Shown here: in pieces, positions 1-64,000 of the stretch
Numbering within the stretch: the first letter of the stretch is position 1
How the letters are laid out: every line of letters starts with the position of its first letter
DNA from: Opitutus sp. GAS368
GTDB lineage: Bacteria; Verrucomicrobiota; Verrucomicrobiia; Opitutales; Opitutaceae
DNA length: 64,000 nucleotides
Assembly (NCBI RefSeq): GCF_900104925.1
Contig: NZ_LT629735.1
Span: forward strand, 1,458,291 to 1,522,290
Direction: 5' to 3'
The notes under the pieces: model-generated
Seen by the model: the letters and a program-made list of their open reading frames with translations, nothing else
What the model was told of the DNA's origin: nothing
Databases searched by the model: none
Program-made: the position numbers and the translations under genes

Positions 1-12
1 CTGACCGGAGCC

Positions 13-67
13 AGCATGCCTGCCGTGGATAAAAGCCAGCTGAACTCCAGCTGAATTCCTGTTAAGC
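13..67 (-). promoter_or_regulatory. Pho-box-like promoter P1 reading off the left edge
   Basis: Read on the + strand there are four 7-bp units, GATAAAA, GCTGAAC, GCTGAAT and GTTAAGC, each separated by 4 bp (28-67). On the minus strand they are followed by 9 bp and a -10-like CATGCT (13-18). The same plan occurs at six other promoters in the window. It overlaps the stop codon of the PepSY gene, so it should drive a gene lying beyond coordinate 1. Confidence 0.65.
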
Positions 68-1144
68 TGACCGCGCGCGCCCGCGCTGGAGGAACATGGC
101 GAGCCCGGTCACCGCCAGAATAGGCACGGCGAGCATGCCGGCGAGCAGGATCAGGCGCCCGGCCCAGCCCCCGAACTGGCCGAAATGATAGGACAGGGCC
201 GTGAGGTAGAATTTCACCCCGGCCGGGCTCTCGGCATACGGCGTCCAGCGCAGGACCGCCCCGGAATAGGCGTCGAGGAAAAGATAGCTGCGGGCGTTTT
301 CATGGGCCGCCGCGCGCTCCGTCGCAAAAATCTCGACCGGCGCGTCGGGCTTGCGCGGCAGATAGATCATCAGGGCACCGGCCTCCGGCGCCAGCCGCCG
401 GGCCTGGTCGAGCCAGGCCTGCAGGGCCACGGGGTGCGCCGGCCCCGCCGGCGGCGTGGAATGAAGCTCCGCGGCCGGCGCCGCACCCCAGCCCTGGTAG
501 GTCCCGTGCTGCAGCCAATCGAAGGACTGCGGCAGCCCGGTCAGCGCGCTGCCCAGCACCACGACGCCCGCATAAAATCCCGCGACCTTGTGCAGGTTGA
601 AGTGCCAGGCCCGGCCCTTGAGCTTGAAATTGAGTGTCAGGCCGGTCCGCAGCACCCGGAGCACCGGCGGCAGCCAGAGATAAAAACCCGTCAGCAAAAC
701 CAGCGCCGTCAGCATCGCGCCGGCGCGGACGATGAACAGGCCCACGCTGCCCAGCAGCAGGAACCGGTGCCATTGCTCGCAGCGGCCGAAGAACCCTTCG
801 TAGCGGCCGCGCCGGCCGAGCACAGCCGCCGTGGCCGGGTGCAGGAACACGACCTGTTTGTCGAGGAAGGCCACCTGCACCGTGGCGCCGGGCTCGCGCG
901 CCAACCGCACGTAATCGACCTTGGCCCCGGGATGCGCCTGCTGCGCCGCCACCACCAAGTCATCCAGCGTCCGCGGCGCCCCGCCGGGCGCGACCGCGAA
1001 CAGGTCCCGGTTGAAAACCGGATCGAGCTCGGGGCGGAACACCAGCAACGCACCGGTCAGTGACATGAGCAGCAGCACCAACCCCACCGTCAGGGCCGAC
1101 CAGAGGTGAACTTGAAAAATCCAGCGGCGAGCGGGTGCGGCCAT
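62..1144 (-). CDS. PepSY-associated transmembrane protein
   Basis: A 360-residue inner-membrane protein of the PepSY_TM family (COG3182). Predicted membrane spans lie near residues 12-36, 128-160, 184-208 and 330-354, with two periplasmic PepSY-like segments between them. Histidines next to the spans (in QWHRFLLLG, HFNLHKVAGFY and LSYHFGQFGG) are typical of the family and may hold heme or metal. Relatives such as PiuB and FoxB are linked to periplasmic reduction of ferric siderophores. It is the last gene of the long minus-strand cluster and follows the cytochrome b gene by 7 bp, which suggests an electron-transfer pair. The substrate is unknown. Confidence 0.8.
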   Translation of the reverse strand: MAAPARRWIFQVHLWSALTVGLVLLLMSLTGALLVFRPELDPVFNRDLFAVAPGGAPRTLDDLVVAAQQAHPGAKVDYVRLAREPGATVQVAFLDKQVVFLHPATAAVLGRRGRYEGFFGRCEQWHRFLLLGSVGLFIVRAGAMLTALVLLTGFYLWLPPVLRVLRTGLTLNFKLKGRAWHFNLHKVAGFYAGVVVLGSALTGLPQSFDWLQHGTYQGWGAAPAAELHSTPPAGPAHPVALQAWLDQARRLAPEAGALMIYLPRKPDAPVEIFATERAAAHENARSYLFLDAYSGAVLRWTPYAESPAGVKFYLTALSYHFGQFGGWAGRLILLAGMLAVPILAVTGLAMFLQRGRARSA

Positions 1145-1151
1145 GGGCGGC

Positions 1152-1793
1152 TTATTTCAGCCCCAGATCCCGGAACCAGCCGGGCCTCCGCAGGCGGGCC
1201 CAGTTGGTCGTGACGGTGCCCTTCAGCATGGAGGCGAAGGTGCCGGGTTCACCCACGGTCGCCTTGTAGATGTGGATGAGCAGGCTGCCGGACATGATCA
1301 CGCTCACCACCCGGTGGCTGGTACGGCTGACCACATACACCTCCCGCGGCATCCACGGCTCCCGCCGCCACCACCACACCAGGCCGGTGACCAGCAGCCA
1401 GGCGGTGCTGAAGATGAACGCCCAGAAATAAAGTTTCTGGCCGCCGTTGAAAAAGCCCGTGTCGGCGGGCGGCAGTTGATCCGGCCGCAGGGCGTGATCC
1501 TGCAGGTGCCGGATGAAATAGGTGTCCGTCGCCGTCCAGCGCATCCGCTTGCGCCACAGGAAAAAAATCGGGATGGCCGAGACGGCGAGCGCCAGCCCCG
1601 CCACAAAATGGATCGCGATGGTGCTCTGTTCCCCGCCGAAATATGGCACCAGCCAGTGCAGGATGCTGGACCAGTAGAGCGCCAGGCCGGTCGCCATCGC
1701 GAGGATGAAGCCGATTGCGATCAACCAGTGAATGACGCGCACGGAAAGCGTGTGGCGTAGGATCTCGGTCTTGGGGGTCGGTGGATTTTCCAT
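1152..1793 (-). CDS. Formate-dehydrogenase-gamma-like cytochrome b
   Basis: A 213-residue membrane cytochrome b with four predicted spans. It resembles FdnI/FdoI: VIHW near residue 21, AIHFVAG near 60, NGGQKLYFW near 117, and a paired RTSHRVV and LLIHIY that would supply heme-ligand histidines. The C-terminus (GTFASMLKGTVTTNWARL) matches the tail of formate dehydrogenase gamma subunits. No formate dehydrogenase alpha or beta subunit is present. It lies between SBP-1 (27 bp upstream) and the PepSY gene (7 bp downstream), so I infer it passes quinol electrons to a periplasmic or PepSY partner rather than working in formate oxidation. Confidence 0.75.
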   Translation of the reverse strand: MENPPTPKTEILRHTLSVRVIHWLIAIGFILAMATGLALYWSSILHWLVPYFGGEQSTIAIHFVAGLALAVSAIPIFFLWRKRMRWTATDTYFIRHLQDHALRPDQLPPADTGFFNGGQKLYFWAFIFSTAWLLVTGLVWWWRREPWMPREVYVVSRTSHRVVSVIMSGSLLIHIYKATVGEPGTFASMLKGTVTTNWARLRRPGWFRDLGLK

Positions 1794-1820
1794 AAGATAA
1801 GGGGGGCCGGGCTCGCCTTT

Positions 1821-2939
1821 TCAGTCGAGCCGTGCCCGTTGGGCCGCCGCGAAATCCGCCGGCAGCGGCAGGTAGTTGCCATTGGCGACGATCGCCTCCT
1901 GCCCCTCGCGGCTCAGGATGTAGCGGAGGAATTCGCGCAGCTTCGGGTCGACGGCCGTGCCGGGCTTGCGGTTGAGGTAGAAATAAAGGTTCCGCACCAG
2001 CGGGTAGGTCCGGTCCTGGAAAGTCGCCTTGCTGGGCGCCACGAACGGGCCGCCCGCCGCCACCGCCAGCGCGACCGGCTTCAGGCCGGGCACTTTGGCG
2101 GCCTGGGGCACGATGGTCCACGCGATGCCGTATTTGTCCTGCAGCAGCTCCTCGCGGAGCATGTGCTGCACGCCGCCGCGCTGTTCCACCTTGTCGTCGT
2201 CGTCGATCATCTTGCTGCCGGTCTCGACGTAGCCCCGGTAGTTGGGGTTCCACTTGTCGCTGTTGTGCAGGACGCGGAGCTGGAAGAAGCGCGTGGTGCC
2301 CGACGGCGCGTGGCCGTAGGTGTGGATGGGTTTGTCCGCCCACTCGCCGGTCAGGCCGAGCTGGCCCCAGGTGCGGATGTCCTGCTCCGGGCCGCGCGCG
2401 GCCTTGAGGTCCCACTTGAAGCCGCGCAGCGCGCCGTTGCGCTCGCTGCCGAAAATCCCGTCGAGCTGTGCCAGCGTGAGCCGGGCCAGCGGGTTGTCGG
2501 GATGCACGTAGATCACGATGCCCGGCGACCGCCCTTCCACGTCGTAGGTGCCGGACGCGACCGTGATGTCCGTGGCGTGGTAGCCATAGACCTCGTAGAA
2601 CGACAGGACCTCGGTGATGGCCGGCTCGCCGCCGTCCGGGGCCAGGTCGGTCACGCCGGTCACCAGCGCGGGAAAGGCCGCGTCGCTCGTCGGGAACGTG
2701 TCGTGGAAGGTGACGCCGGGGTGGTATCTTTGAAACCCGGCTTCCCAAATCCTGAACAGCCCGCCGAACCCGAAGCCGTAATTGCGGATCACGCCGGAAA
2801 CCGTCTGTTGCGGGGCGTAGGCGGGGAACCCGCTCAAATCGAACTCGCCGGCCGCGGAGTTGGCAGCAAGACACGCAACCAGACCGGCGCCAAGCAGCGT
2901 GCGCCCAAAAAAAGCAGGCAATAAGGAGACCGGTTTCAT
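1821..2939 (-). CDS. SBP-1, PstS-like binding protein with intact SGT loop
   Basis: A 372-residue exported PstS-like (PBP_like_2, COG0226) protein. The signal peptide is about residues 1-31; LVAC inside it resembles a lipobox, so a lipoprotein is possible. The family core RTWGQLGLTGEW is at 189-200. It is followed by SGTTRFF at 213-219, the loop that holds phosphate in true PstS proteins, which only SBP-1 and SBP-2 retain. It groups with SBP-6 and SBP-9 (shared RFF/HFF, NPNYR and a SGTKM-like segment). It lies 27 bp upstream of the cytochrome b gene and 127 bp after the small protein gene at 3067. It is the best candidate in the array for a genuine phosphate binder. Confidence 0.9.
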   Translation of the reverse strand: MKPVSLLPAFFGRTLLGAGLVACLAANSAAGEFDLSGFPAYAPQQTVSGVIRNYGFGFGGLFRIWEAGFQRYHPGVTFHDTFPTSDAAFPALVTGVTDLAPDGGEPAITEVLSFYEVYGYHATDITVASGTYDVEGRSPGIVIYVHPDNPLARLTLAQLDGIFGSERNGALRGFKWDLKAARGPEQDIRTWGQLGLTGEWADKPIHTYGHAPSGTTRFFQLRVLHNSDKWNPNYRGYVETGSKMIDDDDKVEQRGGVQHMLREELLQDKYGIAWTIVPQAAKVPGLKPVALAVAAGGPFVAPSKATFQDRTYPLVRNLYFYLNRKPGTAVDPKLREFLRYILSREGQEAIVANGNYLPLPADFAAAQRARLD

Positions 2940-2955
2940 TGATGGGTTGGTTGGT

Positions 2956-3019
2956 GGCAGGGCAAATCCTCCGGATGAGCCGTTCGATGCACGGCTCGGC
3001 GGGGACGACCCGCCCTGCC
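2956..3019. repeat. REP-like imperfect palindrome, family D
   Basis: GGCAGGGC and GCCCTGCC-type arms flank a centre containing CCGGATGAGCCG and CGGCTCGGCG. A related copy is at 32843-32909. It fills the gap between SBP-1 and the small protein gene. Confidence 0.55.
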
Positions 3020-3066
3020 TGTTTGGCCGGCCACGATGACGGTCAGAAAATCACGACCAAGTGTTT

Positions 3067-3558
3067 TCATGGGGTGGGTTTGAACAGCTCGGCCAGGGCC
3101 GGGATCTGCCGGGCGACATGGTCGCGGATGGCGGTGGCCTCGGCCAGATATTTCACCTGGTCCTCCCCCGCCTGGAATTTGAACTGGAGGGCCAGCGAGC
3201 CGATTTCCTTCCCGGTGCGGTCGAGCAGCGGGAGCATGACCCCCAGCTTCGGGGCCTTGGTGCTCGGCACGATGGTCGTGGCCCCGTGCAGGATATCTTC
3301 CGGGTCGCTGGGCTTGCCGATGACATCCAGCGTCGAGGCGATGATCGCCTGCCGGTCGCCGCCCCGCGGCACACAGTGCAGGCCGGCGGCCACCAGTCCG
3401 GGATTCGCGACCATGATTTCGGTCACGAGCTGCTGCGCGTAGATGTGGTTGTCCGTCGCGAGGGTGTATTTCGGCACCTCGGCGGCGCACAACCCGGCGC
3501 CGCCGAACAGCACGGCCAGGCCGACGGCCAGTTTGAAGAGAAGGGATGATTTTTGCAT
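3067..3558 (-). CDS. Small periplasmic protein, paralogue 1 of 3
   Basis: A 163-residue protein with a signal peptide of about 26 residues. It is paralogous to the products at 42883 and 51574. Shared features are IYAQQLVTEIM followed by NPGLV near residue 45, a central IGKPSDPED segment, then GVMLPLLDRTGKEIGSLALQFKF and a C-terminal AIRDHVARQIPALAELF. The pattern of a helix, an I-G-(K/N)-x-D-D segment and a strand stating 'plus-something-plus-G' recalls periplasmic single-Cache or PAS-like sensor folds, but I do not recognise a named family. It sits 10 bp after SBP-2 in the same transcription unit. Function unknown. Confidence 0.7.
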   Translation of the reverse strand: MQKSSLLFKLAVGLAVLFGGAGLCAAEVPKYTLATDNHIYAQQLVTEIMVANPGLVAAGLHCVPRGGDRQAIIASTLDVIGKPSDPEDILHGATTIVPSTKAPKLGVMLPLLDRTGKEIGSLALQFKFQAGEDQVKYLAEATAIRDHVARQIPALAELFKPTP

Positions 3559-3568
3559 GGGGGAAGGC

Positions 3569-4630
3569 TCAGTCGAGCCGGCGGACCTGCGCGGCAGCGA
3601 GCTCGGCCGTGAGCGGCAGGTAGGCGCTGGCCCCGGCCACTTCCTGCTGGCCCGCAGGGCTGAGGATGTAGCGCAGGAACCCGGCGACCAGCGGATCGGC
3701 CGGCGCGCCGGCCTTGCGGTTGAAACAGGCCGTGACGGCCCGCGTCAGCGGATACTGCCGGCTGACCAAACTGTCGCGGGTGGCCGGGATTCCATCCAGT
3801 GCCACGGGGCGGACCCCGTCCTGCACGAAGCCGAGGCTGGCGACCGCGAGACCGTAGCGGTCCTGCGCGAGCGCGGCGAGAATCTGCCGCCCGGCGTCAT
3901 GCGTGGCGGCGCGGGGCACATCCGTGTCGCTGAACTCCGTGAGCTGCGTCCAGTTCATCATGCGGCTGTCGTTGAGCACCACATGGCGGAAGAAGCGCCC
4001 CGTGCCCGACATGGCGTCGGGTGCGTAGAGATGAAGGGGCTTGTCCGCCCACTCCCCGGTCAGGCCGAGCTGGCCCCAGGTGCGGATGTCCGCGGGCGCC
4101 AGCCGGTGTTCGGTGCCGAAAATGGCGTCGAGTTGCGCGAGTGTAAGCTGAGCGAGCGGATTGCCCCGGTGCACAAACAGCACCGGCGCCGGCGACTGGC
4201 CGGGGCGGTCGAGGCTGCCGGTCGCGACCTCCACTTGCGCCGGTTTGTAGTGAAAAATCCATTCGAAGGCCTGGAGCTCGCTCAGGGTCGGCGCGCGTCC
4301 GACCAGCGCAAGGTCGGCCTTGCCGGTGTAGAGCGCGGCCATGCCCGTGTCGCTGCCCGTGAGGTGCGGCTCCACGCGAACCCCCGGGTGCTGCTTTTGG
4401 AACGCAGCCGACCAGCGCGCCACCACGGCCGCCATCTCGGGGTTGCCGGCGACGTGCAGCACGCCGGAAAGAGGCTGCGCCGCCAACGAAGGCAATCCCA
4501 TCAGCGCCAGAAGCATTGCCGCCATCCAGGTGGAGCCGGACCTCCGGGCCGGTTTTCTTGATCGTGTGTCCAACCAACCCGTCCGGAGGCCGGGTTCCAC
4601 CTGGAATGTGCTTTGGTCTGGTCTGGTCAT
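3569..4630 (-). CDS. SBP-2, PstS-like binding protein with intact SGT loop
   Basis: A 353-residue PstS-like protein. RTWGQLG is at 183-189 and SGTGRFF at 208-214, so the phosphate loop is intact. The start overlaps the SBP-3 stop (ATGA). Residues 9-35 are encoded by a REP-like palindrome (4526-4604), and the signal-peptide core follows at about 36-50. An internal ATG (residue 36) could be the real start, which would skip the palindrome-encoded leader. SRMMNW after the loop and the overall layout pair it with SBP-22; together with SBP-3 it forms a module duplicated as SBP-22/SBP-23. Confidence 0.88.
   Translation of the reverse strand: MTRPDQSTFQVEPGLRTGWLDTRSRKPARRSGSTWMAAMLLALMGLPSLAAQPLSGVLHVAGNPEMAAVVARWSAAFQKQHPGVRVEPHLTGSDTGMAALYTGKADLALVGRAPTLSELQAFEWIFHYKPAQVEVATGSLDRPGQSPAPVLFVHRGNPLAQLTLAQLDAIFGTEHRLAPADIRTWGQLGLTGEWADKPLHLYAPDAMSGTGRFFRHVVLNDSRMMNWTQLTEFSDTDVPRAATHDAGRQILAALAQDRYGLAVASLGFVQDGVRPVALDGIPATRDSLVSRQYPLTRAVTACFNRKAGAPADPLVAGFLRYILSPAGQQEVAGASAYLPLTAELAAAQVRRLD
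4526..4604. repeat. REP-like inverted repeat, family A, inside SBP-2 leader
   Basis: Imperfect arms beginning CCAGGTGGAGCCGG and ending CCGGGTTCCACCTGG surround a short loop. Copies of the family are at 5677-5748, 31650-31722 and 62695-62766. It is read in frame as SBP-2 residues 9-35. Confidence 0.75.
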
Positions 4631-5790
4631 GGCAGTTTCTCCAGTTGCCGTTTGATCGCGTCGGCGCCGAGCGGCAGGTAATCGCTCTCGCGCACCACCG
4701 CCTGCTGGCCTTCGCGGCTGAGGAGGTAGCGGAGAAACTCCCGCACCGCCGGATCGGCGCGCCCGCCGGGCGGCACGTCGATGAAGGCCGGGATGATCCG
4801 CCCCAGCGGATAAGTCTGCGCGATCAGGTTCTCCTTGGTCGGCTCGTAGAAGGGCTCGCCCGCGTTGCGCGCCAGCGGCAGCGCCCGCACTTCCGGGTTC
4901 GCGTAGCGCACGTTTGAGATGGCGATGCCGGCGGGATTTTTCGCCAGCGTGTCGAGGATCTGCTGGCCGTGGTCGTATTGGGTGCCATCGGGCCGGAGGA
5001 CGTGCACGAACTCCTTCAGGTCGGTGTTCCAGCGGTGGCTGTTCTCCAGCACGGCCTCGCGGAAGAAAAGCGCGAAGTCCACGTCAACCTGCCAGCCGTA
5101 GGGCTGGATGCGGCGGTCCGCCCACTCCCCCGTCAGGCCGAGTTCGCCCCAGGTGCGGATGTTGCGCGGGCCGCGACGGTGCTCGGCCCCGAAGACGGCG
5201 TCGAGCTGCGCCAGCGTCAGCCCCTTGATCGGGTTGTCCTTCCGGACAAAAACCATGTGCGCATAGTCGAAGTAGTTCACGTCCAGGCTGCCGGTGGCGA
5301 TCTGGATGCCCGTGGGCGCGTAGTGTTTCTCGCGTTCGAACGCCGCGGCGGTGGCCGGGCTGATCTCCTCGCCGAGGATCGCGAGGTTCCCCGCCCCGGT
5401 GTAGAGCGCGCCGATCGCCGAGGCCGTGCCATACATGTGGTTCTCGAATTTCACGTCCGGCTGGTATTTCGCAAAGCCCGCGATCCATGCGTCCATGATC
5501 CGGCCCATGAAGTCGTGCTTCGGGCTGCCGTGGCCCCAGAGCCGGATCGTGCCGGAAACCTTCGTGGCCGGGGCATAAAGCGGCAACGCGTCCACGAACG
5601 CCACCTCGGGGGCGCCGGCATTGCCGGTCGCGAACGCCGCGGCCGGCAACAGCACGCAGAGAAACCCCCAAGCGAAGGTGGAACGCGGCGGCCGGACGCG
5701 TTGCAGGATGCTGGCAGGAGCAAACGCGTCCGGAGGCCGCGTTCCACCCTGGCTCAGGGGAAATCGGGAAACAGGGTCCGTGTTCTTCAT
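4627..5790 (-). CDS. SBP-3, PstS-like binding protein
   Basis: 387 residues. The ATG at 5790 overlaps the SBP-4 stop (ATGA), and no other ATG precedes the signal-peptide core (about 39-57). Residues 15-38 derive from a REP-like palindrome (5677-5748), an unusually long n-region for a signal peptide. The core is RTWGELGLTGEWADRRI. The SGT loop is replaced by WQVDVDFALFF, although the paired aromatics remain. It begins with WGHGSPKHDFMGRI and has LRPDGTQYDHGQQ, features shared with SBP-23. It overlaps SBP-2 by 4 bp. Confidence 0.88.
   Translation of the reverse strand: MKNTDPVSRFPLSQGGTRPPDAFAPASILQRVRPPRSTFAWGFLCVLLPAAAFATGNAGAPEVAFVDALPLYAPATKVSGTIRLWGHGSPKHDFMGRIMDAWIAGFAKYQPDVKFENHMYGTASAIGALYTGAGNLAILGEEISPATAAAFEREKHYAPTGIQIATGSLDVNYFDYAHMVFVRKDNPIKGLTLAQLDAVFGAEHRRGPRNIRTWGELGLTGEWADRRIQPYGWQVDVDFALFFREAVLENSHRWNTDLKEFVHVLRPDGTQYDHGQQILDTLAKNPAGIAISNVRYANPEVRALPLARNAGEPFYEPTKENLIAQTYPLGRIIPAFIDVPPGGRADPAVREFLRYLLSREGQQAVVRESDYLPLGADAIKRQLEKLP
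5677..5748. repeat. REP-like inverted repeat, family A, inside SBP-3 leader
   Basis: The arms are GGTGGAACGCGGCGGCCGG and CCGGAGGCCGCGTTCCACC, with a central loop. It is read in frame as residues 15-38 of SBP-3, just before its signal-peptide core. Confidence 0.75.
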
Positions 5791-6959
5791 TCGAGTTTTT
5801 TCAGTTGTTCGCGGACGGCGTCGGCCGGCAGCGGCAGCAGCTTGCCGTCGCGCACGACCGCCTCCTGTCCCTGGCGGCTCAGGATGTAGCGGATGAACTC
5901 CCGGACCTTCGGGTCCACCGGCTTGCCCGGTTCGCGGTTGATATAAAAATAATTGTTGCTGTGCAGGTAATAGCTCCGGTCCTGGACGTTCTCGATGGTG
6001 GGCGCGATGTAAGGGCCGGCATCGGCGACCGCCAGCGGCAGCGCCTTCGTCTCGGGGGTGAGAAAGGCGAGGTTGCTCACGCCGATGCTGTAGGGGTCCC
6101 TGCCGGTATCGTCGACCAGATCCTGTGCGCCGATGCCGAGTTTCCCGTCGGGGCGCACATACTGGCAATACTGCGTGAGGGTTTCGTTCCACTTGTCGCT
6201 GCCCTTGAGGAGGAGCCGGCAGAGTGTGTTGGTCGGGTCGTATTGCAGACTCATGATCCGGACGTGGATCGGCTTGTCCGCCCACTCGCCCGTCAGGCCG
6301 AGCTGGCCCCAGGTGCGGATGTTGCCCTCCGGGCCGCGGGCGAACTCGGGATGCCAGGTGGTCCCCACCCAGCCGCCGTTGCGCTCGGCGCCGAGGATGC
6401 CGTCGAGCTGCTTCACGGTGAGGCCGGTGATCGGGTTGTTTTTGTTCACAACCACGACCCAGGCGGGATTCCAGCCGAGCGTGTCGTAGGCGCCGTTGAG
6501 CGGCACCAGCTCCAGCGGGTCATGGTTGAAGGTCCGCTGGAAGCCCAGCAGCTCCATGAACTGGATGTGCCGGCCGATACCGATGTCGGCGACGCCGCAC
6601 ACCAGCGCGGGAATCGCCACGGCCGACGACTTCAGATCGATGTCCAGGGTGACATCCGGCTGGAATTTCCGGAAACCCTCCACCAAGTATTGGAACAGGT
6701 GCCCGCGGTTGATGGCGTCGTTGCCGCGGAGCCGGATCACGCCGGCCACCTTCTGTTCCGGCACATAGTCCGGCAACGCGCCGAGGTCCCAGGTCCGGGT
6801 ATAGAACTGCTTGTCGCGCTGCGTGGCGCCGCGAGCGGCCCGGGCGTTCTGGACGTCCAGGGCGTCGCGGTGCACCTCGGGCGACGGCGCCGTCTCGTCC
6901 GCCCGAGACAGGACCGGGGCGCAGAGACCCAGCAGCAGGATGACGTGGTGGAGTTTCAT
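5787..6959 (-). CDS. SBP-4, PstS-like binding protein
   Basis: 390 residues with a signal peptide of about 20. The mature N-terminus carries the LDVQNARAA...QFYTRTWDL extension seen in the NxRYxT clade. The core RTWGQLGLTGEW starts at about residue 215. The SGT position reads LQYDPTNTLCRLLL, and even the YG that normally precedes the loop is changed (HVRIMS), so this is one of the more divergent sites. Start and stop both overlap neighbours by ATGA (SBP-5 upstream, SBP-3 downstream), which indicates translational coupling. Confidence 0.9.
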   Translation of the reverse strand: MKLHHVILLLGLCAPVLSRADETAPSPEVHRDALDVQNARAARGATQRDKQFYTRTWDLGALPDYVPEQKVAGVIRLRGNDAINRGHLFQYLVEGFRKFQPDVTLDIDLKSSAVAIPALVCGVADIGIGRHIQFMELLGFQRTFNHDPLELVPLNGAYDTLGWNPAWVVVVNKNNPITGLTVKQLDGILGAERNGGWVGTTWHPEFARGPEGNIRTWGQLGLTGEWADKPIHVRIMSLQYDPTNTLCRLLLKGSDKWNETLTQYCQYVRPDGKLGIGAQDLVDDTGRDPYSIGVSNLAFLTPETKALPLAVADAGPYIAPTIENVQDRSYYLHSNNYFYINREPGKPVDPKVREFIRYILSRQGQEAVVRDGKLLPLPADAVREQLKKLE

Positions 6960-8149
6960 TCGAGTTTCTTCTGCATTTCGCGGCAGACCTCGGCGGTGAG
7001 CGGCAGGTATTTGCCGTCGCGCATCACCTCGGCCTGGCCCTCGCGGCTCACGATGAAGCGGAGGAACTCGCGCACCTTCGGGTCGAGCGCCGGGCCGGTG
7101 GCGCCGTCGGCGTAGGCGTAGATCTCGTCGACCAGCGGATACTTCCGGCTGCGCAGGTTCTCCATCGTGTAGGCGTAATAGGGCCCGTCCGCCGTGCGCG
7201 CGACCTCGAGCGCCTTCAGCTCCGGCGGCAGGTTCTTGCCGACGGGCGCGGCCACGTAGGCGATGCCGTAGCGGTCCCTGACCAAGTCGTCGTTGAGCCC
7301 GCGCTTCAACCGGCCGAAGCCCATCGAGCTACCCTTGCCGTCATCGGCGCCGACGTAGTTCGCGTAGATGCGGAGGTGCTCATTCCACTTGTCGCTGCCC
7401 TGCAGGATCCAGTCGGAAATCTCCACCGCCTGGTGGTAGCGCTGGTTCAGGCCGTAGGGCGTGATCTCCTTGTTCGCCCACTCGCCGGTCAGGCCGAGCT
7501 GGCCCCAGGTGCGGATGTTCTTCTCGGGACCACGGGCGAATTCGGGATGCCAGTCGGTGCCGACCCAGCCGCCCAGCCGTTCGGCGCCGTAGATGCCGTC
7601 GAGCTGCTCCATGGTGATTTTTGCCAGCGGATTGTCCTTCGACACCACGATGCCGAAAGCCGGCTGCCAGCCCGTGACATTGTAGGAGCCCGTGGCGATG
7701 GTGATCTCGACCGGGTCGTGGTTCTTGTAGCGCTGGTAGAGCTGGAGTTCCTCGGTGGTGATCTTGCGGCCGATGCCGAGGTCCGAGACGCCGAACACCA
7801 GCGACGGCACGGCCGCGCGGGTGGTCAGCATGTTGTATTCGAACTTCACCCCGGGGTGGAATTTCTGGAACGCCTTCTCCCAGTATTCGCCGAGGTTGCC
7901 GTCGGTGATGTAGTTGCTGCCCCACATCCGGATGGTGCCGGTGACCGGCGCCTTCGGCTGGTAGGCGGGCAGGTCGGAGAGATTCCACTGGTCGGCGGGA
8001 TAGTAGGCCTTCTTGCCCTTGGTCTTGAGGCCCGCGGCGCGCGCTTCCTGCATGGCGAGACCGGTGGAAACCTTGTCGCCGTCGGCGCCAGACGCCGTGC
8101 GGGCCACGGCGAGCACGGTCAGCAGCATGATGGTGGTTTTGATTTTCAT
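6956..8149 (-). CDS. SBP-5, PstS-like binding protein
   Basis: 397 residues with a signal peptide of about 21. The GLAMQEARAAGLKTKGKKAY extension is followed by LPAYQP and WGSNYITDG. The core starts at about 213 and has TGEWANKEITPYG. The loop reads LNQRYHQAVEISDWIL with no SGT. It is the obvious twin of SBP-11 (same extension, loop type and length), so one arose from the other by duplication. It overlaps SBP-4 by ATGA and follows SBP-6 by 18 bp. Confidence 0.9.
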   Translation of the reverse strand: MKIKTTIMLLTVLAVARTASGADGDKVSTGLAMQEARAAGLKTKGKKAYYPADQWNLSDLPAYQPKAPVTGTIRMWGSNYITDGNLGEYWEKAFQKFHPGVKFEYNMLTTRAAVPSLVFGVSDLGIGRKITTEELQLYQRYKNHDPVEITIATGSYNVTGWQPAFGIVVSKDNPLAKITMEQLDGIYGAERLGGWVGTDWHPEFARGPEKNIRTWGQLGLTGEWANKEITPYGLNQRYHQAVEISDWILQGSDKWNEHLRIYANYVGADDGKGSSMGFGRLKRGLNDDLVRDRYGIAYVAAPVGKNLPPELKALEVARTADGPYYAYTMENLRSRKYPLVDEIYAYADGATGPALDPKVREFLRFIVSREGQAEVMRDGKYLPLTAEVCREMQKKLE

Positions 8150-8167
8150 GGGGATGCCGGGCGGGGG

Positions 8168-9277
8168 TTATTCGAGCTTCTTGAGCTGCTCGCGGACCAC
8201 CGCGGCGGGCAGCGGGAGATAGGTGGTGTTCTGGTGCACAATCTCCTGCCCTTCCTCGCTCAGGATGTATTTCATGAAGTCCTTCACCTTGGGCGAAAGC
8301 GGACGGCCGGGCTCCTTGTCGAGGCAGATGTAGATGCTGCGGGTCAGCGGATAGGTGCGGTCGGTGAGCGTCGCCTTGCTCGGCGCGACGAACGGGCCGC
8401 CGGGCGAACGCGCCAGCGCGATGGCCTTGATGCCCGTGATCTGCGGCACCTGGTTCCACTGCGGCATGCCCGCCCAGGCGATGCCGGATTTGTCCTTCTC
8501 GAGCTCGGCCAGCATGGCCAGCACGCCGGAGGACTCGCGGCCGGGGGTGAGGATCTTGGTGCCGTTCTCGACGTATTGGCGGTAGTTGCCGTTCCACTTG
8601 TTGGAACCCTTCAGGACCTCGATCTCGAAGAAGTGCGCCATGCCGCCGGCGGCGTAGCCGTAGGTCTGGATTTCCCGGTTTGCCCACTCGCCGGTCAGGC
8701 CGAGCTGGCCCCACGTGCGGATGTTCTCCTTCGCAGTGCGCCCGTTTTCGGGTTTCCACACGTAGCCCTCGTAACCGCCGGTGCGCTCGGAGCCGAAGAT
8801 GCCGTCGAGCTGCTGCATGGTCAGCTGCGCGAGCGGATTCTCCTTGTTGACGAAAATGATCAGCGCCCAGCTCCCGCCCGGCACATCGTAGGTGCCGCTG
8901 GCGATGGTGACCTCGGTCGGGTTGTAACCCTTGTCCTCGAAGAAGCCCAGGTAGTCGTTCAACTCGAGCTCGCGGCCGAAGACCGCGATCTCCGCCGTGC
9001 CGTGCTGGAGCGCGCCGATGGCGGCATCGCTGCCGCCGGGGTTGTCGGCGATCCGCACGTCGGGATTGTGCTTCATGTAGCCGGCTTCCCAGGCGTTCAT
9101 GAGGCCGTGCAGCCCGGCGCCGAAGACGCGCAGGATGCCCTTGTTGGGCCCGGCGGGGGGCGTGTAGGCGGGCAGCCGCTCGTCGGCGGCCGCGCCGCTG
9201 AGGCCGCAGCCGAAGCAAGCAGCGGCCGCGAGCAGCGCGAACAAGCTGCGCCGGAATGAAGAGGGGAATGATTTCAT
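8168..9277 (-). CDS. SBP-6, PstS-like binding protein
   Basis: 369 residues with a signal peptide of about 31. It has no N-terminal extension. The loop is AAGGMAHFFEIEVL: the FF pair is kept but SGT has become GGM. It groups with SBP-1 (SGTTRFF) and SBP-9 (HTGMRHFF), giving a visible series of erosion in the phosphate site. NGNYRQYVENGTKI further supports the grouping. Gaps are 18 bp to SBP-5 and 37 bp from SBP-7. Confidence 0.9.
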   Translation of the reverse strand: MKSFPSSFRRSLFALLAAAACFGCGLSGAAADERLPAYTPPAGPNKGILRVFGAGLHGLMNAWEAGYMKHNPDVRIADNPGGSDAAIGALQHGTAEIAVFGRELELNDYLGFFEDKGYNPTEVTIASGTYDVPGGSWALIIFVNKENPLAQLTMQQLDGIFGSERTGGYEGYVWKPENGRTAKENIRTWGQLGLTGEWANREIQTYGYAAGGMAHFFEIEVLKGSNKWNGNYRQYVENGTKILTPGRESSGVLAMLAELEKDKSGIAWAGMPQWNQVPQITGIKAIALARSPGGPFVAPSKATLTDRTYPLTRSIYICLDKEPGRPLSPKVKDFMKYILSEEGQEIVHQNTTYLPLPAAVVREQLKKLE

Positions 9278-9314
9278 GGTTCTGATGGTCGAGTTGCGGG
9301 TTGGCGTGAAATGT

Positions 9315-11645
9315 TCAGGGTTCGCTGCCCCACCCTTTTTCCAGCTTTTCGCGCTCGCGCGCGATGATCGCCGCGGTCAGCGGCAGGTGCTTGCCGTCGC
9401 GCTGCACCTCGGCCTGGCCCTCGCGACTCAGGATGAAGCTCAGGAATTCCTTCACCAGCGGGTTCATCGGCGTGCCGGGGGTTTCGTTCATGAAGAAGGC
9501 GTTGGAGTTGACCATCGGGTAGGTCCGGTTGCGGGCATTCTCGATGCTCAGCTTCACGTAGGGTCCCGCGGTCTTCTCGGCCAGGTCCAGCACCTTGTCG
9601 CCGGGCTGCTTGTATTCCTCGCTGTAGTTGGTGTAGGCGATCGCGTAGGGATCCTCGGCCACGGCGCGGGCGATGAAGTCGCCGCCCACGACGCGCTTGC
9701 CGTCGGACTTGGCAAAGTTGCCGGTGGCGACCAGGTCCTCGTTCCATTTGTCGCTGCCGTGCAGGATGCGGTCCGAGAAGCCCTCGGAGGTATTGTAGCG
9801 AAGGTTGAAGCCGTAGACGTGGATGGGCTTGTCAGCCCATTCGCCGGTGAGGCCGAGCTGGCCCCACGTCCGGATGTTCTTCTCCGGCCCGCGGGCGTAT
9901 TCCGGATGCCAGGTGGTGCCTTCCCAGCCGCCATTGCGCTCCGCGCCGAACACGCCGTCCAGCTGTTCCATGCTGATCTTCGAGAGCGGGTTCTTGTCAT
10001 TGACGATGATGACCGGCGTGTTGGCCCAGCCCGGCAGGTCGAACGACCCGGTGTTGGACTGGATCGCGAACGGCTGGCGGCCCATGATCTTTTCATACGC
10101 GAGACTGTCGCTCAAACCGCGCCGGGCGCCCAGCAGCAGATCGGCCGTATTATAGTAGAGCGAGGCGTAGCCGACGGCGCTGGTGGGCAGGAACCACGAG
10201 ATCTTGATGCCCGGCTGCACCTTGGCGAAGGCCTCCTCCCAGTATTTCCTGAGCTTTCCGGTTTCAATGTAGTTCAGGCCGTGGATGCGGATCCAGCCGT
10301 CGAGGATCGCCTTCGGCTTGTAGGGCGGGAGGTCGCTCAGGTCGAACTGGTCCGGCGGATACATCCTTTGCTCGCCGCGCTTGGCGATGGCGACCGCGCG
10401 GAGGGCCTGCGTCCGCAGCGTCGCCTCCGCATTCGCGTCCTTCGGCGGGGCGGCCACCACCGCATGGACGCCGACGGCATCGACGACCCCGACCTGCGCC
10501 TCGACCGTCTCCCGGTTGAGGGGCAGATACTTTCCGTCGTGCTGCACCTGGCTTTGGCCGTCGCGGCTCAGCACATAGCGCAGGAATTCCTCGACCAGGG
10601 GTTCCAGTTTCCCGTTCGGCCGCAGGTTGACGAAGATCGCGCCCTCGCGGAAAAACGGATACTGGCGGGACTGCACCGATTCGGGCGTGAGCGCCACATA
10701 GTCGCCGGAGGAAGCCGGCGCGACGCTGAGCACCTTGACGTCGGGCGAATCGACGCCGCCCAGGGTGTAGGCGATGGCGTATTTGTCGGCGGCGACCGCG
10801 CGGTTGAGCTGCTCCTCGACCGAAACCGGCCGGCCGGCCGGATCGAAGCGCGGGCCATAGGTCATGATCTGCTCGTTCCATTTGTCGCTGCCCTTCATGA
10901 CGCGGTCGTTGAAGGACACGCCCGCCGGGTCCCGCATGCTGAAGCCGTGCGGCCGGATCGCGTGGCCCGCCCAATCACCCGTGAGGCCCAGCTGGCCCCA
11001 GTTGCGGATGTTCTTTTCCTTGCCGCGGGCCAGGTCGATGCGCCACGCCGTGCCGACCCAGCCGCCGTCGCGCGCCGCGCCGAAGATTGCGTCGAGCTGG
11101 TCGATCGTGATCTTCGTCAGCGGATTCGCCTTGTTGACGATGATCTTGTAGGCCGGAGCGTAGCCGGTCATGTCGAAGGAACCGGTGAAGGCCGCGATGC
11201 GCAGCGGCTGCGAATTGAGGACGCGCTCATACGGCAGGATGTCGTAGAAGCCCAGTTCGTGGACCAAGGAAATGTCCGCCTGGTGGTAATAGAGCGGCGT
11301 GAGCGCCACCTCGGTGGTCGGCAGGTAATATGAGAAATGGACGTCGGGGTGGAACTTGATGAAGCCTTCCTCCCAGAGTTTGGCCAGCCGGCCCTGCGCC
11401 AGGGTGGCGGCCCCGTGGATCTTGATCCAGCCCGAGACGGCCTGCCTGGGCTGGTAGGCGGGCAGGTCGTTCAGGTTGAACCGGCCGTCGGCGTAGGACC
11501 GGTAGTCGCCCGCATATTTCGGGTTGAGACGGAACAGTTCGAGGTTCTTCTGCACCTCGGCCGCGGATTGCGCCTGGATGGAGATGGCGGAAGCCAGACA
11601 GCCGGCCACAGCAAGCAGGGCGATGGGGGTTCGGAAGGCTTTCAT
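9315..11645 (-). CDS. SBP-7, fusion of two PstS-like domains
   Basis: 776 residues, twice the family length, with two complete PstS-like domains and one signal peptide (about 1-23; VAGC resembles a lipobox). The ATG at 11645 (MKAFRT) starts a normal signal peptide. Domain 1 (about 25-390) has NWGQLGLTGDWAGHAI and the loop SMRDPAGVSFNDRVM. Domain 2 (about 400-776) has RTWGQLGLTGEWADKPIHVYG and the loop LRYNTSEGFSDRIL. Each domain repeats the ARA-type extension (FRLNPKY; TQALRAVAIAKRGEQRMY). The joint lies just after a VEAQVGVVDAVGV segment where a normal copy would stop. It presumably arose by loss of a stop codon between adjacent copies. Confidence 0.88.
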   Translation of the reverse strand: MKAFRTPIALLAVAGCLASAISIQAQSAAEVQKNLELFRLNPKYAGDYRSYADGRFNLNDLPAYQPRQAVSGWIKIHGAATLAQGRLAKLWEEGFIKFHPDVHFSYYLPTTEVALTPLYYHQADISLVHELGFYDILPYERVLNSQPLRIAAFTGSFDMTGYAPAYKIIVNKANPLTKITIDQLDAIFGAARDGGWVGTAWRIDLARGKEKNIRNWGQLGLTGDWAGHAIRPHGFSMRDPAGVSFNDRVMKGSDKWNEQIMTYGPRFDPAGRPVSVEEQLNRAVAADKYAIAYTLGGVDSPDVKVLSVAPASSGDYVALTPESVQSRQYPFFREGAIFVNLRPNGKLEPLVEEFLRYVLSRDGQSQVQHDGKYLPLNRETVEAQVGVVDAVGVHAVVAAPPKDANAEATLRTQALRAVAIAKRGEQRMYPPDQFDLSDLPPYKPKAILDGWIRIHGLNYIETGKLRKYWEEAFAKVQPGIKISWFLPTSAVGYASLYYNTADLLLGARRGLSDSLAYEKIMGRQPFAIQSNTGSFDLPGWANTPVIIVNDKNPLSKISMEQLDGVFGAERNGGWEGTTWHPEYARGPEKNIRTWGQLGLTGEWADKPIHVYGFNLRYNTSEGFSDRILHGSDKWNEDLVATGNFAKSDGKRVVGGDFIARAVAEDPYAIAYTNYSEEYKQPGDKVLDLAEKTAGPYVKLSIENARNRTYPMVNSNAFFMNETPGTPMNPLVKEFLSFILSREGQAEVQRDGKHLPLTAAIIAREREKLEKGWGSEP

Positions 11646-11679
11646 GGGGGTAGTCAAGATTGCTGGGACCAAAGGCGTC

Positions 11680-12768
11680 TTACTCGAGTTTCTGGAGGTT
11701 TTCGCGGACAACCGCGGCGGGCAGCGGCAGGTAGTCGCCTTCGTGGGCCACGGCATCCTGCCCCTGGCGGCTCAGGACGTAGCGCAGGAATTCCCGCAGC
11801 TTCGGCTCGATCTCCGCGCCGGCGGGGCGGTTGAGGATCAGGTAAATCGACCGCGTCAACGGGTAGGCGCGGCTGATCACGTTTTCCTTGCTCGGTGCGA
11901 CCGGGGCGCCGCCCGCCGGGGCGAGGGCCAGCGCGCGGACACTGGGCGCCAGGTCGCCGGCGGTGCAGAAGCCGATGCTGTAGCGGTTGGCAGCGACGGC
12001 CTCGACCAGCGGGGCGGAGCCCTTGAGGTGGGAGGCCCCCTTGATGCCCATCTCTCCGTTGGCGATGCTGAAGCCGAATTCGGTGAGATTGGGGTTCCAT
12101 TTGTCACCGCCGTGCAGCACCTGCTGGCTGAAGAAAAAGGAGAAGCCGTTGCGCAGGATGTCGTAGCCGTAGGTCTGGATGGGCTTGTCCGCCCACTCGC
12201 CTTTCAACCCGAGCTGGCCCCACGTGCGGAGGTTTTTCTCCGGGCCGCGCGCACGGTCGGTCCGCCAATACTGTCCCTCGTAACCGCCCGCGCGCTGCTC
12301 GCCGAAAATGCCGTCAAGCTGCTCCAAGGTCAGGCTCGCGAGCGGGTTGTCGGGGTGCACGATGACGACCAGCGCCATCGTCTTGTCGAGGGCGATGTAG
12401 GAGCCCGTCGCCGCGGTGATGGTCAGCGGGTCGTTGGTGAACTCCCGGTAATAGCCCACGCATTCCAGCGGCGTCATCTCGCGGCCCATCAGGGCGACAT
12501 CCGACTGCTTGGAACACAGCACGCGCAGCGGCGCGCCGGAGCCCTTGCCGTAGCTGATTTCAAAACGCGCGTCGGGATGAAACTTCCGGAAGCCCGCCTC
12601 CCAGTTCGCCAGCAGCTTCGCCCCGTAGACCTTGCCGCTGGAAATCCGGATCACGCCGGACACCGGCGCGCCCGGCTGATAATCGGGCAGCGCGGAATTC
12701 TGCGCGCCGAGCGCACCCGCGGCCGTGAACAACGCGGCGATCCCTGCGGCCACCCGGAATATTTTCAT
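11680..12768 (-). CDS. SBP-8, PstS-like binding protein
   Basis: 362 residues from the ATG at 12768; a GTG at 12780, overlapping the SBP-9 stop, is an alternative giving four more residues. Signal peptide about 1-22. The core is LRTWGQLGLKGEWADKPI, with K replacing T. The loop is DILRNGFSFFFSQQVL: SGT is lost but there is a run of aromatics. GGDKWNPNL places it near the SBP-1/6/9 group. It sits 34 bp before SBP-7. Confidence 0.88.
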   Translation of the reverse strand: MKIFRVAAGIAALFTAAGALGAQNSALPDYQPGAPVSGVIRISSGKVYGAKLLANWEAGFRKFHPDARFEISYGKGSGAPLRVLCSKQSDVALMGREMTPLECVGYYREFTNDPLTITAATGSYIALDKTMALVVIVHPDNPLASLTLEQLDGIFGEQRAGGYEGQYWRTDRARGPEKNLRTWGQLGLKGEWADKPIQTYGYDILRNGFSFFFSQQVLHGGDKWNPNLTEFGFSIANGEMGIKGASHLKGSAPLVEAVAANRYSIGFCTAGDLAPSVRALALAPAGGAPVAPSKENVISRAYPLTRSIYLILNRPAGAEIEPKLREFLRYVLSRQGQDAVAHEGDYLPLPAAVVRENLQKLE

Positions 12769-12776
12769 CGCGGGAC

Positions 12777-13868
12777 TCACTCGAGTTTCTTGCGTTGGGC
12801 CAGCAGCATCGGTTCCGGGAGCGGCAGGTGCAGGCCGTTGTGGGCGAGGATGTCCTGGCCTTCCTGGCTCAGGATGAACCGCAGGAACTCCTTCACCTTC
12901 GGATCGAGCGCCTGGCCCGGGGCCCGGTTGACATACATGAAGACGATGCGCGAAAGCGGATAATCATGCGTCTGCATGTTGCGCTCGGTCGGCGCAAAAT
13001 ACGGGCTGCCGTCGTCCTTCGCCAGCGCGATGGCCTTCAGGCCCGGGACGCTCGCGGCGTGCCCGTTGCCGCTCCAGCCGATGCCGTATTTGTCATGCGC
13101 CAGCGCGACGAGCATGTCGTGGCTGCCGGTGCCGGAGCCGTCGGCCACCATCTTCGTGCCACTCTCGGCATACTCGCGGTAGTTGGGGTTCCACTTGTCG
13201 CCGCCCCCGAAAACCCGCAGCTCGAAGAAATGCCGCATGCCGGTGTGCGAATAGCCGTAGGTCTGGATGGGCTTGTCCTTCCACTCGCCGGTGAGGCCGA
13301 GCTGACCCCACGTGCGGATGTTTTTATCCGGGCCGCGCGCGTTGCGGGCCACGAAAAGGGCGCTGTTCTCCTCGTAACCGCCCGTGCGCTCCGCGCCGAA
13401 GATCCCGTCGAGCTGCTTCAGCGTCAGCTGGGTGAGCGGATTGTCCTGGCTGACAAAGACCACGGGCGACCAGCTGCTGCCGCCCGGGGTGTTCCAGGCG
13501 CCGGAGCCGACCACGATCGGCGTCACGTCGTAGGAATACTTCTCGGTGAACCCAAGGATTTCCTCCAAGGCGGGCTCGCGTCCGCACGGCGCGATGTCGG
13601 CGGTCCCCATGATCATGCCCGCCATGGCCACATCGCTGCTCGGCAGCTCGTTGGCAAATTTGATGCCAGGCTGACGCTGTTGAAACGCCTTCTCCCAGAT
13701 TGCCACGAGTCCGGCCATCTGCGCACCGCCCATGCGGATGGTGCCGCTGACCTGCTGCCGGGGCTGGTAGTGAGGCAAGGAGCTGAGGTCCCATTCTTCC
13801 GCATGTGCAGCGGCAGCGAGGGCCAGGGTGGATACGGGGATGAGTGATTTTAACAGGGGGAGTTTCAT
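12777..13868 (-). CDS. SBP-9, PstS-like binding protein
   Basis: 363 residues with a signal peptide of about 23 (ends AHA-E). The core is RTWGQLGLTGEWKDKPI. The loop SHTGMRHFFELRVF keeps TG and the FF pair but loses the serine and threonine of SGT. NPNYREYAESGTKM pairs it with SBP-1 and SBP-6. Its ATG overlaps the stop of SBP-10. Confidence 0.9.
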   Translation of the reverse strand: MKLPLLKSLIPVSTLALAAAAHAEEWDLSSLPHYQPRQQVSGTIRMGGAQMAGLVAIWEKAFQQRQPGIKFANELPSSDVAMAGMIMGTADIAPCGREPALEEILGFTEKYSYDVTPIVVGSGAWNTPGGSSWSPVVFVSQDNPLTQLTLKQLDGIFGAERTGGYEENSALFVARNARGPDKNIRTWGQLGLTGEWKDKPIQTYGYSHTGMRHFFELRVFGGGDKWNPNYREYAESGTKMVADGSGTGSHDMLVALAHDKYGIGWSGNGHAASVPGLKAIALAKDDGSPYFAPTERNMQTHDYPLSRIVFMYVNRAPGQALDPKVKEFLRFILSQEGQDILAHNGLHLPLPEPMLLAQRKKLE

Positions 13869-15052
13869 TGGAGTGATTTCAGGGCGGCCTGCACGAGACC
13901 GGCGTTGAGCGGGAGATATTTGCCGTCACGCACGACCTCCGCCTGGCCTTCCTGGCTGAGGACGTAGCGCAGGAATTCCCGCACCTTCGGGTCGAGCGGC
14001 TGGCCGGGCGCGCGGTTGATATACCAGTAGTTCGCCTGGAAGAGCGGATAGGTCCGCGCCTGGATGGTCTCGAGCGTGGGCAGCACGAAGGGCCCGCCGG
14101 GGTAGGCCTCGATGGCGACCGGCTTCATGTCCTTGGTCTGGTTCTGCGCCCCGCAGTAGCCGATGCCGTCCAGGTCGCCCGAGATGCCCTCGGCGATCAG
14201 CTCCGCCCAGATCACGAACCTGCCGTTTGGACCGGCGTAGTTGCCGAACATCCGGGTCTGCTCGTTCCACTTGTCGCTGCCGTGGAGCACCGCGTCGGAG
14301 AACTTCGTGGCCGTGTCGTAGCGGACGGTCGCGCTGAAGGGATGAATGGGCCGGTCCGCCCACTCACCGGTCAGGCCGAGCTGGCCCCACGTGCGGAGAT
14401 TCTTCTCCGGGCCGCGGGCGAATTCCTGATGCCACACGGTGCCCACCCACCCGCCCTGCCGTTCGGCGCCGAAGATGCCGTCGAGCTGGTCCAGCGTGAG
14501 CCGCTCGACCGGATTGTCCTTGTGGACGTAGACCGCCATCACATCCGACCAGCCGGTGACGTTGAGCGAACCGGTGGCGAGCGGGATCTCCAGCGGGTCG
14601 TGGTTGAATACGCGCTCGAACTGGAGCAGCTCGGTGAAGGTCATCTTGCGGTTGGCCCCGATGTCGCACGTGCCGGCCACGAGCCCGCTGGTGGCGGTGA
14701 GCGCCGTCGGCAGCGTGTATTCGATCTTAACGCCGGGGAAATATTTGCGGAACCCCTTCGCCCAATACTCGCCCAGCATGCAGTCGCCCAGGTAATTGAG
14801 CCCCCAGATGCGGATCGTGCCCGAGAGTTTTTCGGCCGCGGGAGTGTAGTGCGGCAGCTGGTCCAGGTCGAAGCGCTTGCCGGTGTAATAGACCTGGGCC
14901 TTCTTCGCGGCGATCATCCGGCTGCGCAGATCCTGCAGCTCGATCGCTTCCTTCGTCTGCAGTGCCTGGGCCCAGGCTGCGGCGGCGCCGAGGACGGCGA
15001 GGCCAAAGACAAGGGCACGGGCGCACAGCGCGCGGGTGGGTTTGATCTTCAT
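13865..15052 (-). CDS. SBP-10, PstS-like binding protein
   Basis: 395 residues with a signal peptide of about 28. The extension ELQDLRSRMIAAKKAQVYY precedes FDLDQLPHY and WGLNYLGDC. The core is RTWGQLGLTGEWADRPI. The loop region reads FSATVRYDTATKFSDAVL, of the RYxT type and without SGT. It overlaps SBP-9 by ATGA and is 4 bp from SBP-11. Confidence 0.9.
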   Translation of the reverse strand: MKIKPTRALCARALVFGLAVLGAAAAWAQALQTKEAIELQDLRSRMIAAKKAQVYYTGKRFDLDQLPHYTPAAEKLSGTIRIWGLNYLGDCMLGEYWAKGFRKYFPGVKIEYTLPTALTATSGLVAGTCDIGANRKMTFTELLQFERVFNHDPLEIPLATGSLNVTGWSDVMAVYVHKDNPVERLTLDQLDGIFGAERQGGWVGTVWHQEFARGPEKNLRTWGQLGLTGEWADRPIHPFSATVRYDTATKFSDAVLHGSDKWNEQTRMFGNYAGPNGRFVIWAELIAEGISGDLDGIGYCGAQNQTKDMKPVAIEAYPGGPFVLPTLETIQARTYPLFQANYWYINRAPGQPLDPKVREFLRYVLSQEGQAEVVRDGKYLPLNAGLVQAALKSLQ

Positions 15053-15056
15053 GGTG

Positions 15057-16247
15057 TCACTCGAGCTTCTTCAATTGTTCGCGGGAGGCCTCGGCGGTGA
15101 GAGGGAGGTATTTGCCATCGCGCGCCACCGCCTCCTGCCCCTCGCGGCTGGCGATGAAGCGCAGGAACTCGCGCACCCGCGGGTCCGCGGGCCGGCCGTT
15201 CTCCGTGTCGCAATAAGCGTAGATCTCGTCGTGCAGCGGGTATTTCCGGCTGCGCAGGTTCTCGATGGTGTAGGCGTAGTAGGGCCCGGCGGCGGTCTCG
15301 GCGACCTCGAGGAGCTTGCACTCGGGCGGCAGGTTCGGGCCGACGGGCGAGCCCACGTAGGCGATGCCGGACGGGTCCTTGGACAGGTCCTCGTTCAGGC
15401 CGCGCTTGAGGCGGCCGAAGCCCATGTTGGAGCCCGCGCCGCCGGATTCGCTCGAGGCGTAGTTGGCATAGATGCGCAGCCGCTCATTCCACTTGTCGCT
15501 GCCGCCGAGGATGCGATCGGAGATCCAGGACGCCTGGCTGTAGCGCTGGTTCAGGCCGTAGGGCGTGATCTCCCGGTCGGCCCACTCGCCGGTCAGGCCG
15601 AGCTGGCCCCACTTGCGGAGGTTCTTCTCGGGGCCGCGCGCCTTCTCGGGGTGCCAGTCGGTCCCCACCCAGCCGCCCAGCCGCTCGGCGCCGAAAATGC
15701 CATCGAGTTGCTCGAGGGTGATCTTCGTGAGCGGATTGGACTTCGCCACCACGATGCCAAAGCCGGGGTTCCAGCCGGTGACGTTGTAGGAGCCGGTCGC
15801 GACGACGATCTCGAGCGGGTCGCGGTTCTTGTAGCGCTGGTAGAGCTGGAGCTCCTCGGTCTTGATCTTGCGGCCGATGCCGAGGTCGGCCACGCTGAAG
15901 ACGAGCGCCGGCACGGCGGCGCGCGTCGTGAGCATGTTGAACTCGAACTTCACGTCCGGGTGGAATTGCTGGAAGGCCTTCTCCCAGTATTCACCGAGCT
16001 TGCCGTCGGTGATGTAATTGCTGCCCCAGACCCGGATCGTGCCGGTGACCTGCTCCTTCGGGGCGTAGGCGGGCAGGTCGCCCAGGTCCCACTGGTCGGC
16101 GGGATAATAAGTCTTCGGGCCCTTGAGCTTGAGGTTCTCGGCCCGCGCCTCCTGCATGGCGAGGCCGCTGGAATTTTTCTGCTCGGCCCGGAGGAGCGGC
16201 AGGGTGGCGAGCGCGACGGCGACGGACAGACCGGTGATGGTTTTCAT
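15057..16247 (-). CDS. SBP-11, PstS-like binding protein, twin of SBP-5
   Basis: 396 residues from the ATG at 16247; a GTG at 16262 overlapping the upstream stop is an alternative. Signal peptide about 1-21. The extension GLAMQEARAENLKLKGPKTY and the loop LNQRYSQASWISDRIL match SBP-5 closely, as do NMGFGRLKRGLNEDL and the C-terminal TAEASREQL. The core is KWGQLGLTGEWADREI, with K for the usual RT. Confidence 0.9.
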   Translation of the reverse strand: MKTITGLSVAVALATLPLLRAEQKNSSGLAMQEARAENLKLKGPKTYYPADQWDLGDLPAYAPKEQVTGTIRVWGSNYITDGKLGEYWEKAFQQFHPDVKFEFNMLTTRAAVPALVFSVADLGIGRKIKTEELQLYQRYKNRDPLEIVVATGSYNVTGWNPGFGIVVAKSNPLTKITLEQLDGIFGAERLGGWVGTDWHPEKARGPEKNLRKWGQLGLTGEWADREITPYGLNQRYSQASWISDRILGGSDKWNERLRIYANYASSESGGAGSNMGFGRLKRGLNEDLSKDPSGIAYVGSPVGPNLPPECKLLEVAETAAGPYYAYTIENLRSRKYPLHDEIYAYCDTENGRPADPRVREFLRFIASREGQEAVARDGKYLPLTAEASREQLKKLE

Positions 16248-16258
16248 GGACGGCGGGA

Positions 16259-17449
16259 TCACTCGAGTTTCTTGAGCTGCTCCTGCACGACCTTGCCCGT
16301 AAGCGGCAGGTAGCGGCCCTCGCGCTCAACGCATTCCTGGCCCTCCTGGCTCAGGACATAGCGGAGGAATTCCTCCACGATCGGATCAACCGGCTTGCCG
16401 GGCGCGCGGTTCAGGAAGAAGAGCTGCTGGTTGAAGAGCGGATAGGTGCGGTCACGCACGGTCTCGATGGTCCTCGGAACGTAGGGCCCGCCATCGTAGC
16501 CCTGGACCGCGAGCTCCTTGAGGTCGGGGCTCAGCGAGAGCGGCGAGACATAAAACATGGCATAGCGGTCCTTGGCGACGGCGTCCCGGGCCTGCGCACT
16601 CCAGGTCACGATCTTGCCACCCGTGGTGATGTAGTTGGTGAAGCCCCGGTAACCCTCCACCCACTCGCCGCTGCCGCGGAGGATCTTGTCGGAGAACCCC
16701 GTGCTCGCGCCGGCCCGCACGTTCTGGCCGCCCGCGTGGATCGGCTTGCCCGCCCACTCGCCCTTGAGACCCAGTTGGTCCCAGGTGCGGATGTCTTCCT
16801 CGCGGCCCCGGGCATACGGGTATTCCCCGTGCCACACGGTGCCCACGTAGCCGCCGGACCGCGCGCCGCCAAAGACCCCGTCCAGCTGCTTCACGCTGAT
16901 CTGCGTGAGCGGATTGTCCTTGTTCACGACCAAGATGTAGGCCGGCGACCAGCCGTAGACATCGTAGGAGCCCGTCGTGGCCGAGACCGCCGTGACGGGA
17001 TAATGATACATTTGCTCGAAGGACAGGAGGTCCGTCAGCGTGGCCTTGTTCGACATGCCGAGATCGGCGACGCCGCAGACGAGGGCCGGAATGGCCATGG
17101 CCTCCGTCGGGAGGTGATACTCGATGGTGACGCCGGGCTGGAGCTTCTTGAAACCCTCCTGCCAGTATTCGCCGAGGTAACCGTCCTTGAGGTAGTTGTT
17201 GCCCCAGATCCGCAGCGTGCCGGTGAGCTGCTGCCTGGGCACGTAATGTGGCAGGTCGCCCAAGTCCCAGCGCTTCGTGTAGCCGCCGATGGCTCCGTGT
17301 TCCTTGCGGAACCCGGAGACGTTCTGGGTCCAGATGCTGACCCCGACGTTCTCAGGTCCCTTGGTGGCGGCCGGCTTTTCGTCGGCCGCGCGCACTGCCG
17401 CGCCCAGGGGCAAAGTCAGCAGCGCGCCAAGCAGCACGCGGTTTTTCAT
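16259..17449 (-). CDS. SBP-12, PstS-like binding protein, SIWTQNV clade
   Basis: 396 residues from the ATG at 17449 (a second ATG at 17467 adds six residues). After the signal peptide (about 1-22) comes an extension found only in SBP-12, 14, 15 and 16: GVSIWTQNVSGFRKEHG followed by GGYTKRWDL. The core is RTWDQLGLKGEWAGKPI, then GGQNVRAGASTGFSDKIL in place of YG and SGT. Tyrosine-rich NNYLKDGYLG replaces the first phosphate loop. It is 9 bp from SBP-11. Confidence 0.9.
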   Translation of the reverse strand: MKNRVLLGALLTLPLGAAVRAADEKPAATKGPENVGVSIWTQNVSGFRKEHGAIGGYTKRWDLGDLPHYVPRQQLTGTLRIWGNNYLKDGYLGEYWQEGFKKLQPGVTIEYHLPTEAMAIPALVCGVADLGMSNKATLTDLLSFEQMYHYPVTAVSATTGSYDVYGWSPAYILVVNKDNPLTQISVKQLDGVFGGARSGGYVGTVWHGEYPYARGREEDIRTWDQLGLKGEWAGKPIHAGGQNVRAGASTGFSDKILRGSGEWVEGYRGFTNYITTGGKIVTWSAQARDAVAKDRYAMFYVSPLSLSPDLKELAVQGYDGGPYVPRTIETVRDRTYPLFNQQLFFLNRAPGKPVDPIVEEFLRYVLSQEGQECVEREGRYLPLTGKVVQEQLKKLE

Positions 17450-17519
17450 GATCAAGGGGCGGGGCATGGCGGTTGGGGTTGGATTTTCGGAACGCGGGCG
17501 GGAAATCGTCGGAGCGGGC

Positions 17520-18533
17520 TCAGTGCAATTTCGCCAGCTCGACTTTTGCCACCGCCGGCGACAGGGCGATCCAGCCGTTCGAGGCCGTGACGATTGCCTG
17601 GCCCTCGGCGCTGAGCACGAAGCGCAGGAATTCCTCCAAGCGGGGGTCGATCGGCTGGCCGGGGGCGCGGTCGATCACCATGTAGATCGGGCGGTAGAGG
17701 GGATACTTCATGCCCTGCACCTCCTCGAAGGTGCCGGTGTAATAGGGGCCGCGGTCCGTATCCGCCACGGCGATGGCCTTCATGCCCGGGATGATATTGC
17801 CAAAACAGCCGAGCCCGATGCCGTTCGCATCCGCGGCGACGGCCTGGGCCATGAGATCGTCGGGGCCGAAGTTCGCGCGCCGCATGGGCAGCTCGACGGT
17901 CGTCTTCTTGAAGTCCGCTCCCTTGGTGACCACCTTCTGGACGAAGTAGTCGATCCCGTTCGGCAGCCGGTGACTGTAAGCCTTGATGGGACGGCCCGCC
18001 CATTCGCCCTTCACGCCGAGATCGCCCCACGTCCTGATGTCCTGGCCGAGCCCGCGGCGACGCTCGGCCGAATAAATGGCGTCGAGCTGGTCCAGCGTGA
18101 TCCGCTCGATCGGATTGCCGGCATTGACGTAGACGGCGAGCGTCGGGGTCAGGCCCGTGGTCTTCTGCGCGCCGAGCCCGACCTGGATGACGAACGAGCC
18201 GTAGCCGCGGATCTTTTTGAACAGGTCTTCCTCAAAGGCCCAGATCTCCCGGGCGGGGAAGCCGAGATCGTAGCCGCCGCAGATCACGCCCGGCACGCAG
18301 GCCAGCGGCGCCGTGCCCTTGTCGATGATCGTGAAGTGCGGGTGGTATTTCTTGAAGCCCTCGACCCAGCCCAGCATCAGCGGGTCGGCGGAGCTCTCGG
18401 CGACCGTGCGCATGTCGCCGGTCAGTTGTTGCCTGGGCTGGTAGTGCGGCAGCCCGGCCGGCGCGGCCGGACCGCGGACGGCCGCGAGCGCGAGAAATGC
18501 GAGAGCAAGGAAGCGGTGGGGCTGGGTAGTCAT
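17520..18533 (-). CDS. SBP-13, PstS-like binding protein
   Basis: 337 residues from the ATG at 18533; an ATG at 18569 overlapping the SBP-14 stop is in frame and would add 12 residues. It lacks the N-terminal extension of its four SIWTQNV neighbours. The core is RTWGDLGVKGEWAGRPI and the loop HRLPNGIDYFVQ. PNGI plus an aromatic pair is shared only with SBP-29. TVAESSADPLMLGW replaces the usual first loop. It interrupts the SIWTQNV clade, so it was probably inserted or survives from an older order. Confidence 0.85.
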   Translation of the reverse strand: MTTQPHRFLALAFLALAAVRGPAAPAGLPHYQPRQQLTGDMRTVAESSADPLMLGWVEGFKKYHPHFTIIDKGTAPLACVPGVICGGYDLGFPAREIWAFEEDLFKKIRGYGSFVIQVGLGAQKTTGLTPTLAVYVNAGNPIERITLDQLDAIYSAERRRGLGQDIRTWGDLGVKGEWAGRPIKAYSHRLPNGIDYFVQKVVTKGADFKKTTVELPMRRANFGPDDLMAQAVAADANGIGLGCFGNIIPGMKAIAVADTDRGPYYTGTFEEVQGMKYPLYRPIYMVIDRAPGQPIDPRLEEFLRFVLSAEGQAIVTASNGWIALSPAVAKVELAKLH

Positions 18534-18565
18534 AAACAAAGGGGATCGGGCCGGGCGGGCCGCCA

Positions 18566-19780
18566 TCATTCCAGTTTCTTGAGCTGCTCCTTCACGATGT
18601 CCGGCAGGAGGGGCATGTAGCGACCCTCGCGCTGGATGCAGTCCTGGCCTTCCTGGCTCAGGATGAAGCGCAGGAATTCCTCGACCTTGGGGTCGATGGG
18701 CTGGCCGGGCTCGCGGTTGAGGTAGAAGTAGGACTCGTGGTAGAGCGGATAGGTGTGGTTGTGGATCGATTCCACGCTGCGCGTGACATACGGCCCGCCC
18801 TCGTAGGCCTGGACCGCCAGTTCCTTCAGCTCCGGACCCATCGAGGCCGGGGAAATATAATACATGGCATACTTGTCCTTGGCGATCGCGCGGCGGGCCT
18901 GGAGGCTCCAGCTGTTGATCTTGCCCTCCGGCGTGATGTAATTGGTGACCGCGTTGTAACCCTCGGCGAATTGGTAGCTGCCGCGCAGCACCTTGATCTG
19001 GAAGTCATAGGAAGCGCCGGCGGTCAGGTTCTGTCCGCCGGTGTGGATCGGCTTGCCCGCCCACTCGCCGGTCAGGCCGAGCTGGCCCCACGTGCGGATG
19101 TTTTCCTCCGGCCCTCGCGAATAGGGATACTCGGTATGCCACACGCTGCCGACGTAGCCGCCGGTCCGCGCGCCGCCGAACACCCCGTCGAGCTGCTTCA
19201 GGCTGATCCGGTCGAGCGGGTTGTCCTTGTTCACCGCGATGATGGTCGCCGGCGACCAGCCGTAGACGTCGTAGGAGCCGGTGAACGCCGTGATCTCGGT
19301 GACCGGGTGGTGAAACACCTGCTCGAACACGAGCAGGTCCGTCAGCCGCGCCTTGTAGCACAGGCCGAGGTCGGCGGCGCCGCATGCGAGGGCGGACACG
19401 GCGATCGTGGCCGTCGGCAGGTGATACTCGATGGTGAGGCCCGGCTGGAATTTCTTGAATTCCTCGAGCCAGTATTGCGCCAGATCCCCGTCCTTGATGT
19501 AATTGCTGCCCCAGATCCGGAGCGTGCCGGTCAGCTGCCGCCTGGGCACGTAGTGCGGCATCTCGCCCAGGTCCCACTTCTTGGTGTAGCCGCCGACGAT
19601 GCCGTGCTCCTTGCGGAAGCCCGTGACATTCTGGGTCCAGATGCTGACGCCGGCGTTCGTCGGCTCGTTCGCGACGTTCGGCGCGACCGTCAGCTTGTCG
19701 TCGGCCGTGAGCAGGAGGGGGAAAGCCAGCAGTGCGCAAAGCACCGCGCGGCTCATGGTGAGGGCGGGGGTTGGGTTCAT
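18566..19780 (-). CDS. SBP-14, PstS-like binding protein, SIWTQNV clade
   Basis: 404 residues from the ATG at 19780; ATG 19756 (MSRAVL) is an alternative closer to the signal core. It carries the GVSIWTQNVTGFRKEHG and GGYTKKWDL extension. The core is RTWGQLGLTGEWAGKPI followed by GGQNLTAGASYDFQIKVL. The segment SYQFAEGYNAVTNYI replaces the common SDKWNE. It is closely related to SBP-15 and SBP-16. Confidence 0.88.
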   Translation of the reverse strand: MNPTPALTMSRAVLCALLAFPLLLTADDKLTVAPNVANEPTNAGVSIWTQNVTGFRKEHGIVGGYTKKWDLGEMPHYVPRRQLTGTLRIWGSNYIKDGDLAQYWLEEFKKFQPGLTIEYHLPTATIAVSALACGAADLGLCYKARLTDLLVFEQVFHHPVTEITAFTGSYDVYGWSPATIIAVNKDNPLDRISLKQLDGVFGGARTGGYVGSVWHTEYPYSRGPEENIRTWGQLGLTGEWAGKPIHTGGQNLTAGASYDFQIKVLRGSYQFAEGYNAVTNYITPEGKINSWSLQARRAIAKDKYAMYYISPASMGPELKELAVQAYEGGPYVTRSVESIHNHTYPLYHESYFYLNREPGQPIDPKVEEFLRFILSQEGQDCIQREGRYMPLLPDIVKEQLKKLE

Positions 19781-19802
19781 GAAAAAAAGGGGTGGCCGCG
19801 GA

Positions 19803-20984
19803 TCATTCCAGTTTCTTGAGCTGCTCGCGGACGATGGCGCCCGTGAGCGGCAGGTAGCGGCCTTCGCGCTGCACACAGTCCTGTCCTTCCTGACTCAGGA
19901 CAAAACGCAGGAACTCCTCCACCTTGGGGTCGACCGGTTTGCCGGGTTCGCGGTTCAGGTAGAAATAGGAGTGGTGGGTGAGCGGATAGCTGTTGTCGCG
20001 CACCGTCTCGAGCGTGCGGGGCACAAAGGGCCCGCCCTCGCGGGCCTGGATCGCGAGCTCCTTCATGTCCGGCGACAGCGTGGAGGGCGAGGCGTAGAAC
20101 ATGGAGTATTTGTCCCGCGCCACCGCGCGCCGCACCTGCACGCTCCAGCTGTTGATCTTTCCGTCCGGCGTGATGTAGTTGGTGTAGGCTTGGTAGCCGT
20201 CGACGAACTGCAGGCTGCCCATAAGCACCTCGTTGGAGAACTGCAGCATCGCACCGGAGCTCAGATTCTGGCCGCCGGCGTGGACCGGCCGGCCCGCCCA
20301 CTCGCCCGTCAGGCCGAGCTGGCCCCACGTGCGGATGTTCTCCTCCGGGCCGCGGGCATACGGATACTCCGTGTGCCACACGCTGCCGGCGTAACCGCCG
20401 AGCCGCGCGCTGCCAAAGACCCCGTCGAGTTGCTTGACGCTGATCTGCGTGAGCGGGTTGTCCCGGTGAACGACGACCATGCCGGCCGGTCCCCAGCCGT
20501 AAACGTCATAGGACCCGGTCACCGCCGTGATCTCGGTGAGCGGATGATGGAAAACCTGCTCGAAGATGAGCCGGTCCGACAGGGTGGCCTTGTAATTCAT
20601 GCCGAGGTCGGCGATGCCGGCCGCGACGGCCGAGACCGCGATGGTGCCCGTCGGCAGGTGATACTCGATCGTGAGGCCGGGCTGGAATTTCTTGAACGCC
20701 TCCACCCAGTAACCGCCGAGCGGGCCGTCCGTGAGGTAGTTGTTGCCCCAGATCCGGATGACGCCGGTCAGCTGCTGTTTGGGCACATAATGAGGGAGGT
20801 CGCTGAGGTCCCAGCGCTTGGTGTAGCCGCCGACCGAGCCGTGTTCCTTGCGAAACCCCGAGACGTTCTGCGTCCAGATGCTGACCCCAGCGTTCTTCGG
20901 TTCCTCGGTTTTCTTCGGCTCCTCAGCCCACAGGCTGGCGCCGCCGAGCACTGCCAGAAAGACGAGAGCTGGGATGGTTTTCAT
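19803..20984 (-). CDS. SBP-15, PstS-like binding protein, SIWTQNV clade
   Basis: 393 residues from the ATG at 20984; ATG 20996 (MIPPMK) overlaps the SBP-16 stop and would add four. Signal peptide about 1-18, then a charged EEPKKTEEPKN linker and GVSIWTQNVSGFRKEHG. The core is RTWGQLGLTGEWAGRPV, then GGQNLSSGAMLQFSNEVL. It is very similar to SBP-14 and the C-terminal half of SBP-16. Confidence 0.9.
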   Translation of the reverse strand: MKTIPALVFLAVLGGASLWAEEPKKTEEPKNAGVSIWTQNVSGFRKEHGSVGGYTKRWDLSDLPHYVPKQQLTGVIRIWGNNYLTDGPLGGYWVEAFKKFQPGLTIEYHLPTGTIAVSAVAAGIADLGMNYKATLSDRLIFEQVFHHPLTEITAVTGSYDVYGWGPAGMVVVHRDNPLTQISVKQLDGVFGSARLGGYAGSVWHTEYPYARGPEENIRTWGQLGLTGEWAGRPVHAGGQNLSSGAMLQFSNEVLMGSLQFVDGYQAYTNYITPDGKINSWSVQVRRAVARDKYSMFYASPSTLSPDMKELAIQAREGGPFVPRTLETVRDNSYPLTHHSYFYLNREPGKPVDPKVEEFLRFVLSQEGQDCVQREGRYLPLTGAIVREQLKKLE

Positions 20985-20992
20985 CGGCGGGA

Positions 20993-23194
20993 TCATTCGA
21001 TTTTCTTGAGCTGGGCCTGCACCACTTCGCCGGTGAGCGGCAGGTAGCGGCCTTCGCGCTGCACGCAGTCCTGCCCTTCCTGGCTCAGGATGAAATGCAG
21101 CCACTCGTCGACCTTCGGGTCGACCGGCTGGCCGGGCTCGCGGTTGAAATAAAAGAAATACCGGCCGTAAAGCGGGAAGGTGCGGTCGTGGACGGTCTCG
21201 AGCGTGCGTTTCACATAGGGACCGCCGTCATAAGCCTGGACCGCCAGCTCCTTCATGTCCGGGCTCAGCGTCATCGGCGAGACGTAGAACATCGCCTGCT
21301 TGTCCTTCACGATCGCCCGCTGCGCCTGCAGGCTCCAGCTGTTGATCTTGCCCTCGGGCGTGATGTAATTGGCGAAAGCCTGGTAGCCCTCGACGAACTG
21401 GTCGCTGCCCTTGAGAATGAGATCGGAAAACTGCGAGGTCTGGTTGCCGCGCAGGGTCTGACCGCCGGTATGAATCGGCTTGTCCGCCCATTCGCCGGTA
21501 AGCCCGAGCTGGCCCCAGGTGCGGATGTTTTCCTCCGGCCCGCGGGCAAAAGGATACTCCGTGTGCCAGACGCTCCCGACGTAGCCGCCCGTGCGCGCAC
21601 CGCCGAAGACGCCGTCGAGCTGTTTCAGGCTGATCCGGTCGAGCGGGTTGTCCTTGTGGACGACAATGATGAACGGCGGCGACCAGCCATAGACGTCGTA
21701 GGAGCCCGTGACCGCATCCACCTCGGTCACCGGGTGGTGGTAGACCTGCTCGAACGTCAGCAGGTCCATGATGATCGCCCGGCGGCTCATCGCGACGTCG
21801 GCCACGCCGCACGACAGCGCGGGGATGCCGATGCCGGTGGTGGGCAGGTGATACTCGATGGTGACGTCCGGCTGGAACTTCTTGAAGGCCTCCTGCCAAT
21901 ACCCAGCGAGGTAACCGTCGCGGATGTAATTGTTGCCCCAGACGCGCAGCGTGCCCGTGAGATGAACCTTCGGAACGTAGTGCGGCAGGTCGCCCAGGTC
22001 CCACTGCTTGGTATAGCCGCCGACGGAGCCGTGCTCCTTGCGGAAGCCGGTGACGTTCTGCGTCCAGATGCTGACGCCGGCGTTGGCCGGCTCCGCCGAC
22101 GCCGTGGCCGCCGGGATTGCCTTCATGGCACGCTCGACGAACTCATTGGTGTAGAGCTCGTCGACCTTCACCTTGGACGCGTCGCCCGAGGCGCGCCAGA
22201 CACCCTCCTCGCTGTTGTCGAACCGGGCCCACAGCATCGCGTCGACGACCAGATGGACCGCGTCGGCCGGAAACGAATAATCCCCCTTGGCGTAGCTGGT
22301 CAGCGTCTTCTTGGTGAGCGCGACCTGTTTCGCCCGGTCCTTGTCGCCAAAGAAATCGACCGGCAGCCGGGCGATGACCTCGTCGGCCGTGTGGCTGTTG
22401 AGGTAGCGCATCGCGCGGACGTAAGCGTTGACGAGCCGTTGCACGGTGTCGGGGTGGTCCTTGATGAACTGCGGTGCCATCAGGATCGACTGCGCGGGGA
22501 ACGGGGTGCCCAGCGCCTTCACGGTCCCCTCCCGGCTGGTCAAGTCGTAGAGCGTCGTGGCCAGGTTGGTGCCCAGGATGCCCGAGGTAATCGGTTCCTG
22601 GAAGGTCATGACGTCCAGCTTGTCGGCCTTCAGGTCGCCGACGACCAGCTGCAGGCGGTTCTCGGTCGGGTGGTTGATGGAGGTATAGCTCTTGCGCGGC
22701 AGGCCGGCCTGGTGGGCCATGTAGCCGGTGATGACCGCCTTGGTGGCGTAGCCCGCGCCCTCGGCCACGACGTGGCCCTTGAAGTCCGCGGCGCTGTGGA
22801 TCTGGTCCTTCACCCGGTTGGCGACAATGATCTTCATCGCCGGCGCGTCATCGAGCATCATCACGGCCTTGATCGGGAAGCCGTGGCGGGCGCCGAAGAT
22901 CGTGTGGTTGAACCAGTGCTCGGCGGCGTCGATCTGGCCCTTCACCAGCGGCTCCTGCAGCAGGTAGTCGTCCTTGGCGAGCGTCATGATGTCCACCGGG
23001 ACGATCTCGATGCCCTCCTGCTTGAAGTAGCCGAGGCTGTCGGCGAGCCGCGTGACGACCATGTCGTCGTCGAAGCTCATGCGGACCTTGATCAGGTTGT
23101 CCGCCGCCGGGGCGGCGGCCGCGGTGAGGAGCGCACCGAGGGTGAACAGCACCGGCTTCAGGCCGGTGGGAAAACGGAATGGGAATGGGTTCAT
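20993..23194 (-). CDS. SBP-16, NMT1-type domain fused to a PstS-like domain
   Basis: 733 residues. After a signal peptide (about 1-31), residues 33-365 form an NMT1/SsuA-type binding protein (LGYFKQEGIEIVPVD, DFKGHVVAEGAGYATK, TVQRLVNAYVRAMRYL) homologous to the free protein at 37130. From about 375 a complete SIWTQNV-clade PstS-like domain follows (RTWGQLGLTGEWADKPI, GGQTLRGNQTSQFSDLIL). The two domains meet at AIPAATASAEPANAG, where the NMT1 domain of 37130 ends in VEKAMKEIK and this one in VERAMKAIP, so the fusion is exact to within a few residues. The domains normally serve different transporters, so this is an unusual combination. It may bind two ligands together. Confidence 0.88.
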   Translation of the reverse strand: MNPFPFRFPTGLKPVLFTLGALLTAAAAPAADNLIKVRMSFDDDMVVTRLADSLGYFKQEGIEIVPVDIMTLAKDDYLLQEPLVKGQIDAAEHWFNHTIFGARHGFPIKAVMMLDDAPAMKIIVANRVKDQIHSAADFKGHVVAEGAGYATKAVITGYMAHQAGLPRKSYTSINHPTENRLQLVVGDLKADKLDVMTFQEPITSGILGTNLATTLYDLTSREGTVKALGTPFPAQSILMAPQFIKDHPDTVQRLVNAYVRAMRYLNSHTADEVIARLPVDFFGDKDRAKQVALTKKTLTSYAKGDYSFPADAVHLVVDAMLWARFDNSEEGVWRASGDASKVKVDELYTNEFVERAMKAIPAATASAEPANAGVSIWTQNVTGFRKEHGSVGGYTKQWDLGDLPHYVPKVHLTGTLRVWGNNYIRDGYLAGYWQEAFKKFQPDVTIEYHLPTTGIGIPALSCGVADVAMSRRAIIMDLLTFEQVYHHPVTEVDAVTGSYDVYGWSPPFIIVVHKDNPLDRISLKQLDGVFGGARTGGYVGSVWHTEYPFARGPEENIRTWGQLGLTGEWADKPIHTGGQTLRGNQTSQFSDLILKGSDQFVEGYQAFANYITPEGKINSWSLQAQRAIVKDKQAMFYVSPMTLSPDMKELAVQAYDGGPYVKRTLETVHDRTFPLYGRYFFYFNREPGQPVDPKVDEWLHFILSQEGQDCVQREGRYLPLTGEVVQAQLKKIE

Positions 23195-23235
23195 GGGTCG
23201 GGTTGGTTGGAAGGTGTCGGGTTTGGTTGCGGGAT

Positions 23236-24342
23236 TCAGTTCTCCATGAACTGGTGCTCGGGCGGAATCGCGGTGGAGTTGAGCTTCTGCAGTTGCGCCT
23301 GCACGACCGGGGCCGGCAGCGGCAGGTAGCCGCCCTCCGCGACGACGTCCTGCTGGCCCTGCCGGCTCAGGATGTAACGGATGAACTCCTTCACCCGCGG
23401 GTCACCGAGGGTCGGCGTCAGGTCGGTGTTCCGGTCGTCCATCGTGTAGACGACATAGACCGGGCGGTGCAGCGGATAGGTGCGATCCGCCACGCTTGCC
23501 GGGCTGAGCGCGACATAGGGACCGGCCTTGGTCTCGGCGAGCGGGAGGGTCTTCACGCCGGCGTTGGCGTAGGCGGCCGGCGCGTAGGCGATGCCAAGCG
23601 GGTCCTGGGCGAGGTCGGCCAGCATCTTCTGCCGGTCGGCGTATTCGCGCAGGCCCTCGTTCCAGGTCTCGGCGCCGCCGAAGACGCGGGCTTGGAAATA
23701 AGTGATGGCGCCCGCGCCCAGGCCGGGCTGCCCGTAGACGTGGACCGGCTTGTCCGCCCATTCGCCCGTGAGTCCGAGCTGGCCCCACGTGCGGAGATTG
23801 TCCTTCCCGCCGCGGGCCACGCTCGTGTCCCAGGTAAGGGCGTTCCAACCGCCCGCGCGCTCGGCGCCGAACACGCCGTCGAGCTCGCGCACGCTCAGCC
23901 GCGCCAGCGGGTTGTCCTTGTGCACAAAAACCGCGTAGGCGGGCGACTTGTGCAGGGCCCCCGCGCTGCCGGTCGCGACCTCGATCACGGCCGGATAGAC
24001 CCAGGAACGTTCGTAGATGCCGTAGCGTTCATACGGGTAGACCGGCCGGCCGAGCAGGGCGAGGTCGGCGGTGCGCATGTCGAGGCCATACAGCCCCGAC
24101 GCGCTGCTTTTGAGGTCGTCGGCGAACTGGACGTCGGGTTGCAGGCGCTTGAAGCCGGTCTCCCAACGTTTCATCAAGGCGGCCATCTGTGGATTGCCGC
24201 AGCCGCGCAGCACGCCGGTGACGTGCACCTGCGGCCGGTAGTCCGGCAGGTCGTCCGCGGCGGAGAGGACGCAGGGCGTGGCGAGCAACGCGGCGGCCAA
24301 CAGGCCGGCGCGGGAAAAAAGGGCGGAGAAATTCGTTTTCAT
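23236..24342 (-). CDS. SBP-17, PstS-like binding protein
   Basis: 368 residues with a signal peptide of about 29. The first loop is GCGNPQMAALMKRWE, not the WGNNY form. The core is RTWGQLGLTGEWADKPV and the loop QPGLGAGAITYFQARVF. It pairs with SBP-25 (PPGLAPGG loop, DTW/ETWNEGLREYAD). It lies downstream of SBP-18, as SBP-25 lies downstream of SBP-26. The C-terminus is extended by about 10 residues (SEHQFMEN type) relative to the array. Confidence 0.9.
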   Translation of the reverse strand: MKTNFSALFSRAGLLAAALLATPCVLSAADDLPDYRPQVHVTGVLRGCGNPQMAALMKRWETGFKRLQPDVQFADDLKSSASGLYGLDMRTADLALLGRPVYPYERYGIYERSWVYPAVIEVATGSAGALHKSPAYAVFVHKDNPLARLSVRELDGVFGAERAGGWNALTWDTSVARGGKDNLRTWGQLGLTGEWADKPVHVYGQPGLGAGAITYFQARVFGGAETWNEGLREYADRQKMLADLAQDPLGIAYAPAAYANAGVKTLPLAETKAGPYVALSPASVADRTYPLHRPVYVVYTMDDRNTDLTPTLGDPRVKEFIRYILSRQGQQDVVAEGGYLPLPAPVVQAQLQKLNSTAIPPEHQFMEN

Positions 24343-24361
24343 GGCGGCGGGAGCGCTTGGC

Positions 24362-25456
24362 TCACTCGAGTTTGGCGAGCTCGGCCTTCACCTGCTCGGC
24401 GTTGAGGGGGATGAAGAGGCGGTTTTCAGCCACGATCTGCTGGCCCTCGCGGCTGAGGATGAATTTCACGAACTCCTTCTCGCGGACACCCAGCGGCTGG
24501 CCGGGCACGCGGTTGAGGTAGATATAGGCGCCGTTGTGCAGCGGATAGCTGCCGTCGAAGAAGGTCTGCGCACCCGGCACGACAAACGGCCCGCCGGAGT
24601 TCCGGGCGAGCGGCAGCACGCGCACGTCGCCGTGGTTGGCGTTGATGACGCGCTGGAAGATGAAGCCGATCGCATAGGGGTCCTTTTCCACTGCTTCGAG
24701 CACTTGCTGGTCGCGGGTCTTGCCCTTGGCCTTGGTGCCGATGTCGGCGCGCGGCTCTTCGACGAGGGCGGGGTTCCACTTGGTGCCGCCCTGGAAGGCC
24801 TCGCGCTCGATCAGGTCCGCCCAGTTGCTGAGCGTGACGTCCGAACCGTAGAGGTGGATGGGCTGGCCGGCCCACTCGCCGGTCACGCCGAGCTGGTCCC
24901 AGGTGCGGATGTCCTTCTCCGGGCCGCGCGCGACCGCCGTCGACCACCGGCCGTTGACCCAGCCGCCGCTGCGCTGGGCGCCGTAGATGCCGTCGATCTG
25001 TTCCAGCGTGAGTCCGGCGAGCGGATTGCGCTTGTTCACGATGAACATCAGCCCGGGCGTCGTGCCTGCCGGGTCGTCGTAAGAGCCGGTGCCGAACCGG
25101 ATCTCCAGCGGCGCATAACCGAACTGGGCCTCGAAGGCCTGAAAGCCGTTGCGCCACTGCCGGTGGCCCATCACGCCGATGTCGGCCGAGCCGGTCACAA
25201 GACCCGCGAAGGCCTGCGAGGTGTTGATCAGGTAGGCGTTCAGGCGGACCTGTCCGTGGTGGCCGCGGAAGGCGTTGGCCCATTTTCCGACGAGATCCTC
25301 CAGGGGCGTGCCGTAGATGCGCAGCACGCCCGTGACGCGCTGGGTGGGAGCGTAGCCCGGCAGCGCACTCAGGTCATATTTGGCCGGCTGGTAGGTGTCG
25401 GCGGCAAGCGCCGTGGTGCCAAGCAGGAGGGCCAGGATCAGGGTATGAGGTTTCAT
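24362..25456 (-). CDS. SBP-18, PstS-like binding protein
   Basis: 364 residues with a signal peptide of about 18. The core is RTWDQLGVTGEWAGQPI. The loop SDVTLSNWADLIEREAF pairs it with SBP-26 (IDATLSGWSGLIQQVVF). GGTKWNPALVEE follows. It ends 19 bp before SBP-17, so SBP-18/17 mirrors SBP-26/25. The 105 bp between its start and the SUMF1 gene contain no supported gene. Confidence 0.9.
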   Translation of the reverse strand: MKPHTLILALLLGTTALAADTYQPAKYDLSALPGYAPTQRVTGVLRIYGTPLEDLVGKWANAFRGHHGQVRLNAYLINTSQAFAGLVTGSADIGVMGHRQWRNGFQAFEAQFGYAPLEIRFGTGSYDDPAGTTPGLMFIVNKRNPLAGLTLEQIDGIYGAQRSGGWVNGRWSTAVARGPEKDIRTWDQLGVTGEWAGQPIHLYGSDVTLSNWADLIEREAFQGGTKWNPALVEEPRADIGTKAKGKTRDQQVLEAVEKDPYAIGFIFQRVINANHGDVRVLPLARNSGGPFVVPGAQTFFDGSYPLHNGAYIYLNRVPGQPLGVREKEFVKFILSREGQQIVAENRLFIPLNAEQVKAELAKLE

Positions 25457-25561
25457 GGGAGTTTCTTGTGCGGTTCGCGAATCAGTTGGACCGGGGCCCG
25501 GCCACGGCGATGCCGTCGGTCCGGGTGGTCATGTCAGGGGAAGCGGGTTTGATTTCATGGG

Positions 25562-26773
25562 TCAGGGCCGGGCCGGCAGCACCGGCGCGAGGGCGACGCG
25601 GAAGCCGAGGTTGATCCAGCGGTAGGTGGGCTCGTGCCAGTTGCGGTAGGCGGCGCGCGTCTGCGTGGCGAGGCTGCTCCAGGATCCGCCCTTGCGGACG
25701 TGATATTCGCCTGTCGGCGGGCCCGTCGGGTCGGTCACATGGCCGCCGGGCAACGGTCCGCTCCAATCGTAGCACCACTCGGCGGCGCTGCCGAGCATGT
25801 CGTAGAGCCCCCAGGCATTGGGGCGCTTCGACCCGACGGCCTTCGGTCCGCCGCGCTCGTAGCCCCATTTCTTGTCCGGCCACGCCGGCGTGCCAATGCG
25901 GTGGCCCGCATAATCAACCGAGCAGTTGGCGGCATAGACCGCGATGTCGTCGAGCACCGGCGCGGAGTGGTCGGGTTGCAGCACCATGTCGCCGGCGTAG
26001 GTCGCGCCGGTCGTGCCGGCGCGGCACGCGTATTCCCACTCGGCCTCGGTCGGCAGGCGGAACTCATAGCCCGCGGGCACGCGGCCGGCGGCCCGTTCCA
26101 ACGCGGTCAGCTTGCGGCAGAATTCCACGGCCTCGTTCCAGCTCACCCAGAGCATGGCGATGTTGTCGTCGGTGTTGCCGATGAGCTGGCCGGGATCGTC
26201 GCCCTTCTTCCAGCCGAAGAAATCGCGCACCGGGATCTTTTCCTTCCGGCCGATGAGGAACTTCTCGTCGTTCTCCAACCCGAGGCGCGCCTGCTCGAGC
26301 ACGTCGGTGCCCATCAGCTTTTTCCACTGCCCGTTCGTGACCTCGAGGGTCGCGAGCCAGAAGCCCTTCGTCAGCGTGACCCCGGTCTGCGGCGTCTCGT
26401 CGGGGCGGTGGCCGGCCTCGGTCGCCGGGCTGCCCATCGTGAAGGTTCCCGGCGCGATCCAGACAAGCTGCGCGCCAAGGGTCGGCACCGGTCGGGGTGA
26501 CAGCGCCGCAGCCTGCGCGTCGGACGAAACTTCCGCGGAAACGGCATTGCCCGCGGCCACAACCGCGCCAACCAAGATCACGAACAAGGCCGCGGCCTCG
26601 CGCCAAAACGCCGCCCAACTGGAGGCGGGACCATCAGTCCCGCTGATTGACGGTGGAGGGCCGGTCTCCGGACCGGCCGCGGCTGGTGCGGAGACCAGCC
26701 CTCCAAAGCGGGATTGATGGTCCCGCCTCCATTGCAGAACGCGCCAGAGCGAGAATCGGTGGCCGGGTTTCAT
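25562..26773 (-). CDS. SUMF1/FGE-family protein lacking the catalytic cysteines
   Basis: 403 residues. The ATG at 26773 overlaps the SBP-19 stop. Residues 15-51 come from a REP-like palindrome (26621-26730), followed by a hydrophobic segment (about 58-80) that exports it. From about 105 to 400 it is a formylglycine-generating-enzyme (SUMF1, PF03781) domain: IAPGTFTMGSPATEAGHRPD, EFRLPTEAEWEYACRAG, WGLYDMLGSAAEWCYDW, VRKGGSWSS and INLGFRVAL. In true FGEs the GGSW motif is followed by a cysteine pair, but here it reads SSLATQTRAAYR with none, so sulfatase activation is unlikely. There is no sulfatase in the window. It may be a non-catalytic or otherwise specialised member that modifies or binds the array proteins; this is inference. 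Confidence 0.85.
   Translation of the reverse strand: MKPGHRFSLWRVLQWRRDHQSRFGGLVSAPAAAGPETGPPPSISGTDGPASSWAAFWREAAALFVILVGAVVAAGNAVSAEVSSDAQAAALSPRPVPTLGAQLVWIAPGTFTMGSPATEAGHRPDETPQTGVTLTKGFWLATLEVTNGQWKKLMGTDVLEQARLGLENDEKFLIGRKEKIPVRDFFGWKKGDDPGQLIGNTDDNIAMLWVSWNEAVEFCRKLTALERAAGRVPAGYEFRLPTEAEWEYACRAGTTGATYAGDMVLQPDHSAPVLDDIAVYAANCSVDYAGHRIGTPAWPDKKWGYERGGPKAVGSKRPNAWGLYDMLGSAAEWCYDWSGPLPGGHVTDPTGPPTGEYHVRKGGSWSSLATQTRAAYRNWHEPTYRWINLGFRVALAPVLPARP
26621..26730. repeat. REP-like compound palindrome, family C, in SUMF1 leader
   Basis: The outer arms are GGAGGCGGGACCATCA and TGATGGTCCCGCCTCC. They enclose a second stem of GGAGGGCCGGTCTCC and GGAGACCAGCCCTCC. It is read in frame as residues 15-51 of the SUMF1-family protein. 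Confidence 0.75.
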
Positions 26774-27918
26774 TCGAGTTTCTTGAGCTGCTCGCGCACG
26801 ACCTCGGCCGTGAGCGGGAGATACTTGCCGTCGCGCTGGACCGCTTCCTGGCCCTGGCGGCTCAGGACGAAGCGAAGGAACTCCTTCACCTTCGGGTCGA
26901 GGGGCTGGCCGGGCGCGCGGTTGACATAGAAAAACATGTCGAAGGCCAGCGGATAGGTGCGGTTCTGGACGTTCTCGATGGTGAGCGCGACATAAGGCCC
27001 GCCGTCCGTAGCGGCGAGCGCCAGGGCCTTGGTTTGCGGCGTCACATTCTGGATGCCGCTCCAGCCGATGCCGTAGCGGTCGTGGCCGAGATCCTTGATC
27101 AACTCCGCCGCGGCGATCGCCAGCGTGCCGTCGGCCCGGGCATAGTTCGCGTATTCCCGCAGGTTCTCGTTCCACTTGTCGCCGCCGTGGAAGACGACGT
27201 GCTCGAACATGTCGCAGTTGTTGTAGCGGAGGTTCAGCCCGTAGACGTTGATGGGCTTGTCGGCCCACTCGCCGGTGAGGCCGAGCTGGCCCCAGGTGCG
27301 GATGTTTTCCTTCGCGCCGCGCCCGGCCTCCGGATGCCAGCTCGTTCCCTCCCAGCCGCCGTCGCGGGCGGCCCCGAAAATCCCGTCGAGCTGTTTCAGG
27401 GTCAGCTTCGTGATCGGGTTGTCCCGGTGGACGACGATGCAGAAGGTCGTCATCCAGCCCGGCACATCGTAGGAGCCGCGGGCCATGGTGATCTCCAGCG
27501 GTTCGTAATTGAACATGCGCTCGAAGGATTCGACCTCGGCGAAGGTGATGCGGCGGTTGCCGACGATGTCGGCCACGCCGGCGACGAGACCGGCGGTGGC
27601 GACCAACCCGCTCTTCAGGCCGCTGCGGTCGAATTTGACCGCGGGATGGAATTTCCGGAACTCCCGCTCCCAATCGGCGCCGAGGTTGCTGTCCTCGATG
27701 TAGTTGTTGCCCCACAGCCGGATCGTGCCCGTGACCTCCTGCTGCGGCACGTAGTCGGGCAGCCCGCCCAGGTCGAACTTCTGCGTGTAGTAAGCCATCT
27801 TGCCCCGGCTGGTGACGTGCTCCGCGCGGGCCTTCTGGACCTCCAGGCCGTCGCGGGATTGCGCGTTCGCCGCGGTGAGGGCGGCCAGGGTGAGCAAAAG
27901 GGTCAGGAGACGTTTCAT
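26770..27918 (-). CDS. SBP-19, PstS-like binding protein
   Basis: 382 residues from the ATG at 27918; an ATG at 27942 overlapping the SBP-20 stop is in frame (adds eight). Signal peptide about 1-19 (ANA-Q). The extension is GLEVQKARAEHVTSRGKMAY, then FDLGGLPDYVP and WGNNYIEDS. The core is RTWGQLGLTGEWADKPI and the loop LNLRYNNCDMFEHVVF. It ends KKLE with the stop overlapping the SUMF1 start. Confidence 0.9.
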   Translation of the reverse strand: MKRLLTLLLTLAALTAANAQSRDGLEVQKARAEHVTSRGKMAYYTQKFDLGGLPDYVPQQEVTGTIRLWGNNYIEDSNLGADWEREFRKFHPAVKFDRSGLKSGLVATAGLVAGVADIVGNRRITFAEVESFERMFNYEPLEITMARGSYDVPGWMTTFCIVVHRDNPITKLTLKQLDGIFGAARDGGWEGTSWHPEAGRGAKENIRTWGQLGLTGEWADKPINVYGLNLRYNNCDMFEHVVFHGGDKWNENLREYANYARADGTLAIAAAELIKDLGHDRYGIGWSGIQNVTPQTKALALAATDGGPYVALTIENVQNRTYPLAFDMFFYVNRAPGQPLDPKVKEFLRFVLSRQGQEAVQRDGKYLPLTAEVVREQLKKLE

Positions 27919-27938
27919 CGGTGCAGCGGAGCTTGATC

Positions 27939-29018
27939 TCATTCGAGTTTCGCGAGCTCCTCGCGGGCGACCGCGGCCGGCAGTGCCAGGAAGTCCCCCT
28001 CGCGAGCGACCAACGCCTGGCCCTCGCGGCTCAGGATGAAACGGAGAAATTCAATCACGTCCGGGTTCGCCGGGACGGTGGATCCCTTGTTGATGTAGAA
28101 CCGGACAGGCCGCGCGAGCGGATAGCTGAGATTCGCCACATTCTCGCCGGTCGCCTCGACAAAAGGTTCGCCCTCCTCCACCGCCAGCGCGACCAGTTTC
28201 GCGTGAGGGTTCCGATAGCCCGCTCCCGCCAGGCCGATGCCCTGGCGGTCGGCCCCGACGGCATCGACCACTTTCTGGTAGGCGTCAACGTGCCGCGTGA
28301 TCTTCGGTGTCACCTTTTCATCACCGCGCGACGGGACCTCGTCCTCGTCGTTTTCGCACTGCCGCAGCGCTTCGTTCCAGAGCACGCTGCCCTTCATCAC
28401 CGTCTGGGAGAAGAAATACGCCGGCGCCTCGAACGCCAGGCCGCTGTAAGGATGGATCGCCTGTCCGCTCCACTCTCCGGTCGCGCCCAGTTGATCCCAG
28501 GTGCGGATGTTCGCCTTCGCGCCGCGCTTGTGCTCGGCACCCCAGATGGCGTCCAGCTGGGCAAAAGTCAGCCGGGAGACGGGGTTGTCCTGATTCACAA
28601 AAATCCCGAGCGCCATGATCTTGTCCTGGTTGCCGTAACTGCCCGTCAGGACCGTGACCGGGGTCAGCTTCTGCCGGACCATCTTTTCGTAGGCCGCCAC
28701 CTCGGGCGGCGTGATCTCCCGGGCCAGCACGCCCAGGTCGGCCCGCTGGGTGTAGAGCCCGGCCATGGCGGCGGCGCTCGTCACCAGCTTGTCCTTAAAC
28801 CGGACGCCCGGGTGGTATTTCTGAAAGCCTTCCTCCCACAGCTTCATCATCGGGCGCAGGAAGCCGTGACCCCAGCTGCGGATGGTGCCGGTCACCGGCC
28901 GCGACGGCCGGTAGGCGGGCGGCAGATCCGGCTCCGTGGCGCGGACGGACGCAGCGGCCAGCAGCATGCCGCCCAGCGCAAGTGCTTTGCCCAGCCCAAG
29001 GTTGGTTTTGCCGGTCAC
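27939..29018 (-). CDS. SBP-20, PstS-like binding protein
   Basis: 359 residues from a GTG at 29018, the only credible start. Signal peptide about 1-27. Its first loop is WGHGFLRPMMKLW, like SBP-3 and SBP-23. The core is RTWDQLGATGEWSGQAI and the loop SGLAFEAPAYFFSQTVM with an aromatic pair. An acidic insert (ENDEDEVPSRGDEKV) replaces the DKWNE-YAN segment. The stop codon overlaps the longer SBP-19 start. Confidence 0.87.
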   Translation of the reverse strand: MTGKTNLGLGKALALGGMLLAAASVRATEPDLPPAYRPSRPVTGTIRSWGHGFLRPMMKLWEEGFQKYHPGVRFKDKLVTSAAAMAGLYTQRADLGVLAREITPPEVAAYEKMVRQKLTPVTVLTGSYGNQDKIMALGIFVNQDNPVSRLTFAQLDAIWGAEHKRGAKANIRTWDQLGATGEWSGQAIHPYSGLAFEAPAYFFSQTVMKGSVLWNEALRQCENDEDEVPSRGDEKVTPKITRHVDAYQKVVDAVGADRQGIGLAGAGYRNPHAKLVALAVEEGEPFVEATGENVANLSYPLARPVRFYINKGSTVPANPDVIEFLRFILSREGQALVAREGDFLALPAAVAREELAKLE

Positions 29019-29058
29019 GGGCGGAGGGTTTCGGGGGTTCGCGCGACGCCGGGGCGGC

Positions 29059-30237
29059 TCACTCGAGTTTCTTCAATTGCTCGCGCACCATCTCGGCGGT
29101 GAGCGGCAGGTATTTGCCGTCACGCTGGACCTCGGCCTGGCCCTCCTGGCTGAGGATGAAGCGGAGGAATTCCCTCACCATCGGGTCCATCTTCTGGCCC
29201 GGCAGCACCGTGGTATAGAAGTAGACCTGGGTCAGCAGCGGGTAGGAGCCGTTCTGGATATTGTCGATCGTGTGCTCGACCAGCGGGCCTTTCCCGTCGC
29301 CGATCGCGATCCGGCGGACATTCGGCCGCTCGCCGCGGTAGCGGTTGAAACCGATCGCATATTTGTCCTTCCCGATGGCCCCGGTGATCTGGTCGGCCTC
29401 GACGTAGCGCTTGCCGTCCGGTGCCATGTAGTTGCCGTAGGCCTTGATCGTCTCGTTCCACTTGTCGCTGCCCTTGAGCACGAGGTCGCAGAAGGCCGTC
29501 GCGGTATTGTAGCGCAGGCTGAAACCGTAGACGTGGATCGGCTTGTCCGCCCACTCGCCCGTCAGGCCGAGCTGGCCCCACGTGCGGATGTTCTTGTCGG
29601 GACCGCGGGCGAGGTCGGGCCGCCAGTTGGTGCCGACCCAGCCGCCCTCGCGTTCCGCCCCGAAGATGCCGTCGAGCTGCTCCATCGTGAGGCCCTTGAT
29701 GGGATTGTCGCCGTTGACGATGATCGTGAACGAATTTTCCCAGCCGCCGACGTCATAGGAGCCGGTCACGGCGGTGATTTCCACCGGGTCGCAGTTCTTC
29801 ATGCGCTCGTAGGCGAGCAGGTCGTAGAAACCCGGCCGGTGCGAAAAGATCAGGTCCGCCTGGTTGTAATCGAGGGCGCCGAAGGAGCCGGCGGAGGTCG
29901 GCAGGTAATAGGAGATGCGGATGGCCGGCTGGAACTTGGCGAAGGCTTTCTGCCAGTATTCGCCCAGCAGGCCGTCGGCGATGTAGTTGTTGCCGTGGAT
30001 GCGCAGCCAGCCCGTCAGCAGCTTGGACGGCTGGTAATGCGGCAGCGCGCTCAGGTCGAACCGGGGCTGGTAATAGGCCTTCTCGCCGCGCTCGCGCACG
30101 ATGCGGAAGTGCTCGGCCTGCGCCTTCAGGGCGTTGACCATGTCCGCCGACGGGGCGGGCTCGGCGTGCAGTGGCGGCAGAAGCGAAGCGGCCAGCAGGG
30201 CCGCGGCGACGAAACAGGAGGGGGCGGACGATTTCAT
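29059..30237 (-). CDS. SBP-21, PstS-like binding protein, first gene after promoter P2
   Basis: 392 residues from the ATG at 30237, with a signal peptide of about 28. The extension LKAQAEHFRIVRERGEKAYY precedes FDLSALPHYQP and HGNNYIADG. The core is RTWGQLGLTGEWADKPI and the loop FSLRYNTATAFCDLVL. It is the first gene 3' of the Pho-box-like promoter at 30362-30416 and heads a minus-strand run down to coordinate 62 in which I see no other promoter of this type. Confidence 0.9.
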   Translation of the reverse strand: MKSSAPSCFVAAALLAASLLPPLHAEPAPSADMVNALKAQAEHFRIVRERGEKAYYQPRFDLSALPHYQPSKLLTGWLRIHGNNYIADGLLGEYWQKAFAKFQPAIRISYYLPTSAGSFGALDYNQADLIFSHRPGFYDLLAYERMKNCDPVEITAVTGSYDVGGWENSFTIIVNGDNPIKGLTMEQLDGIFGAEREGGWVGTNWRPDLARGPDKNIRTWGQLGLTGEWADKPIHVYGFSLRYNTATAFCDLVLKGSDKWNETIKAYGNYMAPDGKRYVEADQITGAIGKDKYAIGFNRYRGERPNVRRIAIGDGKGPLVEHTIDNIQNGSYPLLTQVYFYTTVLPGQKMDPMVREFLRFILSQEGQAEVQRDGKYLPLTAEMVREQLKKLE

Positions 30238-30361
30238 GGGAGTGGCGCGCGCTGGGCGCGGATCATCCTGGCGGGGAACGGGCAGGCCCGGCCCGCGGGC
30301 AACAGGAATCCGGCAAGCTTCATCGATAAGCGAAGGGGTGAACCAAACGGGGTGAGCCTGC

Positions 30362-30416
30362 AGCATGCGCCTGCAACCTAGACCGTGGCTTAACGCCACC
30401 TGAAAATTTGTTCAGC
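30362..30416 (-). promoter_or_regulatory. Pho-box-like promoter P2, upstream of SBP-21
   Basis: On the + strand the units are CCTAGAC, GCTTAAC, CCTGAAA and GTTCAGC with 4-bp spacers (30377-30416). On the minus strand these are followed by 9 bp and CATGCT (30362-30367), the same hexamer as P1 and P4. The box starts 139 bp before the SBP-21 start. Confidence 0.7.
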
Positions 30417-30480
30417 TTCCCGGCGCTCAGCCGGACTCAGGCAGTTGAAGTTCACTCCATTCGCCAGCGGCCCAGGGCAA

Positions 30481-30590
30481 GGTGGAGCGCGCTGACCCCA
30501 GCGCTTCAGGGTGTTCGCACCCAACCAGCCGGTTGGGGTTACCCGCCTGTGGCGGCGCCAGAGGCGACCAGGGTCAACCCGCTCCACCAC
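30481..30590. repeat. REP-like compound palindrome
   Basis: The outer arms are GGTGGAGCGCGCTGACCC and GGGTCAACCCGCTCCACC, with smaller stems inside (CCAACCAGCCGGTTGG). GGTGGAGCGCG also opens the repeat at 62613. It lies just downstream of SBP-22 and might help end its transcript, but there is no T-run. Confidence 0.6.
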
Positions 30591-30608
30591 CGATGGCCTG
30601 ATCCCGGC

Positions 30609-31751
30609 TCAGGGAAGCTTGGCCAGTTCCTGGCGCGCCGTGGCCGCCATCAGCGGGAGATACTGGCCGTCCTGCGCCAGCACCTGCTGGCCTTCGGGAC
30701 CGAGGATGAAGTGGAGAAAATCACGGACCTTCGGATCCAGCGGCCGGCCGGGCGCTTGGTTGGCGCAGGCGAAAATCGTGCGCGTCAGCGGATAACGGCG
30801 TGAGATCAGGTTCTCCGCCGTGGGCAGGCCATACGCCCCACCCTCCTGCGCCGCGAGTGCGACCGGCCGGACCTGCGCATCGAGGTAATGCAGGTTCGAA
30901 ACCGCCAGGCCGTAGCGGTCCGCGCGCAGCGCCGCCATGCTCTGCGCCGCCGCCTCGGTCACCGTGCCGTCCGGGTGCCGGATGTCCTGGAATTCGGTGA
31001 AATGCTCCCAGTTCATCATGCGGCTGTCCCCCAGCGCCACCCGCTGGAAGAAAAGCGCGGCCATGCTCTGCGTGTCATCGGCGTAGAGGTTGATGGGTTT
31101 GTCCGCCCATTCGCCCGTCAGGCCCAGCTGGCCCCAGGTGCGGATGGCGGCCGGCGCGCCGCGCCGGCGTTGCGCACTGAAGATGGCGTCGACTTGCGCG
31201 AGCGTGAGCTGCGCCAGGGGATTGTCGCGGTGCACGAACAGCGCCAGCGCGGTGGCCTTGCCCGGCGCATCGAGGCTGCCGGTGCCGAGTTCAATGCGCA
31301 CCGGGTCGTATTTCATCACGTGGTTGAACCCGTCCTTGTCGGTGACGATCAGGTCGCGACCGAAGAACGCGAGGTCAGCGAGCCCGAGGTAGAGCGCGGG
31401 CATGCCGGTGCCGTTGCCGAGCAGCTTGATCTCGAAACTGATTTCGGGATGCGCCACCCGGTAGGCCCGGGCCCAGGCGCGGGTGAGCGCGTCCATGTGG
31501 CGGTCGCCCCAGATGCGGATCGTCTGCGTCGCGTTGACCGGCGGCTGATAAGGGTTGAGCGGCACCGCTTCCGCCGCGGCCAGCGGCGCGACGGTCCAAA
31601 TCAGCCCGGCGGCAATCTGCCTTACTTGCGCCAACCTGCCATGCCACCAGGTGGAACCCGGCCTCCGGACGGGTTTGTTCGGTGCGCAAGAAGGCAAACC
31701 CGTCCGGAGGCCGGGTTCCACCCAAAGCGAACTTTTCTCCCCATGGTTCAT
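30609..31751 (-). CDS. SBP-22, PstS-like binding protein
   Basis: 380 residues. The ATG at 31751 overlaps the SBP-23 stop. Residues 10-34 are encoded by a perfect REP-like palindrome (31650-31722), and the hydrophobic signal core is at about 42-60. The core is RTWGQLGLTGEWADKPI. The loop DDTQSMAALFFQRV keeps FF but not SGT; SRMMNW follows. It pairs with SBP-2, which has the same layout, a REP leader of the same family and the same position after an SBP-3-type gene. Confidence 0.88.
   Translation of the reverse strand: MNHGEKSSLWVEPGLRTGLPSCAPNKPVRRPGSTWWHGRLAQVRQIAAGLIWTVAPLAAAEAVPLNPYQPPVNATQTIRIWGDRHMDALTRAWARAYRVAHPEISFEIKLLGNGTGMPALYLGLADLAFFGRDLIVTDKDGFNHVMKYDPVRIELGTGSLDAPGKATALALFVHRDNPLAQLTLAQVDAIFSAQRRRGAPAAIRTWGQLGLTGEWADKPINLYADDTQSMAALFFQRVALGDSRMMNWEHFTEFQDIRHPDGTVTEAAAQSMAALRADRYGLAVSNLHYLDAQVRPVALAAQEGGAYGLPTAENLISRRYPLTRTIFACANQAPGRPLDPKVRDFLHFILGPEGQQVLAQDGQYLPLMAATARQELAKLP
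31650..31722. repeat. Perfect REP-like inverted repeat, family A, in SBP-22 leader
   Basis: Two perfect 28-bp arms (31650-31677 and 31695-31722) beginning GGTGGAACCCGGCCTCC are separated by 17 bp. It is read in frame as SBP-22 residues 10-34. This is the best-preserved copy of the family. Confidence 0.85.
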
Positions 31752-32821
31752 TCCAGTTTTTTCAGCTGGGCCGCGACCATGGCCGGGGCGAGCGGCAGAT
31801 AACGGCCGTCGTCCACGATGTCCTGCTGGCCCTCGCGGCTCAGGATGTAGCGGAGAAACTCCTTCACCTTCGGCTCGACCGGCTGGCCGGGCGCGCGGTC
31901 GAGAAAGGCCGGGATCGTGCGGCTGAGCGGATAAGTATGGTCGATGAGCGTCCGGGCGGTGACGGCCACATAGGGCGCGCCTTCGTGCTCGGCCACCTTG
32001 AGCGCCTTAACGTCCGGCCCGGCGTAACGGATATTGGAGACCGCGATGCCGTAGCGGTCCTGCGCAAGCCCATCGAGCGCCTGCTGGCCATGGTCGTAGA
32101 TGCTGCCGTCCGGCCGGTTGATGTGCCGGAACTCCCGCAGCGCGCTGTTCCAGCGGTGGCTGCCGGCAAGCAGGGTCTGCTCCAGGTAGAAACCGAAGCT
32201 GTCGTCGGTCCGCCAGCCGTAGGGCGTGATCGGCTTGTCCGCCCACTCCCCGGTCAGGCCGACGTCGCCCCAGGTGCGGAAATTGCGCGGGGCTCCGCGC
32301 CGGTGCTCGGCGCCGAAGATGGCGTCGAGCTGGGTCAGCGTGAGCTGCGCGAGCGGGTTGTCTTTGTGGACGAAAAACATCTGCGCGTAGTCGAAGTTTC
32401 GCACATCCACGCTGCCGTTCGCGATCTCCACGCTGAACGGCTCGTAGAGTTTCACGCGCCTGAACGTATCCACCGCCTCGGGCAGGATCTCCTCGCCGAG
32501 GATGGCGAGGTCGCCGGCGCCCAGCGCAAGCGCGGGAATCGCCGACGATGTGCCGTAGGTTTCCTCGCGAATGGTGATGTCGGGATGGAAGCGCGCAAAG
32601 CCCCGCGCCCACCGCGCGACCAGCAGCCGCATGAACGGCCGCGAAAAACTGCCGTGGCCCCACAGGCGGATGACTCCCGCCGGCGCGGGCGCCGGCCGGA
32701 AGGCCGGCAGCGACGCCACCACCTGCTGCGCGTACGGCGAGGCGTTGCGGCCCTCGTCGGCGCGGAGCGGGCCGAGGAAAAGCCCGGCCAACAACGGTCC
32801 GATTATGCCGACGAATCTCAT
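31748..32821 (-). CDS. SBP-23, PstS-like binding protein
   Basis: 357 residues with a signal peptide of about 21. It has WGHGSFSRPFMRLL as first loop and TWGDVGLTGEWADKPI as core. The loop WRTDDSFGFYLEQTLL and NRPDGSIYDHGQQ pair it with SBP-3. It overlaps SBP-22 by ATGA, as SBP-3 overlaps SBP-2. Confidence 0.9.
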   Translation of the reverse strand: MRFVGIIGPLLAGLFLGPLRADEGRNASPYAQQVVASLPAFRPAPAPAGVIRLWGHGSFSRPFMRLLVARWARGFARFHPDITIREETYGTSSAIPALALGAGDLAILGEEILPEAVDTFRRVKLYEPFSVEIANGSVDVRNFDYAQMFFVHKDNPLAQLTLTQLDAIFGAEHRRGAPRNFRTWGDVGLTGEWADKPITPYGWRTDDSFGFYLEQTLLAGSHRWNSALREFRHINRPDGSIYDHGQQALDGLAQDRYGIAVSNIRYAGPDVKALKVAEHEGAPYVAVTARTLIDHTYPLSRTIPAFLDRAPGQPVEPKVKEFLRYILSREGQQDIVDDGRYLPLAPAMVAAQLKKLE

Positions 32822-32842
32822 GGGTCGCGGGCGTTGGGGAAC

Positions 32843-32909
32843 GGTGGGGCGAGTCGTCCCCGACGAGCCGCGCGCAAGGCCCGGCTCATCCGGAGGATTC
32901 GCCCTACCC
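32843..32909. repeat. REP-like imperfect palindrome, family D
   Basis: Related to 2956-3019: GGTGGGGCGAGTCGTCC at one side, CCGGCTCATCCGGAGGATTC at the other. It fills the gap between SBP-24 and SBP-23. Confidence 0.5.
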
Positions 32910-32916
32910 GGTCATC

Positions 32917-34680
32917 TCAGTCGAGCTTCTTGCGCTGCTCTTCCAAATACGCTTTGTTCAGCGGGTAATAGAAGCCGACCTTCGCCATGATTTGCTGACC
33001 CTCGCGGCTGAGGACGAAGCGCATGAACTCGCGGACCTTGGGGTCCAGCGGCTGGCCGGGCGCCTTGTTGACGTAGAAGTAGGCGTCGCGGAGCAGCGGA
33101 TAGGTGCGGTTGGCGACATTGTCCGGCGTCAGGGCGTAGGCCGGGCCGCCTTTCTTCTTCGAGATGCGCAGGACCTTCACGTTCGGATAGTCCTTCACGT
33201 GCATCAGGCCGGCGATGCCGATGGCGAACCTGTTGTGCGAAAGATCCTCGAGGGGCCGCTCGCTGGCGACCGCCGCGCCGTCGGCGTCGGCCGTGGTCTG
33301 CTTGGCCTCGACGTATTCCCGGAAATTGGGGTTCCACTTGTCCGACCAGTGGAACCAGGTGCGCTCGATCGCGATCTCGAAGCCTGGCGCGATGTAACCG
33401 AAGGTCGAGATCTCCTTGCCCGCGAACTCGCCCTTGAACCCGAGCTGGTCCCAGGTGCGGATGTTGGTGTCGGCCGGGCGGGCGTATTTGGCGGTGTAGC
33501 GGTAATCGCCATTCACCAGCTCCCAGCCGCCGGTGCGTTCGGCGCCGAAGATGCGCTCGAGCTCGTCGACGGAGATTTCCTCGAGCGGGTTGTCCTTGTT
33601 GACGACGATGGCCCAGGCCCAGAGCGAGCCGCGCTTCTCGGAGCCGCCGGTCGCGACCGAGATCTCCGTCGGCATGTAGCCGAAGGTGTTGAAGAACGGC
33701 ATCTGGTCGGTGATCTTGGCGTCGTCGCCCATCGGCGCGACGTCGGACACACCGCAATAGAGGCCGGCCAGGCCGCCCTCGCTGCTGGTCATGAAGTTGG
33801 TCGAGACGCGCGCCTCGGGATGGAAGTGCTTGAAGCCTTCCGCCAGCTGGTCGACGGCGTTCTTGAGCTCGCTGCCCATGATGCGCAAGGCGCCGATGAT
33901 CTTTACCTCCGGCACATAGGCCGGCAGGTCGCTGAGGTCCGGCGGCGGCAGCTCGGTGTAGCTGGCGAACGTGCCGAAGCCGTCGACGCGCAGCGTGTCC
34001 TTGATCTTGTCGAACTGCCCGTAGGTCGGCGTCGCGGCGGCGACCTTCTCGCGGATGCCGCCCTTGATCTTGCCCATCGTCTCAAAGGCGACGGGATCGC
34101 GGTATTCCAGGACGTTGAGGGCGTCGATCTTGCCGGTCTCGCCCCGCTCGAGGTAGGCGGTGTAGCGCACGAGGTGCTTGGTGCCGCGCATGCCTTCGTA
34201 GAGGGGCTTCACGTAGCCCTGCACGAACTCGGCGAACTTTTCGGCGGGCACGATGGGCGTGTAGGTGTTGACGATGAAGACGGAGCGGTTCGAGTCGCGG
34301 GGCGTCAGCTCGCCGTGCGCCAGCGCGTCGGCGCGCCGCACAATCAGGCCGGCGGGCAGCGCGGGGGCGGCCTCCTTCTGCCAGGACTCATAGGAACCCT
34401 CGCTCTGGAACTCGAGCACCACGAGCGATTCGAACTTGGCCGGGTGCTCCGCCTTCTCCGGTTTCCCCTGGGTGAGGAAAAGCACGTTGGCAACCTGGCC
34501 GGACTGGCGCCACTTCGCGAGCAGCTCGGGCAGGCCGGCCGGCGACGGGGTGCCGGCGGGCACGCGAATGAGGACGTTTGTCGGGGCCGCGACGGCCGCG
34601 AGGGCGCCGAGGCAGAGCGCAAAGGTCAGGGCAAGCCGCCGCGCAAGGCGGACGGCCGGAACAGGGGCAACGTGATTCAT
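32917..34680 (-). CDS. SBP-24, alpha-beta-barrel-like N-domain fused to PstS-like domain
   Basis: 587 residues. After a signal peptide (about 1-32), residues 33-240 look like two copies of a dimeric alpha-beta-barrel fold (ABM/NIPSNAP-like): FESLVVLEFQSEGSYESW near 103 and IDALNVLEYRDPVAFETM near 195. A PstS-like domain follows from about 250 (LSDLPAYVPEVKIIGALR; RTWDQLGFKGEFAGKEI; loop YIAPGFEIAIERTWFHW). SDKWNPNFREYVEAKQ is family-typical. The N-domain is not found in the other copies and I know no family with this architecture. It is the first gene after promoter P3. Confidence 0.85.
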   Translation of the reverse strand: MNHVAPVPAVRLARRLALTFALCLGALAAVAAPTNVLIRVPAGTPSPAGLPELLAKWRQSGQVANVLFLTQGKPEKAEHPAKFESLVVLEFQSEGSYESWQKEAAPALPAGLIVRRADALAHGELTPRDSNRSVFIVNTYTPIVPAEKFAEFVQGYVKPLYEGMRGTKHLVRYTAYLERGETGKIDALNVLEYRDPVAFETMGKIKGGIREKVAAATPTYGQFDKIKDTLRVDGFGTFASYTELPPPDLSDLPAYVPEVKIIGALRIMGSELKNAVDQLAEGFKHFHPEARVSTNFMTSSEGGLAGLYCGVSDVAPMGDDAKITDQMPFFNTFGYMPTEISVATGGSEKRGSLWAWAIVVNKDNPLEEISVDELERIFGAERTGGWELVNGDYRYTAKYARPADTNIRTWDQLGFKGEFAGKEISTFGYIAPGFEIAIERTWFHWSDKWNPNFREYVEAKQTTADADGAAVASERPLEDLSHNRFAIGIAGLMHVKDYPNVKVLRISKKKGGPAYALTPDNVANRTYPLLRDAYFYVNKAPGQPLDPKVREFMRFVLSREGQQIMAKVGFYYPLNKAYLEEQRKKLD

Positions 34681-34738
34681 GACGGAGGGGTGAAGGGTGA
34701 TCGGGCCGGGGCCCGGACTGACAACTATTGGCGGCCAG

Positions 34739-34793
34739 ATATTCGCAAAAGGACATTAACTCATGCTTAACCCTGCCTTAAATTTAATTCATT
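34739..34793 (-). promoter_or_regulatory. Pho-box-like promoter P3, upstream of SBP-24
   Basis: The + strand units are CATTAAC, GCTTAAC, CCTTAAA and ATTCATT with 4-bp spacers (34754-34793). On the minus strand 9 bp then GAATAT (34739-34744) follow. The box is 73 bp before the SBP-24 start. Confidence 0.75.
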
Positions 34794-34829
34794 CCATCGG
34801 ACGCACGGCCCTCACGGGCCGGACAAGGC

Positions 34830-36014
34830 TCAATCCACCTTTTTGAGCTGCTCGTGGGCGACCGTGGCGGTCAGCGGCAGGTAGTCCCCTTCCCCCGCCA
34901 CGTCCGCCTGGCCCTGGCGGCTGAGGATGTAGCGGAGGAATTCGCGCAGCTTGGGATCGGGGGCCACCGGCTCGCCGCCGGGGTTGTCCGGCGAGAAATA
35001 AATGTAGACCGGCCGGGCGAGCGGATAGGTGCGGCTGGCCACGCTTTCGCGTGTCGCGGCGACGAAGGGCCCGCCGGAATTATCGGCCAGAGCGAGCGCC
35101 TTGGTCCGGGGCGTCTGGTAACACCGCCCGGTGTAGGCGATGCCATAGGGATCCTTGCTGAGCGCCTCCATCATTTCCTTCTCGTCGGCAAATTCCCTCA
35201 GCCCCTCCGCCCAGGTGTCGGCGCCGCCCATCACCCGGCACTGGAAAAACGACACGCCGCCCGGGGCGAGCCCGGGCGGACCATAAACATGGATCGGCTT
35301 GTCCGCCCACTCGCCCGTCAGCCCGAGCTGGCCCCACGTGCGGAGGTTCTTCTCCGGGCCGCGCGCGACCGTGCGCTCCCATTTCATGCCCTGCCAGCCG
35401 CCCTCGCGCTGGGCGCCGTAGATGCCGTCGAGTTGCGGCAGGGTGAGGCGCGCAAGCGGGTTGTCCCGGTGGACAAAAACCGACAGCGCAGACGACTTGG
35501 CGGGCGTGTCCAGGCTGCCGGTGGCCACCTCGATCTCGACCGGCAGCAGCAGCGAGCGCCGGTAGACGCCGTAATACTCAAACGTGTGGATCTGCCGGCC
35601 CATGAGGGCGAGATCGGCGGTCCATTCGCTCAGGCCGGCGATCGCCATGGCGCTGCTTTTCAGGTTGTCGGAAAAATAGACGCCGGGGTGGTAGCGCTGG
35701 AAGCCGGCTTCCCACCGTTTCAACAGCTCCGCCATATGCGGGTTGCCCCAGGTGCGGATCACGCCTGAAACTTTGGCGGCCGGCTGGTAATCCGGCAGCG
35801 GCGGCGTTTCCGCCGCGGGCGCGCCGGCAGCGGCCAGCGCCGCCAAGGCGGCCCCAACGAAGGAAGCAATGCGGTATGCCTTCCTTTGGTAGGAGCCTGC
35901 TTGCAGGCGATGCTGGCCCGAATCGCCTGCAAGCAGGCTCCTACAACGCCTCATCCACGTCGGAGCAAGCTCCGGGGCATCACACTCCCAGCGAATAAAA
36001 CGCAAAAACCTCAT
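34830..36014 (-). CDS. SBP-25, PstS-like binding protein
   Basis: 394 residues from the ATG at 36014. Residues 24-42 are encoded by a REP-like palindrome (35889-35944), and the signal core follows at about 49-68. The first loop is WGNPHMAELLKRWE and the core RTWGQLGLTGEWADKPI. The loop PPGLAPGGVSFFQCRVM and TWAEGLREFADEK pair it with SBP-17. It is 10 bp after SBP-26. Confidence 0.87.
   Translation of the reverse strand: MRFLRFIRWECDAPELAPTWMRRCRSLLAGDSGQHRLQAGSYQRKAYRIASFVGAALAALAAAGAPAAETPPLPDYQPAAKVSGVIRTWGNPHMAELLKRWEAGFQRYHPGVYFSDNLKSSAMAIAGLSEWTADLALMGRQIHTFEYYGVYRRSLLLPVEIEVATGSLDTPAKSSALSVFVHRDNPLARLTLPQLDGIYGAQREGGWQGMKWERTVARGPEKNLRTWGQLGLTGEWADKPIHVYGPPGLAPGGVSFFQCRVMGGADTWAEGLREFADEKEMMEALSKDPYGIAYTGRCYQTPRTKALALADNSGGPFVAATRESVASRTYPLARPVYIYFSPDNPGGEPVAPDPKLREFLRYILSRQGQADVAGEGDYLPLTATVAHEQLKKVD
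35889..35944. repeat. REP-like inverted repeat, family B, in SBP-25 leader
   Basis: Arms GTAGGAGCCTGCTTGCAGG and CCTGCAAGCAGGCTCCTAC are near-perfect, with a short loop. A second copy with the same arms is at 57956-58031. Here it is read in frame as SBP-25 residues 24-42. Confidence 0.85.
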
Positions 36015-36024
36015 GGCTGTATCA

Positions 36025-37107
36025 TCATTCGAGTTTCTTGAGCTCGGCCTGCGCGGCCTCCGGGCTCAGCGGGATATACATGCCGTCCGCGGCGACCGCC
36101 TGCTGGCCCTCGCGGCTGAGGATGTAGGCGAGGAACTCCTTCAGCCGCGGCGGAACCGGCTTCCCCGGCGGGCGGTTGAGGTAGATATACAGCGAGGTCA
36201 CCAGCGGGTAGCTGCGCGCGGCAAAGCTCTGCTCCGTCGGCGCGACGAACGGCCCGCCCGCCTCGCGGGCGAGCGCGACCGGCTTCACCCCGGGATTCTG
36301 CTCCACCACCCGCATGAAGCTGAAACCGATGGCGTAGCGGTCCTGCGCCACGCCGGCGACAATCTGGGCGTCGGCCGGCACCTCGGTGCCGCCGCGCACG
36401 ATCTCGTGGATGACGGGGTTCCACTTGTCGCCGCCCTTGAACACCACCTGCTGGATCAGGCCGGACCAGCCGCTGAGCGTGGCATCGATGCCGAAGATGC
36501 TGATCGGCTTGTCCGCCCATTCGCCCGTCAGGCCGAGCTGGCCCCACGTGCGGAGGTTCTTCTCCGGGCCGCGCGCCGCGTCGGCGGTCCATTTCGAGCC
36601 GGACCAGCCGCCGGTGCGCTCGGCGCCGAGGATGCCGTCGAGCTGGTCGAGCGTCAGCTGCTGCAGCGGATTGTCCTTGTGCACGAAGATGATCACACCC
36701 GGCGTGTTGCCCTTGCGCTGGTCGAAGCCGCCGGTGGCGAAGGTGATCTCGAGCGGCGGATAACCGTAAATGCTCTCGAAGCCCTTGAGCTCGGTCAGGT
36801 AGACGCGCCGGCCGGCTACCGCGAGGTCGGCGGTGTCCGCGCACAGCCCGTTGAACCAGGCCGGCACGGTGTATTCGTCGTAGCGCACCAGCGGATGGAG
36901 CTTCAGGAAACCGTCCTGCCAGAGGTGCACGAGGTGCTGCGTGAGCTCGCTGTCGTGGATCCGCACCACGCCGTGCACGTTGGGGGTCTGCGCGGAATAT
37001 CCCGGCCGGCCGGCCGGGTCAAAGTCCGCGCCGCGCGCGACGGACGCCAGGGCCAGCATCGCCCCGAGCAGGCCTGTGCGCGCGGCCGACTGGAGGAAGG
37101 TTTTCAC
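36025..37107 (-). CDS. SBP-26, PstS-like binding protein
   Basis: 360 residues from a GTG at 37107, with a signal peptide of about 26. The first loop HDSELTQHLVHLWQD is distinct. The core is RTWGQLGLTGEWADKPI and the loop IDATLSGWSGLIQQVVF, as in SBP-18. GGDKWNPVIHEIVRGGT follows. It is 22 bp after the NMT1-type gene and 10 bp before SBP-25. Confidence 0.9.
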   Translation of the reverse strand: MKTFLQSAARTGLLGAMLALASVARGADFDPAGRPGYSAQTPNVHGVVRIHDSELTQHLVHLWQDGFLKLHPLVRYDEYTVPAWFNGLCADTADLAVAGRRVYLTELKGFESIYGYPPLEITFATGGFDQRKGNTPGVIIFVHKDNPLQQLTLDQLDGILGAERTGGWSGSKWTADAARGPEKNLRTWGQLGLTGEWADKPISIFGIDATLSGWSGLIQQVVFKGGDKWNPVIHEIVRGGTEVPADAQIVAGVAQDRYAIGFSFMRVVEQNPGVKPVALAREAGGPFVAPTEQSFAARSYPLVTSLYIYLNRPPGKPVPPRLKEFLAYILSREGQQAVAADGMYIPLSPEAAQAELKKLE

Positions 37108-37129
37108 GCCGTCCGGTTTTTGCCGCGGA

Positions 37130-38230
37130 TCACTTGATCTCCTTCATGGCCTTTTCGACAAAGCGGTTGTCGTAGGTGTCCTCCGGGCGGACCTTGCCGC
37201 TCTGGGCGGCGGCGCGGCGATACTTGCCTTCCGGGCTGTCATCGAAGTTCGTGTGGAAGAGGACCTCGCAGGCGAGCTTCGCCGCGGACGGCGGGATCGA
37301 GTAGTCGCCGTGCGCCATGCCCGGCTTGATCTTCGCGATCTCGTCGATCTTCCCCTTCTTGTATTCGGCCCAGAGATCGTTGTTCATGTCCGGGGCGAAG
37401 TAGCCGGCGGGCAGCTTCGCGATGATCTCCTCCGCGCTGTGGGTGTCGATGTAGCGCAGGGTGCGGACGAAGACGTTGACGAGCCGCTGCACCCGGTCGG
37501 GATGCGCCTTGATGTAGTCCGGGGCCAGGTAGAGGCAGCGGGCGGGCCAGACATCGCCCAGGGCGCGGCGCGTGCCTTCCCCCGTGGCCAGGTCAAAAAG
37601 CGGGGTGACGAGCTTGGTGGCCATCAGTCCGGTGGTCAGCGGCTCCATGCTCGACACAATGTCGACCTGGTTGGCCTGGAGGGCCTTGACCAGCAGGGGC
37701 AGCTTGGCCGTGAGCTCCCCCGGCGCCGGGGTGTAGTCGGCCGGGGTCAGGCCGGCGTGGGCGATGACGGTGTCCGTCAGGTAGCGCTTGGTCGAGAACC
37801 CCTCGGAGTCGGCGATGGTCCGGCCCTTGAAATCGGCGGCCGTCTTGATCTGGTCCTTCAGCCGGTTGGCCACGGAGATCGTCAGGTGCGGGCTGTTCTC
37901 GATCAGGAGGACCGCCCGGGCGGGCGCGTCATTGCCGATGCCGAACACGACGCGCTGATACCAGCAGATCTCGGCGTCGATCGTGCCGTCCTTGAACAGC
38001 TCGGTGGAGTAGAAATCCTCGTCCCGGTAGTTCATGACGTTGACGTATTCCACCTCGATGCCCTCCTGCTCGAAATAGCCGAGCCCGCGCGCCAGCTCCG
38101 GCACGAGGTGGCCGATGCCGGGCATGGGCGCCAGCTTGATCTTGATCCTTGCCGGGGCGGCGGAGAGAAACGGAGCGAGCAGTGCGCTGAAGAGCAGCAG
38201 CACGGCAACGAGACGGCGGGGTGATTTCAT
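37130..38230 (-). CDS. NMT1/SsuA-type ABC substrate-binding protein
   Basis: 366 residues from the ATG at 38230, with a signal peptide of about 24. It belongs to the COG0715 family whose members bind sulfonates, nitrate, taurine or thiamine precursors: GLGYFEQEGIEVEYVNV near 47, TAADFKGRTIADSEGFSTK near 130, VQRLVNVFVRTLRYI near 240. No permease or ATPase lies nearby. It is homologous to the N-terminal half of SBP-16. It follows promoter P4 by 65 bp and heads a unit with SBP-26 and SBP-25. The ligand cannot be read from sequence; an organophosphorus compound would fit the Pho-type promoter (inference). Confidence 0.87.
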   Translation of the reverse strand: MKSPRRLVAVLLLFSALLAPFLSAAPARIKIKLAPMPGIGHLVPELARGLGYFEQEGIEVEYVNVMNYRDEDFYSTELFKDGTIDAEICWYQRVVFGIGNDAPARAVLLIENSPHLTISVANRLKDQIKTAADFKGRTIADSEGFSTKRYLTDTVIAHAGLTPADYTPAPGELTAKLPLLVKALQANQVDIVSSMEPLTTGLMATKLVTPLFDLATGEGTRRALGDVWPARCLYLAPDYIKAHPDRVQRLVNVFVRTLRYIDTHSAEEIIAKLPAGYFAPDMNNDLWAEYKKGKIDEIAKIKPGMAHGDYSIPPSAAKLACEVLFHTNFDDSPEGKYRRAAAQSGKVRPEDTYDNRFVEKAMKEIK

Positions 38231-38280
38231 GGGGTGATGGAGGAAAGCGTCCGAGCGGGCCGGGAATGAAAGCGGGGCCA

Positions 38281-38335
38281 GCATGCCAAAGGCTCCTGAA
38301 GCCAGCATGAAGCTTCGCTGAATTTTTCTAAAGAA
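38281..38335 (-). promoter_or_regulatory. Pho-box-like promoter P4, upstream of the NMT1-type gene
   Basis: The + strand units are CCTGAAG, CATGAAG, GCTGAAT and CTAAAGA with 4-bp spacers (38296-38335). On the minus strand 9 bp then CATGCT (38281-38286) follow. It begins just downstream of the TonB-receptor terminator. Confidence 0.75.
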
Positions 38336-38343
38336 ACCGGGGG

Positions 38344-38375
38344 CAAAAAAAATGGCCGCCGGGATGCGGCGGCCA
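38344..38375 (-). terminator. Rho-independent terminator of the siderophore-type TonB receptor
   Basis: On the minus strand an 8-bp GC-rich stem (TGGCCGCC paired with GGCGGCCA, 38353-38375) with a 7-nt loop is followed by eight T residues (38345-38352). It lies 29 bp after the stop at 38404. It isolates the receptor gene from the P4 unit. Confidence 0.85.
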
Positions 38376-38403
38376 CGAAGGGCAGAACCAGATGGCGCCC
38401 GCT

Positions 38404-40737
38404 TTAGAACTTCATGCCGGCCGAGAAGGTCAGCTTGCGCTGCTCGCCGACGTTGAGGAGCTGCGCGCTGAAGGCGGACGAGATGTAGCGCCGGTCGAAG
38501 AGATTCTGGATGTTCAGGGAGAAGTCGTAGCGCTTCCACTTGTAGTAGAAGGCCGAGTCCACGCGGCTCCAGGCCGGCATCTTGAAGTAGACCGACGAGG
38601 TCGGGTCGCCGCCCCAGGCTTCGCCGGTGTAGACAATGCCGGTGCCGACGCCGAAGCCCTTCAGGCTGCCGGTGGGGAAGTTGTAGCGGGTCCAGAGATT
38701 GCCGGTATTGCGGGGGGCATTGTTAAGGTCCGCGCCGACCGATTCGGGGAATTTCAAGGAGGCCGTGATGCGCGCATGCGAATAGGCATAGCCGGCCTGC
38801 ACCTGCCAGTTTTTCACGGGCTGCCACTGCACCTCGATCTCGACGCCGGAACTCTTCTGCCCGCCGTCGAGGCGGGAAATGGCCGCGCCGGCCGTGGCGT
38901 TGCCCGTGGCCACCGTGAAGTTTTGGCCGGTGGGGACCAGGACATTCGTGCGCGTGATCTCGTAACCGGCCAGGGACACGTTGAGATTCTTGCCGGGCGT
39001 CTCGAATTTCACGCCGAGCTCCTTTTGCTCGCCCGTCTCCGGCGGGAAGTCGGAAAAGCCGTTGGTGTCGTAGGCGATGACCGTCTGCGGCTTGATCGAC
39101 TGACTGAAGCTCGCGTAAGCGGAAACCTGCGGGGTGACATCGTAGACCACGCCGGCCTGTTTGGTATAGGCATCGAGGACGTTGGAGAAGGTGGTCGGGC
39201 CCGGATTGAGCTTGTCGAGGCCGCTAACCTCCTGGTGATCGTGACGGGCGCCGACCGATACATGGAGTTTACCCCATCTCATCTGGTCGGAGACATATTC
39301 GCCCAAGGCGGTCTGGTCGGTTTTCTGGTCGGTGGCCCCGGTGCCCTCGGCGGGATACGGGACCTGGTCGAGGATCGGGTTGTAGAGCGTGATGGCCTGG
39401 GCGGCGGTCACGTTCGGGCCGAAAGCAATGCGCTTGTTGCCGAAGAATTCCCAGCCGCCGCCGACGCCGAAGAGCACGGTGTGCTCAAGCGAACCCGTCT
39501 TGAATTTCCGGAAGGCATTGGCATCGATGTAATTGTAGCGGTGGCCGTTCTTGACGTGGTTGTATTGGCGCCGGATGAGGGAGGTCGGCGTGGCATACTT
39601 GGACGTCGGGAACCAGACATTGGCATTGTTGAGCGTGAACTGCTGCACGTCGTCCACATGCCAGACCGAACGGGAATTGAGACGGAACTGCCACTCGCCA
39701 ATCGCGGTGTGGAAGAAGGTGGAGATGGCGTCGCCATAGTCGAGATTGCCGTCCTTGTGGTCGCCGTAAACCGTGTTGAGGGGCGCGGTGACAAAGGTGG
39801 CATTTTCGCCGTAGGCCGCGGTCACGACGTTCACCCCACCGAGGACCACCGTGATGGGCGCGCTGGTGAAGATCGGCATCTGCCCGTCATCCGCGCGGCG
39901 GCGATCCCGGCTGTTCTCCATCTTGACCGTGAAGCTGGTGTCCGCGCTCCACTTGTAGGTGAGCGAGGGATAGAAGGTGTAGATGCGGTCCCAGTTGCCC
40001 GGCCGCGAGGTCGGCACGCTGCCGATGTCGGCGACAAAGCGGTAGAACAGGCCTTTGACGCCCGGGACGGGGCCCGTGGTGTCATAGCTGAAGGTGTTGG
40101 TGACTTTGGAACCGAAGCTGTTGAATTCGCCGGCATAGACGCCCGCGGTCACCCGCATGTAGGATTCCTGCACTTCCTTGGGGCTCTTGGTGACGATGTT
40201 CAGCAGGCCGCCGGGATTCATCTGCCCGTAGAGCACGCCGTTCGGTCCCTTCAGGAATTCCATGCTGTCCACGTTGGCCGCGCTGGTCGCGGCCTTCTTC
40301 AGCGTGGGACCCATGAGGCCGTCGAACTGGATGTTCTGCGTGTAGCTGCCCGTGTTCGGGAAGCCGCGGAAGGTGAAGCCGTTGATGTTGGACTGCGACT
40401 GGTTGGCACCGACGACGTAGCCGAACACGTCCACCAGCGTGACCGCATTGCGGTCCGAGATGGCCGTGGCGTTCATGATCTGGAGCGAGGACGCGAGTTC
40501 CTTCAGATCCATCGGGATCTTCGAGGCCATCGAGGAGGTCTCCTGATGGTAGGTGCCGATGGCCGTCGTGACCGTGAGCGTGTCGAGCTGGACGACCTCG
40601 CCGGAGGTCTTTTCCTCGGCGGGCGCCGGCGTGGCGGGGGTTTCCGGGGCGGTTTGGGCAACCGCCAGGGCGGCCGAAAACGCCCAGCCAAAGGCGAAAG
40701 CGGCGCGACGTGCCGCGGGGGCAACAGGGGTGTTCAT
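38404..40737 (-). CDS. TonB-dependent receptor, siderophore type
   Basis: 777 residues with a signal peptide of about 28. A TonB-box-like LDTLTVTTAI is at 51-60. The plug domain (about 65-190) contains INGFTFRGFPNTG and EFLKGPNGVLYGQMNPGGLL, typical of FhuA/FhuE-like siderophore receptors. The 22-strand barrel ends in LTFSAGMKF with a C-terminal phenylalanine, as expected for BAM insertion. It has its own Pho-box-like promoter (P5) and its own terminator, so it is monocistronic. The ligand is unknown; a phosphate-starvation promoter on a siderophore-type receptor suggests it may import a phosphorus compound or a metal complex. Confidence 0.9.
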   Translation of the reverse strand: MNTPVAPAARRAAFAFGWAFSAALAVAQTAPETPATPAPAEEKTSGEVVQLDTLTVTTAIGTYHQETSSMASKIPMDLKELASSLQIMNATAISDRNAVTLVDVFGYVVGANQSQSNINGFTFRGFPNTGSYTQNIQFDGLMGPTLKKAATSAANVDSMEFLKGPNGVLYGQMNPGGLLNIVTKSPKEVQESYMRVTAGVYAGEFNSFGSKVTNTFSYDTTGPVPGVKGLFYRFVADIGSVPTSRPGNWDRIYTFYPSLTYKWSADTSFTVKMENSRDRRRADDGQMPIFTSAPITVVLGGVNVVTAAYGENATFVTAPLNTVYGDHKDGNLDYGDAISTFFHTAIGEWQFRLNSRSVWHVDDVQQFTLNNANVWFPTSKYATPTSLIRRQYNHVKNGHRYNYIDANAFRKFKTGSLEHTVLFGVGGGWEFFGNKRIAFGPNVTAAQAITLYNPILDQVPYPAEGTGATDQKTDQTALGEYVSDQMRWGKLHVSVGARHDHQEVSGLDKLNPGPTTFSNVLDAYTKQAGVVYDVTPQVSAYASFSQSIKPQTVIAYDTNGFSDFPPETGEQKELGVKFETPGKNLNVSLAGYEITRTNVLVPTGQNFTVATGNATAGAAISRLDGGQKSSGVEIEVQWQPVKNWQVQAGYAYSHARITASLKFPESVGADLNNAPRNTGNLWTRYNFPTGSLKGFGVGTGIVYTGEAWGGDPTSSVYFKMPAWSRVDSAFYYKWKRYDFSLNIQNLFDRRYISSAFSAQLLNVGEQRKLTFSAGMKF

Positions 40738-40805
40738 GGGTGGGGTCTGGAGTTAGGGTAGAGGTGACCGGTGAAGCGCCGGGCAATCCAAGTGACTGCA
40801 ATCTC

Positions 40806-40860
40806 ACCCTAGGGTATTTTGCTAAAGCCAATCTGAACCCTACCTTAAATCGCCTTCAGG
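40806..40860 (-). promoter_or_regulatory. Pho-box-like promoter P5, upstream of the siderophore-type receptor
   Basis: The + strand units are GCTAAAG, TCTGAAC, CCTTAAA and CTTCAGG with 4-bp spacers (40821-40860). On the minus strand 9 bp then TAGGGT (40806-40811) follow. It is 83 bp before the receptor start. Confidence 0.75.
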
Positions 40861-40880
40861 TGGGGTCCAGCCTGAGTTCC

Positions 40881-41825
40881 TCAATCAAGTTTCGCCCGTT
40901 CCGTGGCGAGCTCCGCGGCATTGAGCGGCAGGTAGCCCAGTGTGCCGCGTGCGATTGCCTCCTGCCCTTCCCGGGACAAAATGAAGCGCAGGTATTCACG
41001 CACCACGGGCTCCAGCGATTGGCGGGTGTAAATCAGTAAAAAACGATCCAGCGGGTAGCGCCCGCTCCGAATGGTCTCATCGGTCAGCGGCACGGGCGGC
41101 ACCCCGGATCCCGGGGCCAGGGCCAGGATCTTGACCCCCGGCATGGCGCGCATGGCGGCCGCAAAGCCGATGGCCTGCGGGTCGGCGGCCACCGCCTCGA
41201 CCACATCGCGTGATTGCGGAAATCCCTTGAACCCTTCGCCAAAATTACCGCCGGCCATCGTGCGCTGGCGCATGAACAACCCCAGGGCTGTGGTGGGCAA
41301 CAGGCCGCAGGGATGCAGCCCCCGCACCGTCCGGCCGGAGAAGATGTCCGCCACCTCGGCCAGCGTGAGCACCGTGAGCGGGTTGTCCCGGTGCACGATG
41401 ATCGCCAGCGGCCCGCTCAAGGCGACGGGATCGAGTGAAGCATGGGCCACCCGGAACATCCTGGGTTCGCTGCCCGTCACCGCCCGGTAGTCCGCCAGCT
41501 GCTCCGGGGAGAACTCCGCCCCCATCGGGGCAAAGGCCGACTCGCTGCGGGCCAGGGCCGGCGGCGCCGTGCGCGTGCCCTTGAGCGTGAGCGCGAACCG
41601 GATGTCGGGATGCAGCGCCGCGAACCGCGTGCCAAGCATCTCGAGCATCTGCTCCATGTCGTTGTAGCCGATCACGGCCAGCGCCCCGTCGGGCGTGACA
41701 TAATGCGCGCCCTGCGGCGCCACCACCGGCCGCGGCTCGTAAGGTGGGAGCTCCAAAGGCTCGGCCCGGCCCGACCATAAGGGCAGCGCGGCTCCACCCA
41801 GCAGGAGTATCAGCAAACGCCTCAT
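40881..41825 (-). CDS. SBP-27, highly divergent PstS-like protein lacking the RTWGQLG core
   Basis: 314 residues, the shortest but one of the array, with a signal peptide of about 21. It keeps the C-terminal signature VVREYLRFILSREGQEAI and the IIVHRDNPLTVLTLAEVADIF segment. The stretch between them is deleted: the RTWGQLGLTGEW core is absent and replaced by SGRTVRGLHPCGLLPTT. A PTT at the loop position might stand in for SGT. It is 36 bp after the beta-propeller gene and ends 20 bp before P5. Confidence 0.82.
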   Translation of the reverse strand: MRRLLILLLGGAALPLWSGRAEPLELPPYEPRPVVAPQGAHYVTPDGALAVIGYNDMEQMLEMLGTRFAALHPDIRFALTLKGTRTAPPALARSESAFAPMGAEFSPEQLADYRAVTGSEPRMFRVAHASLDPVALSGPLAIIVHRDNPLTVLTLAEVADIFSGRTVRGLHPCGLLPTTALGLFMRQRTMAGGNFGEGFKGFPQSRDVVEAVAADPQAIGFAAAMRAMPGVKILALAPGSGVPPVPLTDETIRSGRYPLDRFLLIYTRQSLEPVVREYLRFILSREGQEAIARGTLGYLPLNAAELATERAKLD

Positions 41826-41861
41826 ATCGGAGGGGGTCGCCCGATCAGGTTGGGTGCGGGC

Positions 41862-42854
41862 TCAAGGCTGCCGCCACGACTTGGCGTAAGCGTCGGTGCC
41901 GTCGGTGTAGGTCGTCCACACCTGGTGCGTCGCCGGATCGACGGCGACATTCTTCGCCGTGTCCGCGCTGGCAACGTTGCCAAGGAATTTCACCCCGTCC
42001 TTCGTGGCCTGCACGACGGACATCTGGCCGGGACCGGCGCAGAAGATGCGCTTCGTGCCGGCGTCAAAGGCGATCTGATCCACCTTCTTCGTGATCTCGG
42101 TCGAGCCGATGACCTTGCCGGTCTTGGTGTCGATCGCGACCAGGATGCCGTTGTCGCCCGAGACATAGATGCGGCCGGCCGCGGCGTCGAACGCGAGGCC
42201 GTGCGGCCCGGTGGCGGGAGCGGTGGGCCACTGTGCGACGACGGTGTTGGTCTTCGTGCTGATGACGACGACCTGGCTGGTGGTCTTGCTGTTCATGTAG
42301 ACGCGGTCCGCGCCGGCGTCATGCGCCATGCCCTCCGGACCGTTGGGCACCGGGATGGTCGCCTTGACCTTCGCGGCGGCGGCATCGATGGCCCAGACCT
42401 CGTCGCCGTTGTCATGGGTCACGTAGAGGGCTCCATCCTTGGCATCGAAGATGATGGCGTCGGTCTCGCCGGTGAGCGCGATGGAGCCGGTTTCCTTGAG
42501 GGACTTGGCGTCGATGATGGCGATGCGCTTGTCGTCCTGCACGCTGGCGTAGTAGGTGTCGCCGGCGGGGTTGGTGGTGATGCCGACCGTCGGGCCGGTC
42601 TTGAGCCGGGCGAGCACGGTGCCGGTCTTCAGGTCGATGAAATCGGCGGTCTCGTCTTTCTCATGGGCGGCGAGGAGGCGGTTGTTCCTGGTGTCGACCT
42701 CGAGGAAGTCGAACTTGCCCTTGGAGCCGGCGATTTTGACCGAGCGATCGGGGGTGAGCAGGACTTTCCCGTCGGCGGCGCGGAGGCCGGCGACGCCGAG
42801 GCAGGCGGCCAGGGCGGCGAGGGAAAGTCGGGGCAGGTGGCGGGATGTGATCAT
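41862..42854 (-). CDS. YncE-like YVTN beta-propeller protein
   Basis: 330 residues with a signal peptide of about 26. Several repeats of the YVTN/NHL type are visible (VGITTNPAGDTYYAS, DAIIFDAKDGALYVTH, HGLAFDAAAGRIYVSG, DQIAFDAGTKRIFCAG), about seven blades. It is homologous to the product of 50514. In E. coli the similar YncE is encoded beside a TonB receptor (YncD/PqqU), and here too receptors are neighbours. The role is unknown; such propellers may bind metabolites or other envelope proteins. It lies 28 bp after the small protein gene in the P6 unit. Confidence 0.85.
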   Translation of the reverse strand: MITSRHLPRLSLAALAACLGVAGLRAADGKVLLTPDRSVKIAGSKGKFDFLEVDTRNNRLLAAHEKDETADFIDLKTGTVLARLKTGPTVGITTNPAGDTYYASVQDDKRIAIIDAKSLKETGSIALTGETDAIIFDAKDGALYVTHDNGDEVWAIDAAAAKVKATIPVPNGPEGMAHDAGADRVYMNSKTTSQVVVISTKTNTVVAQWPTAPATGPHGLAFDAAAGRIYVSGDNGILVAIDTKTGKVIGSTEITKKVDQIAFDAGTKRIFCAGPGQMSVVQATKDGVKFLGNVASADTAKNVAVDPATHQVWTTYTDGTDAYAKSWRQP

Positions 42855-42882
42855 GGGCGGAAGGGAAAAACGCGGGGCGGGC

Positions 42883-43395
42883 TTATTTGACGGGCTGCAG
42901 GAGGGTGGCGAGGTCCGGGGTTTTCCTGGCGAGCCAGTCCCGGATGGCGAGGGCCTTGACGTGGAGTTGCACTTCGTCGTCGCCCGCCTTGTATTTGAAC
43001 ACCAGGCCGCAGGAGGCGCCGAGGAAATTGCCGGCGCTGTCCTTGAGCGGGATCTGCACCTCGAACCTGGCCGGGTCCTTCATGTTGGGGGCGAGGATCG
43101 TCTTGTGCTCGGTGGCGACGGCGATGTCATCATCGTCATCCACCTTGCCGACGCGATCGAGGTTGGTGGCGATCATGGTCTCGGTCTTGGCGCCGGGCAC
43201 CGTGGCATGGAGGCCGACGACGACCAGCTCGGGGTGTTTGGCCATCAGCTCGTTCACGAGCTGCTGGGCATAGATCTTGTTGTCGCCCGGCTTGCGCCAG
43301 GTGGGGTCGGGCGAGGTCTCCGCGGCCAAGGTGGAAACGGCGGAAACGGTCAGGGCGAGAACGGCGAGCAACGCGGATTTGGGGTGGTTTTTCAT
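42883..43395 (-). CDS. Small periplasmic protein, paralogue 2 of 3
   Basis: 170 residues from the ATG at 43395; longer upstream starts would run into promoter P6. Signal peptide about 1-25. It contains IYAQQLVNELMAKHPELVVV, then VGKVDDDDDIAV and QIPLKDSAGNFLGASCGLVF, and ends IRDWLARKTPDLATLLQPVK. It is homologous to the products of 3067 and 51574. First gene of the P6 unit, followed by the propeller and SBP-27. The fold could be a periplasmic sensor domain; no named family recognised. Confidence 0.75.
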   Translation of the reverse strand: MKNHPKSALLAVLALTVSAVSTLAAETSPDPTWRKPGDNKIYAQQLVNELMAKHPELVVVGLHATVPGAKTETMIATNLDRVGKVDDDDDIAVATEHKTILAPNMKDPARFEVQIPLKDSAGNFLGASCGLVFKYKAGDDEVQLHVKALAIRDWLARKTPDLATLLQPVK

Positions 43396-43443
43396 AATGG
43401 ATTGGCTGGAGGGGAAATCAGTCTGCCCGCGGGAAGAGGGAGC

Positions 43444-43498
43444 ATCTTGGCCCCGTCCCATGAACCGAAGCTGAATCGTGCATTAATTCTCGTTTATC
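43444..43498 (-). promoter_or_regulatory. Pho-box-like promoter P6, upstream of small protein 2
   Basis: The + strand units are CATGAAC, GCTGAAT, CATTAAT and GTTTATC with 4-bp spacers (43459-43498). On the minus strand 9 bp then CAAGAT (43444-43449) follow. The box is 63 bp before the gene start, the same as P7 before small protein 3. Confidence 0.75.
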
Positions 43499-43559
43499 CG
43501 GGGCGGGCAAACCGGAGGTCCCGCGACCCCCGGTTGCTTCACCCAGTCATCCGCCTGAC

Positions 43560-46500
43560 TCAGAATTTGACATCGGCGGAAATGAACCAAAGGCGGCCGA
43601 CGGGGGAATATTGCGCCACGTCGACGTTGTTGTTGTTCGAGCCGGCGGGCTGCGACTTCGGCGCAAAGGGCGGCATCTTGTTGGTCAAGTTGTTCACGCC
43701 GACGGTGACCTTCAGGCCCTTGAGGCATTTCCACAGCGCGGAGGCCTCACCCTTCCCGAAGGTGAAGGAACCCTGCAGGTCGAACGTCGTGTAGGCGGCG
43801 ACCTTCGTCGCGGGCGGCGTCGCGGGATTGGCCAGGTAAAGGTCGGGGATCTGGCCGCTGAGGATGTCCGTCATCGAGCTGACATGGGTGCTGCCCAGCT
43901 GCGCGGCCCAGTCGCCCTGCTTCCACTCGAGCGTGGAGTAGAAGCTGTATTTCGGGAACGTGCCGCTCATCGTCTGGCCGTTCGTGGAGTAACCGGCGTA
44001 TTCGTAGACCGGGTCGGTGGGCAGGCGCTGGACGAGGAAGGACTGCAGGTAGGTGCCGGTGGTCGAGACCGTGAACCGGCCGAGGCTGGTGGCGGGCAGC
44101 TCGTATTCCAGGCTGAGGTCCATCGCCTTGACGTGCACCGTGCCGGAGTTCGCCTGGTTGTCCAGGATGTAGAGGTCGCCGGCGTAGCCGGGACTCGTGA
44201 TGTAGGTCTTGAGGCCGCCGGGCGCGGCGAGCAGCGCCTGGCTGGAACCGGGACCGCCCGGGATGTTGCCGACCGCGGCGTTGCGGAAATAGGGCGAGGC
44301 GGAACCCAGGGTGTTGACGCTGGCGACGATGACGTTGCCGCCGATACCGGCGGGCAGGCCGTTCTGGGTGACGTCGACGTAGTTGACCGTCACGCTCAGG
44401 CCCTTGACGGCCTTGGGCGACACGACGACGCCGAACGAGCTCGAGTGCGATTTGCTCGGTTGAAGCCCCGGGTTGTTGCCGTTGCCGGAGAAGAAGGTCT
44501 TGGTGCCGACCGTCGGGTCCAACAGCGCGGTGGCGAGGATCGTGTTGGTGACAAAGCCGCCGTTGGGCGTGGAGAACAGCGCACTGAGGGTCGGGGCCGT
44601 GAACGACCGCGAATACGTGTAGCGAAGGGTGACCTGCTCGTCCACCGGCTGCCACCGCAGGCCGATCTTGGGGACGGTGGATTTGCCGGCGTCGCTGTAT
44701 TTCTCATACCGCTCGGCCAAGGTGAGGTCGAGGGCGTGCAACGCGGGCGGGGCGAGCTTGTCGCCGGTGACCGGCACGCGGACCTCGGCGAAGAGCGAGT
44801 CGATGTCCCGGCCCTGGCCGAACGGGTCGAAGAGCACGCCGCCGGCCCAGTTCGACTTGGTCAGGTCGCCGCGGTAGGAATTGTTGTCGGGCAGGCCGGA
44901 GAGCGATTCGCGGCGCCGGGCCCCGCCGAGCGCGAGGCCGACCCGGCCCGCCGGCAGTTCGCCGAAGGCGCCCACGAGCTTGGCATCGACCGACGTCAGC
45001 CGGCTGTCCACCTTGATCAGCTCGGTGCCGTAGACGTTGGCGAGGGCCGCGGGATCGAGGCCGGCGCGGGCGAACGGATCGAGCGCGGGCTGGACGACGG
45101 TCGCGCCGGTGGCCAGCGAGGTAACCTTGCTGAACTTGCCGCCGGCCATGACCGCGCCGGAGGCGTCGAAGCCGCCGTTGATGGCCGGCAGGAAGTTCGG
45201 GACGAAGACGACGTTGGCGAGGCGCTGGTCGAGCTTGTTCTCGCTGTAGGTGTAGCCGACCTCCCAGTTCCAGTCGGGATTGATCTCGCCGCGCATACCG
45301 AAGGTCAGCCGGTCGCCGCGAGCGTGGTTGGAGGTCTTCACGCGGGTGTCGAGCGTGCCGGCGACGACGCCGGCCACCGCACCGGTCGTGGGATTGTAGG
45401 GCGCGCCCGCCGGCACCGTGACGGTGCGGAGGTTGCCGAGGAAGTTGCCGTTGCCGCCGAGGTTCTGGGTGGAGCTGCGGGTGTCGGCGGTCATCAGGTC
45501 CCCGAAGACCGTCAGTTTCTTCGGGATCATGACCGCGGAATAGCTGATGACGGCGGAGCGCTGCTCCTGGGCGAGCAGGATGTTGGTGTAGGGCGCGACA
45601 TTGAAGAGCGGGATGGAGGGGTCGCCGGCGGCGACGTAGGTGCCGTTGGCGATCAGGTCGGCCATGCCGGCGGCCGTCGCCGCGGTGCCCACGGGATTGG
45701 ACTGGCTGGGCGAGTTCAGCGTCGGCTTCAGGTAGTTGCCGGCGACGAAGCCCGGGAAATTGGTGCCGGGCTTCAGGTTGGCGTTGACCGGATCCGTCGC
45801 GTGGGCCGGATCGAGGACGCCGGCCGCGTTGTAGCGGGAGTAGAGGAAGGGCCGGTCCGCCTGGAAGAGCGGGTCCGTCTTGGACCAGCTGCCGGTCACG
45901 GTGATGTTCGCGTCCCCGGCGTGGGCGCCGGCGACAAAGTAGCCGGAGCGTTCGCTGTAATGCCCGGTGTTGGTGGTGAAGGCGTAGCGGCCGCCCACCT
46001 CGCCGCCGCGGTAGTCGGACTTGAGGATGATGTTGACCACGCCGCCGATGGCGTCGGAGCCGTAGATGGCCGAGGCGCCGTCCGTCAGCACCTCCATGCG
46101 CTCGATGGCGGCGGCGGGAATCATGTTGATGTCGACGAAGCTCTTGCCGCCATTGCCATTGATGCCGCTGGTGGCGATACGCCGGCCGTTGATGAGCACG
46201 AGCGTGTCGAGGTTGCGCAGGGCGATCTGCGAGCCGCCGGCGGTGCTCTGGTTGGTGTTGGTCGCATTGCTGTTGCCGGCGTTGCTGCGACCGGCGAAGG
46301 CCGGGATGCGCTTGCGCAGGATCTCAAGCAGGTTGGAATTCAATCCGGTCTGGGCGATGTCATGCTGGCCGAGCACGACGACCGGCACGGCCGCGGCGTC
46401 GGCCGCCGTCGGGATGTTCGATCCGGTGGTGACGACGTAGGTCTCCAGCCTGGTGACCTCCTCGGCATTCTCGGACCCCGCCTTGGGTGCCGGCGCGGGA

Positions 46501-46856
46501 TTCTTGTCCGCCTTGACCGGAGCCGAGCGCCGCACGGCCAGCGCGCCGGTCTTGGCGTCCTCGCTGGCGGCCAGGCCGGTATCGGCGAGCAGGGCGTCGA
46601 GGGCCTCCCGCGGCCGCAGCGATCCCTTGACCGCGCGGGTCTGAACCCCACCGACCGCCTCCGGGGAGAAGACGATCTCCCGCCCGGCCTGGGCGGCAAA
46701 CTGTTTCAGCGTCTGGCCGGCCGGCCCGGCGGGAATATCAAAGGCCACCGGCTCCGCCGGCGCGGCGAAGACCCGGGCGGGGAATGATCCGGAAAGCAGC
46801 AGCAAGCCGAACACGGGCCAGAGGGCCCGGCGCAAGAGGGTAAACGGGGACTTCAT
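43560..46856 (-). CDS. TonB-dependent receptor with N-terminal STN signalling domain
   Basis: 1098 residues. After the signal peptide (about 1-31), residues 36-105 form an STN (secretin/TonB short N-terminal) domain: FDIPAGPAGQTLKQFAAQAG and LRPREALDALLADTGL. A proline/lysine linker follows, then ETYVVTTGSNIP as TonB box. The plug has TLVLINGRRIATSG and MEVLTDGASAIYGSDAIGG (about 215-270). The barrel ends WFISADVKF. STN receptors signal to a FecR anti-sigma factor, and here fecR-like and sigma genes lie directly upstream (76 bp). The ligand is unknown. Confidence 0.92.
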   Translation of the reverse strand: MKSPFTLLRRALWPVFGLLLLSGSFPARVFAAPAEPVAFDIPAGPAGQTLKQFAAQAGREIVFSPEAVGGVQTRAVKGSLRPREALDALLADTGLAASEDAKTGALAVRRSAPVKADKNPAPAPKAGSENAEEVTRLETYVVTTGSNIPTAADAAAVPVVVLGQHDIAQTGLNSNLLEILRKRIPAFAGRSNAGNSNATNTNQSTAGGSQIALRNLDTLVLINGRRIATSGINGNGGKSFVDINMIPAAAIERMEVLTDGASAIYGSDAIGGVVNIILKSDYRGGEVGGRYAFTTNTGHYSERSGYFVAGAHAGDANITVTGSWSKTDPLFQADRPFLYSRYNAAGVLDPAHATDPVNANLKPGTNFPGFVAGNYLKPTLNSPSQSNPVGTAATAAGMADLIANGTYVAAGDPSIPLFNVAPYTNILLAQEQRSAVISYSAVMIPKKLTVFGDLMTADTRSSTQNLGGNGNFLGNLRTVTVPAGAPYNPTTGAVAGVVAGTLDTRVKTSNHARGDRLTFGMRGEINPDWNWEVGYTYSENKLDQRLANVVFVPNFLPAINGGFDASGAVMAGGKFSKVTSLATGATVVQPALDPFARAGLDPAALANVYGTELIKVDSRLTSVDAKLVGAFGELPAGRVGLALGGARRRESLSGLPDNNSYRGDLTKSNWAGGVLFDPFGQGRDIDSLFAEVRVPVTGDKLAPPALHALDLTLAERYEKYSDAGKSTVPKIGLRWQPVDEQVTLRYTYSRSFTAPTLSALFSTPNGGFVTNTILATALLDPTVGTKTFFSGNGNNPGLQPSKSHSSSFGVVVSPKAVKGLSVTVNYVDVTQNGLPAGIGGNVIVASVNTLGSASPYFRNAAVGNIPGGPGSSQALLAAPGGLKTYITSPGYAGDLYILDNQANSGTVHVKAMDLSLEYELPATSLGRFTVSTTGTYLQSFLVQRLPTDPVYEYAGYSTNGQTMSGTFPKYSFYSTLEWKQGDWAAQLGSTHVSSMTDILSGQIPDLYLANPATPPATKVAAYTTFDLQGSFTFGKGEASALWKCLKGLKVTVGVNNLTNKMPPFAPKSQPAGSNNNNVDVAQYSPVGRLWFISADVKF

Positions 46857-46932
46857 GTGTGGGGTTGGGGTTCACCTGCTAAGAAACGCCGCGGACAATT
46901 TTCCGCTAAAGGTATTTGGCGCCGCCCGCGGC

Positions 46933-47964
46933 TCAGTGCTGCAAGCTGATCTCCGCCTCATCACTGCGCACGGCCCGCATGCCGAAGTCCGATTCCATCA
47001 GGCGAACAAAGCCCTCGATGTTGTCCGAGCGGAAGCTCGCACTCAACCGGACGCGGCCCAGCGCGGGATCCGCCAGCACCAGCCGCACCGGGTTGTGGCG
47101 GTTGAACTCGGCGGCGATGTCCGCCAGGGTCGCATCCGAGAAATCCAGCAGGCGCGGCTGCCAGGCGAGTTGCTCCGCCATCTGCTCGCCCGACAGCTGG
47201 GCGACCTGGGCCGTCGCCGGGGAGAACGGCACCACGGCGCAGTCACCGGGCAGCAGCAGCGGGGTCGCCGGGCTCATGCCATTGGGGGAGTGCTCGTCGG
47301 GATGCTCGACGTGCACCTTGCCCTCGGTGACAAGGACCTCGACCGCCGAGGAGCCGAGCCGGACATTGAACGCCGTGCCGACCGCCTGCACCTCGATCCC
47401 GTGCGCGACCACGACAAACGGGCGCAGCGGATTCTTCGCCACGCTGAAATGGGCTTCGCCGCACACCAGGCGGACCCGGCGTTCACTGGGCGTGAATTCG
47501 ACGGTCAGCACCGAGCCGCGGTTCAATTGCACCTCGGAGCCATCGGTCAGGAGGCGCTCCTCGATCGGGGCCACGGGAGCCCAGCGCCCGGCCGCCGGGG
47601 CGGAAGACGGGGGCGCGGGGCGGGAGAAAAACAGGCCGAGGATCAGGGCGGCGGCCGCCGCCAGGCCCAAGGGCGCATAAAGCCGCCAGGCCCGACGGGG
47701 GAAAACCGCCACCGGCGGAGGGGCCAGCAAGTCCGGATCGGGTCTCGCCTGCACCGAGGCCTGCAGGCCCGCCAGCCGGTCAAGCTCATCCCAGCCGCGG
47801 CTGTGCTCGGCAAACGCGGTGCGGTGTCGCGGGTCGGCCGCCAGCCACTGGGACAGCTCGTCCTGCTCGACCGCGGTCAGACCGCGGTCCTGGCGCAACA
47901 CCCATTCCGCCGCGTGGGCCGCCAACGGGTCTTCATCCGCTTCCGGGTAATGATTCCGGTGCAT
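46933..47964 (-). CDS. FecR-family anti-sigma factor
   Basis: 343 residues. It has a cytoplasmic DUF4880-type N-domain (AAEWVLRQDRGLTAVEQDEL near 17-36), one membrane span (about 110-127, LGLAAAAALILGLFF) and a periplasmic FecR domain (about 145-245, DGSEVQLNRGSVLTVEF and VGTAFNVRLGSSAVEVLVTE). The C-terminal part (LADIAAEFNRHNPVRL) resembles the STN-like segment that contacts the receptor. Its start overlaps the sigma-factor stop by one base (TGATG), so the two are translated together. Confidence 0.92.
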   Translation of the reverse strand: MHRNHYPEADEDPLAAHAAEWVLRQDRGLTAVEQDELSQWLAADPRHRTAFAEHSRGWDELDRLAGLQASVQARPDPDLLAPPPVAVFPRRAWRLYAPLGLAAAAALILGLFFSRPAPPSSAPAAGRWAPVAPIEERLLTDGSEVQLNRGSVLTVEFTPSERRVRLVCGEAHFSVAKNPLRPFVVVAHGIEVQAVGTAFNVRLGSSAVEVLVTEGKVHVEHPDEHSPNGMSPATPLLLPGDCAVVPFSPATAQVAQLSGEQMAEQLAWQPRLLDFSDATLADIAAEFNRHNPVRLVLADPALGRVRLSASFRSDNIEGFVRLMESDFGMRAVRSDEAEISLQH

Positions 47965-48494
47965 CAGCGCGCGTGGTTATGTTTGCGGAAATACTCCACG
48001 CATTTTCGCAGACCGATGCCGCCCTGGGCCTCGACGGTGTGCTCGGAGATGTGCAACCGCGCCGCCACCTCCTTTTGGGACAGGCCGTAGATTTTCCGCA
48101 AGGTGATGATCTGGCGACAGCGTTCGGGCAGGGATTGGATGGCGGCGATCAAAAATTGGAGTTCCTCGGCATGGACGATCGTCTCGGGGATGCCCGCGCC
48201 ACCATCCAAGACAGTTGAAAGGTCGGTTTCCGTTAAGCCATTCGGTTGCGAATATCGCAAGTGCCGCAACTGGTTGAGCGCCAGATTGCGCGCCGTGGTG
48301 AAAAGAAAGGCGCGGGGATTGGCGATCGGCCCCTTCGCGTGGGCCTTCAGAACGCGGACATAGGCTTCCTGCACCAAGTCCTCGGCATCGGACAGCGTCG
48401 AAAACCGGGCCCGCAGCCACGCCAGCACGGCGGGGCCGTGCGGCAGCACCTGCTCCGCAAACCACCGGTCCGAGTCGCGTTGGACGGGGTTCAT
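47964..48494 (-). CDS. FecI-type ECF RNA polymerase sigma factor
   Basis: 176 residues. Region 2 is at about 20-90 (DAEDLVQEAYVRVL; NPRAFLFTTARNLALN) and region 4 at about 120-170 (SLPERCRQIITLRKIYGLSQ; HISEHTVEAQ). With FecR and the STN receptor it should form a cell-surface signalling circuit. Its start overlaps the SBP-28 stop (ATGA), so it is also transcribed from the upstream P7 unit. This would place the sigma factor itself under phosphate control (inference). Confidence 0.92.
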   Translation of the reverse strand: MNPVQRDSDRWFAEQVLPHGPAVLAWLRARFSTLSDAEDLVQEAYVRVLKAHAKGPIANPRAFLFTTARNLALNQLRHLRYSQPNGLTETDLSTVLDGGAGIPETIVHAEELQFLIAAIQSLPERCRQIITLRKIYGLSQKEVAARLHISEHTVEAQGGIGLRKCVEYFRKHNHAR

Positions 48495-49423
48495 GGGGCG
48501 GAGACCAGTGGGAAGAACCCCTGCGCATCGGCCGTGATGGCCCCCTGCCCTTCCGGGCCGAGCACATAGCGCAAAAACTCCCGGGTCACGGCATCCGGTG
48601 CCGGCCCGGTCACGAGATAGATGGTCCGCGCCAGCGGATACCGGCGTTGCGCGATTTCCGCCTCCGTGCCGGTGTAGAACGGGCCGGTGTCCGCCTCGCC
48701 GAGCGCGAGCGCCTTCACGCCGGGCACGGCATAGGCGAAGCCGCTGTAGCCGATCGCGGTCTCATCGGCCGCCACCGCGCGGGTGATTTGCTCCAGCGAC
48801 TGGGCGCCACCGGGCACGTCGGTGTATTCGTGCAGATCGTCGCACCATACGCGGCCGGCGAGCAGGCGGTTTTCCAGAAAGTTGACGATGCCGGGCGGGT
48901 TGCCGGTCTCGCGGCGCACCTTCATCCCGTGCAGGGTGATTTTCCGCGCCGCCCACCCGCCGGTCAGGCCGAGCTGGCCCCAGGTCGTGATTTGGCCGGC
49001 GCGGGAGAAGATTTCCCGGAGCTGGGCGAGGGAGATCCGCGCCAGCGGGTTCTTCTCGTTCACGAAAATCACGATGGCGTGCGTGCCGCCCTTCGTGGCC
49101 CGGCTGCCGGTGGCCACGGGCACCAGCTGCGGCGCGCCCCCGGCGAGCTGCGTGATGCGCGCCTGCTCGGTGGCGAACAGCTCGCGCGCGTAGGGCGCCA
49201 CCCGCACCTCGCCCCGCGCCAACGGATCGGTGAAATCCGCCGAGAATTTCGCCCGGAGCGTGATGCGCGCCGGCGTGCCGTGGTGCTGCGCGGTGAAGCC
49301 GGCCGTCCAGGCCTGCATCAGGCCGTCCATGCTCTCGGCGCTGGCGCAGGGCAGCTCCGCCGCCCGCAAAAAACAAGCCCCCGCCAGCAAGGCGAGGGCT
49401 GAGACTGACAGGCTGACTTTCAC
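48491..49423 (-). CDS. SBP-28, divergent PstS-like binding protein
   Basis: 310 residues from the GTG at 49423; a TTG at 49456 is less likely because it lies inside the SBP-29 gene. Signal peptide about 1-22. The N-terminal domain is shortened. The core is TTWGQLGLTGGWAARKI, and the loop KVRRETGNPPGIVNFL contains an insertion. The C-terminus LRYVLGPEGQGAI is family-typical. It overlaps the sigma-factor start by 4 bp and follows SBP-29 by 1 bp. Confidence 0.85.
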   Translation of the reverse strand: MKVSLSVSALALLAGACFLRAAELPCASAESMDGLMQAWTAGFTAQHHGTPARITLRAKFSADFTDPLARGEVRVAPYARELFATEQARITQLAGGAPQLVPVATGSRATKGGTHAIVIFVNEKNPLARISLAQLREIFSRAGQITTWGQLGLTGGWAARKITLHGMKVRRETGNPPGIVNFLENRLLAGRVWCDDLHEYTDVPGGAQSLEQITRAVAADETAIGYSGFAYAVPGVKALALGEADTGPFYTGTEAEIAQRRYPLARTIYLVTGPAPDAVTREFLRYVLGPEGQGAITADAQGFFPLVSAP

Positions 49424-49424
49424 G

Positions 49425-50489
49425 TCAGTCGAGCTTGGCGAGCTCCTCTTGCACAACCTCGGGCAGCAGCGGCATGAAGACGCCCTCGGCGGCCACGACG
49501 TTCTGGCCCTGCTGGCTGAGCACGCACTTCAGGAACTCCTTGATCTTGGGCTCGAGCTTGGTGCCCGGCGGACGGTTGACGTAGATATAGACGTAGCGGC
49601 TGAGCGGATAGACGTGGTGATACACCGTGTCGATCGTCGGCGCGATGAACGGGTCGCCGTCCTTCTCGGCCAGCGGCACGACGCGGACGTCGTCGGTGAC
49701 GTTGGCGAGCAGCGCGTAGGTGAGGCCGCCGAGCTGCGTGTGCATGTCGTTCGAGGCGACGGTGAACGCGTGGGTGAAGCCCTGGCCCTTGACGTTCTGG
49801 ATGCCGTCGCGCCATTCGCCGTTGTTCAGCACCTTCCACTTGAAGAACTGCTCGATGCCGTTGGGCGGCCTGAGGCCGTAGGGGTGGATCGGACGGTCGG
49901 CCCACTCGCCGGTGAGGCCGAGCTGGCCCCAGGTCGTGATCGCCTCGCCGCCGCGGTTGTGCGACTTGGAATAGATCTGGTCGAGCTGCTTGAAGGTGAG
50001 CCCCTTGATCGGGTTGCTTTTCGCCACCAGCACGATGCTGGTCGCGGTCTTGCCGAGCGAGCCGAGGCTGCCGGTGGCGACCTTGATGGCGAACGGCTCG
50101 TAGCCGAACTTCTTCACGAAATCATCGTGCTCCTTCGGCAGGGCCTCGCGGCCGACGGGCGCCAGGTGCGCGATGCCGGCGGTCAGCGCGGGCACGCCGC
50201 TGCCGGAGGCGCGGGCCTCCATCGTGACGCTGAGGCGCGGGTAGGCCTCGCGGAACATCTTGATCCAGCCGAGCGTGATCTCGTCCATGATGTCGGCACC
50301 GACGAGATTGAGTTCTTCCTCGGGGACGGACGCGACCGGGCCGGGTTTCCACGCGGGAATGGCCGGATCGGCCTTGAGGTGGTGCTCGACCGCGGCGTAT
50401 TTCAGCGCGAAGGCGGGGCTGGAGGCGACCAGGGCAAGCGCGGCGGCGAGGGCCAGCCGCGGCGCGGTGAGGAATGACGGGGTATTCAT
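49425..50489 (-). CDS. SBP-29, PstS-like binding protein
   Basis: 354 residues with a signal peptide of about 28. It starts with KYAAVEHHLKADPAIPAW instead of the LPxYxP entry. The core is TTWGQLGLTGEWADRPI and the loop LRPPNGIEQFFKWKVL, of the PNGI type shared with SBP-13. GEWRDGIQNVKG follows. It is between the propeller gene (24 bp upstream) and SBP-28. Confidence 0.9.
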   Translation of the reverse strand: MNTPSFLTAPRLALAAALALVASSPAFALKYAAVEHHLKADPAIPAWKPGPVASVPEEELNLVGADIMDEITLGWIKMFREAYPRLSVTMEARASGSGVPALTAGIAHLAPVGREALPKEHDDFVKKFGYEPFAIKVATGSLGSLGKTATSIVLVAKSNPIKGLTFKQLDQIYSKSHNRGGEAITTWGQLGLTGEWADRPIHPYGLRPPNGIEQFFKWKVLNNGEWRDGIQNVKGQGFTHAFTVASNDMHTQLGGLTYALLANVTDDVRVVPLAEKDGDPFIAPTIDTVYHHVYPLSRYVYIYVNRPPGTKLEPKIKEFLKCVLSQQGQNVVAAEGVFMPLLPEVVQEELAKLD

Positions 50490-50513
50490 GGAAGGAACAG
50501 GGGCTGGGCCGGA

Positions 50514-51554
50514 TCAGCGGCGCGTGTAAGTCAGCAGCGTGAAGGTGTCCTTGAAATACTTGTTCGGGTAGAACGGCGCGATCTCGGCGCGTTGCTTCTT
50601 GGCCGGGTCTACCGTGCCCTCGGCGGTCGTCAGGTAGACCGTCTTGGTCTTGGGGTCGAGCGCCATGGTCCGGGCGTAGGGCCGCGTGGTGGCCGCCTCG
50701 GCGAGCTTGTAGGTGTCGGCGTCGACCTGGTCGATGATGACCAGCGTGCCGTCGAACCCGTTCGCGGTGTAGATCTTTTTCGTCCCGGCGTCGAAGACGA
50801 TCTGGTCGTTGCCGCGGCCGATCGTGCTTTCAGCGACGATCTTGCCGGTCGGGTCGAACACGAGCAGCGCGGGGTTTTCGCCGCGGGTGGTGACGAAGAG
50901 GCGCTTGGTCGCCGGGTCGAACGCGACGCTGTTCGGCTTCACGTGGCCACCGATCGTCCACTCGCCGAGGAGCGTGCGCTTCCGGGCGTCGATCTTGATG
51001 ACCTTGTCCTTGTCGCGCAGCGCCGTGTAGAAGTTGCCTTCGCCGTCGGCGACGCAGCCCTCGATGCTCTCGCTGTCGATCTTGAGCACACCGTTGGCGG
51101 CGCCGGTCCTGGCGTCGACGAAGGTCACCTGGCTGCTGTCGCCCTGGGTGACGAGGAGCTGCTGGGTGACCGGGTCGTAGAAGGCGTTGTCGGCGTTGTC
51201 GCCGACGTTGATGATGCCGGTCTTCTTCAGCGTGGAGAGCTGGTAAACCAGGAGATTGCCGTCCTGCTTGACGACGTAGGCGCGGTCGAACTCCGGCACG
51301 AGGATCGTGGAGTTGCCGCCCGCGGACCCTTCGAGGGCGCTGGTGATCTGCTTCGCCTTGGTGTCGTAAACCAAGATGCCGTCGTCGCGGCGCGCGATGT
51401 AGAGGCAGTCCCGCGATGGGTCGAAGGTCAGGTAATCCCACGACGGAACCGTCGGGCTCTTGATGGTGAGCGCCGATTCCAGCCGGTAGAATTGCGGGGC
51501 GGCCGACAGGCCGGCCCACGTGAGCACCGCAAGCGCGGCAAGCTTGAGTTTCAT
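50514..51554 (-). CDS. YncE-like YVTN beta-propeller protein 2
   Basis: 346 residues with a signal peptide of about 19. Repeats such as YLTFDPSRDCLYIARRDDG, NSVAFDPATKRLFVTTRG, DQIVFDAGTKKIYTANG and TMALDPKTKTVYLTTAEG indicate a seven-bladed propeller. Homologous to 41862. It lies 19 bp after small protein 3, the same order of small protein then propeller as in the P6 unit. Confidence 0.85.
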   Translation of the reverse strand: MKLKLAALAVLTWAGLSAAPQFYRLESALTIKSPTVPSWDYLTFDPSRDCLYIARRDDGILVYDTKAKQITSALEGSAGGNSTILVPEFDRAYVVKQDGNLLVYQLSTLKKTGIINVGDNADNAFYDPVTQQLLVTQGDSSQVTFVDARTGAANGVLKIDSESIEGCVADGEGNFYTALRDKDKVIKIDARKRTLLGEWTIGGHVKPNSVAFDPATKRLFVTTRGENPALLVFDPTGKIVAESTIGRGNDQIVFDAGTKKIYTANGFDGTLVIIDQVDADTYKLAEAATTRPYARTMALDPKTKTVYLTTAEGTVDPAKKQRAEIAPFYPNKYFKDTFTLLTYTRR

Positions 51555-51573
51555 GAGGACGGGCGGACGGAGG

Positions 51574-52104
51574 TTACTTGGCCGGGGCGAACAGGCCCTC
51601 GTAGCTCGGAATCTTCTTCTGCAGCTCGTCGCGGAGCTTGGTGCCCTTGGCGAAGAACTCGGCCTCGAGCTTGGCGTTGCTGCCGTTGGGCGAGAAATCG
51701 GGGTTCTTGTAGGCGGCGACCAGCAGGCCGCAGTTTTCGCCGGCGGCGTCGCGCAGCGGCATCATCATGACGAACTTCTTGACCGGGTCCTTCAGGCGGT
51801 GCCAGCGGGCATCAAGGATGGTGATGCCGAGCTCGATGATCATCACGTCATCCGGGTCGTCCGGGTTGCCGATGCGGTCCGGGTAGGAGCCGGCGAACAT
51901 CGTGTAGACCTTCGACATGCCCGGGGGCACGCCGTGGAAGGTGATGCTGATCAGCTCGGGGTGGTTGGCCATGATCTCGTCAGACAGCACCTGGGCCTGG
52001 ATCTTCTGGGCCGGGGGCGTCCAGTTCTTCTTGGGGGCCTCGGCGGCGCACAGCACGGTGGCACCGAGGACGAATGCACAAAGCAGTTTGAGGGCGGTTT
52101 TCAT
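51574..52104 (-). CDS. Small periplasmic protein, paralogue 3 of 3
   Basis: 176 residues with a signal peptide of about 20. It has IQAQVLSDEIMANHPELISI, then IGNPDDPDDVMIIELG and MPLRDAAGENCGLLVAAYKN, and ends LRDELQKKIPSYEGLFAPAK. Homologous to 3067 and 42883 but with a longer central segment. First gene of the cluster on this side, 63 bp from the P7 box. Confidence 0.75.
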   Translation of the reverse strand: MKTALKLLCAFVLGATVLCAAEAPKKNWTPPAQKIQAQVLSDEIMANHPELISITFHGVPPGMSKVYTMFAGSYPDRIGNPDDPDDVMIIELGITILDARWHRLKDPVKKFVMMMPLRDAAGENCGLLVAAYKNPDFSPNGSNAKLEAEFFAKGTKLRDELQKKIPSYEGLFAPAK

Positions 52105-52152
52105 AAGCTTCTCGGGATAGGGGTTGCGGGGATGGTGGGGGAAAGCCGACCC

Positions 52153-52207
52153 ACTATCGCACCGGCCCCTAAAGCTAACCTTAACCTGTTCTGAATTATT
52201 TTTAAGC
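52153..52207 (-). promoter_or_regulatory. Pho-box-like promoter P7, upstream of small protein 3
   Basis: The + strand units are CCTAAAG, CCTTAAC, TCTGAAT and TTTAAGC with 4-bp spacers (52168-52207). On the minus strand 9 bp then GATAGT (52153-52158) follow. It should drive small protein 3, propeller 2, SBP-29, SBP-28 and the sigma/FecR pair. The + strand rraA-like gene starts 57 bp on the other side, so it could be affected too. Confidence 0.75.
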
Positions 52208-52264
52208 GATCCGCCGCTCGACTAGCCGGCGGCGGCGCCTAGGATGAAGCCACTTCCCTGCCCC

Positions 52265-52744
52265 ATGCCCATTAATACCGCCGACCTGATTGATCAGCAC
52301 GGGGACCTGCTCCTGAGCTGCGAGACCCAGTTCCGCCAGTATGGCGGCCGGCGGTTTTTCCACGGCCCCGTGCGCACGATCCGCACCCGGGAGGACAACG
52401 CCCTGATCAAGAAACTGCTGGGTGAACCCGGCGCCGGCGCCGTGCTGGTGGTGGACGGCGGCGGCTCATTGCGCACCGCCCTGCTGGGCGACATGATCGC
52501 GACCTCGGCGCGGGAAAACGGCTGGGCCGGCGTCATCTTGCATGGAGCCGTGCGGGATACCGTGGCCCTCGGCCGGATCGACCTCGGCATCAAGGCCCTC
52601 GGCTCCAACCCCCGCAAGAGCGCCAAGGCGATGACGGGCACCGTCGACGGGCCGGTGACTTTCGGCGGCGCGACTTTCACTCCGGGCAGCTGGGTTTACA
52701 GCGACGACGACGGCGTGGTCGTCAGCCCCCGCCAACTGCCCTGA
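52265..52744 (+). CDS. RraA-family protein
   Basis: 159 residues from the ATG at 52265, matching the RraA length; the in-frame ATG at 52244 would add seven residues. It begins INTADLIDQHGDLL like other RraA proteins. Key positions are visible in ILHGAVRDTVALGRIDLGIK and ALGSNPRKS. The family includes RNase E inhibitors and 4-hydroxy-4-methyl-2-oxoglutarate aldolases, and the sequence does not settle which. It is divergent from the SBP cluster; its start region faces promoter P7. Confidence 0.88.
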   Translation: MPINTADLIDQHGDLLLSCETQFRQYGGRRFFHGPVRTIRTREDNALIKKLLGEPGAGAVLVVDGGGSLRTALLGDMIATSARENGWAGVILHGAVRDTVALGRIDLGIKALGSNPRKSAKAMTGTVDGPVTFGGATFTPGSWVYSDDDGVVVSPRQLP

Positions 52745-53650
52745 TCACATCCGCGCCGGCTCGATATGCACGGCCACGTCGGTGATGGCGAGCGGCGCCG
52801 CCATGAGCGCATCCTTCACCGCGTGGGCGATCTCGTGGCCCTCGCGCACGCTCTGCGTGCCGTCGACGTGCACGTGGATGTCCACCAGCAGGCTCAGTCC
52901 GCTGCGCAGCACGCGGCATTTCTCCACGTAGCGCACGCCCGGCACCACGCCGGCCAGCCGCCGGATTTCCGTTTCGGTCTCCCATGGCACCGCCGTGTCC
53001 ATGATCTCGCCGAGCGCCGCCCGCGCGATACCCACGCCGTTGTAGGTGATCAGCGCGCACGCCGCCAGCGCCGCCCAGTCGTCGGCCGCCTCGTAGCCCT
53101 TGCCCCCGATGACGCCGATGGCGATGCCGATGAAGGCCGCGCCCGAGGTGAGCGCGTCGCTGCGGTGGTGCCACGCCTCGGCCTTGAGCGCCGTCGCGCC
53201 GTATTGCGCGTCCAGCCGCAGCATCCGGCGGGAGAAAAACTCCTTCAGCGCCACCACGATGGCGAGCAGCGGCAGGGTCAGCCAGTGCGGCCCCTGGTGC
53301 GGCGTGACGATCGCGTGCACGCTCTCCCACGCGATGGCGGCGGCCGCCACGAAGACCGTGCCCGCCACGAACAGCCCGGCCACCGCCGAGGCCTTGCCGT
53401 GGCCGTAGGGATGGTCCGCATCGGGCGGCTTGGCGGCGACGCGGAAGCCCGCCCACACCAGCAGCGACGACAGGGTGTCGAGCAGGGATTCCGCCGCGTC
53501 GGCCACCAGGGCATAGGAGTGACCCAAAATGCCGCCGGCCAGCTTGGCCACGCCGAGCACGAGATTCAGCAGGATGCCGGTCGCGACAAAACGCGCGCTG
53601 GTTTCGGCGCGCTGCGTCACGGTCGTGTGGCGGTCGGTCGGGGAGGGCAC
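52745..53650 (-). CDS. Cation diffusion facilitator (CDF) family metal efflux protein
   Basis: 301 residues from a GTG at 53650. It has six predicted spans, the DADHPYGHGK loop, an aspartate/glutamate metal site in TM2 (ALVADAAESLLD) and HHRSD in TM5 (HxxxD). The C-terminal cytoplasmic domain (about 215-300) ends in VAVHIEPARM. Family members exchange Zn, Fe or Mn for protons. TM2 reads DxxES rather than the DxxxD of FieF, so metal specificity is not clear. Its stop abuts the RraA-like stop (convergent, 0 bp gap). Confidence 0.88.
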   Translation of the reverse strand: MPSPTDRHTTVTQRAETSARFVATGILLNLVLGVAKLAGGILGHSYALVADAAESLLDTLSSLLVWAGFRVAAKPPDADHPYGHGKASAVAGLFVAGTVFVAAAAIAWESVHAIVTPHQGPHWLTLPLLAIVVALKEFFSRRMLRLDAQYGATALKAEAWHHRSDALTSGAAFIGIAIGVIGGKGYEAADDWAALAACALITYNGVGIARAALGEIMDTAVPWETETEIRRLAGVVPGVRYVEKCRVLRSGLSLLVDIHVHVDGTQSVREGHEIAHAVKDALMAAPLAITDVAVHIEPARM

Positions 53651-53734
53651 TCGCGCACACTAGGTTTACACCCCACCGGCACAAGGCGGCATTGACCGCC
53701 CCGTCCGGCCGCCCTAGGGTGCCGCCTGTCGCCC

Positions 53735-54190
53735 ATGTCTGACACCGCTGCACCGGTCGCCGCCGATCCCGTCAAACAGTTCTCCGTGTTCATCGAGAAC
53801 CGCGTCGGACGGCTGCACGACCTCGTGGCCCTCCTCGGGAAGCACAACGTCCACATCATGGCGATGACCACCATCGACCAGACCGACACCGCGCTCGACC
53901 GGTTCGTCGTGGACGACCCCGACCGCGCCCGCGAGCTGATGGCGGCGAACAATTTTTTCTTCACCGAGTGCGAGGTGGTCGCCGTGGAAATCAGCAACGA
54001 ATCCCAGCTCAGCGCCGTGCTGGGCGCGCTGCTGACCGTCGAGGTGAACATCCACTACGCCTATTCCTTCCTGATGCGTCCGCGCGGAAAATCCGCCCTC
54101 GTGCTCAGTGTCGAGGACAACGACCTGGCCGCCAGCGCCCTCAACACGCAGGGCTTCAAGGTCCTCACGCAACGCGACATCTCGCGGTAG
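53735..54190 (+). CDS. Tandem ACT-domain protein
   Basis: 151 residues with two ACT repeats: KQFSVFIENRVGRLHDLVAL near 14-33 and a second from about 83 (SAVLGALLTVEVNIHYAYSF). ACT domains bind amino acids or nucleotides. There is no catalytic domain, so it is probably a free regulatory subunit or sensor. It is divergent from the CDF gene (84 bp gap) and precedes the exoprotein by 69 bp. Confidence 0.8.
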   Translation: MSDTAAPVAADPVKQFSVFIENRVGRLHDLVALLGKHNVHIMAMTTIDQTDTALDRFVVDDPDRARELMAANNFFFTECEVVAVEISNESQLSAVLGALLTVEVNIHYAYSFLMRPRGKSALVLSVEDNDLAASALNTQGFKVLTQRDISR

Positions 54191-54259
54191 GCCCCGTCTC
54201 CCGTTTCATTGCTGCTTTTGGTTGCCCTCTCCGGCCGGCTCCGGTGTCATGCCCATCCT

Positions 54260-56980
54260 ATGAATATGAGGAAGCTGCGCACCCTGATCCCCCTCCTGGC
54301 GTCACTGCCCGTCCTGATTGCCACCGCCCAACCCGTCAATGAGGCCCAGCTCAAGGGGCTCAAGGCCCGCGCCCTGGGTCCCGCCATCATGGGCGGCCGC
54401 ATCTCCGACATCGCCATCGACCCGCACAATCCGTCGGTTTTCTACGTCGGCTTCGCCACCAGCGGCGTCTGGAAGAGCACCAACAACGGCGTGACCCTTT
54501 CCCCCGTCTTCGATGACCAGCCCGCCCAGTCCATCGGCGCCGTGGCCGTCGCCCCTTCGGACAGCGATATCGTCTGGGCCGGCACCGGCGAGGGCAACGA
54601 CCGCAATTCCTCCGGCTGGGGCGTCGGCCTGTTCAAATCGACTGACGGCGGCGGCAAGTGGGAGTTCGCCGGCCTCAAGGACTCCCGCACCATCCGCCGC
54701 CTGGTCATCCATCCGACCAATCCCGACATTGTGTTCGCCGCCGCCGGCGGCTCGCTCTGGACCGACGGCGGGGAACGCGGACTCTACCGCACCATCGATG
54801 GCGGCAAGTCCTGGAAACTCGTCCTCGGCGCCCCCGCCCCGCACGACGCCATCACCGGCTGCTCCGACGTGGTGATGGATCCGGTCAATCCCGACGTGCT
54901 TTACGCCGCGCTCTACGCCCGGCAGCGCAAACCCTGGGCCTTTCTTTACGGCGTGAACGCCACCCGGGACGGCGCGGACACCGGGGGCATCTTCAAGTCC
55001 GTCGACGGCGGCACGACCTGGACCAAATTGACCAACAACCTCCCGAGCCAGACCGGCCGCATCGGGCTGGCCGTCGCCAAAAGCAAACCCGGCACCGTCA
55101 TGGCCATCGTCCAGAGCGACGAGGGCGGCACGAGCGACATCGACACGAACCACAGCCGCCGCGGCGGCGTGTTCCGTTCCGAAGATGCCGGCGCCACCTG
55201 GGCCCGGGTCAATCCCTTCAACCCCCGGCCGTTTTATTTCAGCCGCATCGAGATCGACCCCGCCAACGACCGGCGCGTCTACGTCATCGCCTGGCACGTT
55301 TACGTCTCCGACAATGCCGGCGGAACCTTCCGCGAGGACCGCTCCGGCAACGTGCACGCCGACGTCCACGCCCTGGCCATCCAGACCGGCAGCGTGCCGC
55401 CGCCGCCCAAGAAAAAACCCGACGACAAGGACGACAAGCCCACGCCCCCGCTCTCACCGCGTCTCCTCATCGGTACCGATGGCGGCCTTTATCAGACCTT
55501 CGACGCCGGTGAAAACTGGCAGTTCCTGAACTCCGTGCCGGCCGGCCAGTATTACCGCATCGCGCTCGACAATTCCACGCCCTACCGGATTGCCGGCGGC
55601 CTGCAGGACAACACCAACTGGGTCGGGCCCTCGCGCACCTTCACCAAGGAGGGCATCCGCAACTCCGACTGGACCATGATCGGCGGCGGCGACGGCTTCT
55701 ATGCGGTGTTCGACCCGACGGACAAGGACGTCATCTTCGCCGAGTCCCAGGGCGGCTCCGTTCACCGCTTCAACGCCCGCACCGGCGAGATGCGCGACTC
55801 CCAGCCCAAGCCCACCGAGGGCACCAAGGGCTTCCGCTTCCAGTGGTGCGCTCCGCTCATCGGCAGCGCGCACAACAAGGACGTGCTTTACCTCGGCGGC
55901 AACCGCGTCTTCAAGCTCACCAACCACGGCGAAACCTTCGCGATCATCAGCCCCGACCTCTCGCACAACGACGGCGACAAAACCGCCACGGTCGGCAGCA
56001 ACGCCGAGAACTACGCCGTCGTCTACGCCCTTGCCGAATCCCCACTCAAGGCCGGGCGCCTCTTTGCCGGCACCGATGACGGCCGCCTCTGGGTCACCTC
56101 CGACGAGGGCCAGCAGTGGACCGAGCTCACCGCCCAGGTGCCGGCCGAGGCCCGCGGCAAGTGGGTCGCCCGCATCGAGCCCAGCCATTACGACGCCGAT
56201 TCGGGCTACGTCGTCTTCACCGCTTACCGCACGGGCGACGATACGCCCTACGTCTACAGGTACTCCAAGCTCGGCGCGGAATGGACGCGGGTCACGGGCG
56301 ATCTCCCCGCCAACACCACCGCCTGCGTCCTGCGCGAGGACCTGGTGAACCCCAACCTCCTCTACCTCGGCACCGAGTTCGGACTCTTCACCTCGCTTAA
56401 CGCCGGCAGGAACTGGGTGAAATTCGGCGGCCTGCCCGCGGTGCGCGTCGACGACATCCAGATTCACCCCGGCGAGGCCGATGTGGTCGTCGCCACGCAC
56501 GGCCGCTCGCTCTACGTGCTCGACGACAGCCGGCCCCTGCGTGAATTCACGCCCGAGATCGCGGCCAAGGACATCCATCTTTTCAGCATCCGGTCCGCCC
56601 ACGCCCGGATGTTGCTGCCCGGCTGGGTGGACTCGGGCGGCACCGGCTTCTTCGAGGGCAAAAACCCGCCCGAAGGCGTGCTCCTCACCGTCTGGGTGAA
56701 GGCATTCACCGGGGAGAAATTCAAGCTCACCATCGCCGACGCCACCGGCCGCGAAGTCGCCAAGTTCGAGCAGCCCGCCGTGCCCGGCTTCAACCGGTTC
56801 AACTGGGATTTGCGCCTGCAGAAGGACTACCACTTTGAGTACATGGGCGACGACGTGAACCGTTTCGTGCCACCCGGCGAATACACCGCCACGCTCAGCC
56901 TCAAGGACACCAAGGTGAAGCAGACCTTCCAAGTCACCGTGGAGGCGGGCCTAAGTTCCTTCGGCACCTACCGGAACTGA
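54260..56980 (+). CDS. Large BNR/sortilin-like repeat exoprotein
   Basis: 906 residues from the ATG at 54260 (MNMRKL), chosen for its signal peptide (about 1-24). BNR/Asp-box repeats are obvious: KSTNNGVTL, KSTDGGGKWE, RTIDGGKSWK, KSVDGGTTWT, RSEDAGATWA and QTFDAGENWQ, with more to about residue 750. This is the VPS10/sortilin-type ten-bladed propeller of the 'glycosyl hydrolase' BNR family, often found in Verrucomicrobiota, Bacteroidota and Acidobacteriota. A C-terminal domain (about 800-906) resembles a carbohydrate-linked Ig-like module. A PPPPKKKPDDKDDKP linker at about 392 splits the propeller. No catalytic residues can be assigned. Confidence 0.82.
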   Translation: MNMRKLRTLIPLLASLPVLIATAQPVNEAQLKGLKARALGPAIMGGRISDIAIDPHNPSVFYVGFATSGVWKSTNNGVTLSPVFDDQPAQSIGAVAVAPSDSDIVWAGTGEGNDRNSSGWGVGLFKSTDGGGKWEFAGLKDSRTIRRLVIHPTNPDIVFAAAGGSLWTDGGERGLYRTIDGGKSWKLVLGAPAPHDAITGCSDVVMDPVNPDVLYAALYARQRKPWAFLYGVNATRDGADTGGIFKSVDGGTTWTKLTNNLPSQTGRIGLAVAKSKPGTVMAIVQSDEGGTSDIDTNHSRRGGVFRSEDAGATWARVNPFNPRPFYFSRIEIDPANDRRVYVIAWHVYVSDNAGGTFREDRSGNVHADVHALAIQTGSVPPPPKKKPDDKDDKPTPPLSPRLLIGTDGGLYQTFDAGENWQFLNSVPAGQYYRIALDNSTPYRIAGGLQDNTNWVGPSRTFTKEGIRNSDWTMIGGGDGFYAVFDPTDKDVIFAESQGGSVHRFNARTGEMRDSQPKPTEGTKGFRFQWCAPLIGSAHNKDVLYLGGNRVFKLTNHGETFAIISPDLSHNDGDKTATVGSNAENYAVVYALAESPLKAGRLFAGTDDGRLWVTSDEGQQWTELTAQVPAEARGKWVARIEPSHYDADSGYVVFTAYRTGDDTPYVYRYSKLGAEWTRVTGDLPANTTACVLREDLVNPNLLYLGTEFGLFTSLNAGRNWVKFGGLPAVRVDDIQIHPGEADVVVATHGRSLYVLDDSRPLREFTPEIAAKDIHLFSIRSAHARMLLPGWVDSGGTGFFEGKNPPEGVLLTVWVKAFTGEKFKLTIADATGREVAKFEQPAVPGFNRFNWDLRLQKDYHFEYMGDDVNRFVPPGEYTATLSLKDTKVKQTFQVTVEAGLSSFGTYRN

Positions 56981-57401
56981 CGCCCCCGCAGGCAATGGGT
57001 CGGTTTGGCCCCTTCGCTGTTGTAGGTCGGGGTTTATCCCCGATCGGTCGCGTGGCATGTCGGGCCTAATCCCAAACACCCAAAGCTTTTACACGAAGGC
57101 CGCAAAGAACGCAGAGATGTTTCCCATCGCAGGATCTGCTTCGCGGCCTTGGCGACCTTGGTGTAGAGTGTAGTAGCTTGAGGCGATTGGCGTAAAGCCC
57201 GACCTACATCAAGCTGACCACTACCCACCCGCAAGGTCGGCCCCTCCCCGGCGCCGGGCAGCTCAACGCCCGGCAGTTGAGCGCCATCTCGCATAAATCC
57301 TGCCGCGTGCCCAAGGCACCCGGCCCGCCAATCCCATGGAGCGAAAGCTTCGTCACCGACGATAAGATCTACCGCGTCTACCTCGCCCCAGACGAGGCGC
57401 C
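56981..57401. other. Intergenic region with repeats and a gene remnant
   Basis: There are 421 bp with no intact gene. They hold inverted segments (57020-57208) and the DUF4242 remnant from 57235. No terminator with a clear T-run was found after the exoprotein. Confidence 0.6.
57020..57208. repeat. Long-range inverted repeat
   Basis: TGTAGGTCGGG at 57020 is complementary to the GCCCGACCTACA at 57197-57208. An internal palindrome GGTTTATCCCCGATC lies beside the first arm. The sequence between (57085-57180) contains CGAAGGCCGCAAAGAACG, a common REP-type remnant in such genomes. Confidence 0.5.
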
Positions 57402-57414
57402 CTATCCTTTCGTG
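57235..57414 (+). pseudogene. DUF4242 gene fragment
   Basis: In this frame, with no start codon, the sequence reads PGAGQLNARQLSAISHKSC and then SESFVTDDKIYRVYLAPDE. That is the central part of DUF4242 (SCO4226-like, nickel-binding) proteins. Start and C-terminal end are missing, and the reading runs out into the end of the DUF3299 gene on the other strand. Confidence 0.75.
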
Positions 57415-57878
57415 TCCGCCATCCGGTCGCCCTCGAGCAGGTAGACCCCGGTCAGGTAACCGTTCTCGAACATCTCGCCGACCTTCAGCTTGCCCTCGAA
57501 GGTGATGGGCAGGTCCATCAGCGGCTTCACCCCGCCACCCACCATCTTGACGACCACCCACTCGTTGACCTTCGGCATGACGCCGTAGCAGCACATCATC
57601 GGGTCCTTCACGAGGAGGAATTCCGTGACGAGGCCCTTGTCCATCTTGGTGGGCAGCATGAACCCCGTCACCGCCACCTTGTGCTGGTCGAGCGCCTTGA
57701 TCGGCGCGGGAATCTGGTCGGTCGGCTTGGCGGTCTCGGTCTCCGGCGGCGTGTAGGTGTAGGACGCCAGCCGGTCGAAGCCGACATTCTCATAGCCGTC
57801 CGTCTTCGCGGGCTCGTCCGCGCGCAGCACCAGCGCGCCGGTCAGCAGAAGGGAGAGGATGCGCCACGGATTTTTCAT
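57402..57878 (-). CDS. DUF3299 exported protein
   Basis: 158 residues from the ATG at 57878, with a signal peptide of about 20. The conserved DUF3299 features are visible: IKALDQHKVAVTGFMLPTK near 62-80, FLLVKDPMMCCYGVMPKVNE near 91-110 (paired cysteines), and ITFEGKLKVGEMFENGYL near 127-144. In many genomes DUF3299 genes lie beside MacB-like ABC transporters, as here (downstream of the permease gene). Some such loci have been connected with zinc, but this one shows no Zur site I can identify. The last ~13 bases overlap the DUF4242 remnant. Confidence 0.88.
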   Translation of the reverse strand: MKNPWRILSLLLTGALVLRADEPAKTDGYENVGFDRLASYTYTPPETETAKPTDQIPAPIKALDQHKVAVTGFMLPTKMDKGLVTEFLLVKDPMMCCYGVMPKVNEWVVVKMVGGGVKPLMDLPITFEGKLKVGEMFENGYLTGVYLLEGDRMADTKG

Positions 57879-57955
57879 GGCACGGAACCTAGCCATGGGC
57901 GGCCGGGCGTCAAAGAATTTGGTGGGAGGCATGACCTCATGAAGCCGTTTCCCAT

Positions 57956-58031
57956 GTAGGAGCCTGCTTGCAGGCGATCCCGGCGTTGACTGTCGGCGCG
58001 GGCTCCGAATCGCCTGCAAGCAGGCTCCTAC
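57956..58031. repeat. REP-like inverted repeat, family B
   Basis: Arms GTAGGAGCCTGCTTGCAGG and CCTGCAAGCAGGCTCCTAC are identical to those at 35889-35944, with a longer loop (CCCGGCGTTGACTGTCGGCG). It is between the permease and DUF3299 genes. A spacer copy outside any gene. Confidence 0.85.
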
Positions 58032-58039
58032 ACAAAAAC

Positions 58040-59245
58040 CTACGACACCGGCGCAATCGTCTCCGCCACCGGCACGCGGTAGGCCTTGAGCGCCGGCACC
58101 AAGCCGCCGAGCACCGCCAGGCCGGTGAAGGTCGCCGGGCCCCACCAGAAGACCGGGTTCCATTGCAGCGGCTCGAGCACCACGCCGGTTTGCGCCTGGA
58201 TGATCGACGCCACGAATGCAGCCAGCCCCGCGAACACCGCGAAGCCCGCCGCGGAGCCGAGCAGGCCGATCGCCGCGGCCTCGCCCACCACGGCACCGAA
58301 CACCGTGCGGCGCCGCGCCCCGAGCGCGCGCAGGATGGCGATGTCGCGCGCCCGGGCGCTCATCGAGTTGTAGATGCTCACCAGCACCGAACCGGCGGCC
58401 ACCGCGGCCACGAGCCACGCGACGAGCGTCAGCACCTTGTCCACCCAGCTGATCTTGTTGAAGAGCTCGGCCACGATGCTGCCGATGGGATAGGCGAAGG
58501 TGAGTTTGCCGCCCGAGGCATTGAGCTGGTTGTTGAGCATCAGGCCGGCGGTCGGCGCGCGCAACTGGATGAGCACGGCGCTGAGCTCGGTCTTCGCCAG
58601 CGGGTTGTGGCCGCTCATCGTCTGCACGCCCTCGAGCGGGATCCAGATGACGCGGTCCACCGGGGAGTTCGTCGGCGCGAGCACGCCGACCACGGTGTAG
58701 ACTTCCTCGTGCTGCTCGCCGTCGGGATTGAACGCCAGCCCGTGATACGGCCGGAACGTGCTGCCGACGGTCCAGCCGAGCTGTTTCGCCGCGTAGCTGC
58801 CGACGACGGCCTCGTGTTCGCCGATCTTGAAGTTCCGCCCGCCCGGCACGAGGGCGTAGCGCCTGCCCGGGGCATACTCGATGTCGCTGAACAGTTGCTC
58901 GACGGTGCCGGCGATACGCCAGCCGCGGAAGTTGTCGCCCACCGCGATCGGGATGGCCGCCTTCACCGCCGGGTGGTGCCGGATCATCTCGTAGTCCTTG
59001 GCGTCGATGTTGCCGGGCGAGGCCTCGAGGTGGAAGATGGCGTTGAGCACGAGCTGCAGCTTCGAGCCGCGCGCGCCGAGCACGGCGTCAAAGCCGGAGT
59101 TGGTCGCGGCGAACACGGACTGCGACTGCGTCTTCACGACCCACACCGTCAGCAGCAGGCCGGCCGCGAGCGCGATGCTGGCGGCGGTCACGACGGTCGA
59201 GAGCGCATGCTGCCGCAGCGAGCGGTAGATGAGGTTGAAGATCAC
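58040..59245 (-). CDS. MacB/FtsX-type ABC transporter permease
   Basis: 401 residues from a GTG at 59245. The fold is one N-terminal span (about 15-37), a large periplasmic MacB-PCD-like domain (about 45-265) and three C-terminal FtsX spans (270-390), with the typical [18 protein letters not shown] coupling motif near 297. Partner of the ATPase at 59349. Such transporters extrude or release lipoproteins, toxins or metals, and here the link to DUF3299 is conserved context. Confidence 0.88.
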
Positions 59246-59348
59246 GGCAGGAAAACTCCAAAGACCAAGGGGCTAAACTCCCAACAAAGTTCAAAATCCG
59301 AACCTTCAGGATTCTGCTTTGGCCTTTGGACCTTTGGCGTTTGGGATT
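59246..59348. repeat. Short palindromic spacer
   Basis: Within the 103-bp gap between the ATPase and permease genes, CCAAAGACCAAGGGGC at one side and GCCTTTGGACCTTTGG at the other form an imperfect palindrome centred near 59300. No T-run follows, so it is not a convincing terminator. Confidence 0.4.
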
Positions 59349-60029
59349 TCATGATGCAGTCATGTTGAGCGCCCGGTTCATCGCCGAAAAGTCCTGCATG
59401 TGCTCGAAGGCCGCCAGCACCCGCTCGTCGTGGCTCACGAGCAGCAGCGCGGCGCCGGATTCGCGGCAGACCTCGCGGATCAGCTCGAGCGACTCGCGCG
59501 CATGGCGGCGGTCGAGGTTGCCGGTCGGCTCGTCGGCGAGGACGAGCTTCGGCCGGTTGGCCAGGGCGCGGGCCACCGCCACGCGCTGCTGCTGGCCGGT
59601 CGAGAGCTGGCGCGGGAAATGCCCGAGCTTGTCGCCGAGCCCCACGCGCTGGAGCAGCGACGCGGCGTGCGCCCGGTCCACCCCGCGGCCGAACGCCATG
59701 CCGAGCTCGACGTTCTCCAAGGCCGTATGCCCCTGCAGCAGGTTGAAGGTCTGGAAAATGTAACCGATGGCCTCGGCCCGCAGCCGGTCGCGGCGGGCCT
59801 CGCCGAGCGTGGCGACCTCGCGTCCGTCGAGCCGGATGCTGCCGCTGTCCGGGGCCAGGATGCCGGCGATGAGATGGAGGAAGGTCGTCTTGCCCGTGCC
59901 ACTCTCGCCGCGCAGGGCCTGCTGGGCGCCGGCGTCGAGGGTGAACTCCCGCACGTCCACCACCCGGTGTTCCCCGCCGCCCGGCCGGGCGTAGGTCTTC
60001 ACCAGATCCTTGATTTCGAGCAGTGGCAT
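59349..60029 (-). CDS. LolD/MacB-type ABC transporter ATP-binding protein
   Basis: 226 residues. Walker [10 protein letters not shown] near 41-49, signature LSTGQQQR near 142, Walker [13 protein letters not shown] near 163, and the H-loop in LVSHDERV near 202. It precedes the MacB-like permease by about 100 bp and belongs to the same unit. Confidence 0.93.
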
Positions 60030-60161
60030 GAGGGAAACAGCAGGTAGGATTAAACTCCCTCAGAGGTCAATGGTTCCGCCCCGGCGCCCAGATTTAACTG
60101 GCCTCACTTCCGCGCGTTTGCCAAGTTCCGCGCCCAACACCCCCACTCAATCCCCCCAGCT

Positions 60162-62612
<2,451 letters not shown>

Positions 62613-62654
62613 GGTGGAGCGCGTTGACCTCAACGCGCTATCTTTCCCTCATTC

Positions 62655-62686
62655 AAACCGCGGCAAATTGCCGCGGTTTTTCTTTT
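62655..62686 (+). terminator. Rho-independent terminator of the pyrophosphatase
   Basis: An inverted repeat AACCGCGGCAA / TTGCCGCGGTT forms a near-perfect 11-bp stem, followed by TTTTTCTTTT. It lies 42 bp after the stop codon. Confidence 0.85.
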
Positions 62687-62694
62687 CCACCAGG

Positions 62695-62766
62695 GGTGGA
62701 ACCCGGCCTCCGGACGGGTTTGTCTTTCGCGCATTCAACAAACGCGTCCGGAAGCCGCGTTCCACC
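62695..62766. repeat. REP-like inverted repeat, family A
   Basis: Arms GGTGGAACCCGGCCTCCGG and CCGGAAGCCGCGTTCCACC are partly mismatched; the core ACGGGTTTG and CAAACGCGT matches the copies in the SBP leaders. Here it sits outside genes. Confidence 0.8.
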
Positions 62767-62961
62767 TACCTCAGCACTTTCCGCAACGCCGCGCGGTCCA
62801 GCGCGTTTCCTCCGGCAGGCCGATGGAGATGTTCGGGCGGCTTGCGGTCAAGCCGCTCCACCTTCGTGCTTTTTTGCCTGAGAATCCGCCGGAGGACGGA
62901 GTTCTCGGGGCAAACACCGGGCCCGGCAGCAGCGGGCAACGGCGCGTGCCTTCGTGGGTAA

Positions 62962-63408
62962 TCAGGTCCGTTGCACCGGCGGCTCGCGGCCCTCGCTGAG
63001 GTCGATGAGCTCGAAAGTGGTGCAGGCGGGATGCGCCTCCAGCCCGGCTTCCTTCTTCACCTTGGCAACAAAGCCGGAGACGCGGTCATTCCAGCCGAGC
63101 TTGCGCACATATTCGTTCCAGACGTTGGCCTGGCCGCGGTTCGGGCGCAGGCCGCGAGCGAAAATCCATTCCGCGATCTCCTCGTCCGTGCCGCCCTGCG
63201 CCACGCGCGCCTCGACCTCCTCAAACTTCACGTCGAGGAAACCGCACAGGTTGCCGTCGAGGCCGACCGACAGGCCGTAGTTGCGGTGGTAGTCCTCGGG
63301 CAGCCGGCCGGCCAGCTTCAGGCGCATCTTGTCGAGCATGCGGCCAAGGTGGTGCAGGCCGGCGAGGGTCTTGTCGGAGGGCGAGCGGAGGCCGTCAACT
63401 CGGGGCAT
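62962..63408 (-). CDS. DUF5069 protein
   Basis: 148 residues from the ATG at 63408 (MPRVDG), chosen because it begins the conserved region SPSDKTLAGLHHLGRMLDK. GLDGNLCGFLDVKFEEVEA and WIFARGLRPN are typical of DUF5069, a family common in Verrucomicrobiota. No signal peptide; the function is unknown. It is convergent with the pyrophosphatase. Confidence 0.82.
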   Translation of the reverse strand: MPRVDGLRSPSDKTLAGLHHLGRMLDKMRLKLAGRLPEDYHRNYGLSVGLDGNLCGFLDVKFEEVEARVAQGGTDEEIAEWIFARGLRPNRGQANVWNEYVRKLGWNDRVSGFVAKVKKEAGLEAHPACTTFELIDLSEGREPPVQRT

Positions 63409-63567
63409 GGAGGCAAGTTTTGCACAGGAGAAAACGGAGGCAAGGCAGGAGGCTGTGCTTTTCTCCGTTGGCTCTGTTTCCTCCTGTAAAAGCAATTTTT
63501 GGCGCATTGGTCTTTCTCGGCTAGCCTTCCGTGTGTTCCGTGTATTCCGTGGTAAAACTTCATCCCC

Positions 63568-64000
63568 ATGAAACCCACCCGCCTGCTTGCCCTGCTTGCC
63601 ACCAGCGTTTCCGCGCTGTTCGCCGCCGACAAAAACTTCGACACCTGGGCCGAGACCTTCTCCGCCGACTGGGTGCGCTCGAACCCGACGTTCTCGACCA
63701 TCCAGCAATACCTGCCCGCCGGCGAACAAGACGCGCTCGACCGCCAGCTGACCAAGATCACCAAGGAAGCTCGCGCCGAACGCGTCGCGAAGGCCAGGGC
63801 CGGGCTCGCGGAGCTCGCGAAGTTTGACCGCGCCTCGCTGGACGCCCAGCAGCGCGTCTCCGCCGCCACCATCGAGTGGTCGCTCAAGGGCATCATCGAG
63901 TCCGAGCCGTTCGCCGACTACAGCTACGTCTTCAACCAGTTCCAAGGGCTGCACGTGAACCTCGTGAACTTCATGAGCCAGTCGCACCCCATCCGGAACA
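63568..64000 (+). CDS. DUF885 protein, cut by the window edge
   Basis: The first 144 residues of a DUF885-family protein from the ATG at 63568, with a signal peptide of about 19 (SALFAAD). AADKNFDTWAETFSADWVR and the RASLDAQQRVSAATIEWSLK segment match the start of this M32-like putative exported peptidase family. The metal-binding motif would be beyond 64000. No stop codon is reached. Confidence 0.8.
   Translation, partial: MKPTRLLALLATSVSALFAADKNFDTWAETFSADWVRSNPTFSTIQQYLPAGEQDALDRQLTKITKEARAERVAKARAGLAELAKFDRASLDAQQRVSAATIEWSLKGIIESEPFADYSYVFNQFQGLHVNLVNFMSQSHPIRN

Follow-up and report, generated by a model that had tools for sequence, protein, structure and literature searches.

A run of 29 genes for PstS-fold binding proteins, with fixed pairs, TonB receptors and a citrate-type carrier, was found in and directly beside a 64,000-nucleotide stretch of the Opitutus sp. 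GAS368 genome (the window) and points to a scavenging or sensing system not yet described. The run occupies positions 62-52104 on the minus strand and comprises 42 genes, 29 of which are intact genes for PBP_like_2 proteins (PBPs) with 30 domains, as a previous sequence-only reading had claimed. With longest-frame starts, 15 of the 41 neighbouring pairs overlap, a count to which over-long start choices contribute; gaps are at most 50 bp in 32 of 41 cases and 209 bp at maximum. The genes are listed below.

62..1144 (-): PepSY_TM membrane protein, possibly a metal-chelate reductase (Pfam PF03929, 172 bits)
1152..1793 (-): cytochrome b561, Ni_hydr_CYTB (Pfam PF01292, 79 bits)
1821..2939 (-): PBP B01 (PF12849); tree group of 22 domains in 18 other genomes
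3067..3558 (-): DUFa, partner family of ~170 aa, 163 aa (family alignment)
3569..4630 (-): PBP B02, partner of B03, 4 bp overlap
4627..5787 (-): PBP B03, paired with B02 and in 6 other loci joined to it in one chain; start codon uncertain
5787..6959 (-): PBP B04
6956..8149 (-): PBP B05; joint tree group with B11, support 1.0
8168..9277 (-): PBP B06
9315..11756 (-): PBP B07, a single chain with two PBP domains (B07a, B07b); coordinates are of the longest frame, and translation probably begins further in
11680..12780 (-): PBP B08
12777..13868 (-): PBP B09
13865..15052 (-): PBP B10
15057..16262 (-): PBP B11, 76% to B05
16259..17467 (-): PBP B12 (PF12849)
17520..18569 (-): PBP B13
18566..19876 (-): PBP B14
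19803..21104 (-): PBP B15
20993..23194 (-): PBP B16, SsuA/NMT1-type binding domain fused to a PBP_like_2 domain (PF09084 + PF12849)
23236..24342 (-): PBP B17, partner of B18
24362..25456 (-): PBP B18, partner of B17
25562..26764 (-): FGE-sulfatase-domain protein (PF03781, 149 bits)
26770..27942 (-): PBP B19; structure predicted for part 26773-27786, pLDDT 95.6
27939..29018 (-): PBP B20
29059..30399 (-): PBP B21
30609..31751 (-): PBP B22, partner of B23, 4 bp overlap (PF12849, 57 bits)
31748..32821 (-): PBP B23, partner of B22
32917..34680 (-): PBP B24, extended N-terminally by ~200 residues; largest tree group
34830..36014 (-): PBP B25, partner of B26
36025..37107 (-): PBP B26, partner of B25
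37130..38386 (-): SsuA/NMT1-type binding protein without permease (PF09084; TIGR01728 below cut-off)
38404..40737 (-): TonB-dependent siderophore-type receptor (TIGR01783, 230.5 bits over cut-off 223.5; PDB relatives)
40881..41825 (-): PBP B27 (PF12849)
41862..42854 (-): YncE-like beta-propeller 1 (NF052280, 81 bits, below cut-off)
42883..43461 (-): DUFb, partner family of ~170 aa, predicted GAF fold, pLDDT 94.6
43560..46856 (-): TonB-dependent receptor with STN-like signalling domain (PF00593, PF07715; PF07660 27.9 bits, cut-off 28.4)
46933..47964 (-): FecR-type anti-sigma regulator (PF04773)
47964..48494 (-): ECF-type sigma factor, FecI-like by position (PF04542, PF08281)
48491..49456 (-): PBP B28 (PF12849, 55 bits)
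49425..50489 (-): PBP B29 (PF12849, 62 bits at C1:1507802)
50514..51554 (-): YncE-like beta-propeller 2 (weak propeller matches)
51574..52104 (-): DUFc, partner family of ~170 aa, first gene of the run (alignment)

Frame disruption and missing export signals, which the sequence-only reading had named as refuting if found in most copies, were not encountered: translations of the 29 PBP genes contain no internal stop, and a simple hydropathy scan finds a hydrophobic signal-peptide-like segment within the first 90 residues of each. PF12849 search of the whole genome returned 39 matches over the curated cut-off, none with an internal stop (one passes only together with its frame neighbours), and a genus-wide search with alignment A1 gave 40 matching stretches in this genome. 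Further copies exist elsewhere in the genome: three PBP domains lie ~9-12 kb beyond the start of the window, and PBP genes are also present at 3.08 Mb (four) and 545 kb (one). Since the genome is a single 4.15 Mb contig and the gene order recurs in other assemblies, an assembly artefact is unlikely. dN/dS ranges from 0.09 to 0.36 for 14 of the 16 array members having a reciprocal best match in L006 (four further computed rows, not being reciprocal matches, were left out), and median pair identity of array members is 36%. Unequal crossing over can yield long tandem arrays; nevertheless, neutral amplification, a pseudogene field or an artefact has practically no likelihood, being refuted by open frames, purifying selection, divergence, collinear orthologs elsewhere and the single contig.

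In 26 of 30 array domains the best score is against another genome. Tree groups with one array member extend beyond Verrucomicrobia-titled genomes in 18 of 30 cases; the remaining 12 hold such genomes only, or none. A view of the members as mere paralogues is not supported. Several groups contain nearly one domain per genome (B24, 31 domains in 30 genomes; B03, 20/20; B02, 14/14; B23, 12/12; B22, 10/10). The array is not a recent local burst: most domains match other genomes best, gene order is largely kept in related genomes and four pairs are fixed. These pairs (B03-B02, B23-B22, B18-B17 and B26-B25) are adjacent and in the same order in all 37 loci that contain both partners (13+10+9+5); when labels were shuffled 2000 times inside each locus, the mean was 4.5 and the maximum 13. 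Remote bacterial groups carry such fixed pairs too. Moreover, B03-B02 are fused in 6 loci and B23-B22-B03 form one chain in 2 loci. Adjacency and fusions establish the pairing at the genomic level, and the proteins themselves may pair physically.

The closest solved structure is Pseudomonas aeruginosa PstS (4PQJ, E 7e-77; 4OMB, Z 29.3). Residues 4-338 of the B19 model superimpose on residues 25-322 of the 4OMB chain, N-terminal segment included (rmsd 5.8, 297 aligned). Array proteins share fold, N-terminal segment and TWG.LGLTG.W core with PstS of PstSCAB systems. Unlike it, they occur without PstCAB, in tens of copies, in pairs and in fusions, many carry an insertion of ~30 aa, and the phosphate arginine is lost and SGT nearly so. 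The conserved phosphate contacts of PstS are Thr10, Ser38, Arg135 and Ser139-Gly140-Thr141 (E. coli numbering). The Arg135 equivalent is absent from all 30 array domains, SGT is kept in 2, Thr at the Thr10 position in 1, and Ser/Thr at the Ser38 position in 22. Arginine and SGT are both kept in the genome's own PstS and in P. aeruginosa PstS, and together in 0 of 373 related domains.

As stated before, neither PstA, PstB, PstC nor PhoU could be read among the translations of the run; no phosphatase gene was read there either. Genomic pstCAB, which the sequence-only reading advised searching for, is located at C1:364-369 kb as part of a pst locus (pstS identified by PF12849; pstA by TIGR00974, at C1:365623 the only over-cut-off match in the genome; pstC, pstB and phoU by translation reading). 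Orphan phosphate binding by array proteins is therefore not supported, given this locus and the loss of the arginine from their sequences. It is very unlikely that the array captures or buffers phosphate (or phospho-ester, phosphite, arsenate), with PstS homologues storing oxyanions near the membrane. Such a role would fit the PF12849 family, the fold, and two array neighbours, an OprP-type porin (locus L059) and a type I phosphodiesterase (L039). The NCBIfam PstS-family model TIGR02136 also matches B19 (86.2 bits) and B16 (53.7 bits), the two proteins scanned, but far below its cut-off of 206.6. The contact residues, the separate pst locus, FecI/FecR and the siderophore-type receptors indicate otherwise.

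The match of the B19 model to 4OMB, N-terminal segment included, together with the multi-domain fusions, would suit a structural or adhesive role, with secreted PstS-like proteins building surface layers or filaments. A structural biofilm role has been proposed for P. aeruginosa PstS, and pstS mutations sparing phosphate binding lower biofilm there, a result of another paper related in PMC9112911. This explanation is nevertheless improbable: members are distinct and diverged rather than repeats, and nearby carriers, TonB receptors, FecI/FecR and two-component genes suggest small-molecule work.

An outer-membrane link, previously held plausible, gains support from the receptors. The one at 38404-40737 belongs to the siderophore type by TIGR01783, and its best PDB relatives are FhuA, FoxA and CntO. 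Of 370 neighbour genes in related loci, 18 encode siderophore-type receptors no more than three genes away from a PBP gene; TonB receptors are common in array-bearing genomes (3 of 122 control genes), and the enrichment is therefore at most about twofold. Sigma factor, FecR and STN-type receptor form an adjacent surface-signalling unit, FecIRA (43560-48494). The STN domain scores just under its cut-off, and receptor residues 38-107 match the signalling domain of a ferric-pseudobactin receptor (E 1.7e-5). Identity with the ferric citrate receptor FecA is not supported, since the STN receptor reaches 34 of the 1100 bits demanded by FecA equivalog NF041676 and the siderophore-type receptor has no listed match to it. 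No Fur-box-like site was found. The predicted structure of the ~170 aa partner resembles the NLH1 GAF domain (structural match only; Z 12.1, rmsd 3.2, 120 aligned), and two members scanned showed no Pfam family at E 0.001. This domain is fused N-terminally to plug and barrel of a TonB receptor in L014 and to the plug in L017, where the contig end terminates the chain. Like ferric siderophore loci, the run combines sigma factor, FecR, STN-type and siderophore-type receptors and a PepSY membrane protein; unlike them, its binding proteins are PstS-fold and many, and no FecBCDE-type ABC importer was read in it.

The claim that the array has no transporter stands for ABC permeases only. Directly after the PepSY gene, just outside the window (C1:1456867-1458240), lies the genome's single 2HCT citrate-type symporter gene, a family member by PF03390 (476.9 bits), under the 549 cut-off of the narrower TIGR00783 (423.9). 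2HCT genes occur in 11 of 20 searched genomes and are sited at the array in 6 of the 11, or 4 of 9 without the two (L030, L033) added because their loci hold 2HCT. They are found at the array end in this genome and four Opitutae/Verrucomicrobia-titled loci; only L010 comes from another group. The 178 neighbour proteins scanned include 2HCT (5), SDF (5), CitMHS (4, one in L018), TctC (3, one in L023), TctA (1), ICL family (2), malate synthase (1) and PrpD (1). Taken together, 2HCT, SDF and TctA account for 11 of 178 neighbours versus 0 of 122 control genes taken elsewhere in array-bearing genomes (Fisher p 0.0035; 25 control families listed, among which full-length ones would rank). Of 17 genomes, 15 have CitMHS and 5 have it within ~10 kb of array genes; SDF, with 1-8 matches per genome, is a common carrier. 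Organic-acid carriers are recurrent array partners, as are TonB receptors, the GAF-fold protein, YncE-like propellers and PepSY proteins. The carboxylate link is guilt by association and partly reflects shared ancestry.

Response_reg domains are also frequent (14 of 178 neighbours, at most 1 of 122 controls). A histidine kinase and a response regulator stand beside U1/U2 in this genome, and a kinase relative is near U1/U2 in G308. Along with FecI/FecR inside the run, this might indicate mainly a sensor panel. Two-component systems, sigma/anti-sigma pairs or diguanylate cyclases would then receive a different ligand signal from each protein or pair, and none of the proteins would take part in uptake; some Bug/TctC proteins have been reported to be sensors of this kind. 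We consider it unlikely, as kinases and regulators are common families and the likewise enriched carriers would be superfluous.

Capture or sensing without PstABC, as originally suggested, is supported; phosphate as ligand is not. We tentatively prefer a TonB-linked system for scavenging and sensing that is horizontally mobile and whose partly paired proteins capture and sense metal-carboxylate chelates, although we hold this for possible rather than probable. A metal-organic-acid chelate, most likely one resembling ferric citrate, would reach the periplasm through the siderophore-type receptor; in this genome the STN-type receptor with its FecI/FecR pair might also serve chelate entry. A panel of PstS-fold proteins, no longer phosphate-binding, would hold and sort the chelate or freed carboxylates, the four pairs acting as two-member units (B03-B02 as one polypeptide elsewhere). 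PepSY and cytochrome b561 membrane proteins may reduce the metal. Carboxylates would enter via a separate secondary carrier, here the downstream 2HCT and in other lineages SDF, CitMHS/DASS or Tct carriers, with the GAF-fold protein as putative periplasmic sensor or adaptor of the receptor. Ligand class, metal reduction, physical pairing and order of events are all conjectural.

Rather doubtful is the broader idea of a new class of receptor machine that is coupled to TonB and needs no ABC permease. Here a kit of distinct PstS-fold subfamilies, partly obligate heteromeric (sometimes fused) pairs, would load a GAF-gated TonB receptor or pass ligands to unrelated secondary carriers, having spread laterally over several phyla with up to 83 copies in one genome. 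Solute-binding proteins are usually viewed as one per transporter. Laterally spread, paired and diversified binding proteins with TonB receptors and without ABC permease would, if true, widen their known roles and account for many database "phosphate-binding" proteins that probably bind no phosphate. Fused B03-B02 proteins and the GAF-TonB fusion offer a concrete testable set for capture of metal-organic acid chelates.

In SusCD-type loci of Bacteroidota, too, a TonB receptor has binding proteins of its own; these SusD lipoproteins share no relationship with PstS-fold proteins. Orphan Bug/TctC (TTT) expansions of Bordetella and Rhodoplanes are, according to PMC5994714, dispersed, with a largest tandem array of 9 genes and 53.9% of best hits in the same genome. 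They resemble the array in massive numbers, in many members near assorted carriers and regulators and in organic-compound ligands. They differ in protein family, and the array is one 29-gene run with best matches mostly in other genomes, fixed pairs and TonB receptors. An expansion of this type was rejected, since the 7 of 29 array proteins scanned against Pfam give PF12849 and no TctC match.

Actinopolymorpha relatives lack a signal peptide in three of three cases. Gram-positive hosts have no TonB system; a TonB receptor therefore cannot be needed everywhere. Occurrence is patchy: Proteobacteria, Acidobacteria, Eremiobacterota and Actinobacteria have smaller arrays, and some relatives are carried on plasmids.

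The run consists of 42 minus-strand genes, from 52104 down to 62, separated by short gaps or overlapping. They comprise 29 genes with 30 PBP_like_2 (PstS-fold) domains, designated B01-B29, and 13 other genes. The sequence-only reading had named disrupted frames and missing export signals as weaknesses to look for; reading frames of the binding proteins (PBPs) are open and a signal-peptide-like segment is present in 29 out of 29. Any two of the 30 domains share between 24 and 76% identity, with a median of 36%. The genome is a single 4.15 Mb contig, with the window located at C1:1458291-1522290. An assembly artefact or pseudogenes are ruled out by the single contig, open frames, gene order shared with other genomes and purifying selection. 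B24 (window 32917-34680) carries about 200 extra residues without a Pfam match ahead of its PBP domain; an extension of similar size occurs in many of its orthologs and is absent in others. Outside the array, a Sortilin/BNR-repeat protein (window 54209-56980) and an H+-pyrophosphatase (60162-62612) are encoded on the opposite strand.

The run continues past the window edge, where the next gene is:

C1:1456867-1458240, outside the window, continuing the run: relative of 2HCT/CCS citrate:cation symporters (TIGR00783 424 bits, under cut-off; PF03390 477 bits)

This is the sole PF03390 match in the genome, and since it adjoins the run, the earlier description of the array as having no transporter is incomplete. 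The same reading had asked about further array copies, and these exist. Beyond the RND pump that follows the array end lie three PBP domains, U1 and the fused U2a-U2b, near another siderophore-type receptor and a histidine kinase/response regulator pair (heavy-metal type closest, scores below cut-offs). A second cluster, at 3.08 Mb, contains by reading FecI, FecR, an STN-type receptor, four PBPs and a member of the ~170 aa family of small partner proteins also found in the run. In the same-genus genome G308 (20 kb read), the array end is followed by a 2HCT gene and a kinase relative, then by U2 and U1, with two small genes interspersed. A copper link via the RND genes beside our run was dropped, as no such pump occurs in these 20 kb.

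The closest solved structures are 4OMB and 4PQJ, and P. aeruginosa PstS includes the segment of 4PQJ that was matched. Compared with this protein and with the host's own PstS, all 30 array domains lack an equivalent of the phosphate-pairing arginine, which we take to be Arg135 (E. coli PstS numbering), as do all seven of the U domains and the D domains located elsewhere in the genome. The SGT triad is retained in two of the 30. Among 373 related domains in other genomes, Arg occupies this column in 13 and SGT is present in 27, both together in none. The pst genes, whose presence elsewhere in the genome had been left to a search, form a locus of their own at 364-369 kb, separate from the array. 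The residue loss and this separate locus led us to reject phosphate as ligand; the array proteins are very probably not phosphate receptors. Since 22 array domains have Ser or Thr at the Ser38 position and 18 retain Arg after the third motif, an anion-type cleft is still possible, judging from these residues. A lone small PBP_like_2 gene (L003:6544-7455), which by reading has a valyl-tRNA synthetase-like gene on one side and an NtrC-type regulator on the other, also encodes a protein without the phosphate arginine.

Some array members are organized in pairs. B03~B23, B02~B22, B18~B26 and B17~B25 are mutual nearest paralogs, and B03 is followed by B02 in all 13 loci holding both, B23 by B22 in 10/10, B18 by B17 in 9/9 and B26 by B25 in 5/5. 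This gives 37 ordered pairs, whereas 2000 shuffles of the labels within loci averaged 4.5 and never exceeded 13; the 37 are not independent events because some loci are of common ancestry, and loci of one contig or genome were counted separately. Paired loci include Verrucomicrobia- and Proteobacteria-titled genomes, with B23-B22 also in one Acidobacteria-titled genome. Six loci encode B03 and B02 as a single polypeptide; in two more, B23, B22 and B03 are joined in one chain. Of 20 loci with B03, 7 lack B02, some of them being truncated by contig ends. The simplest reading of these sequences is that part of the array arose via duplication of two-gene units whose products may act together, and we consider it likely that paired members act as units.

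Partner genes were counted within three genes of PBP genes among the 73 loci listed. They include 18 siderophore-type TonB receptors, YncE-like propellers (17 loci), PepSY proteins (11 loci), SsuA-type solute-binding proteins (9 loci), cytochrome b561 (3) and FGE proteins (2); the ~170 aa family is present in 23 loci. TonB receptors also make up 3 of 122 control genes, so their association alone is modest. Two scanned members of the ~170 aa family have no Pfam match, and the confident predicted structure (pLDDT 94.6) displays a GAF fold (Z 12.1, rmsd 3.2, 120 aligned), which in itself shows no function. This domain precedes a plug and barrel (L014) or a plug (L017) in a single chain, and both chains are truncated where the contig or locus stops.

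The neighbour scan covered 178 of 224 distinct unlabelled neighbour proteins; the 46 left out by eye were mainly short or seemingly spurious frames, along with some proteins from clusters already represented. Carriers found were 2HCT (5), SDF (5), CitMHS (4), TctC (3), TctA (1) and MFS (5, substrate not assigned), along with ICL family (2), malate synthase (1) and PrpD (1). One Actinopolymorpha locus has, by reading, peptide-type ABC genes. 2HCT, SDF and TctA are absent from the first 25 Pfam families listed for the control (122 scanned of 145 genes taken elsewhere in genomes with arrays), a tally that could miss isolated CitMHS or TctC genes, or fragments. The carriers that recur beside arrays transport organic acids and belong to unrelated families. 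Combined with the siderophore-type receptors, PepSY proteins and FecI/FecR, they suggest by association, which is not proof, that the ligands are chelates of metal with citrate-like acids. An OprP-type porin in L059 and a phosphodiesterase in L039 speak against the carboxylate theme. The FecA-specific model gave no match over cut-off, no Fur box turned up when as many as 3 mismatches to the consensus were allowed, and a sigma-70 scan of 37-53 kb returned 1 site versus 1.9 expected.

Gene content, orthology, the loss of phosphate residues, and the pairs and fusions at sequence level are directly shown. As for ligand, complex formation, reduction and direction of transfer, we infer the following. 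A chelate would be taken up across the outer membrane and captured by binding proteins, some of them paired; PepSY/cytochrome b561 would reduce the metal, the local carrier would import the carboxylate, and FecI/FecR and the nearby kinase would report. The whole chain is a tentative proposal, to which we give somewhat less than even chances.

Further, the distribution of related genes was examined. At least 528 places were confirmed in related genomes, titled Opitutaceae, Proteobacteria, Acidobacteria, Eremiobacterota, Actinobacteria and one Phycisphaeraceae bin. Phyla were grouped by these titles, which may be wrong as many of the genomes are metagenome bins, and taxon counts are lower bounds skewed to closest relatives because they derive from matches listed. 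Among 21 genomes of the genus including our own (15 with completeness of 90% or more and contamination of 5% or less), two others have many copies, G304 (29 matches) and G308 (19). At E <= 1e-30, copies in 16 genomes range from 4 (Streptomyces scopuliridis) to 83 (Opitutaceae bacterium STD2_236), with 10 (Sphingomonas gilva), 15 (Novosphingobium kunmingense) and 27 in between; these numbers come from 16-genome and genus-wide profile searches, the order-wide search having scored at most seven candidates per genome. The 83 profile matches of STD2_236 are spread across many contigs of a 3.0 Mb genome, with array genes often apart from their usual partners (L021, L022, L024, L029, L046-L048, L050, L052, L057, L073-L075). 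Actinopolymorpha alba relatives (L061:5191-6351, 13657-14703, 14738-15751) lack a signal peptide when read as the longest open frame; Streptomyces relatives (L026) have lipobox-like or Tat-like signals.

Gene order, which the sequence-only reading had proposed to compare, proved conserved: L006 (in G304), L038 (in G308) and L045 contain window members in window order with 61-94% identity, the only exception being a B13-like member displaced in L006 and L038. A tree was constructed from 412 domains (434 related and own PBP domains, less duplicates and domains of at most 230 aa). Its largest groups with a single window member contain about one domain per genome, with supports of 0.79-0.99: B24 (31 domains, 30 genomes, five phyla by title), B03 (20 in 20), B02 (14 in 14), B23 (12 in 12) and B22 (10 in 10). 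The B01 group has 22 domains in 18 genomes. The remaining groups have few members or low support (B21 0.13, D2 0.37, B08 alone). In total, 18 of the 30 array groups extend outside Verrucomicrobia-titled genomes. The highest identity is found in other genomes for 30/30 domains, narrowly for B08 (44 vs 43%) and B27 (39 vs 33%).

Orphan binding-protein expansions are known in the TctC/Bug family, where the largest tandem array has nine genes and 53.9% have their best hit in the same genome (PMC5994714). Here, in contrast, there are 29 genes, and for 26 of 30 domains the top bit score comes from another genome, which rules out a recent paralog burst. The array is old, shared and laterally spread. 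No PstS-fold array of comparable kind was found described in the titles and opening lines of abstracts listed from open-licence literature; one may be described elsewhere. We place the array among orphan binding-protein expansions, here of PstS fold and TonB-linked, and there is a real chance that it is more than that.

No clean empty site was present in four same-genus genomes, because the flanking H+-pyrophosphatase, 76-90% identical in three of them, is only 31% identical in G224, and the RND pump of the other flank was found in only one, on another contig. A phage origin was rejected, as no phage match was obtained at E 1e-20. Eight plasmid records match, the best four being from Novosphingobium, Sphingomonas, Arthrobacter and Paraburkholderia (two conjugative, one mobilizable, one non-mobilizable); at least one of the remaining four is an ordinary PstS. 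The mobilizable plasmid of Paraburkholderia sp. PGU19 (L094) carries a mini version of the system: a PepSY protein, a 2Fe-2S protein, three annotated binding proteins, a TonB receptor and two hypothetical proteins.
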